This document shows positions 1-64,000 of a stretch of DNA of 64,000 nucleotides, one piece after another. Each line of letters opens with the position of its first letter. The stretch's first letter is position 1. The DNA is taken from assembly GCF_045679555.1 (NCBI RefSeq), contig NC_092091.1:88089057-88153056 (forward strand), in the 5' to 3' direction. The DNA comes from Salvelinus alpinus. Lineage: Eukaryota > Chordata > Actinopteri > Salmoniformes > Salmonidae. Both the position numbers and the translations under genes were made by a program. Under the pieces are notes generated by a model. The model was not told the DNA's origin. It made no database searches and worked only from the letters and a program-made list of their open reading frames with translations.

Positions 1-57
1 TGGCTGAGGGCTGTGGAGGAGGACAGGCTCAGGGGGATGTAGGTCTCCCCTCCACAG

Positions 58-85
58 GACCAGCTACCCTGCACAGCAACATGAG
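58..85 (+). CDS. mpdz: candidate 28-bp mini-exon of mpdz, copy 1
   Basis: A pyrimidine-rich acceptor (ctcccctccacag) precedes 28 bp that end at a good donor (ATGAG|GTAGGA). Read in the phase required by the next mpdz exon (AG|T), it gives PATLHSNMS running into PQFYRTIS. This would lie in the linker before the last PDZ domain, which is poorly conserved, so similarity cannot prove it. A second copy lies at 1009-1036. Support is only the paired splice signals and the matching phase; it could be a chance or alternative exon. Confidence 0.35.
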
Positions 86-1000
86 GTAGGACTCTGCTGC
101 TATCGCATGTTATAAAGAGGGAGAAGGTAGAGGAGGCTCAGTACAGGGAGAGGGAGAGGGGAGGAGGCTGAGGACAGGGAGCGGGGGAGGAAGCTGAGGA
201 CAGGGAGAGGGAGAGGGGAGGAGGCTGAGGACAGGGAGCGGGGGAGGAAGCTGAGGACAGGGAGAGGGAGAGGGGAGGAAGCTGAGGACAGGGAGAGGGG
301 GAGGGGGGAGGCTGAGGACAGGGAGAGGAGGCTGAGGACAGGGAGAGGGAGGGGGAGGAGGCTGAGGACAGAGAGAGGGAGAGGGGAGGAAGCTGAGGAC
401 AGGGAGAGGGGGAGGGGGGAGGCTGAGGACAGGGAGAGGAGGCTGAGGACAGGGAGAGGGAGGGGGAGGAGGCTGAGGACAGAGAGAGGGAGAGGGGAGG
501 AAGCTGAGGACAGGGAGAGGGGGAGGGGGGAGGCTGAGGACAGAGAGAGGGAGAGGGGAGGAAGCTGAGGACAGGGAGAGGGGGAGGGGGGAGGCTGAGG
601 ACAGGGAGAGGGGGAGGGGGGAGGCTGAGGACAGGAAGAGGGAGGAGGCTGAGGACAGGAAGAGGGAGAGGGAGGAGGCTGAGGACAGGAAGAAGGAGAG
701 GGAGGAGGCTGAGGACAGGGAGAGGAGGCTGAGGACAGGGAGAGGGAGGGGGAGGAGGCTGAGGGCAGGGAGAGGGAGAGGGGGATGTAGGTAGAGGAGG
801 CTGAGGACAGGGAGAGGAGGCTGAGGACAGGGAGAGGGAGAGGGGGATGTAGGTAGAGGAGGCTGAGGACAGGGCCAGGGAGAGGGGGATGGAGGGGGAG
901 GACAGGGCCAGGGAGAGGGGGATGGAGGGGGAGGACAGGGCCAGGGAGAGGGGGATGGAGGGGGAGGACAGGGCCAGGGAGAGGGGGATGTAGGTATCCT
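86..1000. repeat. G-rich minisatellite between two mini-exon copies
   Basis: Irregular tandem repeat of modules such as gaggctgaggacagggagag, with extra ggggga blocks, about 0.9 kb. G-runs of 3-6 recur every few bases on the + strand, so most units match a G-quadruplex pattern. The sequence on both sides of the array is the same mini-exon plus acceptor block, so the array lies inside a duplicated segment. Its minus-strand open frame of Pro/Ser/Leu repeats is not a plausible gene. Confidence 0.9.
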
Positions 1001-1008
1001 CTCCACAG

Positions 1009-1036
1009 AATCAGCTACCCTTCACAACAACATGAG
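1009..1036 (+). CDS. mpdz: candidate mpdz mini-exon, copy 2 (weak donor)
   Basis: A near-duplicate of the 28-bp block at 58-85, with the same acceptor (ctctccacag) and SATLHNNMS in the same phase. The donor reads GTCGGA instead of GTAGGA, so it is probably weaker. If real, the two would be alternative or mutually exclusive copies; more likely one is a decaying duplicate. Confidence 0.25.
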
Positions 1037-1289
1037 GTCGGAATGTACTGCTGTTTATACATGTTTAGCTCTATAACATATTGATTCTCAACTATTTTGC
1101 CCCTCAGGGCCACCGTATAGCAATCTTTTAACACTTATTTAATCAATGCTGTTATAGAAAAGGGTCAATGCAGACAGCTTGTTTAAAACTTTTCACAAAT
1201 GCTAAAGTTTGGTATGAGCCGTTACCACACCCTTCATATCAGATAGAGAACTGGAAATCTTACATGTTGTTGTTTCATATCTCCTACAG

Positions 1290-1413
1290 TCCCCAGTTTT
1301 ATAGAACCATCAGTCTGGACAGAGGAGCTCTGGGTCTGGGCTTCAGCATAGTAGGAGGGTTCAGCAGTCCCCACGGAGACCTGCCCATCTACGTCAAAAC
1401 CGTCTTCGGAAAG
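1290..1413 (+). CDS. mpdz: mpdz penultimate coding exon (first half of last PDZ)
   Basis: Acceptor ctcctacag at 1281-1289. The exon starts with one base that completes a codon, then 41 codons from [12 protein letters not shown] through GLGFSIVGG to KTVFGK. It ends at GGAAAG|GTAACT in phase 0. The donor sequence is the starting point of the 30-bp array that fills the following intron. Confidence 0.88.
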
Positions 1414-4400
1414 GTAACTGACTATTTCATTTAGAACGGTAACACAGGCCTCTATTTCATTTAGAACAGTAACACAGGCCTCTATTTCATTTAGAACGGT
1501 AACACAGGCCTCTATTTCATTTAGAACGGTAACACAGGCCTCTATTTCATTTAGAACGGTAACACAGACCTCTATTTCATTTAGAACGGTAACACAGGCC
1601 TCTATTTCATTTAGAAAGGTAACACAGGCCTCTATTTCATTTAGAACGGTAACACAGACCTCTACTTCATTTAGAACAGTAACACAGACCTCTATTTCAT
1701 TTAGAAAGGTAACACAGGCCTCTATTTCATTTAGAAAGGTAACACAGGCCTCTATTTCATTTAGAAAGGTAACACAGGCCTCTATTTCATTTAGAACAGT
1801 AACACAGACCTCTACTTCATTTAGAACAGTAACACAGACCTCTATTTCATTTAGAAAGGTAACACAGGCCTCTATTTCATTTAGAAAGGTAACACAGGCC
1901 TCTATTTCATTTAGAAAGGTAACACAGACCTCTATTTCATTTAGAAAGGTAACACAGACCTCTATTTCATTTAGAAAGGTAACACAGGCCTCTATTTCAT
2001 TTAGAAAGGTAACACAGGCCTCTATTTCATTTAGAAAGGTAACACAGACCTCTATTTCATTTAGAAAGGTAACACAGACCTCTATTTCATTTAGAAAGGT
2101 AACACAGACCTCTATTTCATTTAGAACGGTAACACAGGCCTCTATTTCATTTAGAACGGTAACACAGGCCTCTATTTCATTTAGAACAGTAACACAGGCC
2201 TCTATTTCATTTAGAACAGTAACACAGACCTCTATTTCATTTAGAACGGTAACACAGGCCTCTATTTCATTTAGAACGGTAACACAGGCCTCTATTTCAT
2301 TTAGAACAGTAACACAGGCCTCTATTTCATTTAGAAAGGTAACACAGGCCTCTATTTCATGTAGAACTGTAACACAGGCCTCTATTTCATTTATTAAGGT
2401 AACACAGGCCTCTATTTCATTTATTAAGGTAACACAGGCCTCTATTTCATTTAGAAATGTAACACAGGCCTGTATTTCATTTAGAACGGTAACACAGGCC
2501 TCTATTTCATTTAGAACGGTAACACAGGCCTCTATTTCATTTAGAACCGTAACACAGGCCTCTATTTCATTTATTAAGGTAACACAGGCCTGTATTTCAT
2601 TTAGAACGGTAACACAGGCCTCTATTTCATTTAGAACAGTAACACAGGCCTCTATTTCATTTAGAAAGGTAACACAGGCCTCTATTTCATGTAGAACTGT
2701 AACACAGGCCTCTATTTCATTTATTAAGGTAACACAGGCCTCTATTTCATTTATTAAGGTAACACAGGACTCTATTTCATTTAGAAATGTAACACAGGCC
2801 TGTATTTCATTTAGAACGGTAACACAGGCCTCTATTTCATTTAGAACGGTAACACAGGCCTCTATTTCATTTAGAAAGGTAACACAGGCCTCTATTTCAT
2901 TTAGAAAGGTAACACAGACCTCTATTTCATTTAGAACGGTAACACAGGCCTCTATTTCATGTAGAACGGTAACACAGGCCTCTATTTCATTTAGAAAGGT
3001 AACACAGGCCTCTATTTCATTTAGAAAGGTAACACAGGCCTCTATTTCATTTAGAACGGTAACACAGGCCTGTATTTCATTTAGAATGGTAACACAGGCC
3101 TGTATTTTATTTAGAAAGGTAACACAGGCCTCTATTTCATTTAGAACGGTAACACAGGCCTGTATTTCATTTAGAACGGTAACACAGGCCTGTATTTCAT
3201 TTAGAATGGTAACACAGGCCTCTATTTCATTTAGAAAGGTAACACAGGCCTCTATTTCATTTAGAAAGGTAACACAGGCCTCTATTTCATTTAGAACGGT
3301 AACACAGACCTCTATTTCATTTAGAACGGTAACACAGACCTCTATTTCATTTAGAACGGTAACACAGGCCTCTATTTCATTTAGAACGGTAACACAGGCC
3401 TCTATTTCATTTAGAAAGGTAACACAGACCTCTATTTCATTTAGAAAGGTAACACAGGCCTCTATTTCATTTAGAAAGGTAACACAGACCTCTATTTCAT
3501 TTAGAAAGGTAACACAGACCTCTATTTTATTTAGAACGGTAACACAGGCCTCTATTTCATTTAGAACGGTAACACAGGCCTCTATTTCATTTAGAACGGT
3601 AACACAGGCCTCTATTTCATTTAGAACGGTAACACAGGCCTCTATTTCATTTAGAACGGTAACACAGGCCTCTATTTCATTTAGAACGGTAACACAGACC
3701 TCTATTTTATTTAGAACGGTAACACAGGCCTCTATTTCATTTAGAACGGTAACACAGGCCTCTATTTCATTTAGAACGGTAACACAGGCCTCTATTTCAT
3801 TTAGAACGGTAACACAGGCCTCTATTTCATTTAGAACGGTAACACAGGCCTCTATTTCATTTAGAACGGTAACACAGGCCTCTATTTCATTTAGAACGGT
3901 GACACAGGCCTCTATTTCATTTAGAACGGTAACACAGGCCTCTATTTCATTTAGAAAGGTAACACAGGCCTCTATTTCATTTAGAACGGTGACACAGGCC
4001 TCTATTTCATTTAGAACGGTAACACAGGCCTCTATTTCATTTAGAACGGTAACACAGGCCTCTATTTCATTTAGAACGGTAACACAGGCCTCTATTTCAT
4101 TTAGAACGGTGACACAGGCCTCTATTTCATTTAGAACGGTAACACAGGCCTCTATTTCATTTAGAAAGGTAACACAGGCCTCTATTTCATTTAGAAAGGT
4201 AACACAGGCCTCTATTTAATTTAGAACGGTGACACAGGCCTCTATTTCATTTAGAACGGTAACACAGGCCTCTATTTCATTTAGAACGGTAACACAGGCC
4301 TCTATTTCATTTAGAACGGTAACACAGGCCTCTATTTCATTTAGAACGGTAACACAGGCCTCTATTTCATTTAGAAAGGTAACACAGGCCTCTATTTCAT

Positions 4401-5503
4401 TTAGAACGGTAACACAGACCTCTATTTCATTTAGAAAGGTAACACAGGCCTCTATTTCATTTAGAAAGGTAACACAGGCCTCTATTTCATTTAGAACGGT
4501 AACACAGACCTCTATTTCATTTAGAAAGGTAACACAGGCCTCTATTTCATTTAGAAAGGTAACACAGGCCTCTATTTCATTTAGAAAGGTAACACAGGCC
4601 TGTATTTAATTTAGAACGGTAACACAGGCCTGTATTTAATTTAGAAAGGTAACACAGGCCTCTATTTCATTTAGAAAGGTAACACAGACCTCTATTTCAT
4701 TTAGAAAGGTAACACAGGCCTCTATTTCATTTAGAAAGGTAACACAGGCCTCTATTTCATTTAGAATGGTAACACAGGCCTCTATTTCATTTAGAAAGGT
4801 AACACAGGCCTCTATTTCATTTGGAACGGTAACACAGACCTCTATTTCATGTAGAAAGGTAACACAGACCTCTATTTCATTTAGAAAGGTAACACAGACC
4901 TCTATTTCATTTAGAACGGTAACACAGACCTCTATTTCATTTAGAAAGGTAACACAGGCCTGTATTTCATTTAGAACGGTAACACAGGCCTCTATTTCAT
5001 TTAGAAAGGTAACACAGGCCTCTATTTCATTTAGAAAGGTAACACAGGCCTCTATTTCATTTAGAAAGGTAACACAGGCCTCTATTTCATGTAGATAGGT
5101 AACACAGGGTAACACATTATTTTAGTCCTCAATGTCAATTCAATGAACCTGTCATTCTACTGTAAATTCCTTGTGTCTTACAACTATCAAAAGTTACTCG
5201 ATTGTCTTTCAACACGAGTAGAAACTCAAACAATGCAACTGTGTTTGATGCCATGGTGATTGATGCCGTGGTGATTGATGCCATGGTGATTGATGCCATG
5301 GTGATTGATGCCGTGTCTCTCTGTCTCTCCCTCTGCATTTATCTCTCTCTCTCCAGGGAGCAGCGATTGAGGATGGCAGGCTGCAGCGTGGGGATCAGAT
5401 CATTGCCGTGAACGGTCACAGTCTGGAGGGGGTCACCCACGCCGGCGCCGTCGCCATACTGAAGAGGACCAAGGGAACTGTAGTCCTCACCGTACTCTCC
5501 TGA
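1290..5503 (+). CDS. mpdz: multiple PDZ domain protein (MUPP1), C-terminal end
   Basis: MUPP1 is a multi-PDZ scaffold at tight junctions and synapses. The two visible coding exons, joined 1290-1413 and 5357-5503, encode one complete PDZ domain followed directly by the stop. It has the carboxylate-binding loop GLGF, then [14 protein letters not shown], then [10 protein letters not shown] and [16 protein letters not shown], ending in VVLTVLS. This matches the last PDZ domain of MPDZ as I know it; PATJ/INADL is the nearest alternative, but the neighbours lurap1l and tyrp1 favour mpdz. Upstream exons lie outside the window. The 3.9-kb intron between the exons is almost entirely a 30-bp minisatellite. 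Confidence 0.88.
1411..5107 (+). repeat. 30-bp minisatellite filling the mpdz intron
   Basis: About 123 copies of a 30-bp unit (ggtaacacaggcctctattt followed by catttagaac), with A/G and C/A variants and almost no length change. The first partial copy overlaps the mpdz exon donor itself (aaaggtaactgactatttca). Every unit therefore carries a donor-like aaxGGTAACA and an acceptor-like tctatttcatttag. The unit length is a multiple of three, which explains the long open frames of [10 protein letters not shown] repeats; reading on from the mpdz exon meets a stop within seven codons. Confidence 0.97.
5243..5314 (+). repeat. 18-bp tandem repeat before the last mpdz exon
   Basis: About four copies of an 18-bp unit (gatgccatggtgattgat) lie 45-110 bp upstream of the last mpdz exon, next to its pyrimidine tract. 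No function is implied. Confidence 0.9.
5357..5503 (+). CDS. mpdz: mpdz last coding exon (second half of last PDZ, stop)
   Basis: The acceptor tctctctctccag is followed by 48 codons and TGA. The product [20 protein letters not shown] continues to the helix [11 protein letters not shown] and the last strand [10 protein letters not shown]. The protein stops right after the PDZ fold, as known for MPDZ. Confidence 0.9.
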
Positions 5504-8500
5504 GTGTAGTCCTCGCACAACCGTCTGTCGCCCTTTGATGATGTCATCAGCAGACTACATCAGGGTTGTGTTCGTCAGGAAACAGACGAAACAGGGAGGG
5601 ACTGTCTGAACTTTTTTCAATAAGAAACATTAATTTATGTGTTCTGTTGCAAAACGTTTTGCTACGATGTGCGCTAATGAATACGACCATGTTTATCTCT
5701 AGAATGAGGTGAGGAGTCTCACAGAAGAATGTCTTCTATATGTCTTCCTAGATGTAACTGGTTCTCATTGTAACAAAACGATGAACCCTGTAATGCCTTT
5801 CTATGTGTCTATGTACATCAACACGGACCTCATCATAGCAGACTACTGACATCACTGTCTCCTTCTAAACGGACCTCATCATAGCAGACTACTGACATCA
5901 CTGTCTCCTTCTAAACGGACCTCATCATAGCAGACTACTGACATCACTGTCTCCTTCTAAACGGACCTCATCATAGCAGACTACTGACATCACTGTCTCC
6001 TTCTAAACGGACCTCATCATAGCAGACTACTGACATCACTGTCTCCTTCTAAACGGACCTCATCATAGCAGACTACTGACATCACTGTCTCCTTCTAAAC
6101 GGACCTCATCATAGCAGACTACTGACATCACTGTCTCCTTCTAAACGGACCTCATCATAGCAGACTACTGACATCACTGTCTCCTTCTAAACGGACCTCA
6201 TCATAGCAGACTACTGACATCACTGTCTCCTTCTAAACGGACCTCATCATAGCAGACTACTGACATCACTGTCTCCTTCTAAACGGACCTCATCATAGCA
6301 GACGACTCACATCACTGTCTCCTTCAAAACGGACCTCATCATAGCAGACTACTGACATCACTGTCTCCTTCTAAACGGACCTCATCATAGCAGACTACTG
6401 ACATCACTGTCTCCTTCTAAACGGACCTCATCATAGCAGACGACTCACATCACTGTCTCCTTCAAAATGGACCTCATCATAGCAGACGACTCACATCACT
6501 GTCTCCTTCTAAACGGACCTCATCATAGCAGACTACTGACTACTGACATCACTGTCTCCTTCTAAATGGACCTCATCATAGCAGACTACTCACATCACTG
6601 TCTCCTTCTAAACGGACCTCATCATAGCAGACTACTGACATCACTGTCTCCTTCTAAACGGACCTCATCATAGCAGACGACTCACATCACTGTCTCCTTC
6701 AAAACGGACCTCATCATAGCAGACTACTGACATCACTGTCTCCTTCTAAACGGACCTCATCATAGCAGACTACTGACATCACTGTCTCCTTCTAAACGGA
6801 CCTCATCATAGCAGACGACTCACATCACTGTCTCCTTCAAAATGGACCTCATCATAGCAGACGACTCACATCACTGTCTCCTTCTAAACGGACCTCATCA
6901 TAGCAGACTACTGACTACTGACATCACTGTCTCCTTCTAAATGGACCTCATCATAGCAGACTACTCACATCACTGTCTCCTTCTAAACGGACCTCATCAT
7001 AGCAGACGACTCACATCACTGTCTCCTTCTAAACGGACCTCATCATAGCAGACGACTCACATCACTGTCTCCTTCAAAACGGACCTCATCATAGCAGACG
7101 ACTCACATCACTGTCTCCTTCTAAACGGACCTCATCATAGCAGACTACTCACATCACTGTCTCCTTCTAAACGGACCTCGTCATAGCAGACGACTCACAT
7201 CACTGTCTCCTTCAAAACGGACCTCATCATAGCAGACGACTCACATCACTGTCTCCTTCTAAACGGACCTCATCATAGCAGACTACTCACATCACTGTCT
7301 CCTTCTAAACGGACCTCATCATAGCAGACTACTGACATCACTGTCTCCTTCTAAACGGACCTCATCATAGCAGACTACTGACTACTCACATCACTGTCTC
7401 CTTCTAAATGGACCTCATCATAGCAGACTACTGACGACTCACATCACTGTCTCCCTCAAAATGGACCTCATCATAGCAGACTACTGACTACTAACATCAC
7501 TGTCTCCTTCTAAACGGACCTCATCATAGCAGACGACTCACATCACTGTCTCCTTCAAAATGGACCTCATCATAGCAGACGACTCACATCACTGTCTCCT
7601 TCTAAACGGACCTCATCATAGCAGACTACTGACTACTGACATCACTGTCTCCTTCTAAATGGACCTCATCATAGCAGACTACTCACATCACTGTCTCCTT
7701 CTAAACGGACCTCATCATAGCAGACGACTCACATCACTGGCTCCTTCTAAACGGACCTCATCATAGCAGACGACTCACATCACTGTCTCCTTCAAAACGG
7801 ACCTCATCATAGCAGACGACTCACATCACTGTCTCCTTCTAAACGGACCTCATCATAGCAGACTACTCACATCACTGTCTCCTTCTAAACGGACCTCGTC
7901 ATAGCAGACGACTCACATCACTGTCTCCTTCAAAACGGACCTCATCATAGCAGACGACTCACATCACTGTCTCCTTCTAAACGGACCTCATCATAGCAGA
8001 CTACTCACATCACTGTCTCCTTCTAAACGGACCTCATCATAGCAGACTACTGACATCACTGTCTCCTTCTAAACGGACCTCATCATAGCAGACTACTGAC
8101 TACTGACATCACTGTCTCCTTCTAAATGGACCTCATCATAGCAGACTACTGACGACTCACATCACTGTCTCCCTCAAAATGGACCTCATCATAGCAGACT
8201 ACTGACTACTAACATCACTGTCTCCTTCTAAACGGACCTTATCATAGCAGACTACTGACATCACTGTGTCTCCTTCAAAACGGACCTCATCATAGCAGAC
8301 TACTGACATCACTGTCTCCTTCAAAATGGACCTCATCATAGCAGACTACTGACATCACTGTCTCCTTCTAAATGGACCTCATCATAGCAGACTACTGACT
8401 ACTGACATCACTGTCTCCTTCAAAACGGACCTCATCATAGCAGACTACTGACATCACTGTCTCCTTCAAAACGGACCTCATCATAGCAGACTACTGACAT

Positions 8501-9020
8501 CACTGTCTCCTTCAAAATGGACCTCATCATAGCAGACTACTGACATCACTGTCTCCTTCAAAACGGACCTCATCATAGCAGACTACTGACATCACTGTCT
8601 CCTTCAAAATTGACCTCATCATAGCAGACGACTGATGACTCACAGAACTAACTAACACACTCTAACGATGCAAGAACAAGTGTGGCAATAGATGCCAAGA
8701 CTCTTCGCCAGTCTTTTATATTGGCAGTTAGGTGTAGAATTTACATTCAAATTCAAAATCGGAGCCTTTTTTCTCTCTCTCTCTCTGTACGTTAGTTGCT
8801 ACCTTAACTACATGAATATGATACGGTTTTTTTCATTATGTAACTTTATTCTTCTATCATGTTCATGAATATATTAATGTGACTGTTATTTAACCATTTA
8901 TTTATTCTGTTTTATATGTTGCTTGTAGGAAGGCGTAACTAACCTGTACTTTTGTTTACTTATTTCATATGGTGAATGTAATGTAGAAAGAAACGATTAA
9001 AGTTTTACGACATTAATTTT
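5504..9020 (+). other. mpdz: presumed mpdz 3' UTR
   Basis: Non-coding sequence after the mpdz stop. It holds unique sequence (5504-5820), a 46-bp minisatellite (5821-8640) and AT-rich unique sequence with attaaa at 8996-9001, the best polyadenylation-signal candidate seen. If that signal is used, the 3' UTR would be about 3.5 kb and mostly tandem repeat. An earlier end has not been excluded. Confidence 0.4.
5821..8640 (+). repeat. 46-bp minisatellite with higher-order duplication
   Basis: About 60 copies of a unit around 46 bp built on acggacctcatcatagcaga, then ctactgacatcactgtctcc. Variants include gacgactcac for gactactgac, aaaatgg for aaacgg, and insertions of gactact. Rare variants recur together: the unit with cctcgtc at about 7178 reappears at about 7896, and its flanking variants keep their order. 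This shows a block of about 718 bp duplicated as a whole. Confidence 0.95.
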
Positions 9021-9207
9021 CTACATATAGATAGAATATTGGTATTTTAAGCTGCTTCGGCTGCTAATACTGAATTCTTAATTTATTGTAGTTTACGGAT
9101 ATACTGCCAGCTTACTATAGCTAATGCTATTACTAATAGTATATACGGGCTGGATGACAACGTCAGGAAAACGGTGCGCGTGCATCGATGAGGCAGAAGG
9201 CCCCGTG
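8641..9207. other. AT-rich unique sequence
   Basis: No gene or repeat family recognised. It contains the attaaa signal noted for mpdz and a short run of tctctctctc near 8770. Confidence 0.5.
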
Positions 9208-10180
9208 GTGATATGACTCTGAATGGTCAGATAGCTAGCAACAATGACAAGAAGCCGCCTCGTGGTGATATGATTCTGAACGGTCCGATAGCTAGCAACA
9301 ATGACAAGAAGCCGCCACGTGGTGATATGACTCTGAACGGTCCGATAGCTAGCAACAATGACAAGAAGCCTCCACGTGGTGATATGACTCTGAACGGTCC
9401 GATAGCTAGCAACAATGACAAGAAGCCGCCTCGTGGTGATATGATTCTGAACGGTCCGATAGCTAGCAACAATGACAAGAAGCCTCCACGTGGGGATATG
9501 ATTCTGAACGGTCCGATAGCTAGCAACAATGACAAGAATCCGCCTCGTGGGGATATGACTCTGAACGGTCCGATAGCTAGCAACAATGACAAGAAGCCTC
9601 CACGTGGTGATGTGACTCTGAACGGTCCGATAGCTAGCAACAATGACAAGAAGCCGCCACGTGGTGATGTGATTCTGAACGGTCCGATAGCTAGCAACAA
9701 TGACAAGAAGCCTCCACGTGGTGATATGATTCTGATCGGTCAGATAGCTAGCAACAATGACAAGAATCCGCCACGTGGTGATATGACTCTGAACGGTCCG
9801 ATAGCTAGCAACAATGACAAGAATCCGCCACGTGGTGATATGACTCTGAACGGTCCGATAGCTAGCAACAATGACAAGAATCCGCCACGTGGTGATATGA
9901 CTCTGAACGGTCCGATAGCTAGCAACAATGACAAGAATCTTCCACGTGGTGATATGACTCTGAACGGTCCGATAGCTAGCAACAATGACAAGAATCCGCC
10001 ACGTGGTGATATGACTCTGAACGGTCCGATAGCTAGCAACAATGACAAGAAGCTTCCACGTGGTGATATGACTCTGAACGGTCCGATAGCTAGCAACAAT
10101 GACAAGAAGCCTCCACGTGGTGATATGACTCTGAACGGTCCGATAGCTAGCAACAATGACAAGAAGCCGCCACGTGGGGA
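9208..10180 (+). repeat. 57-bp minisatellite
   Basis: About 17 copies of a highly conserved 57-bp unit (gatatgactctgaacggtcc, then gatagctagcaacaatgaca, then agaagccgccacgtggt). Length is constant and substitutions are few, so the array is young or homogenised. Because 57 is 3 x 19 and the unit lacks stops, frames are open on both strands (19-residue repeats); there is no sign of a promoter, splice sites or codon-type variation, so I treat it as non-coding. Confidence 0.95.
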
Positions 10181-10819
10181 ATCGTAGGTGGCTGGTTTCA
10201 GCTCATTCTATCTTGTTATTGATACCATGTCTTATTTTGAGGTGTTTTGACTCATTTCATGTTTGTGCTAATATATAGCGACACATCCTCTAGCTAGCTA
10301 ACCGACAACTCTAAGGATGTATTTGTGACAACAATTGTTCATTGTGCAAATGTATTTATGTTTTCAATAAAAATATAGTTTACAAACACACTACGGCAAC
10401 CCAGTCTGTTTTGCCCCACGGTTGTGAACGCGTCGGTTTTGTTGCTAAACAACCAACCCGTCTACGCGACATAGGTCAGTACTTATCACACAAAGAAACA
10501 TTGATTCTTAATCAACCAAAGAATCGACGAATCAACCGATCAATGATGGGCGCTGATCTATTTAGCATCGGTATAGAATGGATGACAACGACTGTCGGTA
10601 TCTAATTTCTGCAATGCAATAGTTATCTATTCATTTATCTATTTATCTGTTCATTGTGTTTTATATATTCTCTGTAGGAACCTCTTAACCAATAGTTTTT
10701 CAGTTCTTCCATGCTAGAATCTTTTAGGTTCTAGAACCTTTTAGTGGAGTGTTTGTATAGGAGAAGGAGATATACACATGTATTCCGTGTGTTACTCCGT
10801 ATGTAATCTGTAGACAAGT
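10181..10819. other. unique AT-rich spacer
   Basis: No gene is supported. An aataaa at 10368-10373 has no recognisable transcript upstream except the 57-bp array. A short imperfect palindrome of ttgattcttaatcaacc type lies near 10500. Confidence 0.4.
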
Positions 10820-10936
10820 CAGTTCGTCTAATTTCTGCTCTGCTAGAGTTGTCAACTGTAAGTGCTGTTACTGTGAAGTGGAAACGTCTAGGAGCAACAA
10901 CGGCTCAGCCTCGAAGTGGTAGGCCACACAAACCAT
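10820..10936 (+). mobile_element. Tc1-like transposase fragment, + strand
   Basis: A short piece matching the DNA-binding half of fish Tc1 transposases. It reads in the + direction through [20 protein letters not shown], then stops abruptly where a second Tc1-like element in the opposite orientation begins. It is a fossil with no intact frame. Confidence 0.7.
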
Positions 10937-12092
10937 TCCAGCGTCGCTTTGTCTGTATGCTTGGGGTGATTGTCCAGTTGGAACGTAAATCTTCGCGTCT
11001 AAGATTGTTTGAACTCTGAAGCAGGTTCTCATCAAGGATTTGCCTGTATTTGGCTCCATTCGTTGTTCCCTCTATCCTTACCAGTGTCCCAGTCCCTGCC
11101 GCTGAAAAGCGTCCCCATAGCATGATGCTGCCACCACAATGCTTCACGGTAGGGATGGTGTTAGAAGAGTGATGACCTGTGCCTGTGTTTCTGCGGACAT
11201 AGCACTTTGCATTCAGGCCAACGAGTAACGTTTTTGTCTCATTAGACCACAGAATATTTAGCCTTATTTTCTCAGTCTTTCATGGGCCTTTATGCCAACT
11301 CCAGGCGTGCTGTCATGTGCTTTCTCAGGAGTGGCTTCCGTCTGGCCACTCTCCCATAAAGCCCAGTTTGGTGAAGTGCTGTAGAGACTGTTGTTCTTCT
11401 GGCAGGTTCTCCCATCTCACCCAAGGAACTCTATAGTTCTATCAGAATGGTCATTGAGTTCTTGGTCACCTCCCTGACCAAGGTCCTTCTTGCCCGGTTG
11501 CTTAGTCTGGTAGGATGGCCAGCTCTAGGCATTCTGGGTAGTTCCATATTTCTTCATTTTCCCAATGATGGAGACCACTGTGCTCTTGGAAACGTTCAAC
11601 ACTCTAGAAATGGTTTTATACCCTTCCACAGATATATATCACAATTCTATCTCGGACATCCACAAACAGTTCCTTGGACTTCATGGTATAGGTTCTGACA
11701 TGCACTGTCCACTGTGAGACCTGATATAGACAGGTGTGTTTCTTTCTGAATCACGTCCAAACAATATAATTGGCCACAGGTGCACTCCAATCAAGTTGTA
11801 GCGACATGTCAAGGACGATCAAAGGAAATGGGATGCAGCTGAGCTCAGTGTGGAGCGTCAAAGCAAAAAGGGTGTGAATACTTATGTAAATGAGATATTT
11901 CTGAATTTCATTTTCAATACATTTGCACAAATTTCTAAAAACATGTTTTCATTTTGGTATTATGCGGTATTGTGTGTAGATGGGTGAGAGAGAGAAAAAA
12001 ACATCTATTTAATACATTTTGAATTGAGGCTGTAACACAACAAACTGTGGAATAAATCAAGGGGTGTGAATATTCTCTGAAGCCACTGTATC
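10937..12092 (-). mobile_element. degenerate Tc1/mariner-family element, - strand
   Basis: Read on the minus strand from 12092 it starts with a terminal sequence cagtggcttcagagaatatt and continues through non-coding DNA into a broken Tc1-family transposase. Recognisable pieces include [19 protein letters not shown] and [11 protein letters not shown]. Frame changes and stops interrupt the gene throughout, and the distal end is lost at the junction with the + strand fragment at 10936. The two pieces face each other, which suggests a nested insertion or a rearrangement between Tc1 copies. Confidence 0.85.
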
Positions 12093-12295
12093 TCACAGTA
12101 GACTGGAGCTATCAGTTCAATGCACAACCCATAATGTGTGAATGAATGGGATGGCCTGTTTAACTACAGCCGTGATGGTTGAATCCTTTCTGAAGGCGTA
12201 GTATGTAGGGTATAGGGTTTCATTTGGGACGCACCCTTGGCCTTTTGAGGGACTGCATTACCAATTAAACACACTGCTCACAGAAAACATGTTCA
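12093..12295. other. short spacer with a salmonid-type dispersed repeat
   Basis: Contains tagggtttcatttgggacgc, of the 'tatagggaatagggtgccatttgggacg' type that I recall as common in salmonid DNA. No gene seen. Confidence 0.5.
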
Positions 12296-14680
12296 CAGGA
12301 GGTGAGGGACAGTAAGAACACTCTAAACTACAGGAGGTTATATACAGTAGGAACACTCTAAACTACAGGAGGTTATATACAGTAGGAACACTCTAAACTA
12401 CAGGAGGTTATATACAGTAGGAACACTCTAAACTACAGGAGGTTAGGGACAGTAGGAACACTCTAAACTACAGGAGGTTATATACAGTAGGAACACTCTA
12501 AAGTACAGGAGGTTATATACAGTAGGAACACTCTAAACTACAGGAGGTTGTGTACAGTAGGAACACTCTAAACCACAGGAGGTTATATACAGTAGGAACA
12601 CTCTAAACTACAGGAGGTTATATACAGTAGGAACACTCTAAACTACAGGAGGTTATATACAGTAGGAACACTCTAAACTACAGGAGGTTATATACAGTAG
12701 GAACACTCTAAACTACAGGAGGTTATAAACAGTAGGAACACTCTAAACTACAGGAGGTTAGGGACAGTAGGAACACTCTAAACTACAGGAGGTTATATAC
12801 AGTAGGAACACTCTAAACCACAGGAGGTTATGTACAGTAAGAACACCCTAAACTACAGGAGGTTATATACAGTAGGAACACTCTAAACTACAGGAGGTTA
12901 TAAACAGTAGGAACACTCTAAACTACAGGAGGTTATGTACAGTAGGAACACTCTAAACTACAGGAGGTTATATACAGTAGGAACACTCTAAAGTACAGGG
13001 GGTTATATACAGTAAGAACACTCTAAAGTACAGGAGGTTATATACAGTAGGAACACTCTAAACTACAGGAGGTTATATACAGTAGGAACACTCTAAACTA
13101 CAGGAGGTTGTGTACAGTAGGAACACTCTAAACTACAGGAGGTTATATACAGTAGGAACACTCTAAACTACAGGAGGTTAGGGACAGTAGGAACACTCTA
13201 AACTACAGGAGGTTATGTACAGTAGGAACACTCTAAACTACAGGAGGTTGTGTACAGTAGGAACACTCTAAACTACAGGAGGTTATATACAGTAGGAACA
13301 CTCTAAACTACAGGAGGTGATGTACAGTAGGAACACTCTAAACTACAGGAGGTTATATACAGTAGGAACACTCTAAACTACAGTAGGTTCTGTACAGTAG
13401 GAACACTCTAAACTACAGGAGGTTATATACAGTAGGAACACTCTAAACTACAGGAGGTGATGTACAGTAGGAACACTCTAAACTACAGGAGGTTATATAC
13501 AGTAGGAACACTAAACCACAGGAGGTTATATACAGTAGGAACACTATAAACTACAGGAGGTTATATACAGTAGGAACACTCTAAACTACAGGAGGTTATA
13601 AACAGTAGGAACACTCTAAACTACAGGAGGTTATGTACAGTAGGAACACTCTAAACTACAGGAGGTTATATACAGTAGGAACACTCTAAAGTACAGGGGG
13701 TTATATACAGTAAGAACACTCTAAAGTACAGGAGGTTATATACAGTAGGAACACTCTAAACTACAGGAGGTTATATACAGTAGGAACACTCTAAACTACA
13801 GGAGGTTGTGTACAGTAGGAACACTCTAAACTACAGGAGGTTATATACAGTAGGAACACTCTAAACTACAGGAGGTTAGGGACAGTAGGAACACTCTAAA
13901 CTACAGGAGGTTATGTACAGTAGGAACACTCTAAACTACAGGAGGTTGTGTACAGTAGGAACACTCTAAACTACAGGAGGTTATATACAGTAGGAACACT
14001 CTAAACTACAGGAGGTGATGTACAGTAGGAACACTCTAAACTACAGGAGGTTATATACAGTAGGAACACTCTAAACTACAGTAGGTTCTGTACAGTAGGA
14101 ACACTCTAAACTACAGGAGGTTATATACAGTAGGAACACTCTAAACTACAGGAGGTGATGTACAGTAGGAACACTCTAAACTACAGGAGGTTATATACAG
14201 TAGGAACACTAAACCACAGGAGGTTATATACAGTAGGAACACTATAAACCACCGGAGGTTATATACAGTAGGAACACTCTAAACTACAGGAGGTTATATA
14301 CAGTAGGAACCCTCTAAACTACAGGAGGTTATATACAGTAGGAACCCTCTAAAGTACAGGAGGTTATAAACAGTAGGAACACTCTAAACTACAGGAGGTT
14401 ATGTACAGTAGGAACACTCTAAACTACAGGAGGTTATAAACAGTAGGAACACTCTAAACTACAGGAGGTTATGTACAGTAGGAACACTCTAAACTACAGG
14501 AGGTTATATACAGTAGGAACACTCTAAACTACAGGAGGTTATAAACAGTAGGAACACTCTAAACTACAGGAGGTTATGTACAGTGGGAACACTCTAAACT
14601 ACAGGAGGTTATATACAGTAGGAACACTCTAAACTACAGGAGGTTATATACAGTAGGAGCACTCTAAACCACAGGAGGTT
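12296..14680 (+). repeat. 35-bp minisatellite with about 700-bp higher-order repeat
   Basis: About 68 copies of a 35-bp unit (aggaggttatatacagtagg, then aacactctaaactac). A rare variant pair (agtacagggggtt followed by cagtaagaac) occurs at about 12996 and again at about 13694 in the same neighbourhood of variants, so about 20 units were duplicated as one block. The array stops exactly where a MITE-like element begins (aggaggttggtg). Confidence 0.96.
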
Positions 14681-14863
14681 GGTGTTACCTTAATTGGGGA
14701 GGACGGGTTCGTGGTAACGGCTGGGGCAGAATAGTGGAATGGTATCAAATAAATCAAACACATTGGTTTCTATGGTTTCCATGTGTTTGATGTCATTCCA
14801 TTTGCTCCGTTCCAGCCATTATTATGAGTCGTCCTCCCCTCACCAGCCTCCACTGCCACTGCT
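14665..14863. mobile_element. MITE-like inverted-repeat element
   Basis: A non-coding element of about 190 bp with inverted ends (ggaggttggtg...ggggaggac at the left; gtcctcccctcaccagcctc at the right). It has an internal palindrome, caaacacattggtttctatg against atggtttccatgtgtttg. I recognise it as a common salmonid dispersed element, probably a non-autonomous DNA transposon. Its left end shares the aggaggtt core of the adjacent minisatellite unit. Confidence 0.75.
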
Positions 14864-15590
14864 CTAAACATCACACGGTTAAAGGTTGGGGGGGGGCTGA
14901 AATATTTAGCTTTTACAAAATGTTATGCAGTTTTTAAATGAAACAAAATACCTTGTTCTTGTTAAATAGTTTAGAAATGTAAATCCCCTAAATCTTTAAT
15001 GTCTTGAGGGAATTGTATGGTACAATGCATTTCTCTCTCTCTCACTCACTCCCTCACTCACTCTCTCTGTCCACCTTTCTCCCCCCACTTTCTCTGTTCT
15101 CCCCCTCTCCCACTCTCTCTGTCCAACTTTCTCCCCCTTCTAGCTCCCCCCTCTTTCTCTGTTCTCCCCCTCTCCCACTCTCTCTGTCCAACTTTCTCCC
15201 CCTTCTAGCTTCCCCCTCTTTCTCTGTTCTCCCCCTCTCCCACTCTCCTTTAAAAGTTGATAGATTCGTCTGAAGGCCATATGTGGGTGACTGGAGGATG
15301 AAAGGATGATATGTTAACATGATCTCTTCTTCTCTCTCGTTAAGAAAGAGGGAGAAACCTGATCCAGGGGAATTGGATAGAGCCAGGTTCAAATTCCTCT
15401 CCCCATCTGTTAAATGTATGAGGTCCCATGCCTAGGGGGGACAGAGGTACTACCAGTAGACAAGACCGTGTTATTCATGAAGTGGATCTATGTGAATCTA
15501 AATGTGTGTGTGTGTGTGTGTCATGCCTACAGGGGACAGTGGAATGTCTCCCGCTAATGTTGTCCTCTGAAACCCTCTTGATACAGTGGT
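14864..15590. other. spacer with CT-rich tract and short (GT)n
   Basis: A polypyrimidine tract (15030-15246) holds two or three copies of a roughly 60-bp block (ctctctgtccaactttctcc, then cccttctagct). A short (GT)n lies at about 15503-15521. No gene is supported; the overlapping open frames are low complexity. Confidence 0.7.
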
Positions 15591-16261
15591 TGTCGTGGAA
15601 ATTCTAATCAATAATGAGGAGAGACAAGGTCAATCACCAATCAGGATATTTACTTTATTCAAAACGTATTAATAACATTGATTAATTATTGCAATAATGA
15701 AGCTGGTCGACGAATCACCTTTAGATGATTCGTTGAGAGCCCCGACAAACACCTTATATAGTAAAGATACACCCCCTTAGTCTACATGACAAACAACAGA
15801 TGTGTGGAACGGGTCACAAGGTGGTGAGACTTGATACATGAGAAAAGAGTATCACCCAGACAGATGGCATTTGTTATGAAGACTGTTTTTTATTGTACAG
15901 AATTTGGCCCCGAAGATCTCATACCTGGTACGTCATAGTACAGCAGCACTAACTCATTCTATGACATAAATCAATTGTCAGCTTCAGATACCCACATCTC
16001 AAGTAAAACCAATGTCCTTGACCACACGCCTCGACGAGCAGACTGAGGGGAGTGAGCCTCTGGGTCATACACTACACTATAGGTGCAACATCAGAGAGGA
16101 CGTACAATGGTTCCAGACACTACCCCACACATCCTGTCTCAGACCTTATCTCCGCCAGGGCCCAAATCAGAAAGATCACAGATACGATTGTTCAAAAACC
16201 TCGATTCTATTCCAGAAAAACAATCATTTGATGCAACAACAGTATTATAACATCATCTTGT
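15591..16261. other. unclassified unique-looking sequence
   Basis: No recognisable exon. It contains the inverted pieces gacgaatcacctttagatga and gattcgttgag near 15710-15735, and may be a solo LTR or another dispersed element, but no terminal repeats were identified. The 83-codon open frame at 16012-16263 has no recognisable similarity. Confidence 0.4.
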
Positions 16262-19200
16262 AAGTTCTCTCTCACACTGTCCTGGACTCTCTCACACTGT
16301 CCTGGACTCTCTCACACTGTCCTGGACTCTCTCACACTGTCCTGGACTCTCTCACACTGTCCTGGACTCTCTCACACTGTCCTGGACTCTCTCACACTGT
16401 CCTGGACTCTCTCACACTGTCCTGGACTCTCTCACACTGTCCTGGACTCTCTCACACTGTCCTGGACTCTCTCACACTGTCCTGGACTCTCTCCCACTGT
16501 CCTGGACTCTCTCCCACTGTCCTGGACTCTCTCACACTGTCCTGGACTCTCTCACACTGTCCTGGACTCTCTCACACTGTCCTGGACTCTCTCACACTGT
16601 CCTGGACTCTCTCACACTGTCCTGGACTCTCTCCCACTGTCCCGGACTCTCTCCCACTGTCCTGGACACTCTGTCCTGGACTCTCTCCCACTGTCCTGGA
16701 CTCTCTCACACTGTCCTGGACTCTCTCACACTGTCCTGGACTCTCTCACACTGTCCTGGACTCTCTCACACTGTCCTGGACTCTCTCACACTGTCCTGGA
16801 CTCTCTCCCACTGTCCTGGACTCTCTCCCACTGTCCTGGACTCTCTCCCACTGTCCTGGACTCTCTCCCACTGTCCTGGACTCTCTCCCACTGTCCTGGA
16901 CTCTCTCCCACTGTCCTGGACACTCTGTCCTGGACACTCTGTCCTGGACACTCTGTCCTGGACACTCTGTCCTGGACTCTCTCACACTGTCCTGGACTCT
17001 CTCACACTGTCCTGAACTCTCTCCCACTGTCCTGAACTCTCTCCCACTGTCCTGGACTCTCTCACACTGTCCTGGACTCTCTCCCACTGTCCTGGACTGT
17101 CTCCCACTGTCCTGGACTCTCTCACACTGTCCTGGACTCTCTCCCACTGTCCTGGACACTCTGTCCTGGACACTCTGTCCTGGACTCTCTCACACTGTCC
17201 TTGACTCTCTCCCACTGTCCTGGACTCTCTCCCACTGTCCTGGACTCTCTCCCACTGTCCTGGACTCTCTCCCACTGTCCTGGACTCTCTCACACTGTCC
17301 TGGACTCTCTCACACTGTCCTGGACTCTCTCACACTGTCCTGGACTCTCTCACACTGTACTGGACTCTCTCCCACTGTACTGGACTCTCTCCCACTGTCC
17401 TGGACTCTCTCCCACTGTCCTGGACTCTCTCACACTGTCCTGGACTCTCTCCCACTGTCCTGGACTCTCTCCCACTGTCCTGGACTCTCTCCCACTGTCC
17501 TGGACTCTCTCCCACTGTCCTGAACTCTCTCCCACTGTCCTGAACTCTCTCACACTGTCCTGGACTCTCTCCCACTGTCCTGAACTCTCTCCCACTGTCC
17601 TGACTCTCTCCCACTGTCCTGAACTCTCTCCCACTGTCCTGGACTCTCTCCCACTGTCCTGGACTCTCTCCCACTGTCCTGGACTCTCTCCCACTGTCCT
17701 GGACACTCTGTCCTGGACACTCTGTCCTGGACACTCTCACACTGTCCTGGACTCTCTCACACCGTCCTGGACTCTCTCACACTGTCCTGGACTCTCTCCC
17801 ACTGTCCTGGACTCTCTCACACTGTCCTGGACTCTCTCACACTGTCCTGGACTCTCTCCCACTGTCCTGGACTCTCTCACACTGTCCTGGACTCTCTCAC
17901 ACTGTCCTGGACTCTCTCCCACTGTCCTGGACTCTCTCCCACTGTCCTGGACTCTCTCCCACTGTCCTGGACTCTCTCCCACTGTCCTGGACTCTCTCCC
18001 ACTAACGTTGTCCTCTGAAACCCTCTCTCCCACTGTCCTGGACTCTCTCCCACTGTCCTGGACTCTCTCCCACTGTCCTGGACTCTCTCCCACTGTCCTG
18101 GACTCTCTCCCACTAACGTTGTCCTCTGAAACCCTCTCTCCCACTGTCCTGGACTCTCTCCCACTGTCCTGGACTCTCTCCCACTGTCCTGGACTCTCTC
18201 CCACTGTCCTGGACTCTCTCCCACTAACGTTGTCCTCTGAAACCCTCTCTCACACTGTCCTGGACTCTCTCCCACTAACGTTGTCCTCTGAAACCCTCTC
18301 TCACACTGTCCTGGACTCTCTCCCACTAACGTTGTCCTCTGAAACCCTCTCTCACACTGTCCTGGACTCTCTCACACTGTCCTGGACTCTCTCACACTGT
18401 CCTGGACTCTCTCCCACTGTCCTGGACTCTCTCCCACTAACGTTGTCCTCTGAAACCCTCTCTCACACTGTCCTAGACTCTCTCCCACTAATGTTGTCCT
18501 CTGAAACCCTCTCTCACACTGTCCTAGACTCTCTCCCACTAACGTTGTCCTCTGAAACCCTCTCTCCCACTGTCCTGAACTCTCTCCCACTGTCCTGAAC
18601 TCTCTCCCACTGTCCTGGACTCTCTCCCACTGTCCTGGACTCTCTCACACTGTCCTGGACTCTCTCCCACTGTCCTGGACTCTCTCCCACTGTCCTGGAC
18701 TCTCTCCCACTGTCCTGGACTCTCTCCCACTGTCCTGGACTCTCTCCCACTGTCCTGGACTCTCTCCCACTGTCCTGGACTCTCTCCCACTGTCCTGGAC
18801 TCTCTCCCACTGTCCTGAACTCTCTCCCACTGTCCTGGACTCTCTCACACTGTCCTGGACTCTCTCCCACTGTCATGGACTCTCTCCCACTGTCCTGAAC
18901 TCTCTCCCACTGTCCTGAACTCTCTCCCACTGTCCTGGACTCTCTCCCACTGTCCTGGACTCTCTCCCACTGTCCTGGACTCTCTCACACTGTCCTGGAC
19001 TCTCTCCCACTGTCCTGGACTCTCTCCCACTAACGTTGTCCTCTGAAACCCTCTCTCACACTGTCCTGGACTCTCTCCCACTAACGTTGTCCTCTGAAAC
19101 CCTCTCTCACACTGTCCTGGACTCTCTCACACTGTCCTGGACTCTCTCACACTGTCCTGGACTCTCTCCCACTGTCCTGGACTCTCTCCCACTAACGTTG

Positions 19201-19472
19201 TCCTCTGAAACCCTCTCTCACACTGTCCTAGACTCTCTCCCACTAATGTTGTCCTCTGAAACCCTCTCTCACACTGTCCTAGACTCTCTCCCACTAACGT
19301 TGTCCTCTGAAACCCTCTCTCACACTGTCCTAGACTCTCTCCCACTAATGTTGTCCTCTGAAACCCTCTCTCACACTGTCCTGGACTCTCTCCCACTAAC
19401 GTTGTCCTCTGAAACCCTCTCTCACACTGTCCTGGACTCTCTCCCACTAACTTTGTCCTCTGAAACCCTCTG
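16262..19472 (+). repeat. 20-bp minisatellite with interspersed longer unit
   Basis: About 140 copies of a 20-bp unit (ctggactctctcacactgtc, with ctccca and other variants). In the second half it mixes with a longer unit that adds actaacgttgtcctctgaaa ccctct. The longer unit resembles the single-copy sequence at 15540-15585 (tctcccgctaatgttgtcct, ctgaaaccctcttgatacag), and the last copy (19450-19480) also ends in ctggatacagtg. So the array grew from sequence already present here. Long open frames on both strands are by-products. Confidence 0.96.
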
Positions 19473-19488
19473 GATACAGTGTTCCTGG

Positions 19489-19578
19489 ACAGGTAGGTTA
19501 CAGGTAGGGTACAGGTAGGTTACAGGTAGGGTACAGGTAGGGTACAGGTAGGGTACAGGTAGGTTACAGGTAGGTTAC
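19489..19578 (+). repeat. short tandem repeat (acaggtaggtt)n
   Basis: About nine copies of a 10-11-bp unit (acaggtaggtt / acaggtagggt). Each unit contains CAG and GTAGG, resembling a splice donor, but no exon is visible here. Confidence 0.9.
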
Positions 19579-19589
19579 AAGGTGGGCAT

Positions 19590-19735
19590 GCTTTTGTTCC
19601 AGGCAGCCCAACACACCTGATTTAACTAATCAACTAATCATCACACCTTGATTTTAGGCCAGTTTAGCTGAATCAGGTTTGTTAGAGCTGGTCTGCAATA
19701 ATAGTTTGGATATGTACAGTAGCTTTCCAGGACCC
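19590..19735. mobile_element. fragment of a dispersed salmonid-type element
   Basis: The sequence with cacacctgatttaactaatc and gagctggtctgcaa resembles a short non-coding repeat that I recall from many salmonid loci; a related piece lies at 61640-61830. It overlaps the region where the end of the lurap1l reading frame would be expected. Confidence 0.5.
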
Positions 19736-19775
19736 AAACCCAGGGTTTACTTTCCCTTCAAGCCTCCTTCTCCAA

Positions 19776-20062
19776 CTACCCGGTCAGCGGGCGAGAGAGG
19801 GAAGGTATCGCCGCTGGGTCTTCCGCCAAGCTACCCAGATAACTCCCCACAGTCATCACATCAAAACCCATCTCTCCCGTAGTGCAGACTGGACACGCTG
19901 CTTCGCCGGGATGCCTCCTGGCTCTCGGCCAGGCTACTCTCCTGGCTAGTCACCGCTGCCATCCCTCAGCTACACCTCCAGGTCCCAGCGCGTCGCCTCG
20001 ATGCCGTCGTTGATCGACAGGAGCTGGCACATCAGACGGACGTCCATGCCCCGCAGGTGTGA
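19776..20062 (-). pseudogene. lurap1l: lurap1l exon 2, frame-disrupted
   Basis: Starts at the acceptor aacacag|TCACACCTGCGG in phase 0. It reads 30 codons (SHLRGMDVRLM...RWDLEV) to TAG at 19970-19972. Downstream similarity to the family moves to another frame and, near the gggtttt run at about 19865, shifts again before a final TAG at 19776-19778. The acceptor region is copied in the tandem array just upstream in the intron. Confidence 0.75.
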
Positions 20063-20411
20063 CTGTGTTGTTAGGAGAGAACAGGACAAACATGAGTTAG
20101 GGCAGGTGTGACTGTGTTGTTAGGAGAGAACAGGACAAACATGAGTTAGGGCAGGTGTGACTGTGTTGTTAGGAGAGAACAGGACAAACATGAGTTAGGG
20201 CAGGTGTGACTGTGTTGTTAGGAGAGAACAGGACAAACATGAGTTAGGGCAGGTGTGACTGTGTTGTTAGGAGAGAACAGGACAAACATGAGTTAGGGCA
20301 GGTGTGACTGTGTTACTAGGAGAGAACAGGACAAACATGAGTTAGGGCAGGTGTGACTGTGTTGTTAGGAGAGAACAGGACAAACATGAGTTAGGGCATG
20401 AGTTAGGGCAG
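20054..20411 (-). repeat. 49-bp array copied from the lurap1l exon 2 acceptor
   Basis: Seven copies of a 49-bp unit (gcaggtgtgactgtgttgtt, then aggagagaacaggacaaaca tgagttagg). Position 20054-20065 of the first copy is exon 2 sequence plus its acceptor (on the - strand, cacag|TCACACCTGC). Six further copies lie upstream in the intron, so each repeats the 3' splice site. Copies are almost identical, with one gttact variant. Confidence 0.95.
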
Positions 20412-20639
20412 GTGTGAACTTGAACGAGAACAGATTTTAATACCTGCTTGTCCTCCCCTCCCACTTATTCATTCCAATGCCATATTTTCTCTCTCTAAAC
20501 ATGTGGGTAAACGGTATTATAGCTTATTAATGTAACTTCCTAGTAACATTTAACTATTTAAAATTATCCAATAGGAGGACGTAATTAACGTCTTTAAAAC
20601 CAACTGTCCTCATTACATTTTTTTGTTCTAATGATAATA

Positions 20640-20835
20640 AACACGTAAACACTCTATAGGACTTGGATAAACACGTAAACACTCTATAGGACTTGGATAA
20701 ACACGTAAACACTCTATAGGACTTGGATAAACACGTAAACACTCTATAGGACTTGGATAAACACTCTACAGGACTTGGATAAAACACTCTACAGGACTTG
20801 GATAGACACTCTACAGGACTTGGATAGACACTTAG
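20640..20835. repeat. 30-bp repeat in the lurap1l intron
   Basis: Four 30-bp copies (actctataggacttggataa acacgtaaac) followed by three or four shortened copies with actctacaggacttggata. It lies 30 bp from the exon 1 donor but does not include it. Confidence 0.93.
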
Positions 20836-20864
20836 ACACAATAAAGGTTAAATAAAATACTTAC

Positions 20865-21074
20865 CATTTCTTGTCTTAGGAGTCGCATGTTGCTCTGCAG
20901 ACTCGTGGTGTCGGACATGTCTTTTACACGGCCAGGCGAGTCCCACTCGTCTCTACCATCTGTATTCTCTTTCATCATCCGTCCATCCGGGGCAAAAGGA
21001 AACAGACTCTCTGGAATCTTCCGACCAATCTTTCTCTCGATCTCACTCAGATCCGTTGCGATGGTAATATCCAT
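20865..21074 (-). CDS. lurap1l: lurap1l exon 1
   Basis: Seventy codons from ATG (MDITIATDLSEIERK) to CAAGAAATG|GTAAGT, phase 0. The inner ATG is preferred to one six codons upstream because the family begins only a few residues before the conserved DLxxIExKxGRKxPESL. No lesion is seen in this exon. Confidence 0.8.
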
Positions 21075-22625
21075 TACATAGGAAGTACACACTCTTCACC
21101 TGATGATAATAGTCCACGGTAATATAATGTCATAGACTACTGTTACGCAAAGTTTTGCCTCTGCGGGCCACGCGTAATGACGCGTCAGAGATCTGGCTGC
21201 AACCGATGGAAAGATACAGACAAGAGTCATACCATTCGATTCCCTCTCGACGCCAGCTGACTTTAACGTACTTTTTGAAAAGCGTTATCATCGAACATAA
21301 AGATAATGCATTAACACGCATTAAATGTGGGAGAGGAGGAGGTACATTTCCATATGAGGAATTCCAGACGGCCAGTGCCAACCATAGGAATGCAGGTTAC
21401 GTCATTCAGCCAGCCAGCCAGCCCTATAACTGTGGGAACGAAGCGTAGACTGACACAAAACTCGAGGGGTGAGTGTTCAACTGTGAGTAAATGTAACGTA
21501 CTGTTACATAAACACTTGACTGACTTGACTTTAGAGGTGAGTTACCCCGCCCAACAACATTGTGCTTAAACAAGGTGTCACGTTGCTCAATTTTTACACA
21601 ATCTGCATACATTCTAGTAAGATTTAGGGCCTTTCAGCATTCATATCATATCAATATACACAATTATAATAATAAACATAATTGAATATTGGGGAAAAGT
21701 CGACTTCCCCAATGGCGTCACACCAGTCAATAACAGTGCGCACTTGTGGCGTGCGACGTTCTTTGGCTGAATCATAGAGATAGATAGAGGACTCATCTTT
21801 GGTATCTCTGCTATTATAGCATCTATTGAGGCTATCTCTAATTTTAAAGTAGTCCATTTTCTTATTCACGATTGGCTGATCCTTCCCGATGACCCGGTTG
21901 GATATGACTCCAACAGGGGCACCAGGAGGGAACAGCCAATGAAGTTGGAAGTCCCACCCAGTTGACTACATTAAAATGGTGGAAGCCCTCAATGGCGCTG
22001 CCTATGCTATTACAAGCCTATTGGCTACTAGAGGCCTCTGTCATTCTCTATGGGCTGAGCATGGTGAAAACAGCTGTTCAGAACCAGGAAATAGCTATGA
22101 GTTTGAACTGTTTGTTAGACCGCGCTAAACAACGACAAAAAACGAGTAAGTTGCAAACATATGGTCCCAATAAATATAGACCCCTATGTTAATAACAGGT
22201 ATGTGTTTTCGTTTTCCTACTGAATTGTAGAATGTGGAAACTGTAACAAATGCAGAAAAACTGTAAAAACCTAAACGCACGTTGGACTGTCACTGTAGAT
22301 CCATTGTAGCCTATTGGGCTAGAGGAAGTCCTAAATAGCGATGTCACGTAGAGTAGCCTATCAATAAAACAAACTTACAAGTTGTAAATAGACAGGTTAT
22401 ATTAAGACGGGAATGTTTTAGTCCATGAACGGGTTATCAAAAGAGGAGAATTGGCATTTTTCTAAACTAAATGCGTATGTGATTTTTAGATACTGTCTAC
22501 GGTCCACATCGTCACTGGCAATTTGAATATATTCGTTTTCTTATTAGCAGGCGGCCTATTTTCATTTTAATAGTTTTTCTTCCATTACTGAAGCAAGTTA
22601 ATGTGGTGCCTTGGGTTCAGACTAG
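21075..22625. other. sequence upstream of lurap1l
   Basis: Would contain the lurap1l promoter and 5' UTR; I could not pick a TATA box or start site. The sequence is of mixed composition without long tandem repeats. The open frames here (60-97 codons) show no recognisable family. Part of 21690-22190 may be a dispersed repeat, but I could not place it in a family. Confidence 0.4.
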
Positions 22626-22629
22626 CAGC

Positions 22630-22955
22630 TACAATGCCTGTGTGATGGGTGGTGCTGTGAAGCGTAGGACAGTATGCCTGTCTGATGGGTGGTGCTGTGA
22701 AGCGCAGGACAGTATGCCTGTCTGATGGGTGGTGCTGTGAAGCGTAGGACAGTATGCCTGTCTGATGGGTGGTGCTGTGAAGCGCAGGACAGTATGCCTG
22801 TCTGATGGGTGGTGCTGTGAAGCGCAGGACAGTATGCCTGTCTGATGGGTGGTGCTGTGAAGCGCAGGACAGTATGCCTGTGTGATGGGTGGTGCTGTGA
22901 AGCGCAGGACAGTATGCCTGTCTGATGGGTGGTGCTGTGAAGCGCAGGACAGTAT
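22630..22955 (+). repeat. 40-bp minisatellite
   Basis: Eight copies of a 40-bp unit (gcctgtctgatgggtggtgc tgtgaagcgcaggacagtat), differing mainly by gcgtagg/gcgcagg and tgtctg/tgtgtg. Confidence 0.95.
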
Positions 22956-23339
22956 ATTCCCCACCGGAGGGCGCCCCATACACTGTTATGAAGGAACTAC
23001 TATCTACAGTACGGGGATAAAAGGTGCCTGACCAGGTTTACTAATCCAGAGGCCCGTATCCACAAAACCCCTCAGGGTCTCAGTCTCCGTGGATACGGGG
23101 CCAAAGGGTAGTGAACGTTATGAAAACACAGACAAAGCCGCTCGGACACAGGTTTTCAAAACCAGTACAACTTTATTAGAAGAAGGAATAAAAACAGCAT
23201 CAACTATAGACAGGGTTCTGGTTTAATAGCACCCTAACCTAAATATAGTGCACTACCTTTGACCAGAACCCTATGGGTACACAAGGGCACCATTCCCTCT
23301 ATAGTGCACTACTGTTGACCAGGGATCGTATGCTAAAGT

Positions 23340-23905
23340 AGTGCATTAGTCCTAGTGGTAGTGCATTAGCCTAGTGGTAGTGCATTAGCCTAGTGGTAGT
23401 GCATTAGCCTAGTGGTAGTGCATTAGCCTAGTGGTAGTGCATTAGCCTAGTGGTAGTGCATTAGCCTAGTGGTAGTGCATTAGCCTAGTGGTAGTACATT
23501 AGCCTAGTGGTAGTGCATTAGCCTAGTGGTAGTGCATTAGCCTAGTGGTAGTGTATTAGCCTAGTGGTAGTGCATTAGCCTAGTGGTAGTGTATTAGCCT
23601 AGTGGTAGTGTATTAGCCTAGTGGTAGTGCGTTAGCCTAGTGGTAGTGCGTTAGCCTAGTGGTAGTGCGTTAGCCTAGTGGTAGTGCGTTAGCCTAGTGG
23701 TAGTGCGTTAGCCTAGTGGTAGTGCGTTAGCCTAGTGGTAGTGCGTTAGCCTAGTGGTAGTGCGTTAGCCTAGTGGTAGTGTATTAGCCTAGTGGTAGTG
23801 TATTAGCCTAGTGGTAGTGCATTAGCCTAGTGGTAGTGCATTAGCCTAGTGGTAGTGCTTTAGCCTAGTGGTAGTGCCTTAGCCTAGTGGTAGTACATTA
23901 GCCGA
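23340..23905 (+). repeat. 19-bp expansion of a SINE A-box segment
   Basis: About 29 copies of a 19-bp unit (tagcctagtggtagtgcat, with gcg, gta and gct variants). Each carries the SINE A-box-like core tagcctagtgg. Runs of the same variant (eight consecutive gtgcgt units) show stepwise local amplification. Confidence 0.93.
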
Positions 23906-23974
23906 GTGGTAGGAGTGTTGGGCCAGTAACCCCAAGATTGAATCCCCGAGCTGACAAGGTAAAAGTATGTCGTT

Positions 23975-24285
23975 CTGTCCCTGAACAAGGCAGTTAACCC
24001 GCTGTTCCCCTGAACAAGGCAGTTAACCCGCTGTTCCCCCGAACAAGGCAGTTAACCCACTGTTCCCCTGAACAAGGCAGTTAACCCCCCGTTCCCCTGA
24101 ACAAGGCAGTTAACCCACTGTTCCCCTGAACAAGGCAGTTATAACCCACTGTTCCCCTGAACAAGGCAGTTATAACCCACTGTTCCCCTGAACAAGGCAG
24201 TTATAACCCACTGTTCCCCTGAACAAGGCAGTTAACCCACTGTTCCCCTGAACAAGGCAGTTTAACCCACTGTTCCCTGGTAGGC
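23975..24285 (+). repeat. 27-29-bp expansion inside the SINE body
   Basis: About ten copies of a unit of 27-29 bp (cctgaacaaggcagttaacc cactgttcc). Some copies have taa inserted (gttataaccc). It is a direct amplification of the SINE body. Confidence 0.93.
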
Positions 24286-24415
24286 CGTCATTGTAAATAA
24301 GAATTTGTTCTTAACTGACTTGCCTAATAAAAAATATTGTATAGGCTATGGTCCCTGGTCAAAAGTAGTGCACTACATAGGGAATAGGGTGCCGGTTGAG
24401 ACATACCCTTGATCT

Positions 24416-24621
24416 CTACACTACAGACTGGCTCTTGTCCGTCCGTCTGTCGTCCTCCGAGTAGCGACGGAAGGCCTCCCCTAGCAACGGCTCCAGTCCC
24501 TCAGCCGAGCGGAAAGCGCGAGCACGCATGGCACAGGCGATGACCCCCGACACCACCGCAGCCACCAGCACCGCGGCAACGATCGCTATAGTGATGATCT
24601 CAGACAGCGTGTAGGGGCGAG
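24416..24621 (-). CDS. tyrp1: tyrp1 coding exon 8 (membrane segment and tail)
   Basis: Acceptor ccccccacag, then CT completing a Thr codon. Sixty-seven residues follow: [18 protein letters not shown] starts the hydrophobic segment, MRARAF forms the positive stop-transfer, then EGLEPLL and DKSQSVV before TAG. The acidic dileucine spacing equals that of human TYRP1 as I recall it. Confidence 0.93.
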
Positions 24622-27600
24622 CTGTGGGGGGTAAGAGAGAAAAGCAACAGTGAGCTAAATAATATATATATATATGAGAACAGATGGATGTGCAGGCTTT
24701 TGCTCTATCCCTGCACTAGGGTTATCAATATTACAGTTAACAATTAGACTACAGTTACGTCCCAAATGGAGTACTATTCTGGGAGTAGTCCACACTATAG
24801 GGAATAGGGCCTTGGTCTAAAGTAGTTCACTATATAGGGAATAGGGCCTTGGTCTAAAGTAGTTCACTATATAGGGAATAGGGCCCTGGTTTAAAGTAGT
24901 GCACTATATAGGGAATAGGGCTCTGGTCTAAAGTAGTGCACTATATAGGGAATAGGGCTCTGGTCTAAAGTAGTGCACTATATAGGGAATAGGGCCCTGG
25001 TTTAAAGTAGTGCACTATATAGGGAATAGGGCTCTGGTCTAAAGTAGTGCACTATATAGGGAATAGGGCCCTGGTCTAAAGTAGTGCACTATATAGGGAA
25101 TAGGGCCCTGGTCTAAAGTAGTGCACTATATAGGGAATAGGGCCCTGGTCTAAAGTAGTGCACTATATAGGGAATAGGGCCCTGGTCACTAGTAGTTCAC
25201 TATATAGGGAATAGGGCCCTGGTCTAAAGTAGTTCACTATATAGGGAATAGGGCTCTGGTCACTAGTAGTTCACTATATAGGGAATAGGGCCCTGGTCTA
25301 AAGTAGTGCACTATATAGGGAATAGGGCCCTGGTCTAAAGTAGTGCACTATATAGGGAATAGGGCCCTGGTCTAAAGTAGTGCACTATATAGGGAATAGG
25401 GCTCTGGTCTAAAGTAGTGCACTATATAGGGAATAGGGCCCTGGTCTAAAGTAGTGCACTATATAGGGAATAGGGCCCTGGTCTAAAATAGTGCACTATA
25501 TAGGGAATAGGGCCCTGGTCTAAAGTAGTGCACTATATAGGGAATAGGGCCCTGGTCTAAAGTAGTGCACTATATAGGGAATAGGGCCCTGGTCTAAAGT
25601 AGTGCCCTATATAGGGAATAGGGCTCTGGTCACTAGTAGTGCACTATATAGGGAATAGGACTCTGGTCTAAAGTAGTGCACTATATAGGGAATAGGGCCC
25701 TGGTCTAAAGTAGTGCACTATAGGGAATAGGGCTCTGGTCACTAGTAGTTCACTATATAGGGAATAGGGCCCTGGTCTAAAGTAGTGCACTATATAGGGA
25801 ATAGGGCCCTGGTCTAAAGTAGTGCACTATATAGGGAATAGGGGCCATTTGGAATATAACCATAGAGTTCAAAGGTCATACAGTCTCTGTGTATGACTCA
25901 CTGTGCCTTGTGACCTAGGTTCTGTGTCTATGTCTGTCTGTGTGTCTGTCTGTGTTTGTGTGTGACTCACTGGGCCATGTGACCTCGTAGGCGTATCCCA
26001 GGTTCTCGGGGGCTGTGACGAACATCTCAGCGTTGGTGACGGGGGGCCAGAAGGGAACCATGTTGAACTGTCTGTTGTGACCAATAGGAGCATTCTCCTC
26101 CGGGTACGCTGCCTCACCTGGGGGACGACATGAACCTTAGCCTAGCGCTGGGTGTGGGTCTGCAGACGCTTTCCCCATTGGTCTGTTTGAATGAATTGTT
26201 TGTGTTCTGTGATTGGTTTCAGGTGTGACATACTATACCTGGGGCGTGTCGGCTCAGCCACTCATCAAAGATGGCGTCAGTGAAGGTGTGGAGCAGGACA
26301 AAGATGGGGTCGTTAGGGGACAGGTGTGTCTGCCCTCCCGTCCCGTTGAGGAACAGGTGAGCCAGGTTATGGAGGCTGCGCACCACTGGGTCATAACCAC
26401 CCTGAGGGGCACTGTAGCCTGGAGGGAGGAGAGGAGGGGAGAGAGAGGAGGTGAGGAGAGGGAGGAGAGAGAGGGAAGAGAGGAGTGAGAGGAGAGAAGA
26501 GAGGAGAGGATTGTTAGGAGGTTTGGGGTGGAGGTATGTGTCCTCTGGAGGAAGAGGAGAGGAGGGTTACGTGTGGGTCAGGATAGTGGGTTCAATTCCC
26601 GGGACCAACATACGCAAAATGTATACACCCATAACTGTGAGTCTCTATGGATAAACGTGTCTGCTAAACGGGATGTATTATATTTACACCCTCTACTGTG
26701 TTCCTGAATCCTCACCCTCTACGGTGTTCCTGAATCCTCACCCTCTACGGTGTTCCTGAATCCTCACCCTCTACGGTGTTCCTGAATCCTCACCCTCTAC
26801 TGTGTTCCTGAATCCTCACCCTCTACGGTGTTCCTGAATCCTTACCCTTTACGGTTTTCCTGAATCCTCACCCTCTACGGTGTTCCTGAATCTTCACCCT
26901 CTACGGTGTTCCTGAATCCTCACCCTCTACGGTGTTCCTGAATCCTCACCCTCTACGGTGTTCCTGAATCCTCACCCTCTACGGTGTTCCTGAGTCCTCA
27001 CCCTCTACGGTGTTCCTGAGTCCTCACCCTCTACGGTGTTCCTGAGTCCTCACCCTCTACGGTGTTCCTGAGTCCTCCCCCTCTACGGTGTTCCTGAGTC
27101 CTCCCCCTCTACGGTGTTCCTGAGTCCTCCCCCTCTACGGTGTTCCTGAATCCTCACCCTCTACGGTGTTCCTGAATCCTCACCCTCTACGGTGTTCCTG
27201 AATCCTCACCCTCTACGGTGTTACTGAGTCCTCACCCTCTACGGTGTTACTGAATCTTCACCCTCTACGGTGTTCCCAAATCCTCACCCTCTACGGTGTT
27301 CCTGAATCCTCACCCTCTACGGTGTTCCTGAAGCTCTCTGAAGAGGTGGAGTAGTACGGCGGGGTATCGAAGGTTTTCAGGTCCAGACAGTCCACTACAT
27401 CCTGGGGTTCAGGCAGCCTCTGCACCATGGGCCGCGCCACGTTACCTGCTGGGTTCCTCCTGATGGGACTGGTCTCTGAATCTATAAGGTCATAGGTTAG
27501 GGGTTAGAGGTCTCTGAATCTATAGGGGTCATAGGTTAGGGGTCACAGGTCTCTGAATCTATAGGGGTCCTAGGTTAGGGATTAGGGGTCACAGGTCTCT

Positions 27601-30600
27601 GAATCTATAGGGCACAGAGGGTTGACATGTCAAAAAGTATTGGACTAGTCTCTTAACTTCGGGATGGTCAACATCCACATTTAATATGCATGCATCTCAA
27701 ATGGAACCCTATTTACTATATAATGTGCTTCTGTTGACAACAGTAGTGCACTAAGTAGTGCACTATATACTATGTAATGAGCTTCTGTTGACAACAGTAG
27801 TGCACTAAGTAGTGCACTATAACTATGTAATGAGCTTCTGTTGACAACAGTAGTGCACTAAGTAGTGCACTATAACTATGTAATGAGCTTCTGTTGACAA
27901 CAGTAGTGCACTAAGTAGTGCACTATAACTATGTAATGAGCTTCTGTTGACAACAGTAGTGCACTAAGTAGTGCACTATAACTATGTAATGAGCTTCTGT
28001 TGACAACAGTAGTGCACTATATACTATGTAATGAGCTTCTGTTGACAACAGTAGTGCACTAAGTAGTGCACTATATACTATGTAATGAGCTTCTGTTGAC
28101 AACAGTAGTGCACTAAGTAGTGCACTATATACTATGTAATGAGCTTCTGTTGACAACAGTAGTGCACTAAGTAGTGCACTATATACTATGTAATGAGCTT
28201 CTGTTGACAACAGTAGTGCACTAAGTAGTGCACTATATACTATGTAATGAGCTTCTGTTGACAACAGTAGTGCACTAAGTAGTGCACTATATACTATGTA
28301 ATGAGCTTCTGTTGACAACAGTAGTGCACTAAGTAGTGCACTATATACTATGTAATGAGCTTCTGTTGACAACAGTAGTGCACTAAGTAGTGCACTATAA
28401 CTATGTAATGAGCTTCTGTTGACAACAGTAGTGCACTATAACTATGTAATGAGCTTCTGTTGACAACAGTAGTGCACTAAGTAGTGCACTATATACTATG
28501 TAATGAGCTTCTGTTGACAACAGTAGTGCACTAAGTAGTGCACTATAACTATGTAATGAGCTTCTGTTGACAACAGTAGTGCACTAAGTAGTGCACTATA
28601 TACTATGTAATGAGCTTCTGTTGACAACAGTAGTGCACTAAGTAGTGCACTATAACTATGTAATGAGCTTCTGTTGACAACAGTAGTGCACTAAGTAGTG
28701 CACTATAACTATGTAATGAGCTTCTGTTTACAACAGTAGTGCACTAAGTAGTGCACTATATACTATGTAATGAGCTTTTGTTGACAACAGTAGTGCACTA
28801 AGTAGTGCACTATAACTATGTAATGAGCTTCTGTTGACAACAGTAGTGCACTAAGTAGTGCACTATAACTATGTAATGAGCTTCTGTTGACAACAGTAGT
28901 GCACTAAGTAGTGCACTATAACTATGTAATGAGCTTCTGTTGACAACAGTAGTGCACTAAGTAGTGCACTATATACTATGTAATGAGCTTCTGTTGACAA
29001 CAGTAGTGCACTAAGTAGTGCACTATAACTATGTAATGAGCTTCTGTTGACAACAGTAGTGCACTAAGTAGTGCACTATAACTATGTAATGAGCTTCTGT
29101 TGTCAACAGTAGTGCACTAAGTAGTGCACTATATACTTTGTAATGAGCTTCTGTTGACAACAGTAGTGCACTAAGTAGGGCACTATAACTATGTAATGAG
29201 CTTCTGTTGACAACAGTAGTGCACTAAGTAGTGCACTATAACTATGTAATGAGCTTCTGTTGACAACAGTAGTGCACTAAGTAGTGCACTATAACTATGT
29301 AATGAGCTTCTGTTGACAACAGTAGTGCACTAAGTAGTGCACTATAACTATGTAATGAGCTTCTGTTGACAACAGTAGTGCACTAAGTAGTGCACTATAA
29401 CTATGTAATGAGCTTCTGTTGACAACAGTAGTGCACTAAGTAGTGCACTATAACTATGTAATGAGCTTCTGTTGACAACAGTAGTGCACTATAACTATGT
29501 AATGAGCTTCTGTTGACAACAGTAGTGCACTAAGTAGTGCACTATATACTATGTAATGAGCTTCTGTTGACAACAGTAGTGCACTAAGTAGTGCACTATA
29601 TACTATGTAATGAGCTTCTGTTGACAACAGTAGTGCACTAAGTAGTGCACTATATACTATGTAATGAGCTTCTGTTGACAACAGTAGTGCACTAAGTAGT
29701 GCACTATATACTATGTAATGAGCTTCTGTTGACAACAGTAGTGCACTAAGTAGTGCACTATATACTATGTAATGAGCTTCTGTTGACAACAGTAGTGCAC
29801 TATAACTATGTAATGAGCTTCTGTTGACAACAGTAGTGCACTAAGTAGTGCACTATATACTATGTAATGAGCTTCTGTTGACAACAGTAGTGCACTAAGT
29901 AGTGCACTATAACTATGTAATGAGCTTCTGTTGACAACAGTAGTGCACTAAGTAGTGCACTATAACTATGTAATGAGCTTCTGTTGACAACAGTAGTGCA
30001 CTAAGTAGTGCACTATATACTATGTAATGAGCTTCTGTTGACAACAGTAGTGCACTAAGTAGTGCACTATAACTATGTAATGAGCTTCTGTTGACAACAG
30101 TAGTGCACTAAGTAGTGCACTATAACTATGTAATGAGCTTCTGTTGACCACAGTAGTGCACTAAGTAGTGCACTATAACTATGTAATGAGCTTCTGTTGA
30201 CAACAGTAGTGCACTAAGTAGTGCACTATAACTATGTAATGAGCTTCTGTTGACAACAGTAGTGCACTAAGTAGTGCACTATAACTATGTAATGAGCTTC
30301 TGTTGACAACAGTAGTGCACTAAGTAGTGCACTATATACTATGTAATGAGCTTCTGTTGACAACAGTAGTGCACTAAGTAGTGCACTATAACTATGTAAT
30401 GAGCTTCTGTTGACAACAGTAGTGCACTAAGTAGTGCACTATAACTATGTAATGAGCTTCTGTTGACAACAGTAGTGCACTAAGTAGTGCACTATATACT
30501 ATGTAATGAGCTTCTGTTGACAACAGTAGTGCACTAAGTAGTGCACTATAAAAGGAATAGGGAGGTTTTCCCTGGACTCCTTGGCTCTGTCTGAAAACTA

Positions 30601-33600
30601 GCCGTTAAACCCTTGATTCCTTCGGTCCTTGATTCCTTCTGTCCTTGATTCCTTAATCATTCCTCCCCTTCCTCTCAAAGGTCACTGGAGGAGGGGCTCC
30701 AAGGGGAAGGGCCTTGATTGGATCTTTTCCTCCAATGAGCTTTGAGAGGGAGGCAAGGAATTTAGGAATCAAATCAAGGATTCAATGGTTAGTTATGCTT
30801 TCAGACAAAGACGTTTTCCCACTGGTTAGATCATGTGGTCACTGGTCAGGAAAATCTCTCGCACGCACACGCGCGCGTGAGGAGATACTGCATAGCTGTG
30901 TGCTGTCTATCTGTCCATTTGAGTGTAATTCCTCTTGATCAAAGAGAACCAGTAGACTGGCAGACTTCTTCCTCCTTAGCCTCATAACGCCCATATTAGG
31001 AAATCACATGACCATAATGTGTTGTTCCCTGTATACTGAGGTAAAGAGGATCAGATAGGAGACAGACTGGACAGCTACTAGATATCACTGAGCAGGTCAC
31101 ACACCCTCACTCCTCATGTTCTGTCAGGTCACACACCCTCACTCCTCATGTTCTGTCAGGTCACACACCCTCACTCCCTCATGTTCTGGCAGGTCACACA
31201 CCCTCACTCCTCATGTTCTGTCAGGTCACACACCCTCACTCCTCATGTTCTGGCAGGTCACACACCCTCACTCCTCATGTTTTGTCAGGTCACACACCCT
31301 CACTCCTCATGTTCTGTCAGGTCACACACTGTCACTCCTCATGTTCTGGCAGGTCACACACCCTCACTCCTCATGTTCTGTCAGGTCACACACCCTCACT
31401 CCTCATGTTCTGGCAGGTCACACACCCTCACTCCTCATGTTCTGTCAGGTCACACACCCTCACTCCTCATGTTCTGGCAGGTCACACACCCTCACTCCTC
31501 ATGTTTTGTCAGGTCACACACCCTCACTCCTCATGTTCTGTCAGGTCACACACCCTCACTCCTCATGTTCTGTCAGGTCACACACTGTCACTCCTCATGT
31601 TCTGGCAGGTCACACACCCTCACTCCTCATGTTTTGTCAGGTCACACACCCTCACTCCTCATGTTCTGTCAGGTCACACACTGTCACTCCTCTCATGTTC
31701 TGTCAGGTCACACACAGTCACTCCTCTCATGTTCTGTCAGGTCACACACCCTCACTCCTCATGTTCTGTCAGGTCACACACCCTCACTCCTCTCACGTTT
31801 TGTCAGGTCACACACCCTCACTCCTCATGTTCTGTCAGGTCACACACCCTCACTCCTCTCATGTTCTGTCAGGTCACACACCCTCACTCCTCTCATGTTC
31901 TGTCAGGTCACACACCCTCACTCCTCTCATGTTCTGTCAGGTCACACACCCTCACTCCTCATGTTCTGTCAGGTCACACACTGTCACTCCTCTCATGTTT
32001 TGTCAGGTCACACACTGTCACTCCTCTCATGTTCTGTCAGGTCACACACCCTCACTCCTCTCATGTTCTGTCAGGTCACACACTGTCACTCCTCATGTTC
32101 TGTCAGGTCACACACCCTCAGTCCTCTCATGTTCTGTCAGGTCACACACCCTCACTCCTCATGTTCTGTCAGGTCACACACCCTCACTCCTCATGTTCTG
32201 TCAGGTCACACACTGTCACTCCTCTCATGTTCTGTCAGGTCACACACCCTCACTCCTCTCATGTTTTGTCAGGTCACACACCCTCACTCCTCTCATGTTC
32301 TGTCAGGTCACACACCCTCACTCCTCTCATGTTCTGTCAGGTCACACACCCTCACTCCTCTCATGTTCTGTCAGATCACACACCCTCACTCCTCTCATGT
32401 TCTGTCAGGTCACACACCCTCACTCCTCATGTTCTGTCAGGTCACACACCCTCACTCCTCATGTTCTGTCAGGTCACACACCCTCACTCCTCTCATGTTC
32501 TGTCAGGTCACACACCCTCACTCCTCTCATGTTCTGTCAGGTCACACACCCTCACTCCTCATGTTCTGTCAGGTCACACACCCTCACTCCTCTCATGTTC
32601 TGTCAGGTCACACACCCTCACTCCTCATGTTCTGTCAGGTCACACACCCTCACTCCTCTCATGTTCTGTCAGGTCACACACCCTCACTCCTCTCATGTTC
32701 TGTCAGGTCACACACCCTCACTCCTCTCATGTTCTGTCAGGTCACACACCCTCACTCCTCTCATGTTCTGTCAGGTCACACACCCTCACTCCTCTCATGT
32801 TCTGTCAGGTCACACACCCTCACTCCTCTCATGTTCTGTCAGGTCACACACCCTCACTCCTCATGTTCTGTCAGGTGATACACCCTCACTCCTCATGTTC
32901 TGTCAGGTCACACACCCTCACTCCTCATGTTCTGTCAGGTCACACACCCTCACTCCTCTCATGTTCTGTCAGGTCACACACTGTCACTCCTCATGTTCTG
33001 TCAGGTCACACACCCTCAGTCCTCTCATGTTCTGTCAGGTCACACACCCTCACTCCTCATGTTCTGTCAGGTCACACACCCTCACTCCTCTCATGTTCTG
33101 CCAGGTCACACACTGTCACTCCTCATGTTCTGTCAGGTCACACACCCTCACTCCTCTCATGTTCTGTCAGGTCACACACCCTCACTCCTCTCATGTTCTG
33201 TCAGGTCACACACCCTCACTCCTCTCATGTTCTGTCAGGTCACACACCCTCACTCCTCATGTTCTGTCAGGTCACACACCCTCACTCCTCTCATGTTCTG
33301 TCAGGTCACACACCCTCACTCCTCATGTTCTGTCAGGTCACACACCCTCACTCCTCATGTTCTGTCAGGTCACACACCCTCACTCCTCATGTTCTGTCAG
33401 GTCACACACCCTCACTCCTCTCATGTTCTGTCAGGTCACACACTGTCACTCCTCATGTTCTGTCAGGTCACACACCCTCAGTCCTCTCATGTTCTGTCAG
33501 GTCACACACCCTCACTCCTCATGTTCTGTCAGGTCACACACCCTCACTCCTCTCATGTTCTGTCAGGTCACACACTGTCACTCCTCATGTTCTGTCAGGT

Positions 33601-36600
33601 CACACACCCTCATTCCTCTCATGTTCTGTCAGGTCACACACCCTCACTCCTCTCATGTTCTGTCAGGTCACACACCCTCACTCCTCTCATGTTCTGTCAG
33701 GTCACACACCCTCACTCCTCATGTTCTGTCAGGTCACACACCCTCACTCCTCTCATGTTCTGTCAGGTCACACACCCTCACTCCTCATGTTCTGTCAGGT
33801 CACACACTGTCACTCCTCTCATGTTCTGTCAGGTCACACACTGTCACTCCTCTCATGTTCTGTCAGGTCACACACCCTCACTCCTCTCATGTTCTGTCAG
33901 GTCACACACCCTCACTCCTCATGTTCTGTCAGGTCACACACCCTCACTCCTCATGTTCTGTCAGGTCACACACTGTCACTCCTCTCATGTTCTGTCAGGT
34001 CACACACCCTCACTCCTCTCATGTTCTGTCAGGTCACACACCCTCACTCCTCTCATGTTCTGTCAGGTCACACACCCTCACTCCTCTCATGTTCTGTCAG
34101 GTCACACACCCTCACTCCTCATGTTCTGTCAGGTCACACACCCTCACTCCTCTCATGTTCTGTCAGGTCACACACCCTCACTCCTCATGTTCTGTCAGGT
34201 CACACACCCTCACTCCTCTCATGTTCTGTCAGGTCACACACCCTCACTCCTCATGTTCTGTCAGGTCACACACCCTCACTCCTCATGTTCTGTCAGGTCA
34301 CACACTGTCACTCCTCTCATGTTCTGTCAGGTCACACACCCTCACTCCTCTCATGTTCTGTCAGGTCACACACCCTCACTCCTCATGTTCTGTCAGGTCA
34401 CACACTGTCACTCCTCTCATGTTCTGTCAGGTCACACACCCTCACTCCTCTCATGTTCTGTCAGGTCACACACCCTCACTCCTCATGTTCTGTCAGGTCA
34501 CAGACTGTCACTCCTCTCATGTTCTGTCAGGTCACACACTGTCACTCCTCATGTTCTGTCAGGTCACACACTGTCACTCCTCTCATGTTCTGTCAGGTCA
34601 CACACCCTCACTCCTCTCATGTTCTGTCAGGTCACACACCCTCACTCCTCATGTTCTGTCAGGTCACACACCCTCACTCCTCTCATGTTCTGTCAGGTCA
34701 CACACCCTCACTCCTCATGTTCTGTCAGGTCACACACTGTCACTCCTCATGTTCTGTCAGGTCACACACTGTCACTCCTCATGTTCTGTCAGGTCACACA
34801 CCCTCACTCCTCATGTTCTGTCAGGTCACACACCCTCACTCCTCATGTTCTGTCAGGTCACACACCCTCACTCCTCATGTTCTGTCAGGTCACACACCCT
34901 CACTCCTCTCATGTTCTGTCAGGTCACACACCCTCACTCCTCATGTTCTGTCAGGTCACACACCCTCACTCCTCTCATGTTCTGTCAGGTCACACACCCT
35001 CACTCCTCTCATGTTCTGTCAGGTCACACACCCTCACTCCTCATGTTCTGTCAGGTCACACACTGTCACTCCTCTCATGTTCTGTCAGGTCACACACCCT
35101 CACTCCTCATGTTCTGTCAGGTCACACACCCTCACTCCTCATGTTCTGTCAGGTCACACACTGTCACTCCTCTCATGTTCTGTCAGGTCACACACCCTCA
35201 CTCCTCTCATGTTCTGTCAGGTCACACACCCTCACTCCTCTCATGTTCTGTCAGGTCACACACCCTCACTCCTCTCATGTTCTGTCAGGTCACACACCCT
35301 CACTCCTCATGTTCTGTCAGGTCACACACCCTCACTCCTCTCATGTTCTGTCAGGTCACACACCCTCACTCCTCATGTTCTGTCAGGTCACACACTGTCA
35401 CTCCTCTCATGTTCTGTCAGGTCATACACCCTCACTCCTCTCATGTTCTGTCAGGTCACACACCCTCACTCCTCATGTTCTGTCAGGTCACACACTGTCA
35501 CTCCTCTCATGTTCTGTCAGGTCACACACCCTCACTCCTCTCATGTTCTGTCAGGTCACACACCCTCACTCCTCATGTTCTGTCAGGTCACACACTGTCA
35601 CTCCTCTCATGTTCTGTCAGGTCACACACCCTCACTCCTCTCATGTTCTGTCAGGTCACACACCCTCACTCCTCTCATGTTCTGTCAGGTCACACACCCT
35701 CACTCCTCATGTTCTGTCAGGTCACACACCCTCACTCCTCATGTTCTGTCAGGTCACACACCCTCACTCCTCATGTTCTGTCAGGTCACACACCCTCACT
35801 CCTCATGTTCTGTCAGGTCACACACCCTCACTCCTCATGTTCTGTCAGGTCACACACCCTCACTCCTCATGTTCTGTCAGGTCACACACCCTCACTCCTC
35901 TCATGTTCTGTCAGGTCACACACCCTCACTCCTCATGTTCTGTCAGGTCACACACTGTCACTCCTCATGTTCTGTCAGGTCACACACCCTCACTCCTCAT
36001 GTTCTGTCAGGTCACACACCCTCACTCCTCATGTTCTGTCAGGTCACACACCCTCACTCCTCATGTTCTGTCAGGTCACACACCCTCACTCCTCATGTTC
36101 TGTCAGGTCACACACCCTCACACCTCATGTTCTGTCAGGTCACACACCCTCACTCCTCATGTTCTGTCAGGTCATACACCCTCACTCCTCATGTTCTGTC
36201 AGGTCACACACCCTCACTCCTCATGTTCTGTCAGGTCACACACCCTCACTCCTCATGTTCTGTCAGGTCACACACCCTCACTCCTCATGTTCTGTCAGGT
36301 CACACACCCTCACTCCTCTCATGTTCTGTCAGGTCACACACCCTCACTCCTCTCATGTTCTGTCAGGTCACACACCCTCACTCCTCTCATGTTCTGTCAG
36401 GTCACACACCCTCACTCCTCATGTTCTGTCAGGTCACACACCCTCACTCCTCTCATGTTCTGTCAGGTCACACACCCTCACTCCTCTCATGTTCTGTCAG
36501 GTCACACACCCTCACTCCTCATGTTCTGTCAGGTCACACACCCTCACTCCTCATGTTCTGTCAGGTCACACACCCTCACTCCTCCCATGTTCTGTCAGGT

Positions 36601-39600
36601 CACACACCCTCACTCCTCTCATGTTCTGTCAGGTCACACACCCTCACTCCTCATGTTTTGTCAGGTCACATACCCTCACTCCTCATGTTCTGTCAGGTCA
36701 CACACCCTCACTCCTCATGTTTTGTCAGGTCACACACCCTCACTCCTCATGTTCTGTCAGGTCACACACCCTCACTCCTCATGTTCTGTCAGGTCACACA
36801 CCCTCACTCCTCTCATGTTCTGTCAGGTCACACACCCTCACTCCTCATGTTCTGTCAGGTCACACACCCTCACTCCTCATGTTCTGTCAGGTCACACACC
36901 CTCACTCCTCTCATGTTCTGTCAGGTCACACACCCTCACTCCTCATGTTTTGTCAGGTCACACACCCTCACTCCTCATGTTCTGTCAGGTCACACACCCT
37001 CACTCCTCTCATGTTCTGTCAGGTCACACACCCTCACTCCTCTCATGTTCTGTCAGGTCACACACCCTCACTCCTCATGTTCTGTCAGGTCACACACCCT
37101 CACTCCTCATGTTCTGTCAGGTCAATTTTGCAATTTTGAATCTCTAGGAAATTGTAGGACATTTACTGAGACAAAAGCAGTGAGGAAGTGAGTGTTGTAA
37201 TCTGGCCCAGATTATGCATACCAACCAGACTAATCTCCTAATCTGGAGTCATGTGAATGTAGATTATACTACTGATTCCTTCGTCCAGACCTTCAGAACC
37301 CTGTTGTTCATTGTGTGTTAGTTATAATTCCTTCCAAAGCCCAGAGAAATCACTAGCCAGCACTACTTCTAACAGGTCCAACCAAAACCACTGTTACAGA
37401 TGGTTCCCACTATCCAGAGTGGTACAGTCTGGGGTGTGTTACTGTCAATTTCCCTGCCCCAGATCAGTCTCTGGTTAGTTACTGTCAGTTTCCCTGCCCC
37501 AGATCAATCTCTGGTTAGTTACTGTCAGTTTCCCTGCCCCAGATCAGTCTCGGGTTAGTTACTGTCAGTTTCCCTGCCCCAGATCAGTCTGGGGTGTGTT
37601 ACTGTCAGTTTCCCTGCCCCAGATCAGTCTCTGGTTAGTTACTGTCAGTTTCCCTGCCCCAGATCAGTCTCTGGTTAGTTACTGTCAGTTTCCCTGCCCC
37701 AGATCAATCTCTGGTTAGTTACTGTCAGTTTCCCTGCCCCAGATCAGTCTCGGGTTAGTTACTGTCAGTTTCCCTGCCCCAGATCAGTCTTGGGTTAGTT
37801 ACTGTCCGTTTCCCTGCCCCAGATCAGTCTTGGGTTAGTTACTGTCAGTTTCCCTTCCCCAGATCAGTCTGGTTTAGTTTATATCAGTTTCCCTGCCCCA
37901 GATCAGTCTGGGGTTAGTTACTGTCAGTTTCCCTGCCCCAGATCAGTCTCTGGTTAGTTACTGTCAGTTTCCCTGCCCCAGATCAGTCTCTGGTTAGTTA
38001 CTGTCAGTTTCCCTGCCCCAGATCAGTCTCTGGTTAGTTACTGTCAGTTTCCCTGCCCCAGATCAGTCTCTGGTTAGTTACTGTCAGTTTCCCTGCCCCA
38101 GATCAGTCTCTGATTAGTTACTGTCAGTTTCCCTGCCCCAGATCAGTCTCTGGTTAGTTACTGTCAGTTTCCCTGCCCCAGATCAGTCTCTGGTTAGTTA
38201 CTGTCAGTTTCCCTGCCTCAGATCAGTCTCTGGTTAGTTACTGTCAGTTTCCCTGCCCCAGATCAGTCTCTGATTAGTTACTGTCAGTTTCCCTGCCCCA
38301 GATCAGTCTCTGGTTAGTTACTGTTAGTTTCCCTGCCCCAGATCAGTCTCTGGTTAGTTACTGTTAGTTTCCCTGCCCCAGATCAGTCTCTGGTTAGTTA
38401 CTGTCAGTTTCCCTGCCCCAGATCAGTCTCTGGTTAGTTACCTGTCAGTTTCCCTGTCCCAGATCAGTCTGGGGTGAGTTACTGTCAGTTTCCCTGCCCC
38501 AGATCAGTCTGGGGTTAGTTACTGTCAGTTTCCCTGCCCCAGATCAGTGTCTGGTTAGTTACTGTCAGTTTCCCTGCCCCAGATCAGTCTATGGTTAGTT
38601 ACTGTCAGTTTCCCTGCCCCAGATCAGTCTCTGGTTAGTTACTGTCAGTTTCCCTGCCCCAGATCAGTCTCTGGTTAGTTACTGTCAGTTTCCCTGTCCC
38701 AGATCAGTCTTGGGTTAGTTACTGTCAGTTTCCCTGCCCCAGATCAGTCTTGGGTTAGTTACTGTCAGTTTCCCTGCCCCAGATCAGTCTGGGGTGTGTT
38801 ACTGTCAGTTTCCCTGACTCAGATTTAGCCTAGTGCTGTACTAGAAAAGCCAGCTCAGTCTCCATAGCAGAGGGTTAGTAAAAAGGGTTAGTCATCACTG
38901 TTACAGATGGTTCCCAGAGGGTCGTAGTGTTTACAAGGTGTTAGTACATATCATGCTCACTGTTACAGATGGTTCCCAGAGTGTCGTAGTGTTTACAAGG
39001 TGTTAGGACATATCCTGCTCACTGTTACAGATGGTTCCCAGAGTGTCGTAGTGTTTACAAGGTGTTAGGACATATCCTGCTCACTGTTACAGATGGTTCC
39101 CAGAGTGTCGTAGTGTTTACAAGGTGTTAGAACATATCCTGCTCACTGTTACAGATGGTTCCCAGAGGGTCGTAGTGTTTACAAGGTGTTAGGACATATC
39201 CTGCTCACTGTTACAGATGGTTCCCAGAGTGTCGTAGTGTTTACAAGGTGTTAGGACATATCCTGCTCACTGTTACAGATGGTTCCCAGAGTGTCGTAGT
39301 GTTTACAAGGTGTTAGGACATATCCTGCTCACTGTTACAGATGGTTCCCAGAGTGTCGTAGTGTTTACAAGGTGTTAGAACATATCCTGCTCACTGTTAC
39401 AGATGGTTCCCAGAGGGTCGTAGTGTTTACAAGGTGTTAGGACATATCCTGCTCACTGTTACAGATGGTTCCCAGAGTGTCGTAGTGTTTACAAGGTGTT
39501 AGGACATATCCTGCTCACTGTTACAGATGGTTCCCAGAGTGTCGTAGTGTTTACAAGGTGTTAGGACATATCCTGCTCACTGTTACAGATGGTTCCCAGA

Positions 39601-40405
39601 GTGTCGTAGTCCTCCACACTCTCACAGATCACCCTCCACTGGGAGAAGACAGAGTTGGGGCTGAGGCTGTTCATATCGAAGGCAGACCTGGCTCCTAGGA
39701 GGTCGTCAGTACACACGTCACACTCACTGCCGCCGATGGCAAAGTTCCAGTAGGGGAGGGCAAAGGTGGCATCACCCAGCATGTCCTGGAGAGATGAGAG
39801 ATGGGAGATGAATGGATGGAGAGATGAATGGATGGATGGATGGATGGGGAGATGGATGGATGGATGGATGGAGAGATGGATGGATGGGGAGATGGAGAGT
39901 GGATGGATGGGGAGATGGAGAGATGGATGGATGGAGAGATGGAGAGATGGATGGATGGGGAGATGGAGGGATGGAGAGTTGGATGGAGGGATGGGGGGAT
40001 GGGGAAATGGATGGATGGAGAGATGGATGGATGGGTCGATGGGTGGATGGGGAGATGAATGGATGGAGAGATGGATGGATGGAGAGATGGATGGATGGGG
40101 AGATGGAGGGATGGGGAAATGGATGGATGGATGGATGGGTCGATGGGGAGATGGATGGATGGAGAGATGAATGGATGGAGAAATGGAGAGATGGATGGAT
40201 GGAGAGATGGATGGATGGGGAGATGGAGGGATGGAGAGATGGATGGGGAGATGGAGGGATGGGGAGATGGAGAGATGGAGGGATGGAGGGGGAAGACATA
40301 TATGGTAAGGATCAATATTACAGTTTATAACCCCTGCTTGGCTGAATACTCAATTCTGATTGGTCGAGAGAGGGTTTGACAATGGTTGAATATATGGTAA
40401 TATTG

Positions 40406-40461
<56 letters not shown>

Positions 40462-43247
40462 TCTCTATCTCACATACACTCTCTATTTTCTCTCTCACAC
40501 ACATACACTCTGTAACCCCTTCTCTCACTCACCTGCATATCTCTCTCCAGCTGCAGCAGGTGGAACCTGTGCCAGGTGACGAATCCCGGGCCTTCGTGAG
40601 AAAAGTCCACGCCCCCAAAGCTAGCCTGCCCCGCCCCCATGTAGGTCTTGCTGACAGAGTAGTAGTGTGTCCACACAAAGTAGTTATAGATGGAGATGTT
40701 GTCAAACTGAGGGGTGTTACCGTCCGGACCATACACTTCCTGGTAACTGTAGAGAGATGACGATTTACCAATGGCAATGTGGCAAAGTGGAGTTTAATGC
40801 ACAACCAAGCTCCCATCCAAATCTCTAACTCTAGCCTCTAATTCTATAACCTCTAGCCTCCAAAACTCTAACTCTAGCCTCCAATTCTCTAACCTCTAGC
40901 CTCCAAATCTCTACTTCTAGCCTCCAAATCTCTAACCTCTAGCCTCCAAATCTCTAACCTCTAGCCTCCAATTCTCTAACCTCTAGCCTCCAAATCTCTA
41001 ACTCTAGCCTCCAATTCTCTAACTCTAGCCTCCAATTCTCTAACCTCTAGCCTCCAAATCTCTACTTCTAGCCTCCAAATCTCTAACCTCTAGCCTCCAA
41101 ATCTCTAACCTCTAGCCTCCAATTCTCTAACCTCTAGCCTCCAAATCTCTAACTCTAGCCTCCAATTCTCTAACTCTAGCCTCCAATTCTCTAACTCTAG
41201 CCTCCAATTCTCTAACCTCTAGCCTCCAAATCTCTAACCTCTAGCCTCCAATTCTCTAACCTCTAGCCTTCAATTCTCTAACCTCTAGCCTCCAATTCTA
41301 TAACCTCTAGCCTCCAATTCTCTAACCTCTAGCCTCAATTCTATAACCTCTAGCCTCCAATTCTCTAACCTCTAGCCTTCAATTCTATAACCTCTAGCCC
41401 TCAAATCTCTAATCTCTAGCCTCCAAATCTCTAACCTCTAGCCTCCAATTCTCTAACCTCTAGCCTTCAATTCTATAACCTCTAGCCTCCAATTCTCTAA
41501 TCTCTAGCCTTCAATTCTATAACCTCTAGCCTCCAATTCTCTAACCTCTAGCCTCCAATTCTCTAACCGCTAGCCTCCAATTCTCTAACCTCTAGCCTCC
41601 AATCTCTAGCCTCCAATTCTCTAATCTCTAGCCTCCAATCTCTAGCCTCCAATTCTATAACCTCTAGCCTCCAATTCTCTAACCTCTAGCCTCCAATTCT
41701 CTAACCTCTAGCCTCCAAATAACCTCTAGCCTCCAATTCTATAACCTCTAGCCTCCAATTCTCTAACCTCTAGCCTTCAATTCTATAACCTCTAGCCTTC
41801 AAATCTCTAATCTCTAGCCTCCAAATCTCTTACCTCTAGCCTCCATATCTCTAACCTCTAGCCTCCAATTCTCCAACCTCTAGCCTTCAATTCTCTTATC
41901 TCTAGCCTCCAAAGCTCTCCAATTCTATAACCTCCAATTCTCTTACCTCTAGCCTCCAATCTCTAGCCTCCAAATCTCTTACCTCTAGACTCCAATTCTA
42001 TAACCTCTAGCCTCCAATCTCTAGCCTCCAATTCTCTTACCTCTAGCCTCCAAATCTCTAATCTCTAGAATCCAAATATCTAACCTCTAGCCTCTAATCC
42101 TCTAATCTCTAGCCTCCAAATCTCTAACGAATGAGATTATATGATATTTAAACAGATGAATGGTGATGAAGTATCAGTTATTTGGTTCCGATGCACAATC
42201 AGATCGAAGCAGATCGACCTCCGCTCATTAAGATCACAGCACCGTCAAACGGGTTACCGTCGTGTGCAGATGACCAGGTCAGGGTGGACGGTCCTCTTGG
42301 CCTGGTCCAGAGAGTTCACAAACACCTGCTTCTCTGCTGAACTCATCTGCATCACATTCCTCCTGACTGGAGAGAGGGAGGGAGGGAAGCAGGAAGGATG
42401 GAGGGAGGGAAGGGAAGCATGGAGGGAGGGAGGGAAGCATGGGGGAGGGAGGGAAGCAGGGAGGATGGGGGAGGGAAGCATGGAGGGAGGGAGGGAGGAT
42501 GGCGGGAGGGAGGGAAGCATTGAGGGGGGAGGGATGCAGGGAGGGTGGTGGGATGAGGGAGGATGAAGGGAGGAAGGGAAGCATGGGGGAGGGAGGGAAG
42601 CAGGGAGGATGGATGGAGGGAAACAGGGAGGATGGAGGGAAGCATGGGGGAGGGAGGGAGGGAGGGAGAAGAAAGGGTGAGGGAAACAGGGAAGGGAAGA
42701 GGGAGGAAGGGAGAGATGCATCAAATATTGTACATTAGAAACTAGATGGTCTCTGATAAAGAAATACATGGATGTATGAAGAAAACCTAGAATAAATATA
42801 TTTATTATCTATTTTTTTAAAGGAAGTAGGAAAGAGAGGAAAGAGACTATATCCAATCAGATAAATAAATACACCTCCCTCTCTCTTACCCACAGATATC
42901 CTCTGATCACAGTTAGGTCCGGTGAGTCCATGTCTGCACCAGCCACAGTTATACCCCGCAAAGTTCCCGTTACACCGGCACGTCCGGTTAAAGAACCTTA
43001 ACGGCCAGCGCTCCCGGTCGTCCCGGCCATCATGTGGGTACTGGGGGCCGTGGCGGTGGCTGTCGGCAGCTACGGACACACACTGACCCCTCCCTGTGGC
43101 AGAACCACACTCGTCACCCAGGGCTCCAGCGGGAGAGGGGCAGCACTGGCCGCTGCGTAGCCCCACTGAGGTGACACATTCTCTGGGAAACTGTGCCAGG
43201 GTCCATGGGGTCAGGGCCAGCACCACCAGGAGACCCAGCCAACACAT
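24416..43247 (-). CDS. tyrp1: tyrosinase-related protein 1 (seven coding exons)
   Basis: TYRP1 is a type I membrane glycoprotein of melanosomes that acts in eumelanin synthesis. Coding exons on the - strand are 43247-42890, 42366-42258, 40746-40533, 39785-39581, 27481-27314, 26418-26239, 26117-25971 and 24621-24416; the last carries the tail, and phases agree at every junction. Counting that last block this is eight coding segments, 528 residues against 537 in human. Residues 1-18 look like a signal peptide; a Cys-rich region follows to about 115. Copper-site histidines are H183, H206, H215 and H368, H372, H395, with N-glycosylation motifs at N87, N172 and N376. A membrane segment spans about 469-492, then an E-x4-LL sorting motif and SQSVV. 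The ending NQSVV/SQSVV separates it from tyrosinase and DCT. The gene looks intact although its introns are mostly minisatellite. Confidence 0.95.
24775..25852 (-). repeat. 37-bp minisatellite in a tyrp1 intron
   Basis: About 29 copies of a 37-bp unit (agtagtgcactatataggga, then atagggccctggtctaa). Variants (gttcac, cactagtag, ctctgg) appear in clusters. The unit itself is a known type of salmonid dispersed sequence (also at 23290, 24350, 27720 and 57090), so the array grew from one such copy. Confidence 0.95.
25971..26117 (-). CDS. tyrp1: tyrp1 coding exon 7
   Basis: Acceptor tcccccag, then GT completing Gly, 48 codons from [20 protein letters not shown] to GYAYEVTWP, and donor A|GTGAGT. 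It matches the membrane-proximal part of the TYRP1 lumenal domain. A second donor-like copy (cacagtgagtcatacacaga) lies about 70 bp downstream. Confidence 0.93.
26239..26418 (-). CDS. tyrp1: tyrp1 coding exon 6 (second copper site)
   Basis: Acceptor tccctccag. The 59 full codons include [20 protein letters not shown] and [16 protein letters not shown], holding three copper-site histidines and one N-glycosylation site. The donor is GTATAG, weaker than the others in this gene. Confidence 0.94.
26419..26520 (-). repeat. purine-rich tract at the exon 6 acceptor
   Basis: A GA-rich run on the + strand (CT-rich on the coding strand) forms an enlarged pyrimidine tract directly upstream of tyrp1 exon 6. 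It has irregular 5-10-bp repeats (gaggagagag). Confidence 0.8.
26689..27320 (-). repeat. 26-bp array copied from the tyrp1 exon 5 donor
   Basis: About 24 copies of a 26-bp unit. On the coding strand each unit is TTCAGGAACACCGTAGAGG joined to GTGAGGA, identical to the last 19 bases of exon 5 plus the first seven bases of its intron. The array starts directly at that donor and runs downstream, so it consists of decoy copies of the real 5' splice site. Variants include tactg for tacgg, and gagtcc for gaatcc in a cluster. Confidence 0.97.
27314..27481 (-). CDS. tyrp1: tyrp1 coding exon 5
   Basis: Taken from the acceptor cttatag|ATTCAG, giving [40 protein letters not shown] and ESFRNTVE before donor G|GTGAGG. 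The next AG six bases on would also keep frame with two residues fewer; the first fits the length of human TYRP1. Both edges of this exon are duplicated in adjacent tandem repeats. Confidence 0.92.
27471..27612 (-). repeat. about 42-bp repeat copied from the tyrp1 exon 5 acceptor
   Basis: Four copies (one of them the real junction) of a unit of 37-44 bp containing aggtctctgaatctatag then gggtcataggttaggggt. On the coding strand each copy reads ...ctatag|ATTCAGAGACC, the acceptor plus first 11 exon bases. The three extra copies lie upstream of the real acceptor, inside the intron. Confidence 0.92.
27715..30552 (-). repeat. 53/55-bp minisatellite in the large tyrp1 intron
   Basis: About 53 copies of a unit containing agtagtgcactaagtagtgc, then actata(tac)tatgtaatga, gcttctgttgacaaca. 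Two main length forms (with or without ta) and rare shortened copies occur. Within the unit, agtagtgcact and aagtagtgcacta repeat, and the sequence is close to the dispersed 'agtagtgcactatatag' family. Runs of one length form alternate, showing block copying. Confidence 0.96.
30585..30812. mobile_element. inverted-repeat (MITE-like) element
   Basis: Ends gtctgaaaactagcc and tagttatgctttcagac are imperfect inverted repeats, and internal ccttgattccttaatcattc pairs with aggaatcaaatcaagg. This gives a non-coding palindromic element of about 220 bp. The family name is not known to me. Confidence 0.6.
30813..31089. other. unique spacer in the tyrp1 intron
   Basis: Contains a short alternating purine-pyrimidine stretch (cacgcacacgcgcgcgtga) at about 30860. 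No exon is supported here. Confidence 0.5.
31090..37115 (-). repeat. 6-kb minisatellite of 32/34-bp units
   Basis: About 182 copies of tcacacaccctcactcctca tgttctgtcagg, with a ctct form two bases longer, and variants ctgtcac for cctcac and tggcagg near the left end. It is the longest array in the window and lies inside a tyrp1 intron. No + strand frame contains a stop over most of it, because the unit is stop-free in all three frames. The ggcagg variant is confined to the first 0.6 kb, and mixed 32/34 patterns recur as blocks. Confidence 0.97.
37116..37430. other. unique spacer in the tyrp1 intron
   Basis: No exon seen. It holds one isolated copy of gttacagatggttccca (about 37393), the tyrp1 exon 4 donor sequence in antisense that also forms the array at 38890-39600. 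Confidence 0.5.
37431..38825 (-). repeat. 40-bp minisatellite
   Basis: About 35 copies of a 40-bp unit (actgtcagtttccctgcccc agatcagtctctggttagtt). Variants ggggtgtg, tgggttag and cgggttag appear in clusters, and one insertion or deletion shifts the register near 37870 and 38440. Confidence 0.96.
38890..39600 (-). repeat. 62-bp array copied from the tyrp1 exon 4 donor
   Basis: Eleven complete extra copies of a 62-bp unit downstream of exon 4. On the coding strand each copy holds actacgacactctgggaacc, then atctgtaaca|gtgagc, which is the end of exon 4 (codons for [10 protein letters not shown]) and its donor, then intron sequence aggatatgtcctaacacctt. Copies differ at single bases (gggtcg/gtgtcg, aaca/gaca), and the variant order repeats every four units. 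Confidence 0.97.
39581..39785 (-). CDS. tyrp1: tyrp1 coding exon 4
   Basis: Acceptor catctctccag, 68 codons from [16 protein letters not shown] through [12 protein letters not shown] and [11 protein letters not shown] to [10 protein letters not shown], donor A|GTGAGC. It is the segment between the two copper sites. One flank is a (gatg)n-type array running up to the pyrimidine tract and the other is an array of its own donor. Confidence 0.95.
39786..40292 (-). repeat. (GATG)n-rich array at the exon 4 acceptor
   Basis: Irregular gatggatggatggagagatg and gatggggagatgg modules. On the coding strand it is catccatccatctctcc, ending in the real acceptor catctctccag, so the 3' splice-site pyrimidine tract merges into the array. 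Confidence 0.95.
40408..40460. repeat. (CA)n microsatellite
   Basis: An uninterrupted run of about 25 CA dinucleotides in the tyrp1 intron just downstream of exon 3. Confidence 0.97.
40533..40746 (-). CDS. tyrp1: tyrp1 coding exon 3 (first copper site)
   Basis: Acceptor ctctctacag. One base completes Arg, then 71 codons from [20 protein letters not shown] through [19 protein letters not shown] and [15 protein letters not shown]; donor GTGAGT in phase 0. The three histidines of the first copper site are all present. Confidence 0.95.
40825..42128 (-). repeat. about 21-bp minisatellite in a tyrp1 intron
   Basis: About 60 copies of ctctagcctccaattctctaac with caaat/caatt alternation and many small deletions, so the unit varies from about 12 to 22 bp. 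It is more diverged than the other arrays, especially after 41590, suggesting greater age. Confidence 0.95.
42258..42366 (-). CDS. tyrp1: tyrp1 coding exon 2
   Basis: Acceptor ctctctccag. TC completes Val, then 35 codons from [15 protein letters not shown] to [14 protein letters not shown], with donor CG|GTAACC. It is short but matches the family in length and phase. Confidence 0.93.
42367..42712 (-). repeat. purine-rich minisatellite at the exon 2 acceptor
   Basis: About 18 irregular modules of ggagggagggaagcatgg type. On the coding strand it is a CT-rich tract (cttccctccctcc) that runs directly into the acceptor of tyrp1 exon 2, as at exons 4 and 6. Confidence 0.93.
42890..43247 (-). CDS. 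tyrp1: tyrp1 coding exon 1 (start codon)
   Basis: The ATG lies two bases inside an acceptor (ccatctccag|T ATG), so a non-coding first exon must lie upstream, as in other vertebrate TYRP1 genes. It encodes a hydrophobic leader ([18 protein letters not shown]), then [26 protein letters not shown] and [19 protein letters not shown]. It ends at GTG G|GTAAGA. The cysteine spacing is typical of the family. Confidence 0.94.
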
Positions 43248-43314
43248 ACTGGAGATGGAGGACAGAGAAAAAGGGAGTCTTTATTAGTTTTTGAAAGAAA
43301 GACAGTTTTTTATT

Positions 43315-43480
43315 CATTTGTGTGTGTGTGTAATGTTAACTGTTAATTCGTGACTGTTGATTTAACTTGTTTTGGCAATGTAAACATATGTTTTCAATGC
43401 CAATAAAGGTCCTTTGAATTTAAATTGAATTGAGAGAGAGAGAAAGTGGCATAGCAGAGGAGAGAGAGAGAGAGAGATCG
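43315..43480 (+). mobile_element. non-LTR retrotransposon 3' tail, copy 1
   Basis: Sequence ending ggcaatgtaaacatatgttt, tcaatgccaataaaggtcc, tttgaatttaaattgaattg and then (ga)n. It matches the 3' end of the larger element at 43786-45150 and is a 5'-truncated insertion. Confidence 0.7.
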
Positions 43481-43489
43481 AGATCATTA

Positions 43490-43740
43490 TAACACTGTAT
43501 ATATATGTAATATGACATTTGAAATGTCTTTATTCTTTTGGAACTTCTGTGAGTGTAATGTTTACGCTAAATTTGTATTGTTTATTTCACTTTTGTTTAT
43601 TATACTCTTAAATTTCTTTAAAATAAATAAATAAAGCCCTTGAATTGAGAGAGAGAGAGAGAGGGGGAGGGAGAGAGAGGAGAGCAGAGAGAGAGGGGGA
43701 GGGAGAGAGAGAGAGAGAGAGAGAGAGGAGAACGTCAACA
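43490..43740 (+). mobile_element. non-LTR retrotransposon 3' tail, copy 2
   Basis: A second copy of the same 3' end (gacatttgaaatgtctttat, tcttttggaacttctgtgag, aaataaagcccttgaattg) followed by about 90 bp of (ga)n. It lies head-to-tail with copies 1 and 3. Confidence 0.75.
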
Positions 43741-43759
43741 GCAGACTTGTACATTTCCT

Positions 43760-45150
43760 CAGTGAAAACAATGTACTGAGCAAATGTCAAATTGGCTTTT
43801 TACCAAATTATTGTACAACAGACCACGTATTCACCCTGCACACCCTAATTGACAAACAAACAAATCGAAACAAAGGCAAGTCTTCTCAGCCTTCGACTCA
43901 ATTTGGCATGAGGGTCTGCTTTACAAATTGATGGATAGTGGTGTTGAAGGAAAAACATACGACATTATAAAATGCATGTACACAAACAAGTGTTTTTTGG
44001 GGGGGGGACCTAGCTAAAAATACTTGAATCAGTCATAGAGCCCATTGCCCTTTATGGTTGTGAGGTCTGGGGTCCGCTCACCAACCAAGAATTCACTAAA
44101 TGGGAAAAACACCAAATTGAGACTCTGCATGCAGAATTCTGCAAAAATATCCTCAGTGTACAACGTAGAACACCAAATAATTAATGCAGAGCAGAATTAG
44201 GCCGATACCCGCTAATTATCAAAATCCAGAAAAGAGACGTTAAATTCTACAACCACCTAAAAGGAAGCGATTCCCAAACCTTCCATAACAAAGCCATCAC
44301 CTACAGAGAGATGAACCTGGAGAAGAGTCCCCTAAGCAAGCTGGTCCTGGGGCTCTGTTCACAAACACAAACACACCCCACAGAGCCCCAGGACAGCAAC
44401 ACAATTAGACCCAACCAAATCATGAGAAAACAAAAAGATAATTACTTGACACATTGGAAAGAATTTACGAAAAAACAGGGGGAAACTAGAATGTTATTTG
44501 GCCCTAAACAGAGAGTACACAGTGGCAGAATACCTGACCACTGTGACTGACCCAAACTTATGGAAAGCTTTGACTATGTACAGACTCAGTGAGCATAGCC
44601 TTGCTATTGAGAAAGGCCGCTGTAGGCAGACTTGGCTCTCAAGAGAAGACAGGCTATGTGCACACTGCCCACAAAATGAGGTGGAAACTGAGCTGCACTT
44701 CCTAACCTCCTGCCCAATGTATGACCATATTAGAGAGACATATTTCCCTCAGATTACACAGATCCACAAAGAATTTGAAAACAAATCCAATTTTGATAAA
44801 CTCCCATATCTACTCGGAGAAATTCCACAGTGTGACATCACAGCAGCAAGATGTGTGACCTGTTGCCACAAGAAAAGGGCAACCAGTGAAGAACAAACAC
44901 CATTGTAAATACAACCCATATTTATATATTATTTTCCCTTTTGTACTTTAACCATTTGCACATCGTTACAACACTGTATATATACATAATATGACATTTG
45001 TGATGTCTTTATTCTTTTGAAACTTCTGTGAGTGTAATGTTTACTGTTAATTTTTAATGTTTGTTTCACTTATGTATATTATCTACTTCACTTGCTTTGG
45101 CAATGTTAACATATGTTTCCCATGGCAATAAAGCCCCTTGAATTGAATTG
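43760..45150 (+). mobile_element. degenerate non-LTR retrotransposon (LINE) 3' half
   Basis: The + strand holds a short reverse-transcriptase piece (FDSIWHEGLLYKLMDSGVEG, KTYDIIKCMYTN), then an internal deletion near 44000, then scrambled frames. An open C-terminal segment at 44498-44908 includes RLCAHCPQNEVETELHFLTS and CPMYDHIRETYF, the Cys/His motif found at the C-terminus of several non-LTR elements. The 3' tail has aataaagcccc and (ttgaa)n and merges into (ga)n. It is dead: the RT core is missing and there are several frame breaks. Confidence 0.8.
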
Positions 45151-45258
45151 AGAGAGAGAGAGACAGAGAGAGAGAGACACAGAGAGAGAGAGAGAGACAC
45201 AGAGAGAGAGACAGAGAGAGAGAGAGAAAGAGACACAGAGAGAGAGAGAAAGAGACAC

Positions 45259-45292
<34 letters not shown>

Positions 45293-45380
45293 AAATAGAC
45301 ACAGAGAGAGAGAGAGAGAAAGATACACAGAGAAAGACAGAGAGAGAGAGAGAGAGAGAAAGAGACACAGAGAGAGAAAG
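45147..45380 (+). repeat. (GA)n-derived array with gacacagagaga units
   Basis: A purine-rich tract directly continuing the LINE tail, with 12-30-bp substructure (agagacacagagagagagag). The array appears to have grown from the microsatellite tail of the retrotransposon. Confidence 0.9.
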
Positions 45381-45867
45381 ATGTAGTTAGAGAGTTGAAA
45401 CAAAGGCTGGTCCATTGAGTGCCAAGCCCAGCTCAGCCTAGACTCCACATCAGATATCAGATCACACAAAGGATTGGAGATGTTGTCTTGTACAAATGTA
45501 TGCCAGCTCCAGCAAATCTCTTTTATCTCTGAAATCAACCATTCCCTTTGTTATAATTCCCTTTATGATTCCCAATAATTCCCTTTCCCTCCGAATAACT
45601 TATCGAGCCAAAGAAAACAAACAAGTTCTACTTTCTAAACAAATATCAAAAGTGTTCTAGGATTTGCAAGGACCCTGTTTACATGCCCCCCCCCCAAAAA
45701 AAAACAACCACATAAAATCCCTCCTTGATCACGTTTAAAAGCAACAAGATAACAGAGAGGATTAGACAGATTGACAGCTGTGTCTGGATTCTGTGGGTGG
45801 TGGTGCGACACTCAAATCTCTCCTCCAACTAAGAACGGCAAATCGTATGTGAGCTTGGTTCTGCAAC
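45381..45867. other. unique spacer upstream of tyrp1
   Basis: No gene recognised. It contains a C-run and A-run (ccccccccccaaaaaaaaa) near 45690. Confidence 0.5.
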
Positions 45868-46765
45868 TGTTTATCACGAGTGGCGCAGCGGTCTGAGACA
45901 CTGCATCTCAGTGCTAGAGGCGTCACTACAGACACCCTGGTTCAAATCCAGGCTGTATCACAGCGGTCTGAGACACTGCATCTCAGTGAAAGAGGTGTCA
46001 CTACAGACACCCTGGTTCAAATCCAGGCTGTATCACAGCGGTCTGAGGCACTGCATCTTAGTGCTAGAGGCGTCACTACAGACACCCTGGTTCAAATCCA
46101 GGCTGTATCACAGCGGTCTGAGACACTGCGTCTCAGTGCTGGAGGCGTCACTACAGACACCCTGGTTCAAATCCAGGCTGTATCACAGCGGTCTGAGACA
46201 CTGCATCTTAGTGCTAGAGGCGTCACTACAGACACCCTGGTTCAAATCCAGGCTGTATCACAGCGGTCTGAGACACTGCATCTTAGTGTTAGAGGCGTCA
46301 CTACAGACACCCTGGTTCAAATCCAGACTGTATCACAGCGGTCTGAGACACTGCATCTCAGTGCTAGAGGTCGTCACTACAGACACCCTGGTTCAAATCC
46401 AGGCTGTATCACAGCGGTCTAAGACACTGCATCTCAGTGCTAGAGGTCGTCACTACAGACACCCTGGTTCAAATCCAGGCTGTATCACAGCGGTCTGAGA
46501 CACTGCATCTCAGTGAAAGAGGCGTCACTACAGACACCCTGGTTCAAATCCAGGCTGTATCACAGCGGTCTAAGACACTGCGTCTCAGTGCTAGAGGCGT
46601 CACTACAGACACCCTGGTTCAAATCCAGGCTGTATCACAGTCCCATAGGGAGGCGCACAATTGGCCCAGCGTCGTCCGGGTTTGGCCGGTGTAAACCGTC
46701 ATTGTAAATAAGAATTTGTTCTTAACGGACTTGCCTTGTTAAATAAAGTTTTTTTTAAACAATCC
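45868..46765 (+). mobile_element. tRNA-derived SINE with a tenfold-amplified head
   Basis: Starts with an A-box-like gagtggcgcagcggtctgag, then a unit of 74-76 bp repeated about ten times. It closes with the normal SINE body (cccatagggaggcgcacaat, tggcccagcgtcgtccgggt) and tail (aataagaatttgttcttaac ... ttaaataaag). Each repeat keeps the pol III B box ggttcaaatcc and cagcggtctgagacactgc. Long open frames across it are by-products. Confidence 0.85.
45880..46640 (+). repeat. 74-bp array of SINE tRNA-like head
   Basis: About ten copies of the unit cagcggtctgagacactgca, tctcagtgctagaggcgtca, ctacagacaccctggttcaa atccaggctgtatca. Copies 7 and 8 carry one extra base (ggtcgtc). The first copy alone keeps the full tggcgcagcgg A-box context. 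Confidence 0.95.
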
Positions 46766-47024
46766 CACCGCCTACAAGATTCTCAGTTTCCATTCTCTCA
46801 GTGATGTTTCACAGAATGGACACCATGTCCAGTGGTCTGACGAAGGAGTATCTCCAAAGCACCTATAAACTCAATCCCCTGTCTTTGTAGCCTACTATAA
46901 ATAAACCAGCGATCTGTTCTCCCATATAATACCAGACAATTTAAATGTCTATAGACCAAGAAATAAATATCAATATATAATATCAACAGTATATATCCTT
47001 ATCAAACCTGTTGCTGTATTTCAT
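46766..47024. other. AT-rich spacer
   Basis: No gene recognised. It ends with an isolated cctgttgctgt (about 47009), the core of the 17-bp array that begins 300 bp further on. Confidence 0.5.
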
Positions 47025-47215
47025 TAGTTAACTAGGCAAGTCAGTTAAGAACAAACTCTTATTTTCAATGACGGCCTAGGAACGGTGGGTTAACTGCCTT
47101 GGTCAGGGGCAGAACGACAGATTTTACCTCGTCAGCTCGGGGATTTGATCCAGCAACCTTCTGGTTACTGGCCCAACACTCTAACCCCTAGGCTACCAGG
47201 CTACCTGCCGCCCCC
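47025..47215 (-). mobile_element. complete tRNA-derived SINE
   Basis: Read on the minus strand: gggcggcaggtagcctggta, tagcctaggggttagagtgt (A box), gttgctggatcaaatccccg (B box), agctgacgaggtaaaatctg, tcgttctgcccctgac, and tail aagagtttgttcttaactga cttgcctagttaac. About 190 bp and unexpanded, it serves as the reference for the expanded element at 23320-24345. Confidence 0.85.
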
Positions 47216-47321
47216 GTATCATAGTGATTAAATATGAATACGATACAGATATACAGATTATACAAAACCAATTATGATAAATCAATAAATTAGTTGAATA
47301 GATGAATGAATTAACAACTAA

Positions 47322-48476
47322 CCTGTTGCTGTCTCCTACCTGTTGCTGTTTCCTACCTGTTGCTGCCTCCTACCTGTTGCTGTTTCCTACCTGTTGCTGT
47401 CTCCTACCTGTTGCTGTTTCCTACCTGTTGCTGCCTCCTACCTGTTGCTGTTTCCTACCTGTTGCTGTCCTACCTGTTACTGTCTCCTACCTGTTACTGT
47501 CTCCTACCTGTTGCTGTCTCCTACCTGTTACTGTCTCCTACCTGTTACTGTCTCCTACCTGTTACTGTCTCCTACCTGTTGCTGTTTCCTACCTGTTGCT
47601 GCCTCCTACCTGTTGCTGTTTCCTAACTGTTGCTGTCTCCTACCTGTTGCTGTTTCCTACCTGTTGCTGCCTCCTACCTGTTGCTGTTTCCTACCTGTTG
47701 CTGCCTCCTACCTGTTGCTGTCTCCTACCTGTTGCTGTCCTACCTGTTACTGTCTCCTACCTGTTGCTGTCTCCTACCTGTTGCTGTTTCCTACCTGTTG
47801 CTGCCTCCTACCTGTTGCTGTTTCCTAACTGTTGCTGTCTCCTACCTGTTGCTGTTTCCTACCTGTTGCTGCCTCCTACCTGTTGCTGTTTCCTACCTGT
47901 TGCTGCCTCCTACCTGTTGCTGTTTCCTACCTGTTGCTGTCCTACCTGTTACTGTCTCCTACCTGTTGCTGTCTCCTACCTGTTGCTGTTTCCTACCTGT
48001 TGCTGCCTCCTACCTGTTGCTGCCTCCTACCTGTTGCTGTTTCCTAACTGTTGCTGTCTCCTACCTGTTGCTGTTTCCTACCTGTTGCTGCCTCCTACCT
48101 GTTGCTGTTTCCTACCTGTTGCTGCCTCCTACCTGTTGCTGTTTCCTACCTGTTGCTGTCCTACCTGTTACTGTCTCCTACCTGTTGCTGTCTCCTACCT
48201 GTTGCTGTTTCCTACCTGTTGCTGCCTCCTACCTGTTGCTGTTTCCTACCTGTTGCTGTCTCCTACCTGTTGCTGTTTCCTACCTGTTGCTGTCTCCTAC
48301 CTGTTGCTGTTTCCTACCTGTTGCTGTCCTACCTGTTGCTGTCTCCTACCTGTTGCTGTCTCCTACCTGTTGCTGTGTCCTACCTGTTGCTGTCTCCTAC
48401 CTGTTGCTGTCTCCTACCTGTTGCTCTCTCCTACCTGTTGCTGTGTCCTTCCTGTTGCTGTTTCCTACCTGTGATA
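47322..48476 (-). repeat. 17-bp minisatellite
   Basis: About 68 copies of tacctgttgctgtctcc, with tttcc, cctcc and ttactg variants and occasional short units (ctgtcc). Higher-order pattern: the short unit recurs roughly every 190-220 bp (about 47465, 47738, 47937, 48158, 48327). Confidence 0.96.
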
Positions 48477-48839
48477 GTGCATGCTGTTCCTCTGTCTCAG
48501 TCCAACTGATCACCCCCAAGGGGCGACCCATTGGCCCCTTCTCTCTCATATAGCCTACTGCACACACACATTAACACACACACACACACTCTGCCGCATG
48601 ACTTGGCCTTTCCTCCCTGAGCCCCCCCACACACACACCTCACCTCGTGATTCAACCCAACCCAGCGGAGGCCAATCTGGGAGTTCACTCACGCACAAAA
48701 CGTGATCCTACTACCATGGAACCCACACACGCCCTGAGGAAATACCACAGGACAGCCATACCTTTATAAAGATGGTTTTATTGTGCACACGTCAAACAAC
48801 AAAATGGCCATCAGAAGGTAGTCGTGTGGTAATGAGGTA
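48477..48839 (-). promoter_or_regulatory. tyrp1: candidate tyrp1 promoter and non-coding exon 1
   Basis: On the - strand a TATA-like tttataaag lies at 48763-48771, and a good donor (TTTTGTGC|GTGAGT, last exon base 48693) lies about 75 bp downstream. This would give a non-coding first exon of about 50 bp starting near 48740, consistent with the acceptor just before the tyrp1 ATG. I found no clear MITF M-box (tcatgtg) just upstream. Low-complexity CA and C runs occur at 48560-48640. This is a suggestion only. Confidence 0.25.
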
Positions 48840-49492
48840 TTTGATCAGGATCCTCATTATCTGTTTCTAAAGCAGCAGCTACTCTTCCTGGGGTTTATTA
48901 GGATCATTATCTGTTTCTATAGCAGCAGCTACCCTTCCTGGGGTTTATTAGGATCATTATCTGTTTCTATAGCAGCAGCTACTCTTCCTGGGGTTTATTA
49001 GGATCATTATCTGTTTCTATAGCAGCAGCTACTCTTCCTGGGGTTTATTAGGATCATTATCTGTTTCTATAGCAGCAGCTACTCTTCCTGGGGTTTATTA
49101 GGATCATTATCTGTTTCTAAAGCAGCAGCTACTCTTCCTGGGGTTCCACACAAGACATGAAACATGACATAATACAGAACATTCATAGACAAGAACAGCT
49201 GAAGGACAGAAATACATCAATTTTTTAAAATAAATTAAAAAAGGCACATGTAGCCTACATATCAATGCATACACACAAACTATCTATGTCCAATAGGGGA
49301 GAGGCGTTGTCCCGTGAGGTGTCGCTTGATCTGTTTCTTGAAACCAGGTTTGATGTTTATCTGAGCAATATGAGATGGAAGGAAGTTCCATGCAGTAATG
49401 TCTCTACATAATACTGTACGCTTTCTTCAATTTGTTCTGGATTTGGGGACTGTGAAAAGACCCCTGGTGGCATGTCTGGTGGGGGATAAGTG
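48840..49492 (-). mobile_element. dispersed repeat with internal 50-bp array
   Basis: Contains ccttcctggggtttattagg and gacatgaaacatgacataat acagaac, then gaaaccaggtttgatg and aggaagttccatgcagtaat, which I recognise as a common salmonid dispersed element of unknown class. Its first part is expanded into about six copies of a 50-bp unit (ggatcattatctgtttctat agcagcagctactcttcctg gggtttatta) at 48850-49145. Confidence 0.7.
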
Positions 49493-51022
49493 TGTGTTCA
49501 TCACCAGAACAACAAAATGGCGATCAGAAGGTTGTAGTTCATCACCAGAACAACAAAATGGTGATCAGAAGGTTGTAGTTCATCACTAGAACAACAAAAT
49601 GGAGACCAGAAGGTTGTAGTTCATCACCAGAACAACAAAATGGTGATCAGAAGGTTATAGTTCATCACTAGAACAACAAAATGGAGACCAGAAGGTTGTA
49701 GTTCATCACCAGAACAACAAAATGGAGACCAGAACGTTATAGTTCATCACTAGAACAACAAAATGGCGACCAGAAGGTTATAGTTCATCACCAGAACAAC
49801 AAAATGGTGATCAGAAGGTTGTAGTTCATCACCAGAACAACAAAATGGCGACCAGAAGGTTGTAGTTCATCACCAGAACAACAAAATGGAGATCAGAAGG
49901 TTGTAGTTCATCACCAGAACAACAAAATGGCGACAAGAAGGTTGTAGTTCATCACCAGAACAACAAAATGGAGACCAGAAGGTTATAGTTCATCACCAGA
50001 ACAACAAAATGGTGATCAGAAGGTTATAGTTCATCACTAGAACAACAAAATGGAGACCAGAAGGTTGTAGTTCATCACTAGAACAACAAAATGGAGACCA
50101 GAAGGTTGTAGTTCATCACTAGAACAACAAAGTGGAGACCAGAAGGTTGTAGTTCATCACCAGAACAACAAAATGGAGACCAGAAGGTTGTAGTTCATCA
50201 CCAGAACAACAAAATGGAGACCAGAAGGTTGTAGTTCATCACCAGAACAACAAAATGGAGACCAGAAGGTTGTAGTTCATCACCAGAACAACAAAATGGA
50301 GATCAGAAGGTTATAGTTCATCACCAGAACAACAAAATGGAGACCAGAAGGTTGTAGTTCATCACCAGAACAACAAAATGGCGACAAGAAGGTTGTAGTT
50401 CATCACCAGAACAACAAAATGGAGACCAGAAGGTTATAGTTCATCACCAGAACAACAAAATGGTGATCAGAAGGTTATAGTTCATCACTAGAACAACAAA
50501 ATGGAGACCAGAAGGTTGTAGTTCATCACCAGAACAACAAAATGGAGACCAGAAGGTTGTAGTTCATCACCAGAACAACAAAATGGAGGCCAGAAGGTTG
50601 TAGTTCATCACCAGAACAACAAAATGGAGACCAGAAGGTTGTAGTTCATCACTAGAACAACAAAATGGAGACCAGAAGGTTGTAGTTCATCACCAGAACA
50701 ACAAAATGGCAACAAGAAGGTTGTAGTTCATCACCAGAACAACAAAATGGAGACCAGAAGGTTATAGTTCATCACCAGAACAACAAAATGGCGATCAGAA
50801 GGTTGTAGTTCATCACCAGAACAACAAAATGGAGACCAGAAGGTTCTAGTTCATCACCAGAACAACAAAATGGAGACCAGAAGGTTGTAGTTCATCACCA
50901 GAACAACAAAATGGAGACCAGAAGGTTGTAGTTCATCACCAGAACAACAAAATGGAGACCAGAAGGTTGTAGTTCATCACTAGAACAACAAAATGGCGAC
51001 CAGAAGGTTGTAGTTCATCACA
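49493..51022 (-). repeat. 41-bp minisatellite
   Basis: About 37 copies of agttcatcaccagaacaaca aaatggagaccagaaggttgt with gatcag, gcgac and ctagaac variants. A single diverged copy (caacaaaatggccatcagaaggt) lies at 48798-48821, next to the candidate tyrp1 promoter and on the other side of the dispersed element. Confidence 0.96.
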
Positions 51023-51106
51023 ACAATGGTTAAATTGCATTTCAAAACAATGTATTCATTTATTCTGTATAGAATGATCAAGTTAGCCAGGTATGTTCTT
51101 ACATGG

Positions 51107-54100
51107 CATTTGTAATTACAGTAGTAACAGTAGAGGTGATGGTATGCAGGACAGGGCTGATTACAGTAGTAACAGGGTTGAGGTGATACGTATGCAGGAC
51201 AGGGCTGATTACAGTAGTAACAGTAGAGGTGATGGTATGCAGGACAGGGCAGATTACAGTAGTAACAGGTGATAGGTATTCAGGATAGGGCTGAATACAG
51301 TAGTAACAGTAGATGTGATGGTATGCAGGACAGGGCTGATTACAGTAGTAACAGTAGAGGTGATGGTATGTAGGACAGGGCTGATTACAGTAGTAACAGG
51401 GTTGAGGTGATACGTATGCAGGACAGGGCTGATTACAGTAGTAACAGTAGAGGTGATGGTATGCAGGACAGGGCAGATTACAGTAGTAACAGGTGATAGG
51501 TATTCAGGACAGGGCTGATTACAGTAGTAACAGTAGATGTGATGGTATGCAGGACAGGGCTGATTACAGTAGTAACAGTAGAGGTGATGGTATGTAGGAC
51601 AGGGCTGATACAGTAGTAACAGTAGATGTGATGGTATGCAGGACAGGGCTGATTACAGTAGTAACAGTAGAGGTGATGGTATGCAGGACAGGGCTGATTA
51701 CAGTAGTAACAGTAGAGGTGATGGTATGTAGGACAGGGCTGATTACAGTAGTAACAGGGTTGAGGTGATACGTATGCAGGACAGAGCTGATTACAGTAGT
51801 AACAGTAGATGTGATGGTATGCAGGACAGGGCTGATTACAGTAGTAACAGTAGAGGTGATGGTATGTAGGACAGGGCTGGTTACAGTAGTAACAGTAGAG
51901 GTGATGGTATGCAGGACAGGGCTGATTACAGTAGTAACAGTAGAGGTGATGGTATGCAGGACAGAGCTGATTACAGTAGTAACAGTAGAGGTGATGGTAT
52001 GCAGGACAGGGCTTATTACAGTAGTAACAGTAGGATGGGTATGCAGGACAGGGCTGATTACAGTAGTAACAGTAGAGGTGATGGTATGCAGGACAGGGCT
52101 GATTACAGTAGTAACAGTAGAGGTGATGGTATGTAGGACAGGGCTGGTTACAGTAGTAACAGTAGAGGTGATGGTATGCAGGACAGGGCTGATTACAGTA
52201 GTAACAGTAGAGGTGATGGTATGCAGGACAGAGCTGATTACAGTAGTAACAGTAGAGGTGATGGTATGCAGGACAGGGCTTATTACAGTAGTAACAGTAG
52301 GATGGGTATGCAGGACAGGGCTGTTTACAGTAGTAACAGTAGAGGTGATGGTATGCAGGACAGGGCTGATTACAGTAGTAACAGTAGAGATGATGGTATG
52401 TAGGACAGGGCTGATTACAGTAGTAACAGTAGAGGTGATGGTATGCAGGACAGGGCTGGTTACAGTAGTAACAGTGTAGGTGATGGTATGTAAGACAGGG
52501 CTGATTACAGTAGTAACAGTAGAGGTGATGGTATGCAGGACAGGGCTGATTACAGTAGTAACAGCAGAGGTGATGGTATGTAGGACAGAGCTGATTACAG
52601 TAGTAACCGTAGAGGTGATGGTATGCAGGACGGGCTGATTACAGTAGTAACAGTAGAGGTGATGGTATGTAGGACAGGGCTGATTACAGTAGTAACAGTA
52701 GAGGTGATGGTATGCAGGACAGGGCTGATTACAGTTGTAACAGTATAGGTGATGGTATGCAGGACAGGGGTGATTACAGTAGTAACAGTAGAGGTGATGG
52801 TATGCAGGACAGGGCTTATTACAGTAGTAACAGTAGGATGGGTATGCAGGACAGGGCTGATTACAGTAGTAACAGTAGAGGTGATGGTATGCAGGACAGG
52901 GCTGATTACAGTAGTAACAGTAGAGATGATGGTATGTAGGACAGGGCTGATTACAGTAGTAACAGTAGAGGTGATGGTATGCAGGACAGGGCTGGTTACA
53001 GTAGTAACAGTGTAGGTGATGGTATGTAAGACAGGGCTGATTACAGTAGTAACAGTAGAGGTGATGGTATGCAGGACAGGGCTGATTACAGTAGTAACAG
53101 CAGAGGTGATGGTATGTAGGACAGAGCTGATTACAGTAGTAACCGTAGAGGTGATGGTATGCAGGACGGGGCTGATTACAGTAGTAACAGTAGAGGTGAT
53201 GGTATGTAGGACAGGGCTGATTACAGTAGTAACAGTAGAGGTGATGGTATGCAGGACAGGGCTGATTACAGTTGTAACAGTATAGGTGATGGTATGCAGG
53301 ACAGGGGTGATTACAGTAGTAACAGTAGAGGTGATGTTATGCAGGACAGGGCTGATTACAGTAGTAACAGTAGACGTGATGGTATGCAGGACAGGGCTGA
53401 TTACAGTAGTAACAGTAGAGGTGATGGTATGCAGGACAGGGCTGATTACAGTAGTAACAGTAGAGGTGATGGTATGCAGGACAGGGCTGATTACAGTAGT
53501 AACAGTAGAGGTGATGGTATGTAGGACAGGGCTGATTACAGTAGTAACAGGGTTGAGGTGATACGTATGCAGGACAGGGCTGATTACAGTAGTAACAGTA
53601 GAGGTGATGGTATGTAGGACAGGGCTGGTTACAGTAGTAACAGTAGAGGTGATGGTATGCAGGACAGGGCTGATTACAGTAGTAACAGTAGAGGTGATGG
53701 TATACAGGACAGAGCTGATTACAGTAGTAACAGTAGAGGTGATGGTATGCAGGACAGGGCTTATTACAGTAGTAACAGTAGGATGGGTATGCAGGACAGG
53801 GCTGATTACAGTAGTAACAGTAGAGGTGATGGTATGCAGGACAGGGCTGATTACAGTAGTAACAGTAGAGGTGATGGTATGTAGGACAGGGCTGATTACA
53901 GTAGTAACAGTAGAGGTGATGGTATGCAGGACAGGGCTGGTTACAGTAGTAACAGTAGAGGTGATGGTATGTAGGACAGGGCTGATTACAGTAGTAACTG
54001 GGTTGAGGTGATACGTATGCAGGACAGGGCTGATTACAGTAGTAACAGTAGATGTGGTGGTATGCAGGACAGGGCTGATTACAGTAGTAACAGTAGAGGT

Positions 54101-56868
54101 GATGGTATGTAGGACAGGGCTGGTTACAGTAGTAACAGTAGAGGTGATGGTATGCAGGACAGGGCTGATTACAGTAGTAACAGTAGAGGTGATGGTATAC
54201 AGGACAGAGCTGATTACAGTAGTAACAGTAGAGGTGATGGTATGCAGGACAGGGCTTATTACAGTAGTAACAGTAGGATGGGTATGCAGGACAGGGCTGA
54301 TTACAGTAGTAACAGTAGATGTGATGGTATGCAGGACAGGGCTGATTACAGTAGTAACAGTAGAGGTGATGGTCTCTAGGACAGGGCTGATTACAGTAGT
54401 AACAGTAGAGGTGATGGTATGCAGGACAGGGCTGGTTACAGTAGTAACAGTAGAGGTGATGGTATGCAGGACAGGGCTGATTACAGTAGTAACAGTAGAG
54501 GTGATGGTATGTAGGACAGGGCTGATTACAGTAGTAACAGTAGAGGTGATGGTATGCAGGACAGGGCTGGTTACAGTAGTAACAGTAGAGGTGATGGTAT
54601 GTAGGACAGGGCTGATTACAGTAGTAACAGTAGAGGTGATGGTATGCAGGACAGGGCTGATTACAGTAGTAACAGTAGAGGTGATGGTATGTAGGACAGG
54701 GCTGATTACAGTAGTAACAGGGTTGAGGTGATACGTATGCAGGACAGGGTTGATTACAGTAGTAACAGTAGATGTGATGGTATGCAGGACAGGGCTGATT
54801 ACAGTAGTAACAGTAGAGGTGATGGTATGTAGGACAGGGCTGGTTACAGTAGTAACAGTAGAGGTGATGGTATGCACGACAGGGCTGATTACAGTAGTAA
54901 CAGTAGAGGTGATGGTATACAGGACAGAGCTGATTACAGTAGTAACAGTAGAGGTGATGGTATGCAGGACAGGGCTGATTACAGTAGTAACAGTAGGATG
55001 GGTATGCAGGACAGGGCTGATTACAGTAGTAACAGTAGAGGTGATGGTATGCAGGACAGGGCTGATTACAGTAGTAACAGTAGAGGTGATGGTATGTAGG
55101 ACAGGGCTGATTACAGTAGTAACAGTAGAGGTGATGGTATGCAGGACAGGGCTGGTTACAGTAGTAACAGTAGAGGTGATGGTATGTAGGACAGGGCGGA
55201 TTACAGTAGTAACTGGGTTGAGGTGATACGTATGCAGGACAGGGCTGATTACAGTAGTAACAGTAGATGTGGTGGTATGTAGGACAGGGCTGATTACAGT
55301 AGTAACAGTAGAGGTGATGGTATGCAGGACAGGGCTGGTTACAGTAGTAACAGTAGAGGTGATGGTATGCAGGACAGGGCTGATTACAGTAGTAACAGTA
55401 GAGGTGATGGTATGCAGGACAGGGCTGATTACAGTAGTAACAGTAGAGGTGATGGTATGTAGGACAGGGCTGATTACAGTAGTAACAGTAGAGGTGATGG
55501 TATGCAGGACAGAGCTGATTACAGTAGTAACAGTAGATGTGATGGTATGCAGGACAGGGCTGATTACAGTAGTAACAGTAGAGGTGATGGTATGTAGGAC
55601 AGGGCTGATTACAGTAGTAACAGTAGAGGTGATGGTATGCAGGACAGGGCTGGTTACAGTAGTAACAGTAGAGGTGATGGTATGTAGGACAGGGCTGATT
55701 ACAGTAGTAACTGGGTTGAGGTGATACGTATGCAGGACAGGGCTGATTACAGTAGTAACAGTAGATGTGGTGGTATGCAGGACAGGGCTGATTACAGTAG
55801 TAACAGTAGAGGTGATGGTATGTAGGACAGGGCTGGTTACAGTAGTAACAGTAGAGGTGATGGTATGCAGGACAGGGCTGATTACAGTAGTAACAGTAGA
55901 GGTGATGGTATACAGGACAGAGCTGATTACAGTAGTAACAGTAGAGGTGATGGTATGCAGGACAGGGCTTATTACAGTAGTAACAGTAGGATGGGTATGC
56001 AGGACAGGGCTGATTACAGTAGTAACAGTAGAGGTGATGGTATGCAGGACAGGGCTGATTACAGTAGTAACAGTAGAGGTGATGGTATGTAGGACAGGGC
56101 TGATTACAGTAGTAACAGTAGAGGTGATGGTATGCAGGACAGGGCTGGTTACAGTAGTAACAGTAGAGGTGATGGTATGCAGGACAGGGCTGATTACAGT
56201 AGTAACAGTAGATGTGATGGTATGTAGGACAGGGCTGATTACAGTAGTAACAGTAGAGGTGATGGTATGCAGGACAGGGCTGGTTACAGTAGTAACAGTA
56301 GAGGTGATGGTATGCAGGACAGGGCTGATTACAGTAGTAACAGTAGAGGTGATGGTATGCAGGACAGGGCTGATTACAGTAGTAACAGTAGAGGTGATGG
56401 TATGTAGGACAGGGCTGATTACAGTAGTAACAGGACTGAGGTGATACGTATGCAGGACAGGGGTGATTACAGTAGTAACAGTAGATGTGATGGTATGCAG
56501 GACAGGGCTGATTACAGTAGTAACAGTAGAGGTGATGGTATGTAGGACAGGGCTGGTTACAGTAGTAACAGTAGAGGTGATGGTATGCACGACAGGGCTG
56601 ATTACAGTAGTAACAGTAGAGGTGATGGTATACAGGACAGAGCTGATTACAGTAGTAACAGTAGAGGTGATGGTATGTAGGACAGGGCTGATTACAGTAG
56701 TAACAGTAGAGGTGATGGTATGCAGGACAGGGCTGATTACAGTAGTAACAGTAGAGGTGATGGTATGTAGGACAGGTCTGATTACAGTAGTAACAGTAGA
56801 GGTGATGGTATGCAGGACAGAGCTGATTACAGTAGTAACAGTAGAGGTGATGGTATGCAGGACAGGTG
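51107..56868 (+). repeat. 45-bp minisatellite with higher-order repeats
   Basis: About 128 copies of acagtagtaacagtagaggt gatggtatgcaggacagggc tgatt. A marker variant (gttgaggtgatacgtatgc) occurs at about 51175, 51401, 51758, 53550, 54001, 54720, 55207 and 55718, and another (cagtaggatgggtatgc) at about 52029, 52294, 52832, 53785, 54282, 54992 and 55988. Intervals such as 54001-54720 and 55718-56430 are about 715 bp and share variant order. Since 45 = 3 x 15, frames over 1000 codons long exist on the minus strand, but they are 15-residue repeats without any gene signal. Confidence 0.97.
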
Positions 56869-57164
56869 TCATCAAACATTCTGTCTCGAGGGCCACATCA
56901 GGATGTAATTAATTAGCGGTGGTTTATTGTGATTTCTACATATCTGGTTGTTGACGTTCCGGTGTATCCCGAATAGTTATTTTATTTTCACAGTGAGCTG
57001 CAGTTACTCAGCCGTATGTTGCCCACCAATAGGCTGGGTGGTGGGTGATATAGTAAGGCTCTGTCCCAAAGGGTAGCCTGTTCCCTATATACTCTAGTGA
57101 ACTACTTTTGACCAGAGCCCTATTGGCCTATATAGGGAACAGGGTTCCATTTGAGACACATTTA
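56869..57164. other. spacer with dispersed salmonid-type repeat
   Basis: 57050-57160 contains tagcctgttccctatatact, ttttgaccagagccctattg and ggttccatttgagaca, a member of the same dispersed family as the 37-bp array in tyrp1. No gene seen. Confidence 0.6.
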
Positions 57165-60100
57165 AAGACAGACACAGGAACAGTGGGAGGGAAAGAGGGG
57201 GAGAGGGACACAGGAACAGTGGGAGGGAGAGAAGGGGAGAGGGACACAGGAACAGGGGGAGGGAGAGAGGGGGAGAGGGACACAGGAACAGGGGGAGGGA
57301 GAGAGGGAGAGAGGGACACAGGAACAGGTGGAGGGAGAGAGGGAGAGAGGGACACAGGAACAGTGGGAGGGGAGAGGGGGAGAGGGACACAGGAACAGGG
57401 GGAGGGAGAGAGGGGGAGAGGGACACGGGAACAGGGGGAGGGAGAGAGGGGGAGAGGGATACAGGAACAGATGGAGGGAGAGAGGGGGAGAGGGACACAG
57501 GAACAGGGGGAGGGAGAGAGGGGGAGAGGGACACAGGAACAGGTGGAGGGAGAGAGGGGGAGAGGGACACAGGAACAGGGGGAGGGAGAGAGGGACACAG
57601 GAACAGGTGGAGGGGGAGAGGGGGAGAAGGATAGAGGAACAGGTGGAGGGAGAGAGGGGGAGAGGGACACAGGAACAGGGGGAGGGAGAGAGGGGGAGAG
57701 GGACACAGGAACAGGTGGAGGGAGAGAGGGGGAGAGGGACACAGGAACAGGGGGAGGGAGAGAGGGACACAGGAACAGGTGGAGGGAGAAAGGGGGAGAG
57801 GGATACAGGAACAGGGGAGGGAGAGAGGGGGAGAGGGACACAGGAACAGGTGGAGGGAGAGAGGGGGAGAGGGACACAGGAACAGGGGGAGGGAGAGAGG
57901 GACACAGGAACAGGAGGGGGAGGGAGAGAGGGGGAGAGGGACACAGGAACAGGAGGGGGAGGGAGAGAGGGGGAGAGGGACACAGGAACAGGGGGAGGGA
58001 GAGAGGGGGAGAGGGACACAGGAATAGGGGGAGTGAGAGAGGGGGAGAGGGACACAGGAATAGGGGGAGGGAGAGAGGGGGAGAGGGACACAGGAACAGG
58101 ATGGGGAGGGAGAGAGGGGGAGAGGGACACAGGAACAGGGGGAGGGAGAGAGGGGGAGAGGGACACAGGAACAGGGGGAGGGAGAGAGGGGGAGAGGGAC
58201 ACAGGAACAGGGGGAGGGGGAGAGGGATACAGGAACAGGGGGAGGGAGAGAGGGGGAGAGGGACACAGGAACAGGGGGAGGGAGAGAGGGGGAGAGGGAC
58301 AGAGGAACAGGGGAGGGAGAGAGGGGGAGAGGGATACATGAACAGGGGGAGGGGGAGAGGGATACAGGAACAGGAGGAGGGAGAGAGGGGGAGAGGGACA
58401 CAGGAACAGGGGGAGGGGGAGAGGGATACAGGAACAGGGGGAGGGAGAGAGGGGGAGAGGGACACAGGAACAGGGGGAGGGAGAGAGGGGGAGAGGGACA
58501 CAGGAACAGGGGAGGGAGAGAGGGGGAGAGGGACACAGGAACAGGAGGGGGAGGGAGAGAGGGGGAGAGGGACAAAGGAACAGGGGGAGGGAGAGAGGGG
58601 GAGAGGGACACAGGAACAGGGGGAGGGAGAGAGGGGGAGAGGGACACAGGAACAGGGGGAGGGAGAGAGGGGGAGAGGGACACAGGAACAGGGGGAGGGA
58701 GAGAGGGGGAGAGGGATACATGAACAGGGGGAGGGAGAGAGGGGGAGAGGGATACATGAACAGGGGGAGGGGGAGAGGGGGAGATGGATACAGGAACAGG
58801 GGGAGGGAGAGAGGGGGAGAGGGACACAGGAACAGGTGGAGGGAAAGAGGGGGAGAGGGACACAGGAACGGGTGGAGGGAGAGAGGGGGAGAGGGATACA
58901 GGAACAGGGGGAGGGAGAAAGGGGGAGAAGGACACAGGAACAGGTGGAGGGAAAGAGGGGGAGAGGGACACAGGAACGGGTGGAGGGAAAGAGGGGGAGA
59001 GGGACACAGGAACAGAGGGAGGGAGAGAGGGGGAGAGGGACACAGGAACAGGTGGAGGGAGAGAGGGGGAGAGGGACACAGGAACAGAGGGAGGGAGAGA
59101 GGGGGAGAGGGACACGGGAACAGGGGTAGGGGGAGAGGGACACGGGAACAGGTGGAGGGAGAGAGGGGGAGAGGGACACGGGAACAGGTGGAGGGAGAGA
59201 GGGGGAGAGGGACACAGGAACAGAGGGAGGGAGAGAGGGGGAGAGGGACACAGGAACAGGGGGAGGGAGAGAGGGGGAGAGGGACACAGGAACAGGTGGA
59301 GGGAGAGAGGGGGAGAGGGACACAGGAACAGGGGGAGGGAGAGAGGGGGAGAGGGACACAGGAACAGGGGGAGGGAGAGAGGGGGAGAGGGACACAGGAA
59401 CAGGGGGAGGGAGAGAGGGGGAGAGGGACACAGGAACAGGGGGAGGGAGAGAGGGGGAGAGGGACACAGGAACAGAGGGAGGGAGAGAAGGGGAGAGGGA
59501 CACAGGAACAGGGGGAGGGAGAGAGGGGGAGAGCGACACAGGAACAGGGGGAGGGAGAGAGGGGGAGAGGGACACAGGAACAGTGGGAGGGAGAGAAGGG
59601 GAGAGGGACACAGGAACAGGGGGAGGGAGAGAGGGGGAGAGGGACACAGGAACAGGTGGAGGGAAAGAGGGGGAGAGGGACACAGGAACAGAGGGAGGGG
59701 GAGAGGGACACAGGAACAGAGGGAGGGAGAGAGGGGGAGAGGGACACAGGAACAGGGGGAGGGAGAGAGGGGGAGAGGGACACAGGAACAGAGGGAGGGA
59801 GAGAGGGGGAGAGGGGCACAGGAACAGGGGGAGGGAGAGAGGGGGAGAGGGACACAGGAACAGGGGGAGGGAGAGAGGGGGAGAGGGACACAGGAACAGG
59901 TGGAGGGAAAGAGGGGGAGAGGGACACAGGAACAGAGGGAGGGAGAGAGGGGGAGAGGGATACAGGAACAGATGGAGGGAGAGAGGGGGAGAGGGACACA
60001 GGAACAGGGGGAGGGAGAGAGGGGGAGAGGGACACAGGAACAGGGGGAGGGAGAGAGGGGGAGAGGGACACAGGAACAGGGGGAGAGGGACACAGGAACA

Positions 60101-60390
60101 GGTGGAGGGAGAGAGGGGGAGAGGGACACAGGAACAGTGGGAGGGAGAGGAGGGAGAGGGGGGAGAGGGACACAGGCACAGAGGGAGGGGGAGAGGGACA
60201 CAGGAACAGAGGGAGGGAGAGAGGGGGAGAGGGACACAGAAACAGGGGGAGGGAGAGAAGGGGAGAGAGTCACAGGAACAGGGGGAGGGAGAAAGGGGGA
60301 GAGGGACACAGGAACAGGGGGAGGGGGAGCGGGACACAGGAACAGGGGGAGGGAGAGAGGGGGAGAGGGACACAGGAACAGGGGGAGAGA
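57165..60390 (-). repeat. 36-bp G-rich minisatellite with G-quadruplex pattern
   Basis: About 90 copies of gggagagggacacaggaaca gggggagggagagagg, with gtggag, gagggag and agtggg variants and shortened units. The + strand has four or more G-runs of 3-5 within every unit. It ends 24 bp from the stop codon of the minus-strand gene at 60414, so it may lie in that gene's 3' UTR. Open frames on both strands reflect a unit length of 3 x 12. Confidence 0.97.
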
Positions 60391-60413
60391 GAGTGTCAGC
60401 TGACTCTGTAGAT

Positions 60414-60591
60414 CTATAGAACTGAAGTCTGGACATCATGTGACAGATCTACTGGTCTGTTAGTCAGGTCCTCTTTGGAGGTGAGCTGTAGATCCGTCAT
60501 TTCTACCCCCTCCTCCTCCTCCTCCTCCTCCTGCTGCTGCTGCTGTTGGGTTAGAGAGGGGTCCAGGTCCCTCGGGTCCAGAACAGCAATT
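60414..60591 (-). CDS. last exon of the unidentified gene
   Basis: Acceptor ttctctcctctag. One base completes Gln, then 58 codons and TAG. It contains a (CAG)5(GAG)7 run coding Gln and Glu stretches, prone to length polymorphism. Confidence 0.5.
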
Positions 60592-63270
60592 CTAGAGGAG
60601 AGAAGGAACTAGAATGGGTTAAAGATACATAAGTATATACAGGTAGGGTAGACAATACAGAGAGAGAAGGGGAGAGAGGAGGAGAGAGAGGGGAGAGAGG
60701 GGAGAGGGTAAGGCAGTATAATACTCTGGCCTCAGCTGGACTGAGGTCTGCAGTAAGGCAGTATAATACTCTGGCTTCAACTGGACTGAGGTCTGCAGTA
60801 AGGCAGTATAATACTCTGGCTTCAGCTGGACTGAGGTCTGCAGTAAGGCAGTATAATACTCTGGCTTCAGCTGGACTGAGGTCTGCAGTAAGGCAGTATA
60901 ATACTCTGGCTTCAGCTGGACCGAGGTCTGCAGTAAGGCAGTATAATACTCTGGCTTCAGCTGGACCGAGGTTTGCAGTAAGGCAGTATAATACTCTGGC
61001 TTCAACTGGACTGAGGTCTGTAGTACGGCAGTATAATACTCTGGCTTCAACTAGACCAGCTAACTCATGTCATGTGACCTCCTGGGCCTCGACTACAGAT
61101 CAACAGACCTAGAACAGACTTACCCAAGACTCAGAGGCAGGAAACCATGTTGAGACACACAGGTAATAGATAAAATGTACACTGATATACATTGAGTTTG
61201 CAAAACATTAAGAACACCTTCCTAATATTGAGTTGTTACTTTTTAAGTCTGCATTTGTTGGTTAAGGGCTTGTCAGTAAGTATTTCACAGTAAAGTCTAC
61301 ACCTGTTGTATTCAGCACATGTCACTATGTTTGTGTTGTTGTTGTTATTGTTGTTGTTTGTGTTGTTGTTGTTGTTTGTTTTGTTGTTGTTGTTTGTGTT
61401 GTTGTTGTTGTTGTTGTTTGTTTGTGTTGTTTTTGTTGTTGTTGTTGTTTGTGGTGTTGTTGTTGTTGTTGTTTGTGTTGTTGTTGTTGTTGTTGTTTGT
61501 GTTGTTGTTTGTGTTGTTGTTGTTATTGTTGTTGTTTGTGTTGTTGTTGTTGTTTGTGTTGTTGTTGTTGTTTGTGTTGTTGTTGTTGTTGTTGTTTGTG
61601 TTGTTGTTGTTGTTGTGTTGGGCGGTGGTGATAAACGCTGGTTCTGAAGAGCTACAGGGCTGCGTGCAGGCTTTAGTTACAGCCCGACACTAACACTCTT
61701 GATTCGTCTTATTGTTATCTTGAGGACTGGTTGAATCAGGTGGTCTTCAGTGCAGGGCTGGAACTAAAGCCTGCACTCCCTGTACCTCTTCAGGACCAGG
61801 TTAGGAAACCACCGTATCTGTATTGAGTAAAAGACAGACTGCAGGGTTTTGTTACAGCACAACAATAAAAGACAGAATGCAGGGTTTTGTTACAGCCCAA
61901 CAATAAAAGACAGACTGCAGGGTTTTGTTACAGCCCAACAATAAAAGACAGACTGCAGGGTTTTGTTACAGCCCAACAATAAAAGACAGACTGCAGGGTT
62001 TTGTTACAGCCCAACAATTAAAGACAGACTGCAGGGTTTTGTTACAGCCCAACAATTATAGACAGACTGCAGGGTTTTGTTACAGCCCAACAATAAAAGA
62101 CAGACTGCAGGGTTTTGTTACAGCACAACAATAAAAGACAGACTGCAGGGTTTTGTTACAGCCCAACAATAAAAGACTGACTGCAGGGTTTTGTTACAGC
62201 CCAACAATAAAAGACAGACTGCAGGGTTTTGTTACAGCCCAACAATAAAAGACAGACTGCAGGGTTTTGTTACAGCCCAACAATTAAAGACAGACTGCAG
62301 GGTTTTGTTACAGCCCAACAATAAAAGACAGACTGCAGGGTTTTGTTACAGCCCAACAATAAAAGACAGACTGCAGGGTTTTGTTACAGCCCAACAATAA
62401 AAGACAGACTGCAGGGTTTTGTTACAGCACAACAATAAAAGACAGACTGCAGGGTTTTGTTACAGCCCAACAATAAAAGACAGACTGCAGGGTTTTGTTA
62501 CAGCCCAACAATAAAAGACAGACTGCAGGGTTTTGTTACAGCCCAACAATAAAAGACAGACTGCAGGGTTTTGTTAGCAGCAAAACAACCTTATTCTTTC
62601 TTTACTCTGATAAACTGCGAAATGCTAAGCAAAGAATCCTGGGTAATGTAGTTGTATGCACTGTTCATGAGATGCTATGTAAATCGACATTCTCATACTG
62701 CATTGCTGATATGACGCTCGTTTGACTTCTCAAACCGCCTGGTACAGCTCTTTCATTTCCAAAGTAAACATGGTTGTAAAAAAAAAAAGAAGTATTGGAA
62801 GATATTTTTTTGAGTCGTTGCAGTAGTAGGAATTTAGGAATTTAGGAATTTAAGGTGTAATATGTGTTTCAACGTGTTTCTCAAGAAGAGACAGTTAAAG
62901 GTTGACGGGGGTAGATTACAGTTTGGACATAGACACCCGGGTTGTGTTCAGTAACCAAGTAATTAAAAACAGGAGTTCTATATTTATTTAACCTTTATTT
63001 AACCTGGCAAGTCAGGAACACGTTCTTATTTACAATGACGGCCTGCCACGGCCCTAACCTGGACGACGCTGGGCCAATTGTGCGCCGCCCTATGGGACTC
63101 CCATCACGGCCGGATGTGATACAGCCTGGACAATGTTAAGGTAATGTAGCTTTAGAACTCACTGTTGGCATTCTCCATCTCCGGCTGGTAGAGTCTCTTC
63201 ATTACACAGTGCTGCACCTGTCTCCACCTCCACACGCCCCTCCTCACACAGCCTCGCTGGGGCTGGGCTG
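60414..63270 (-). CDS. C-terminal part of an unidentified gene
   Basis: Two exons on the - strand, 63270-63163 and 60591-60414, join in frame (CA|A). The first gives about 35 residues (ARLCEEGRVEVETGAALC, EETLPAGDGECQ), and the last gives 58 residues (IAVLDPRDLDPSLT, six Gln, seven Glu, GVEMTDLQLTSKEDL, VDLSHDVQTSVL) and TAG. Both have proper splice signals. The acidic, hydrophilic sequence would suit a cytoplasmic tail or disordered C-terminus, but I do not recognise the family. Upstream exons lie beyond the window or in the repeat-rich right end. Confidence 0.5.
60700..61052 (-). repeat. 45-bp minisatellite in the last intron of the unidentified gene
   Basis: Seven to eight copies of aaggcagtataatactctgg cttcagctggactgaggtct gcagt, with cttcaac and gaccgag variants. 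Confidence 0.95.
61325..61618 (+). repeat. (TTG)n/TTTGTG array
   Basis: Runs of (ttg)3-6 separated by tttgtg form units of about 15-24 bp. Open frames of Leu/Cys/Val repeats are by-products. Confidence 0.95.
61640..61830. mobile_element. dispersed element fragment
   Basis: gctacagggctgcgtgcagg ctttagttacagc and the partly inverted cagtgcagggctggaactaa agcctgcactccctgtacct suggest imperfect inverted ends of a short salmonid-type element (compare 19590-19735). Its tgcaggctttagttacagcc resembles the unit of the following array. Confidence 0.6.
61831..62578 (+). repeat. 38-bp minisatellite
   Basis: About 19-20 copies of gacagactgcagggttttgt tacagcccaacaataaaa. Single-base variants only (cagcacaac, aattaaa). 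The unit contains aataaa on the + strand. The core tgcagggttttgttacagcc is close to tgcaggctttagttacagcc in the element just upstream. Confidence 0.96.
62579..62970. other. unique spacer in the unidentified gene's intron
   Basis: AT-rich with a short repeat aggaatttaggaatttagga near 62830. No exon seen. Confidence 0.5.
62975..63128 (-). mobile_element. 5'-truncated SINE
   Basis: Minus-strand copy of the SINE family at 45868-46765: tccaggctgtatcacatccg, gccgtgatgggagtcccata, gggcggcgcacaattggccc agcgtcgtcc, and the tail gtaaataagaacgtgttcct gacttgcc. The tRNA-like head is missing. Confidence 0.85.
63163..63270 (-). CDS. penultimate exon of the unidentified gene
   Basis: A 108-bp exon between acceptor ctctgtgtag and donor CA|GTGAGT. 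It is open in the frame that joins the last exon. Another frame of the same block is also open but leads to an early stop after splicing. Confidence 0.45.
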
Positions 63271-63384
63271 CTACACAGAGACGCAGTTTCACACATCAAC
63301 CCTGCATCCTCACCAGAAACTTGACAGAAACCTTAACCCGCATTTGAACTCTAACCTCAATCTCCAAGAAAGAGAAGACATTTA

Positions 63385-64000
63385 AAGTGCCACATAGAAG
63401 ATGTTCCAGAATGTGTATATTTCATAGTTCTGAGGGAGCACGTCAAGATGTTCCAGAATGTGTATATTTCATAGTTCTGAGGGAGCACGTTAAGATGTTC
63501 CAGAATGTGTATATTTCATAGTTCTGAGGGAGCACGTTAAGATGTTCCAGAATGTGTATATTTCATAGTTCTGAGGGAGCACGTTAAGATGTTCCAGAAT
63601 GTGTATATTTCATAGTTCTGAGGGAGCACGTCAAGATGTTCCAGAATGTGTATATTTCATAGTTCTGATGGAACACGTTAAGATGTTCCAGAATGTGTAT
63701 ATTTCATAGTTCTGAGGGAGCACGTTAAGATGTTCCAGAATGTGTATATTTCATAGTTCTGATGGAACACGTTAAGATGTTCCAGAATGTGTATATTTCA
63801 TAGTTCTGAGGGAGCACGTTAAGATGTTCCAGAATGTGTATATTTCATAGTTCTGAGGGAGCATTAAGATGTTCCAGAATGTGTATATTTCATAGTTCTA
63901 AAGCAGCATTAAGATGTTCCAGAATGTGTATATTTCATAGTTCTGAGGGAGCACGTTAAGATGTTCCAGAATGTGTATATTTCATAGTTCTGAGGGAGCA
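63385..64000 (+). repeat. 47-bp minisatellite running off the window end
   Basis: At least 13 copies of agatgttccagaatgtgtat atttcatagttctgagggag cacgtta, with gatggaacac and shorter gcattaag variants. The array continues beyond base 64000. Confidence 0.96.

Follow-up and report, generated by a model that had tools for sequence, protein, structure and literature searches.

Genes and exon model of the window

Tandem arrays occupy 72.5% of the window, by which we mean the whole 64-kb stretch of DNA analysed here, and comprise 42 arrays after merging, or 46 non-redundant rows. By comparison, tandem repeats typically account for 0.5–3% of eukaryotic genomes and for more than 6% in Atlantic cod, as given in the available part of the source (PMC5241972). 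By PDB and Pfam matches, the window contains the 3′ end of mpdz on the forward strand, and a lurap1l-like gene and tyrp1 on the reverse strand. The precise names mpdz and lurap1l, as well as the neighbourhood of mpdz, lurap1l and tyrp1, which we take to be a known one, are in part our assumption.

58..5503, + strand: mpdz 3′ end, with exons 58–85 (28 bp) and 1290–1413, and the coding part of the last exon at 5357–5503
19970..21074, − strand: lurap1l-like gene, coding parts 21074–20865 and 20062–19970
24416..43247, − strand: tyrp1 coding exons 1–8, joined exon model
tyrp1 exons 1–4, − strand: 43247–42890, 42366–42258, 40746–40533, 39785–39581
tyrp1 exons 5–8, − strand: 27475–27314, 26418–26239, 26117–25971, 24621–24416

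The eight joined tyrp1 coding exons give an intact 526-aa TYRP1 reading frame with the use of exon-proximal splice sites only, and residues 19–461 of the predicted protein align with solved TYRP1 (PDB 9ey8, E = 2.7e-237). The mpdz exons encode a PDZ domain, with a close match to the Multiple PDZ domain protein 2fne (E = 2.3e-40). The lurap1l-like frame runs for 100 aa before a stop and matches only positions 8–57 of the 118-position LURAP profile, features that suggest a truncated or decaying gene copy. A Pfam search of ten stop-to-stop reading frames in the window returned no match.

Our exon model has 21 splice junctions and 13 coding exons, with the small mpdz exon counted as one copy. This 28-bp exon, together with both of its splice sites, occurs twice, at 58–85 and 1009–1036, flanking a G-rich array at 116–994. 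The two copies align with a score of 121, whereas 200 shuffles reached no more than 38, and the downstream mpdz frame is open with either copy alone and broken with both. The duplicated exon is itself a junction-carrying duplication, one that was absent from the arrays listed in an earlier note on this DNA. Intron 6 of tyrp1 (26118–26238, 121 bp) is the sole array-free intron among ten.

Four arrays carry an exon–intron boundary

The list of arrays was hand-edited from TRF output: primitive periods were chosen manually, and some edges were extended or trimmed. The earlier note had named five arrays as containing the boundary of the adjacent exon. By periodic alignment of the units through the flanks, with the copies laid out, we found the boundary inside the repeat unit in four of these five.

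20053..20403, − strand: lurap1l exon 2 acceptor array, 49-bp unit, about 7 copies, exon edge 20062
26687..27338, − strand: tyrp1 exon 5 donor array, 26-bp unit, 25 copies, exon edge 27314
27471..27620, − strand: tyrp1 exon 5 acceptor array, 39-bp unit, about 4 copies, exon edge 27475
38895..39610, − strand: tyrp1 exon 4 donor array, 62-bp unit, 12 copies, exon edge 39581
37390..37410, − strand: isolated copy of the tyrp1 exon 4 donor edge, with 18 identical exon bases (37392–37409) and a 21-bp match to the unit

Two of the four arrays lie at donors and two at acceptors, and tyrp1 exon 5 is affected on both sides. Their units, of 26, 39, 49 and 62 bp, hold 5–30 exon bases and are 30–67% pyrimidine. 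We compared 20 of the 21 exon edges each with its nearest array (the first edge has none), using 100 shuffles. Three edges were more similar to their arrays than all 100 shuffles, namely the lurap1l acceptor and the donors of tyrp1 exons 4 and 5. A BLAST search with the exons recovered only the two tyrp1 donor arrays and, at 37392, one extra copy of the exon 4 edge.

The units of the lurap1l array include 10 exon bases and read CACAG|TCACACCTGC. In the tyrp1 exon 5 donor array, the unit consists of 19 exact exon bases, TTCAGGAACACCGTAGAGG, followed by 7 intron bases, GTGAGGA. Twenty of its 25 copies, including the authentic site, match AGG|GTGAR, and the GT is lost in three. The exon 4 donor unit carries 29–30 exon bases, ending AACA|GTGA, and the donor motif is kept in all 12 copies, again with the authentic site included. 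The exon 5 acceptor unit reads GATTCAG|AGACC and holds 5 exon bases, as judged from the alignment and the laid-out copies; because only five exon bases are involved, this array could not be separated from shuffles (34 of 100 were equally good). Roughly 1.5 kb separates the isolated copy of the exon 4 edge from the main array, with an unrelated array, 37438–38824, in between. We also examined the partial copies at the distal array ends as possible signs of microhomology and judged them uninformative.

Arrays that only adjoin exons

The fifth named array, in mpdz, and three arrays at tyrp1 acceptors lie next to exons.

1422..5108, + strand: mpdz intron array, 30-bp unit, 123 copies, beginning 8 bp past the donor at 1413
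42369..42707, − strand: pyrimidine-tract repeat at the tyrp1 exon 2 acceptor, exon edge 42366
39787..40288, − strand: pyrimidine-rich repeat at the tyrp1 exon 4 acceptor, exon edge 39785
26422..26510, − strand: pyrimidine-tract repeat at the tyrp1 exon 6 acceptor, exon edge 26418

The mpdz array was rejected as a fifth boundary array: it starts within the intron, and 42 of 100 shuffles were equally similar. Its unit has just GGTAAC in common with the donor, and an exon boundary inside the unit is no more than a possibility. The three acceptor arrays had been described as growing out of the pyrimidine tract. What we observed is adjacency: they end 1–3 bp short of the exon and are 82–98% pyrimidine on the sense strand, and the exon edges themselves resemble the adjoining arrays no more than shuffles do (61, 41 and 13 of 100 were equally good for exons 2, 4 and 6, respectively). 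The earlier remark that repeats keep away from exons apart from these cases is true of coding sequence, the part of the exons to which our counts refer. Just four of the 46 arrays touch the 13 coding exons, with overlaps of 5–30 bp, and none of the 46 lies wholly within coding sequence.

Inner copies are predicted to act as truncating decoys

When decoy sites are identified by exact motif, all 39 are predicted from the sequence to truncate the product: 11 of 11 in the exon 4 donor array, 19 of 19 in the exon 5 donor array, 3 of 3 in the exon 5 acceptor array and 6 of 6 in lurap1l. These counts cover exact-motif copies; in the exon 5 donor array, 5 of the 25 copies have an altered motif and fall outside them. 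Since such exact-motif inner copies would truncate the product, a full protein can be made only if the exon-proximal site is chosen, and by analogy with amphioxus we infer that splicing picks this site and ignores the decoys. Production of the tyrp1 protein would thus require the splicing machinery to pass over dozens of predicted decoy splice sites.

Junction-spanning arrays compared with chance

The earlier note held that arrays occur at junctions more often than chance would allow. To count as junction-spanning, an array had to cover at least 4 bases on either side of an exon edge. Four of the 46 arrays, with periods below 10, were dropped from most counts, and the 9-bp array was kept for the tests of proximity and density and for those without the three pyrimidine arrays. 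Present intron lengths are misleading, since array growth has produced most of the intronic sequence now seen. In the within-intron null, arrays were collapsed to one unit and placed at random in their own intron, with freedom to enter an exon but never to lie wholly inside one. Once collapsed, the ten introns measure 121–1181 bp (3357 bp in total) and hold 19 seeds of period at least 10, up to six per intron. In short introns packed with repeats, boundary overlaps arise by chance alone; a fair test of junction excess is therefore to collapse arrays to one unit and then shuffle them within introns.

Against this null, 2.17 junction-spanning arrays are expected and 4 are observed (P(≥4) = 0.155). 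When at least 5 bases are required on each side, P = 0.11, and when any overlap is accepted, 2.9 are expected (P = 0.30–0.32). Restricting the test to the 15 arrays of at least 3.5 copies gives P = 0.083, and removing purine/pyrimidine arrays gives P = 0.079. Without the three pyrimidine acceptor arrays, the expectation is 2.4 against 4 (P = 0.20). Among arrays of at least 5 copies, three of the four remain, with P(≥3) = 0.19. Counting the mpdz array as a fifth would lower P to 0.049, and ancestral introns 1.5 or 2 times longer would lower it to 0.045 or 0.018. Overall, within-intron nulls gave 1.1–2.9 expected against 4 observed, with P = 0.018–0.32.

Shuffling over wider ranges yielded smaller expectations. 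Over the whole collapsed window, 1.3–1.7 arrays are expected (1.46, P = 0.051), with P = 0.039–0.09 across settings, and over the gene part, 1–43300, 1.3–1.8 (1.44, P = 0.041), with P = 0.036–0.098 across settings. Over 1290–39785, the range considered in the earlier note, 0.76–1.0 are expected and P = 0.004–0.013; we give this null little weight because the range was drawn post hoc and omits tyrp1 exons 1–3 and the small mpdz exon. For nearness to exons, 7, 8 and 9 arrays lie within 3, 8 and 20 bp of an exon, where 3.3, 3.9 and 5.3 are expected (P = 0.024, 0.015 and 0.036). Without the three pyrimidine arrays, these counts become 4, 5 and 6 against 2.8, 3.2 and 4.2 (P = 0.29, 0.18 and 0.20). 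Every null that we tried leans the same way, with more arrays observed than expected. A possible two-fold excess is not established by these figures, because the tests are post hoc and concern ten introns in one window.

Array seeds away from junctions

A 29-bp array at 23979–24277 sits within a SINE-like dispersed repeat, of which the other copy in the window has the unit once, with 27 of 29 bases identical. Its motif, which also makes up an array in a rainbow trout irak3-like gene, presumably belongs to a SINE; the dispersed nature of the repeat is shown by the second copy in the window. The presence of an array inside a dispersed repeat implies that seeding is not restricted to junctions. 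The first 17 letters of the trout motif (PMC6763605) occur three times in the window, where none are expected, which points to a salmonid origin of the DNA. Judged by eye, the array at 45886–46640 also looks SINE-derived.

Array seeds number 1.7 per collapsed kb in intergenic DNA. Their density in introns is 2.2–3.3 times higher (P = 0.0002–0.035, depending on the array set and on the removal of mobile elements, the subtracted length of which is a rough estimate by eye). By eye, 10870–12050 resembles a Tc1-like transposon and 43720–45130 a LINE-like element.

Origin of the arrays

Tandem repeats that span an exon–intron boundary have been named 'mirages' in amphioxus Adh3 (PMC3087553, PMC3902484). 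We consider it probable that the arrays described here are minisatellites of the mirage type, generated by tandem duplication indifferent to position and filtered by selection. We infer the following order of events. Where short tandem duplications are very frequent, as in this region, seeds would have arisen regardless of position in originally short introns, and so some of them would have straddled the end of an exon. Duplicating across a single edge would be harmless: it leaves a complete exon with a working splice site in the outermost copy, the extra copies become intronic, and the event thus resembles an intronic insertion. Selection would purge any duplication confined to a coding exon. 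The arrays may subsequently have expanded towards the intron through slippage or unequal exchange, with the exon-proximal site remaining in use and the 3 to 24 additional copies per array, mostly with a splice signal, serving as decoys.

Indifferent placement fits both the agreement of 4 arrays with the 2.17 expected under within-intron chance and the array found in a dispersed repeat. The selective explanation already offered in the earlier note, that boundary-crossing duplications are the ones to survive, accords with the anatomy of the arrays, with the intact TYRP1 frame and with the absence of any array lying wholly within coding sequence. Several results count against position-indifferent duplication. 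Intronic seeds are denser than intergenic ones, contrary to its prediction; all nulls lean towards an excess, with the looser and longer-intron ones reaching P = 0.018–0.05; and arrays lie close to exons more often than expected, a result that loses significance without the three pyrimidine arrays.

Some of these results would favour a mechanism linked to junctions, such as breakage associated with co-transcriptional splicing or R-loops, by which duplications would be seeded preferentially at boundaries. The observed count exceeds expectation in every null and significantly so in some, seeds are concentrated in introns relative to intergenic DNA, and tyrp1 exon 5 is affected on both sides. Such a mechanism nonetheless finds no support in this window, as the arrays are not significantly in excess of the within-intron null (P = 0.11–0.32; looser nulls give P = 0.02–0.05), the involvement of two donors and two acceptors reveals no polarity, and seeds are found away from junctions too, within a dispersed repeat and between genes; we consider it unlikely. 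We would likewise place little confidence in the broader proposition that salmonid introns are a preferential birthplace of minisatellites with exon edges as a favoured seed, which would make splice-site duplication a frequent and measurable class of vertebrate mutation.

Slippage in low-complexity sequence would account for the acceptor-side arrays as grown pyrimidine tracts beside otherwise unremarkable exon edges. The composition of the arrays at the acceptors of tyrp1 exons 2, 4 and 6 is what it predicts, and nearness to exons loses significance once these three are removed, but it leaves unexplained the four arrays that hold 5–30 exon bases at 30–67% pyrimidine; as an account of the locus, it appears quite improbable. 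Retention of the duplicated splice sites for a function, such as regulation of tyrp1 splicing or of intron retention, could be read into the splice signals present in most copies (20 of 25 at the exon 5 donor and 12 of 12 at the exon 4 donor). Young, homogenised array copies preserve any sequence, however, every decoy examined truncates the product, and equally elaborate arrays lie between genes, all of which makes a function for the arrays highly improbable.

Relation to known boundary-spanning repeats

Beyond Adh3, the available parts of the amphioxus reports describe mirages in the globin genes BflGb6 and BflGb9 and in TnC, with similar repeats in PGBD5 (PMC3087553, PMC3902484). As described there, units measure 10–160 bp, both 5′ and 3′ boundaries can be involved, AG/GT splice signals survive in many copies though not in every one, and length is unstable between alleles or somatically (PMC3087553, PMC3902484). 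Regular splicing is suggested by the data on Adh3 and by RT-PCR of the globin genes, according to the same portion of the work (PMC3087553). The arrays in our window share the following traits: the unit spans the boundary in four of the five named arrays, the mpdz array being the exception; two donors and two acceptors are affected; signals persist in many but not all copies, as at the exon 5 donor, where 20 of 25 retain the motif and 3 have lost the GT; and all four unit lengths fall within 10–160 bp. Unlike amphioxus BflGb6, for which the text available gives 3–6 copies, the window has up to 25 copies and several affected junctions in one vertebrate gene, here read from sequence alone.

A precedent among salmonids is found in rainbow trout irak3, where four repeats of the 5′-most 15–17 nt of exon 5 lie immediately before that exon, and exon 7 is repeated with its splice sites in intron 7, as stated in the accessible part of the report (PMC6763605). 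In the same part, minisatellites are noted in many introns of irak3 and irak3-like, along with assembly gaps (PMC6763605). By our comparison, the segment that forms the array in intron 8 of the irak3-like gene corresponds to the motif of 23979–24277. Unlike in this window, trout irak3 has fewer copies, which that part of the report describes briefly and not as a class (PMC6763605). In the portion available of a paper on seabream MSTN-2, intronic repeats are reported, none of them described as carrying an exon edge. A combined-term literature search returned no paper on repeat enrichment at exon–intron boundaries, and our searches, which covered mostly titles and the openings of abstracts, showed no genome-wide count of boundary-spanning arrays in fish.

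Given the mirages of amphioxus and the precedent of trout irak3, the arrays in the window are a strong new example of a known phenomenon. They place mirages of the amphioxus type in a vertebrate, at high copy number and in the pigment gene tyrp1. Internal tandem duplication is also reportedly a route to intron gain, as discussed by Zhuo in 2007 and by Gao and Lynch in 2009. As in the intron gain of potato RdRp, in the part of that account available (PMC4974935), the window shows tandem duplication around splice signals in a gene that is retained; unlike in potato, no new intron has formed here, and the copies stay within existing introns.
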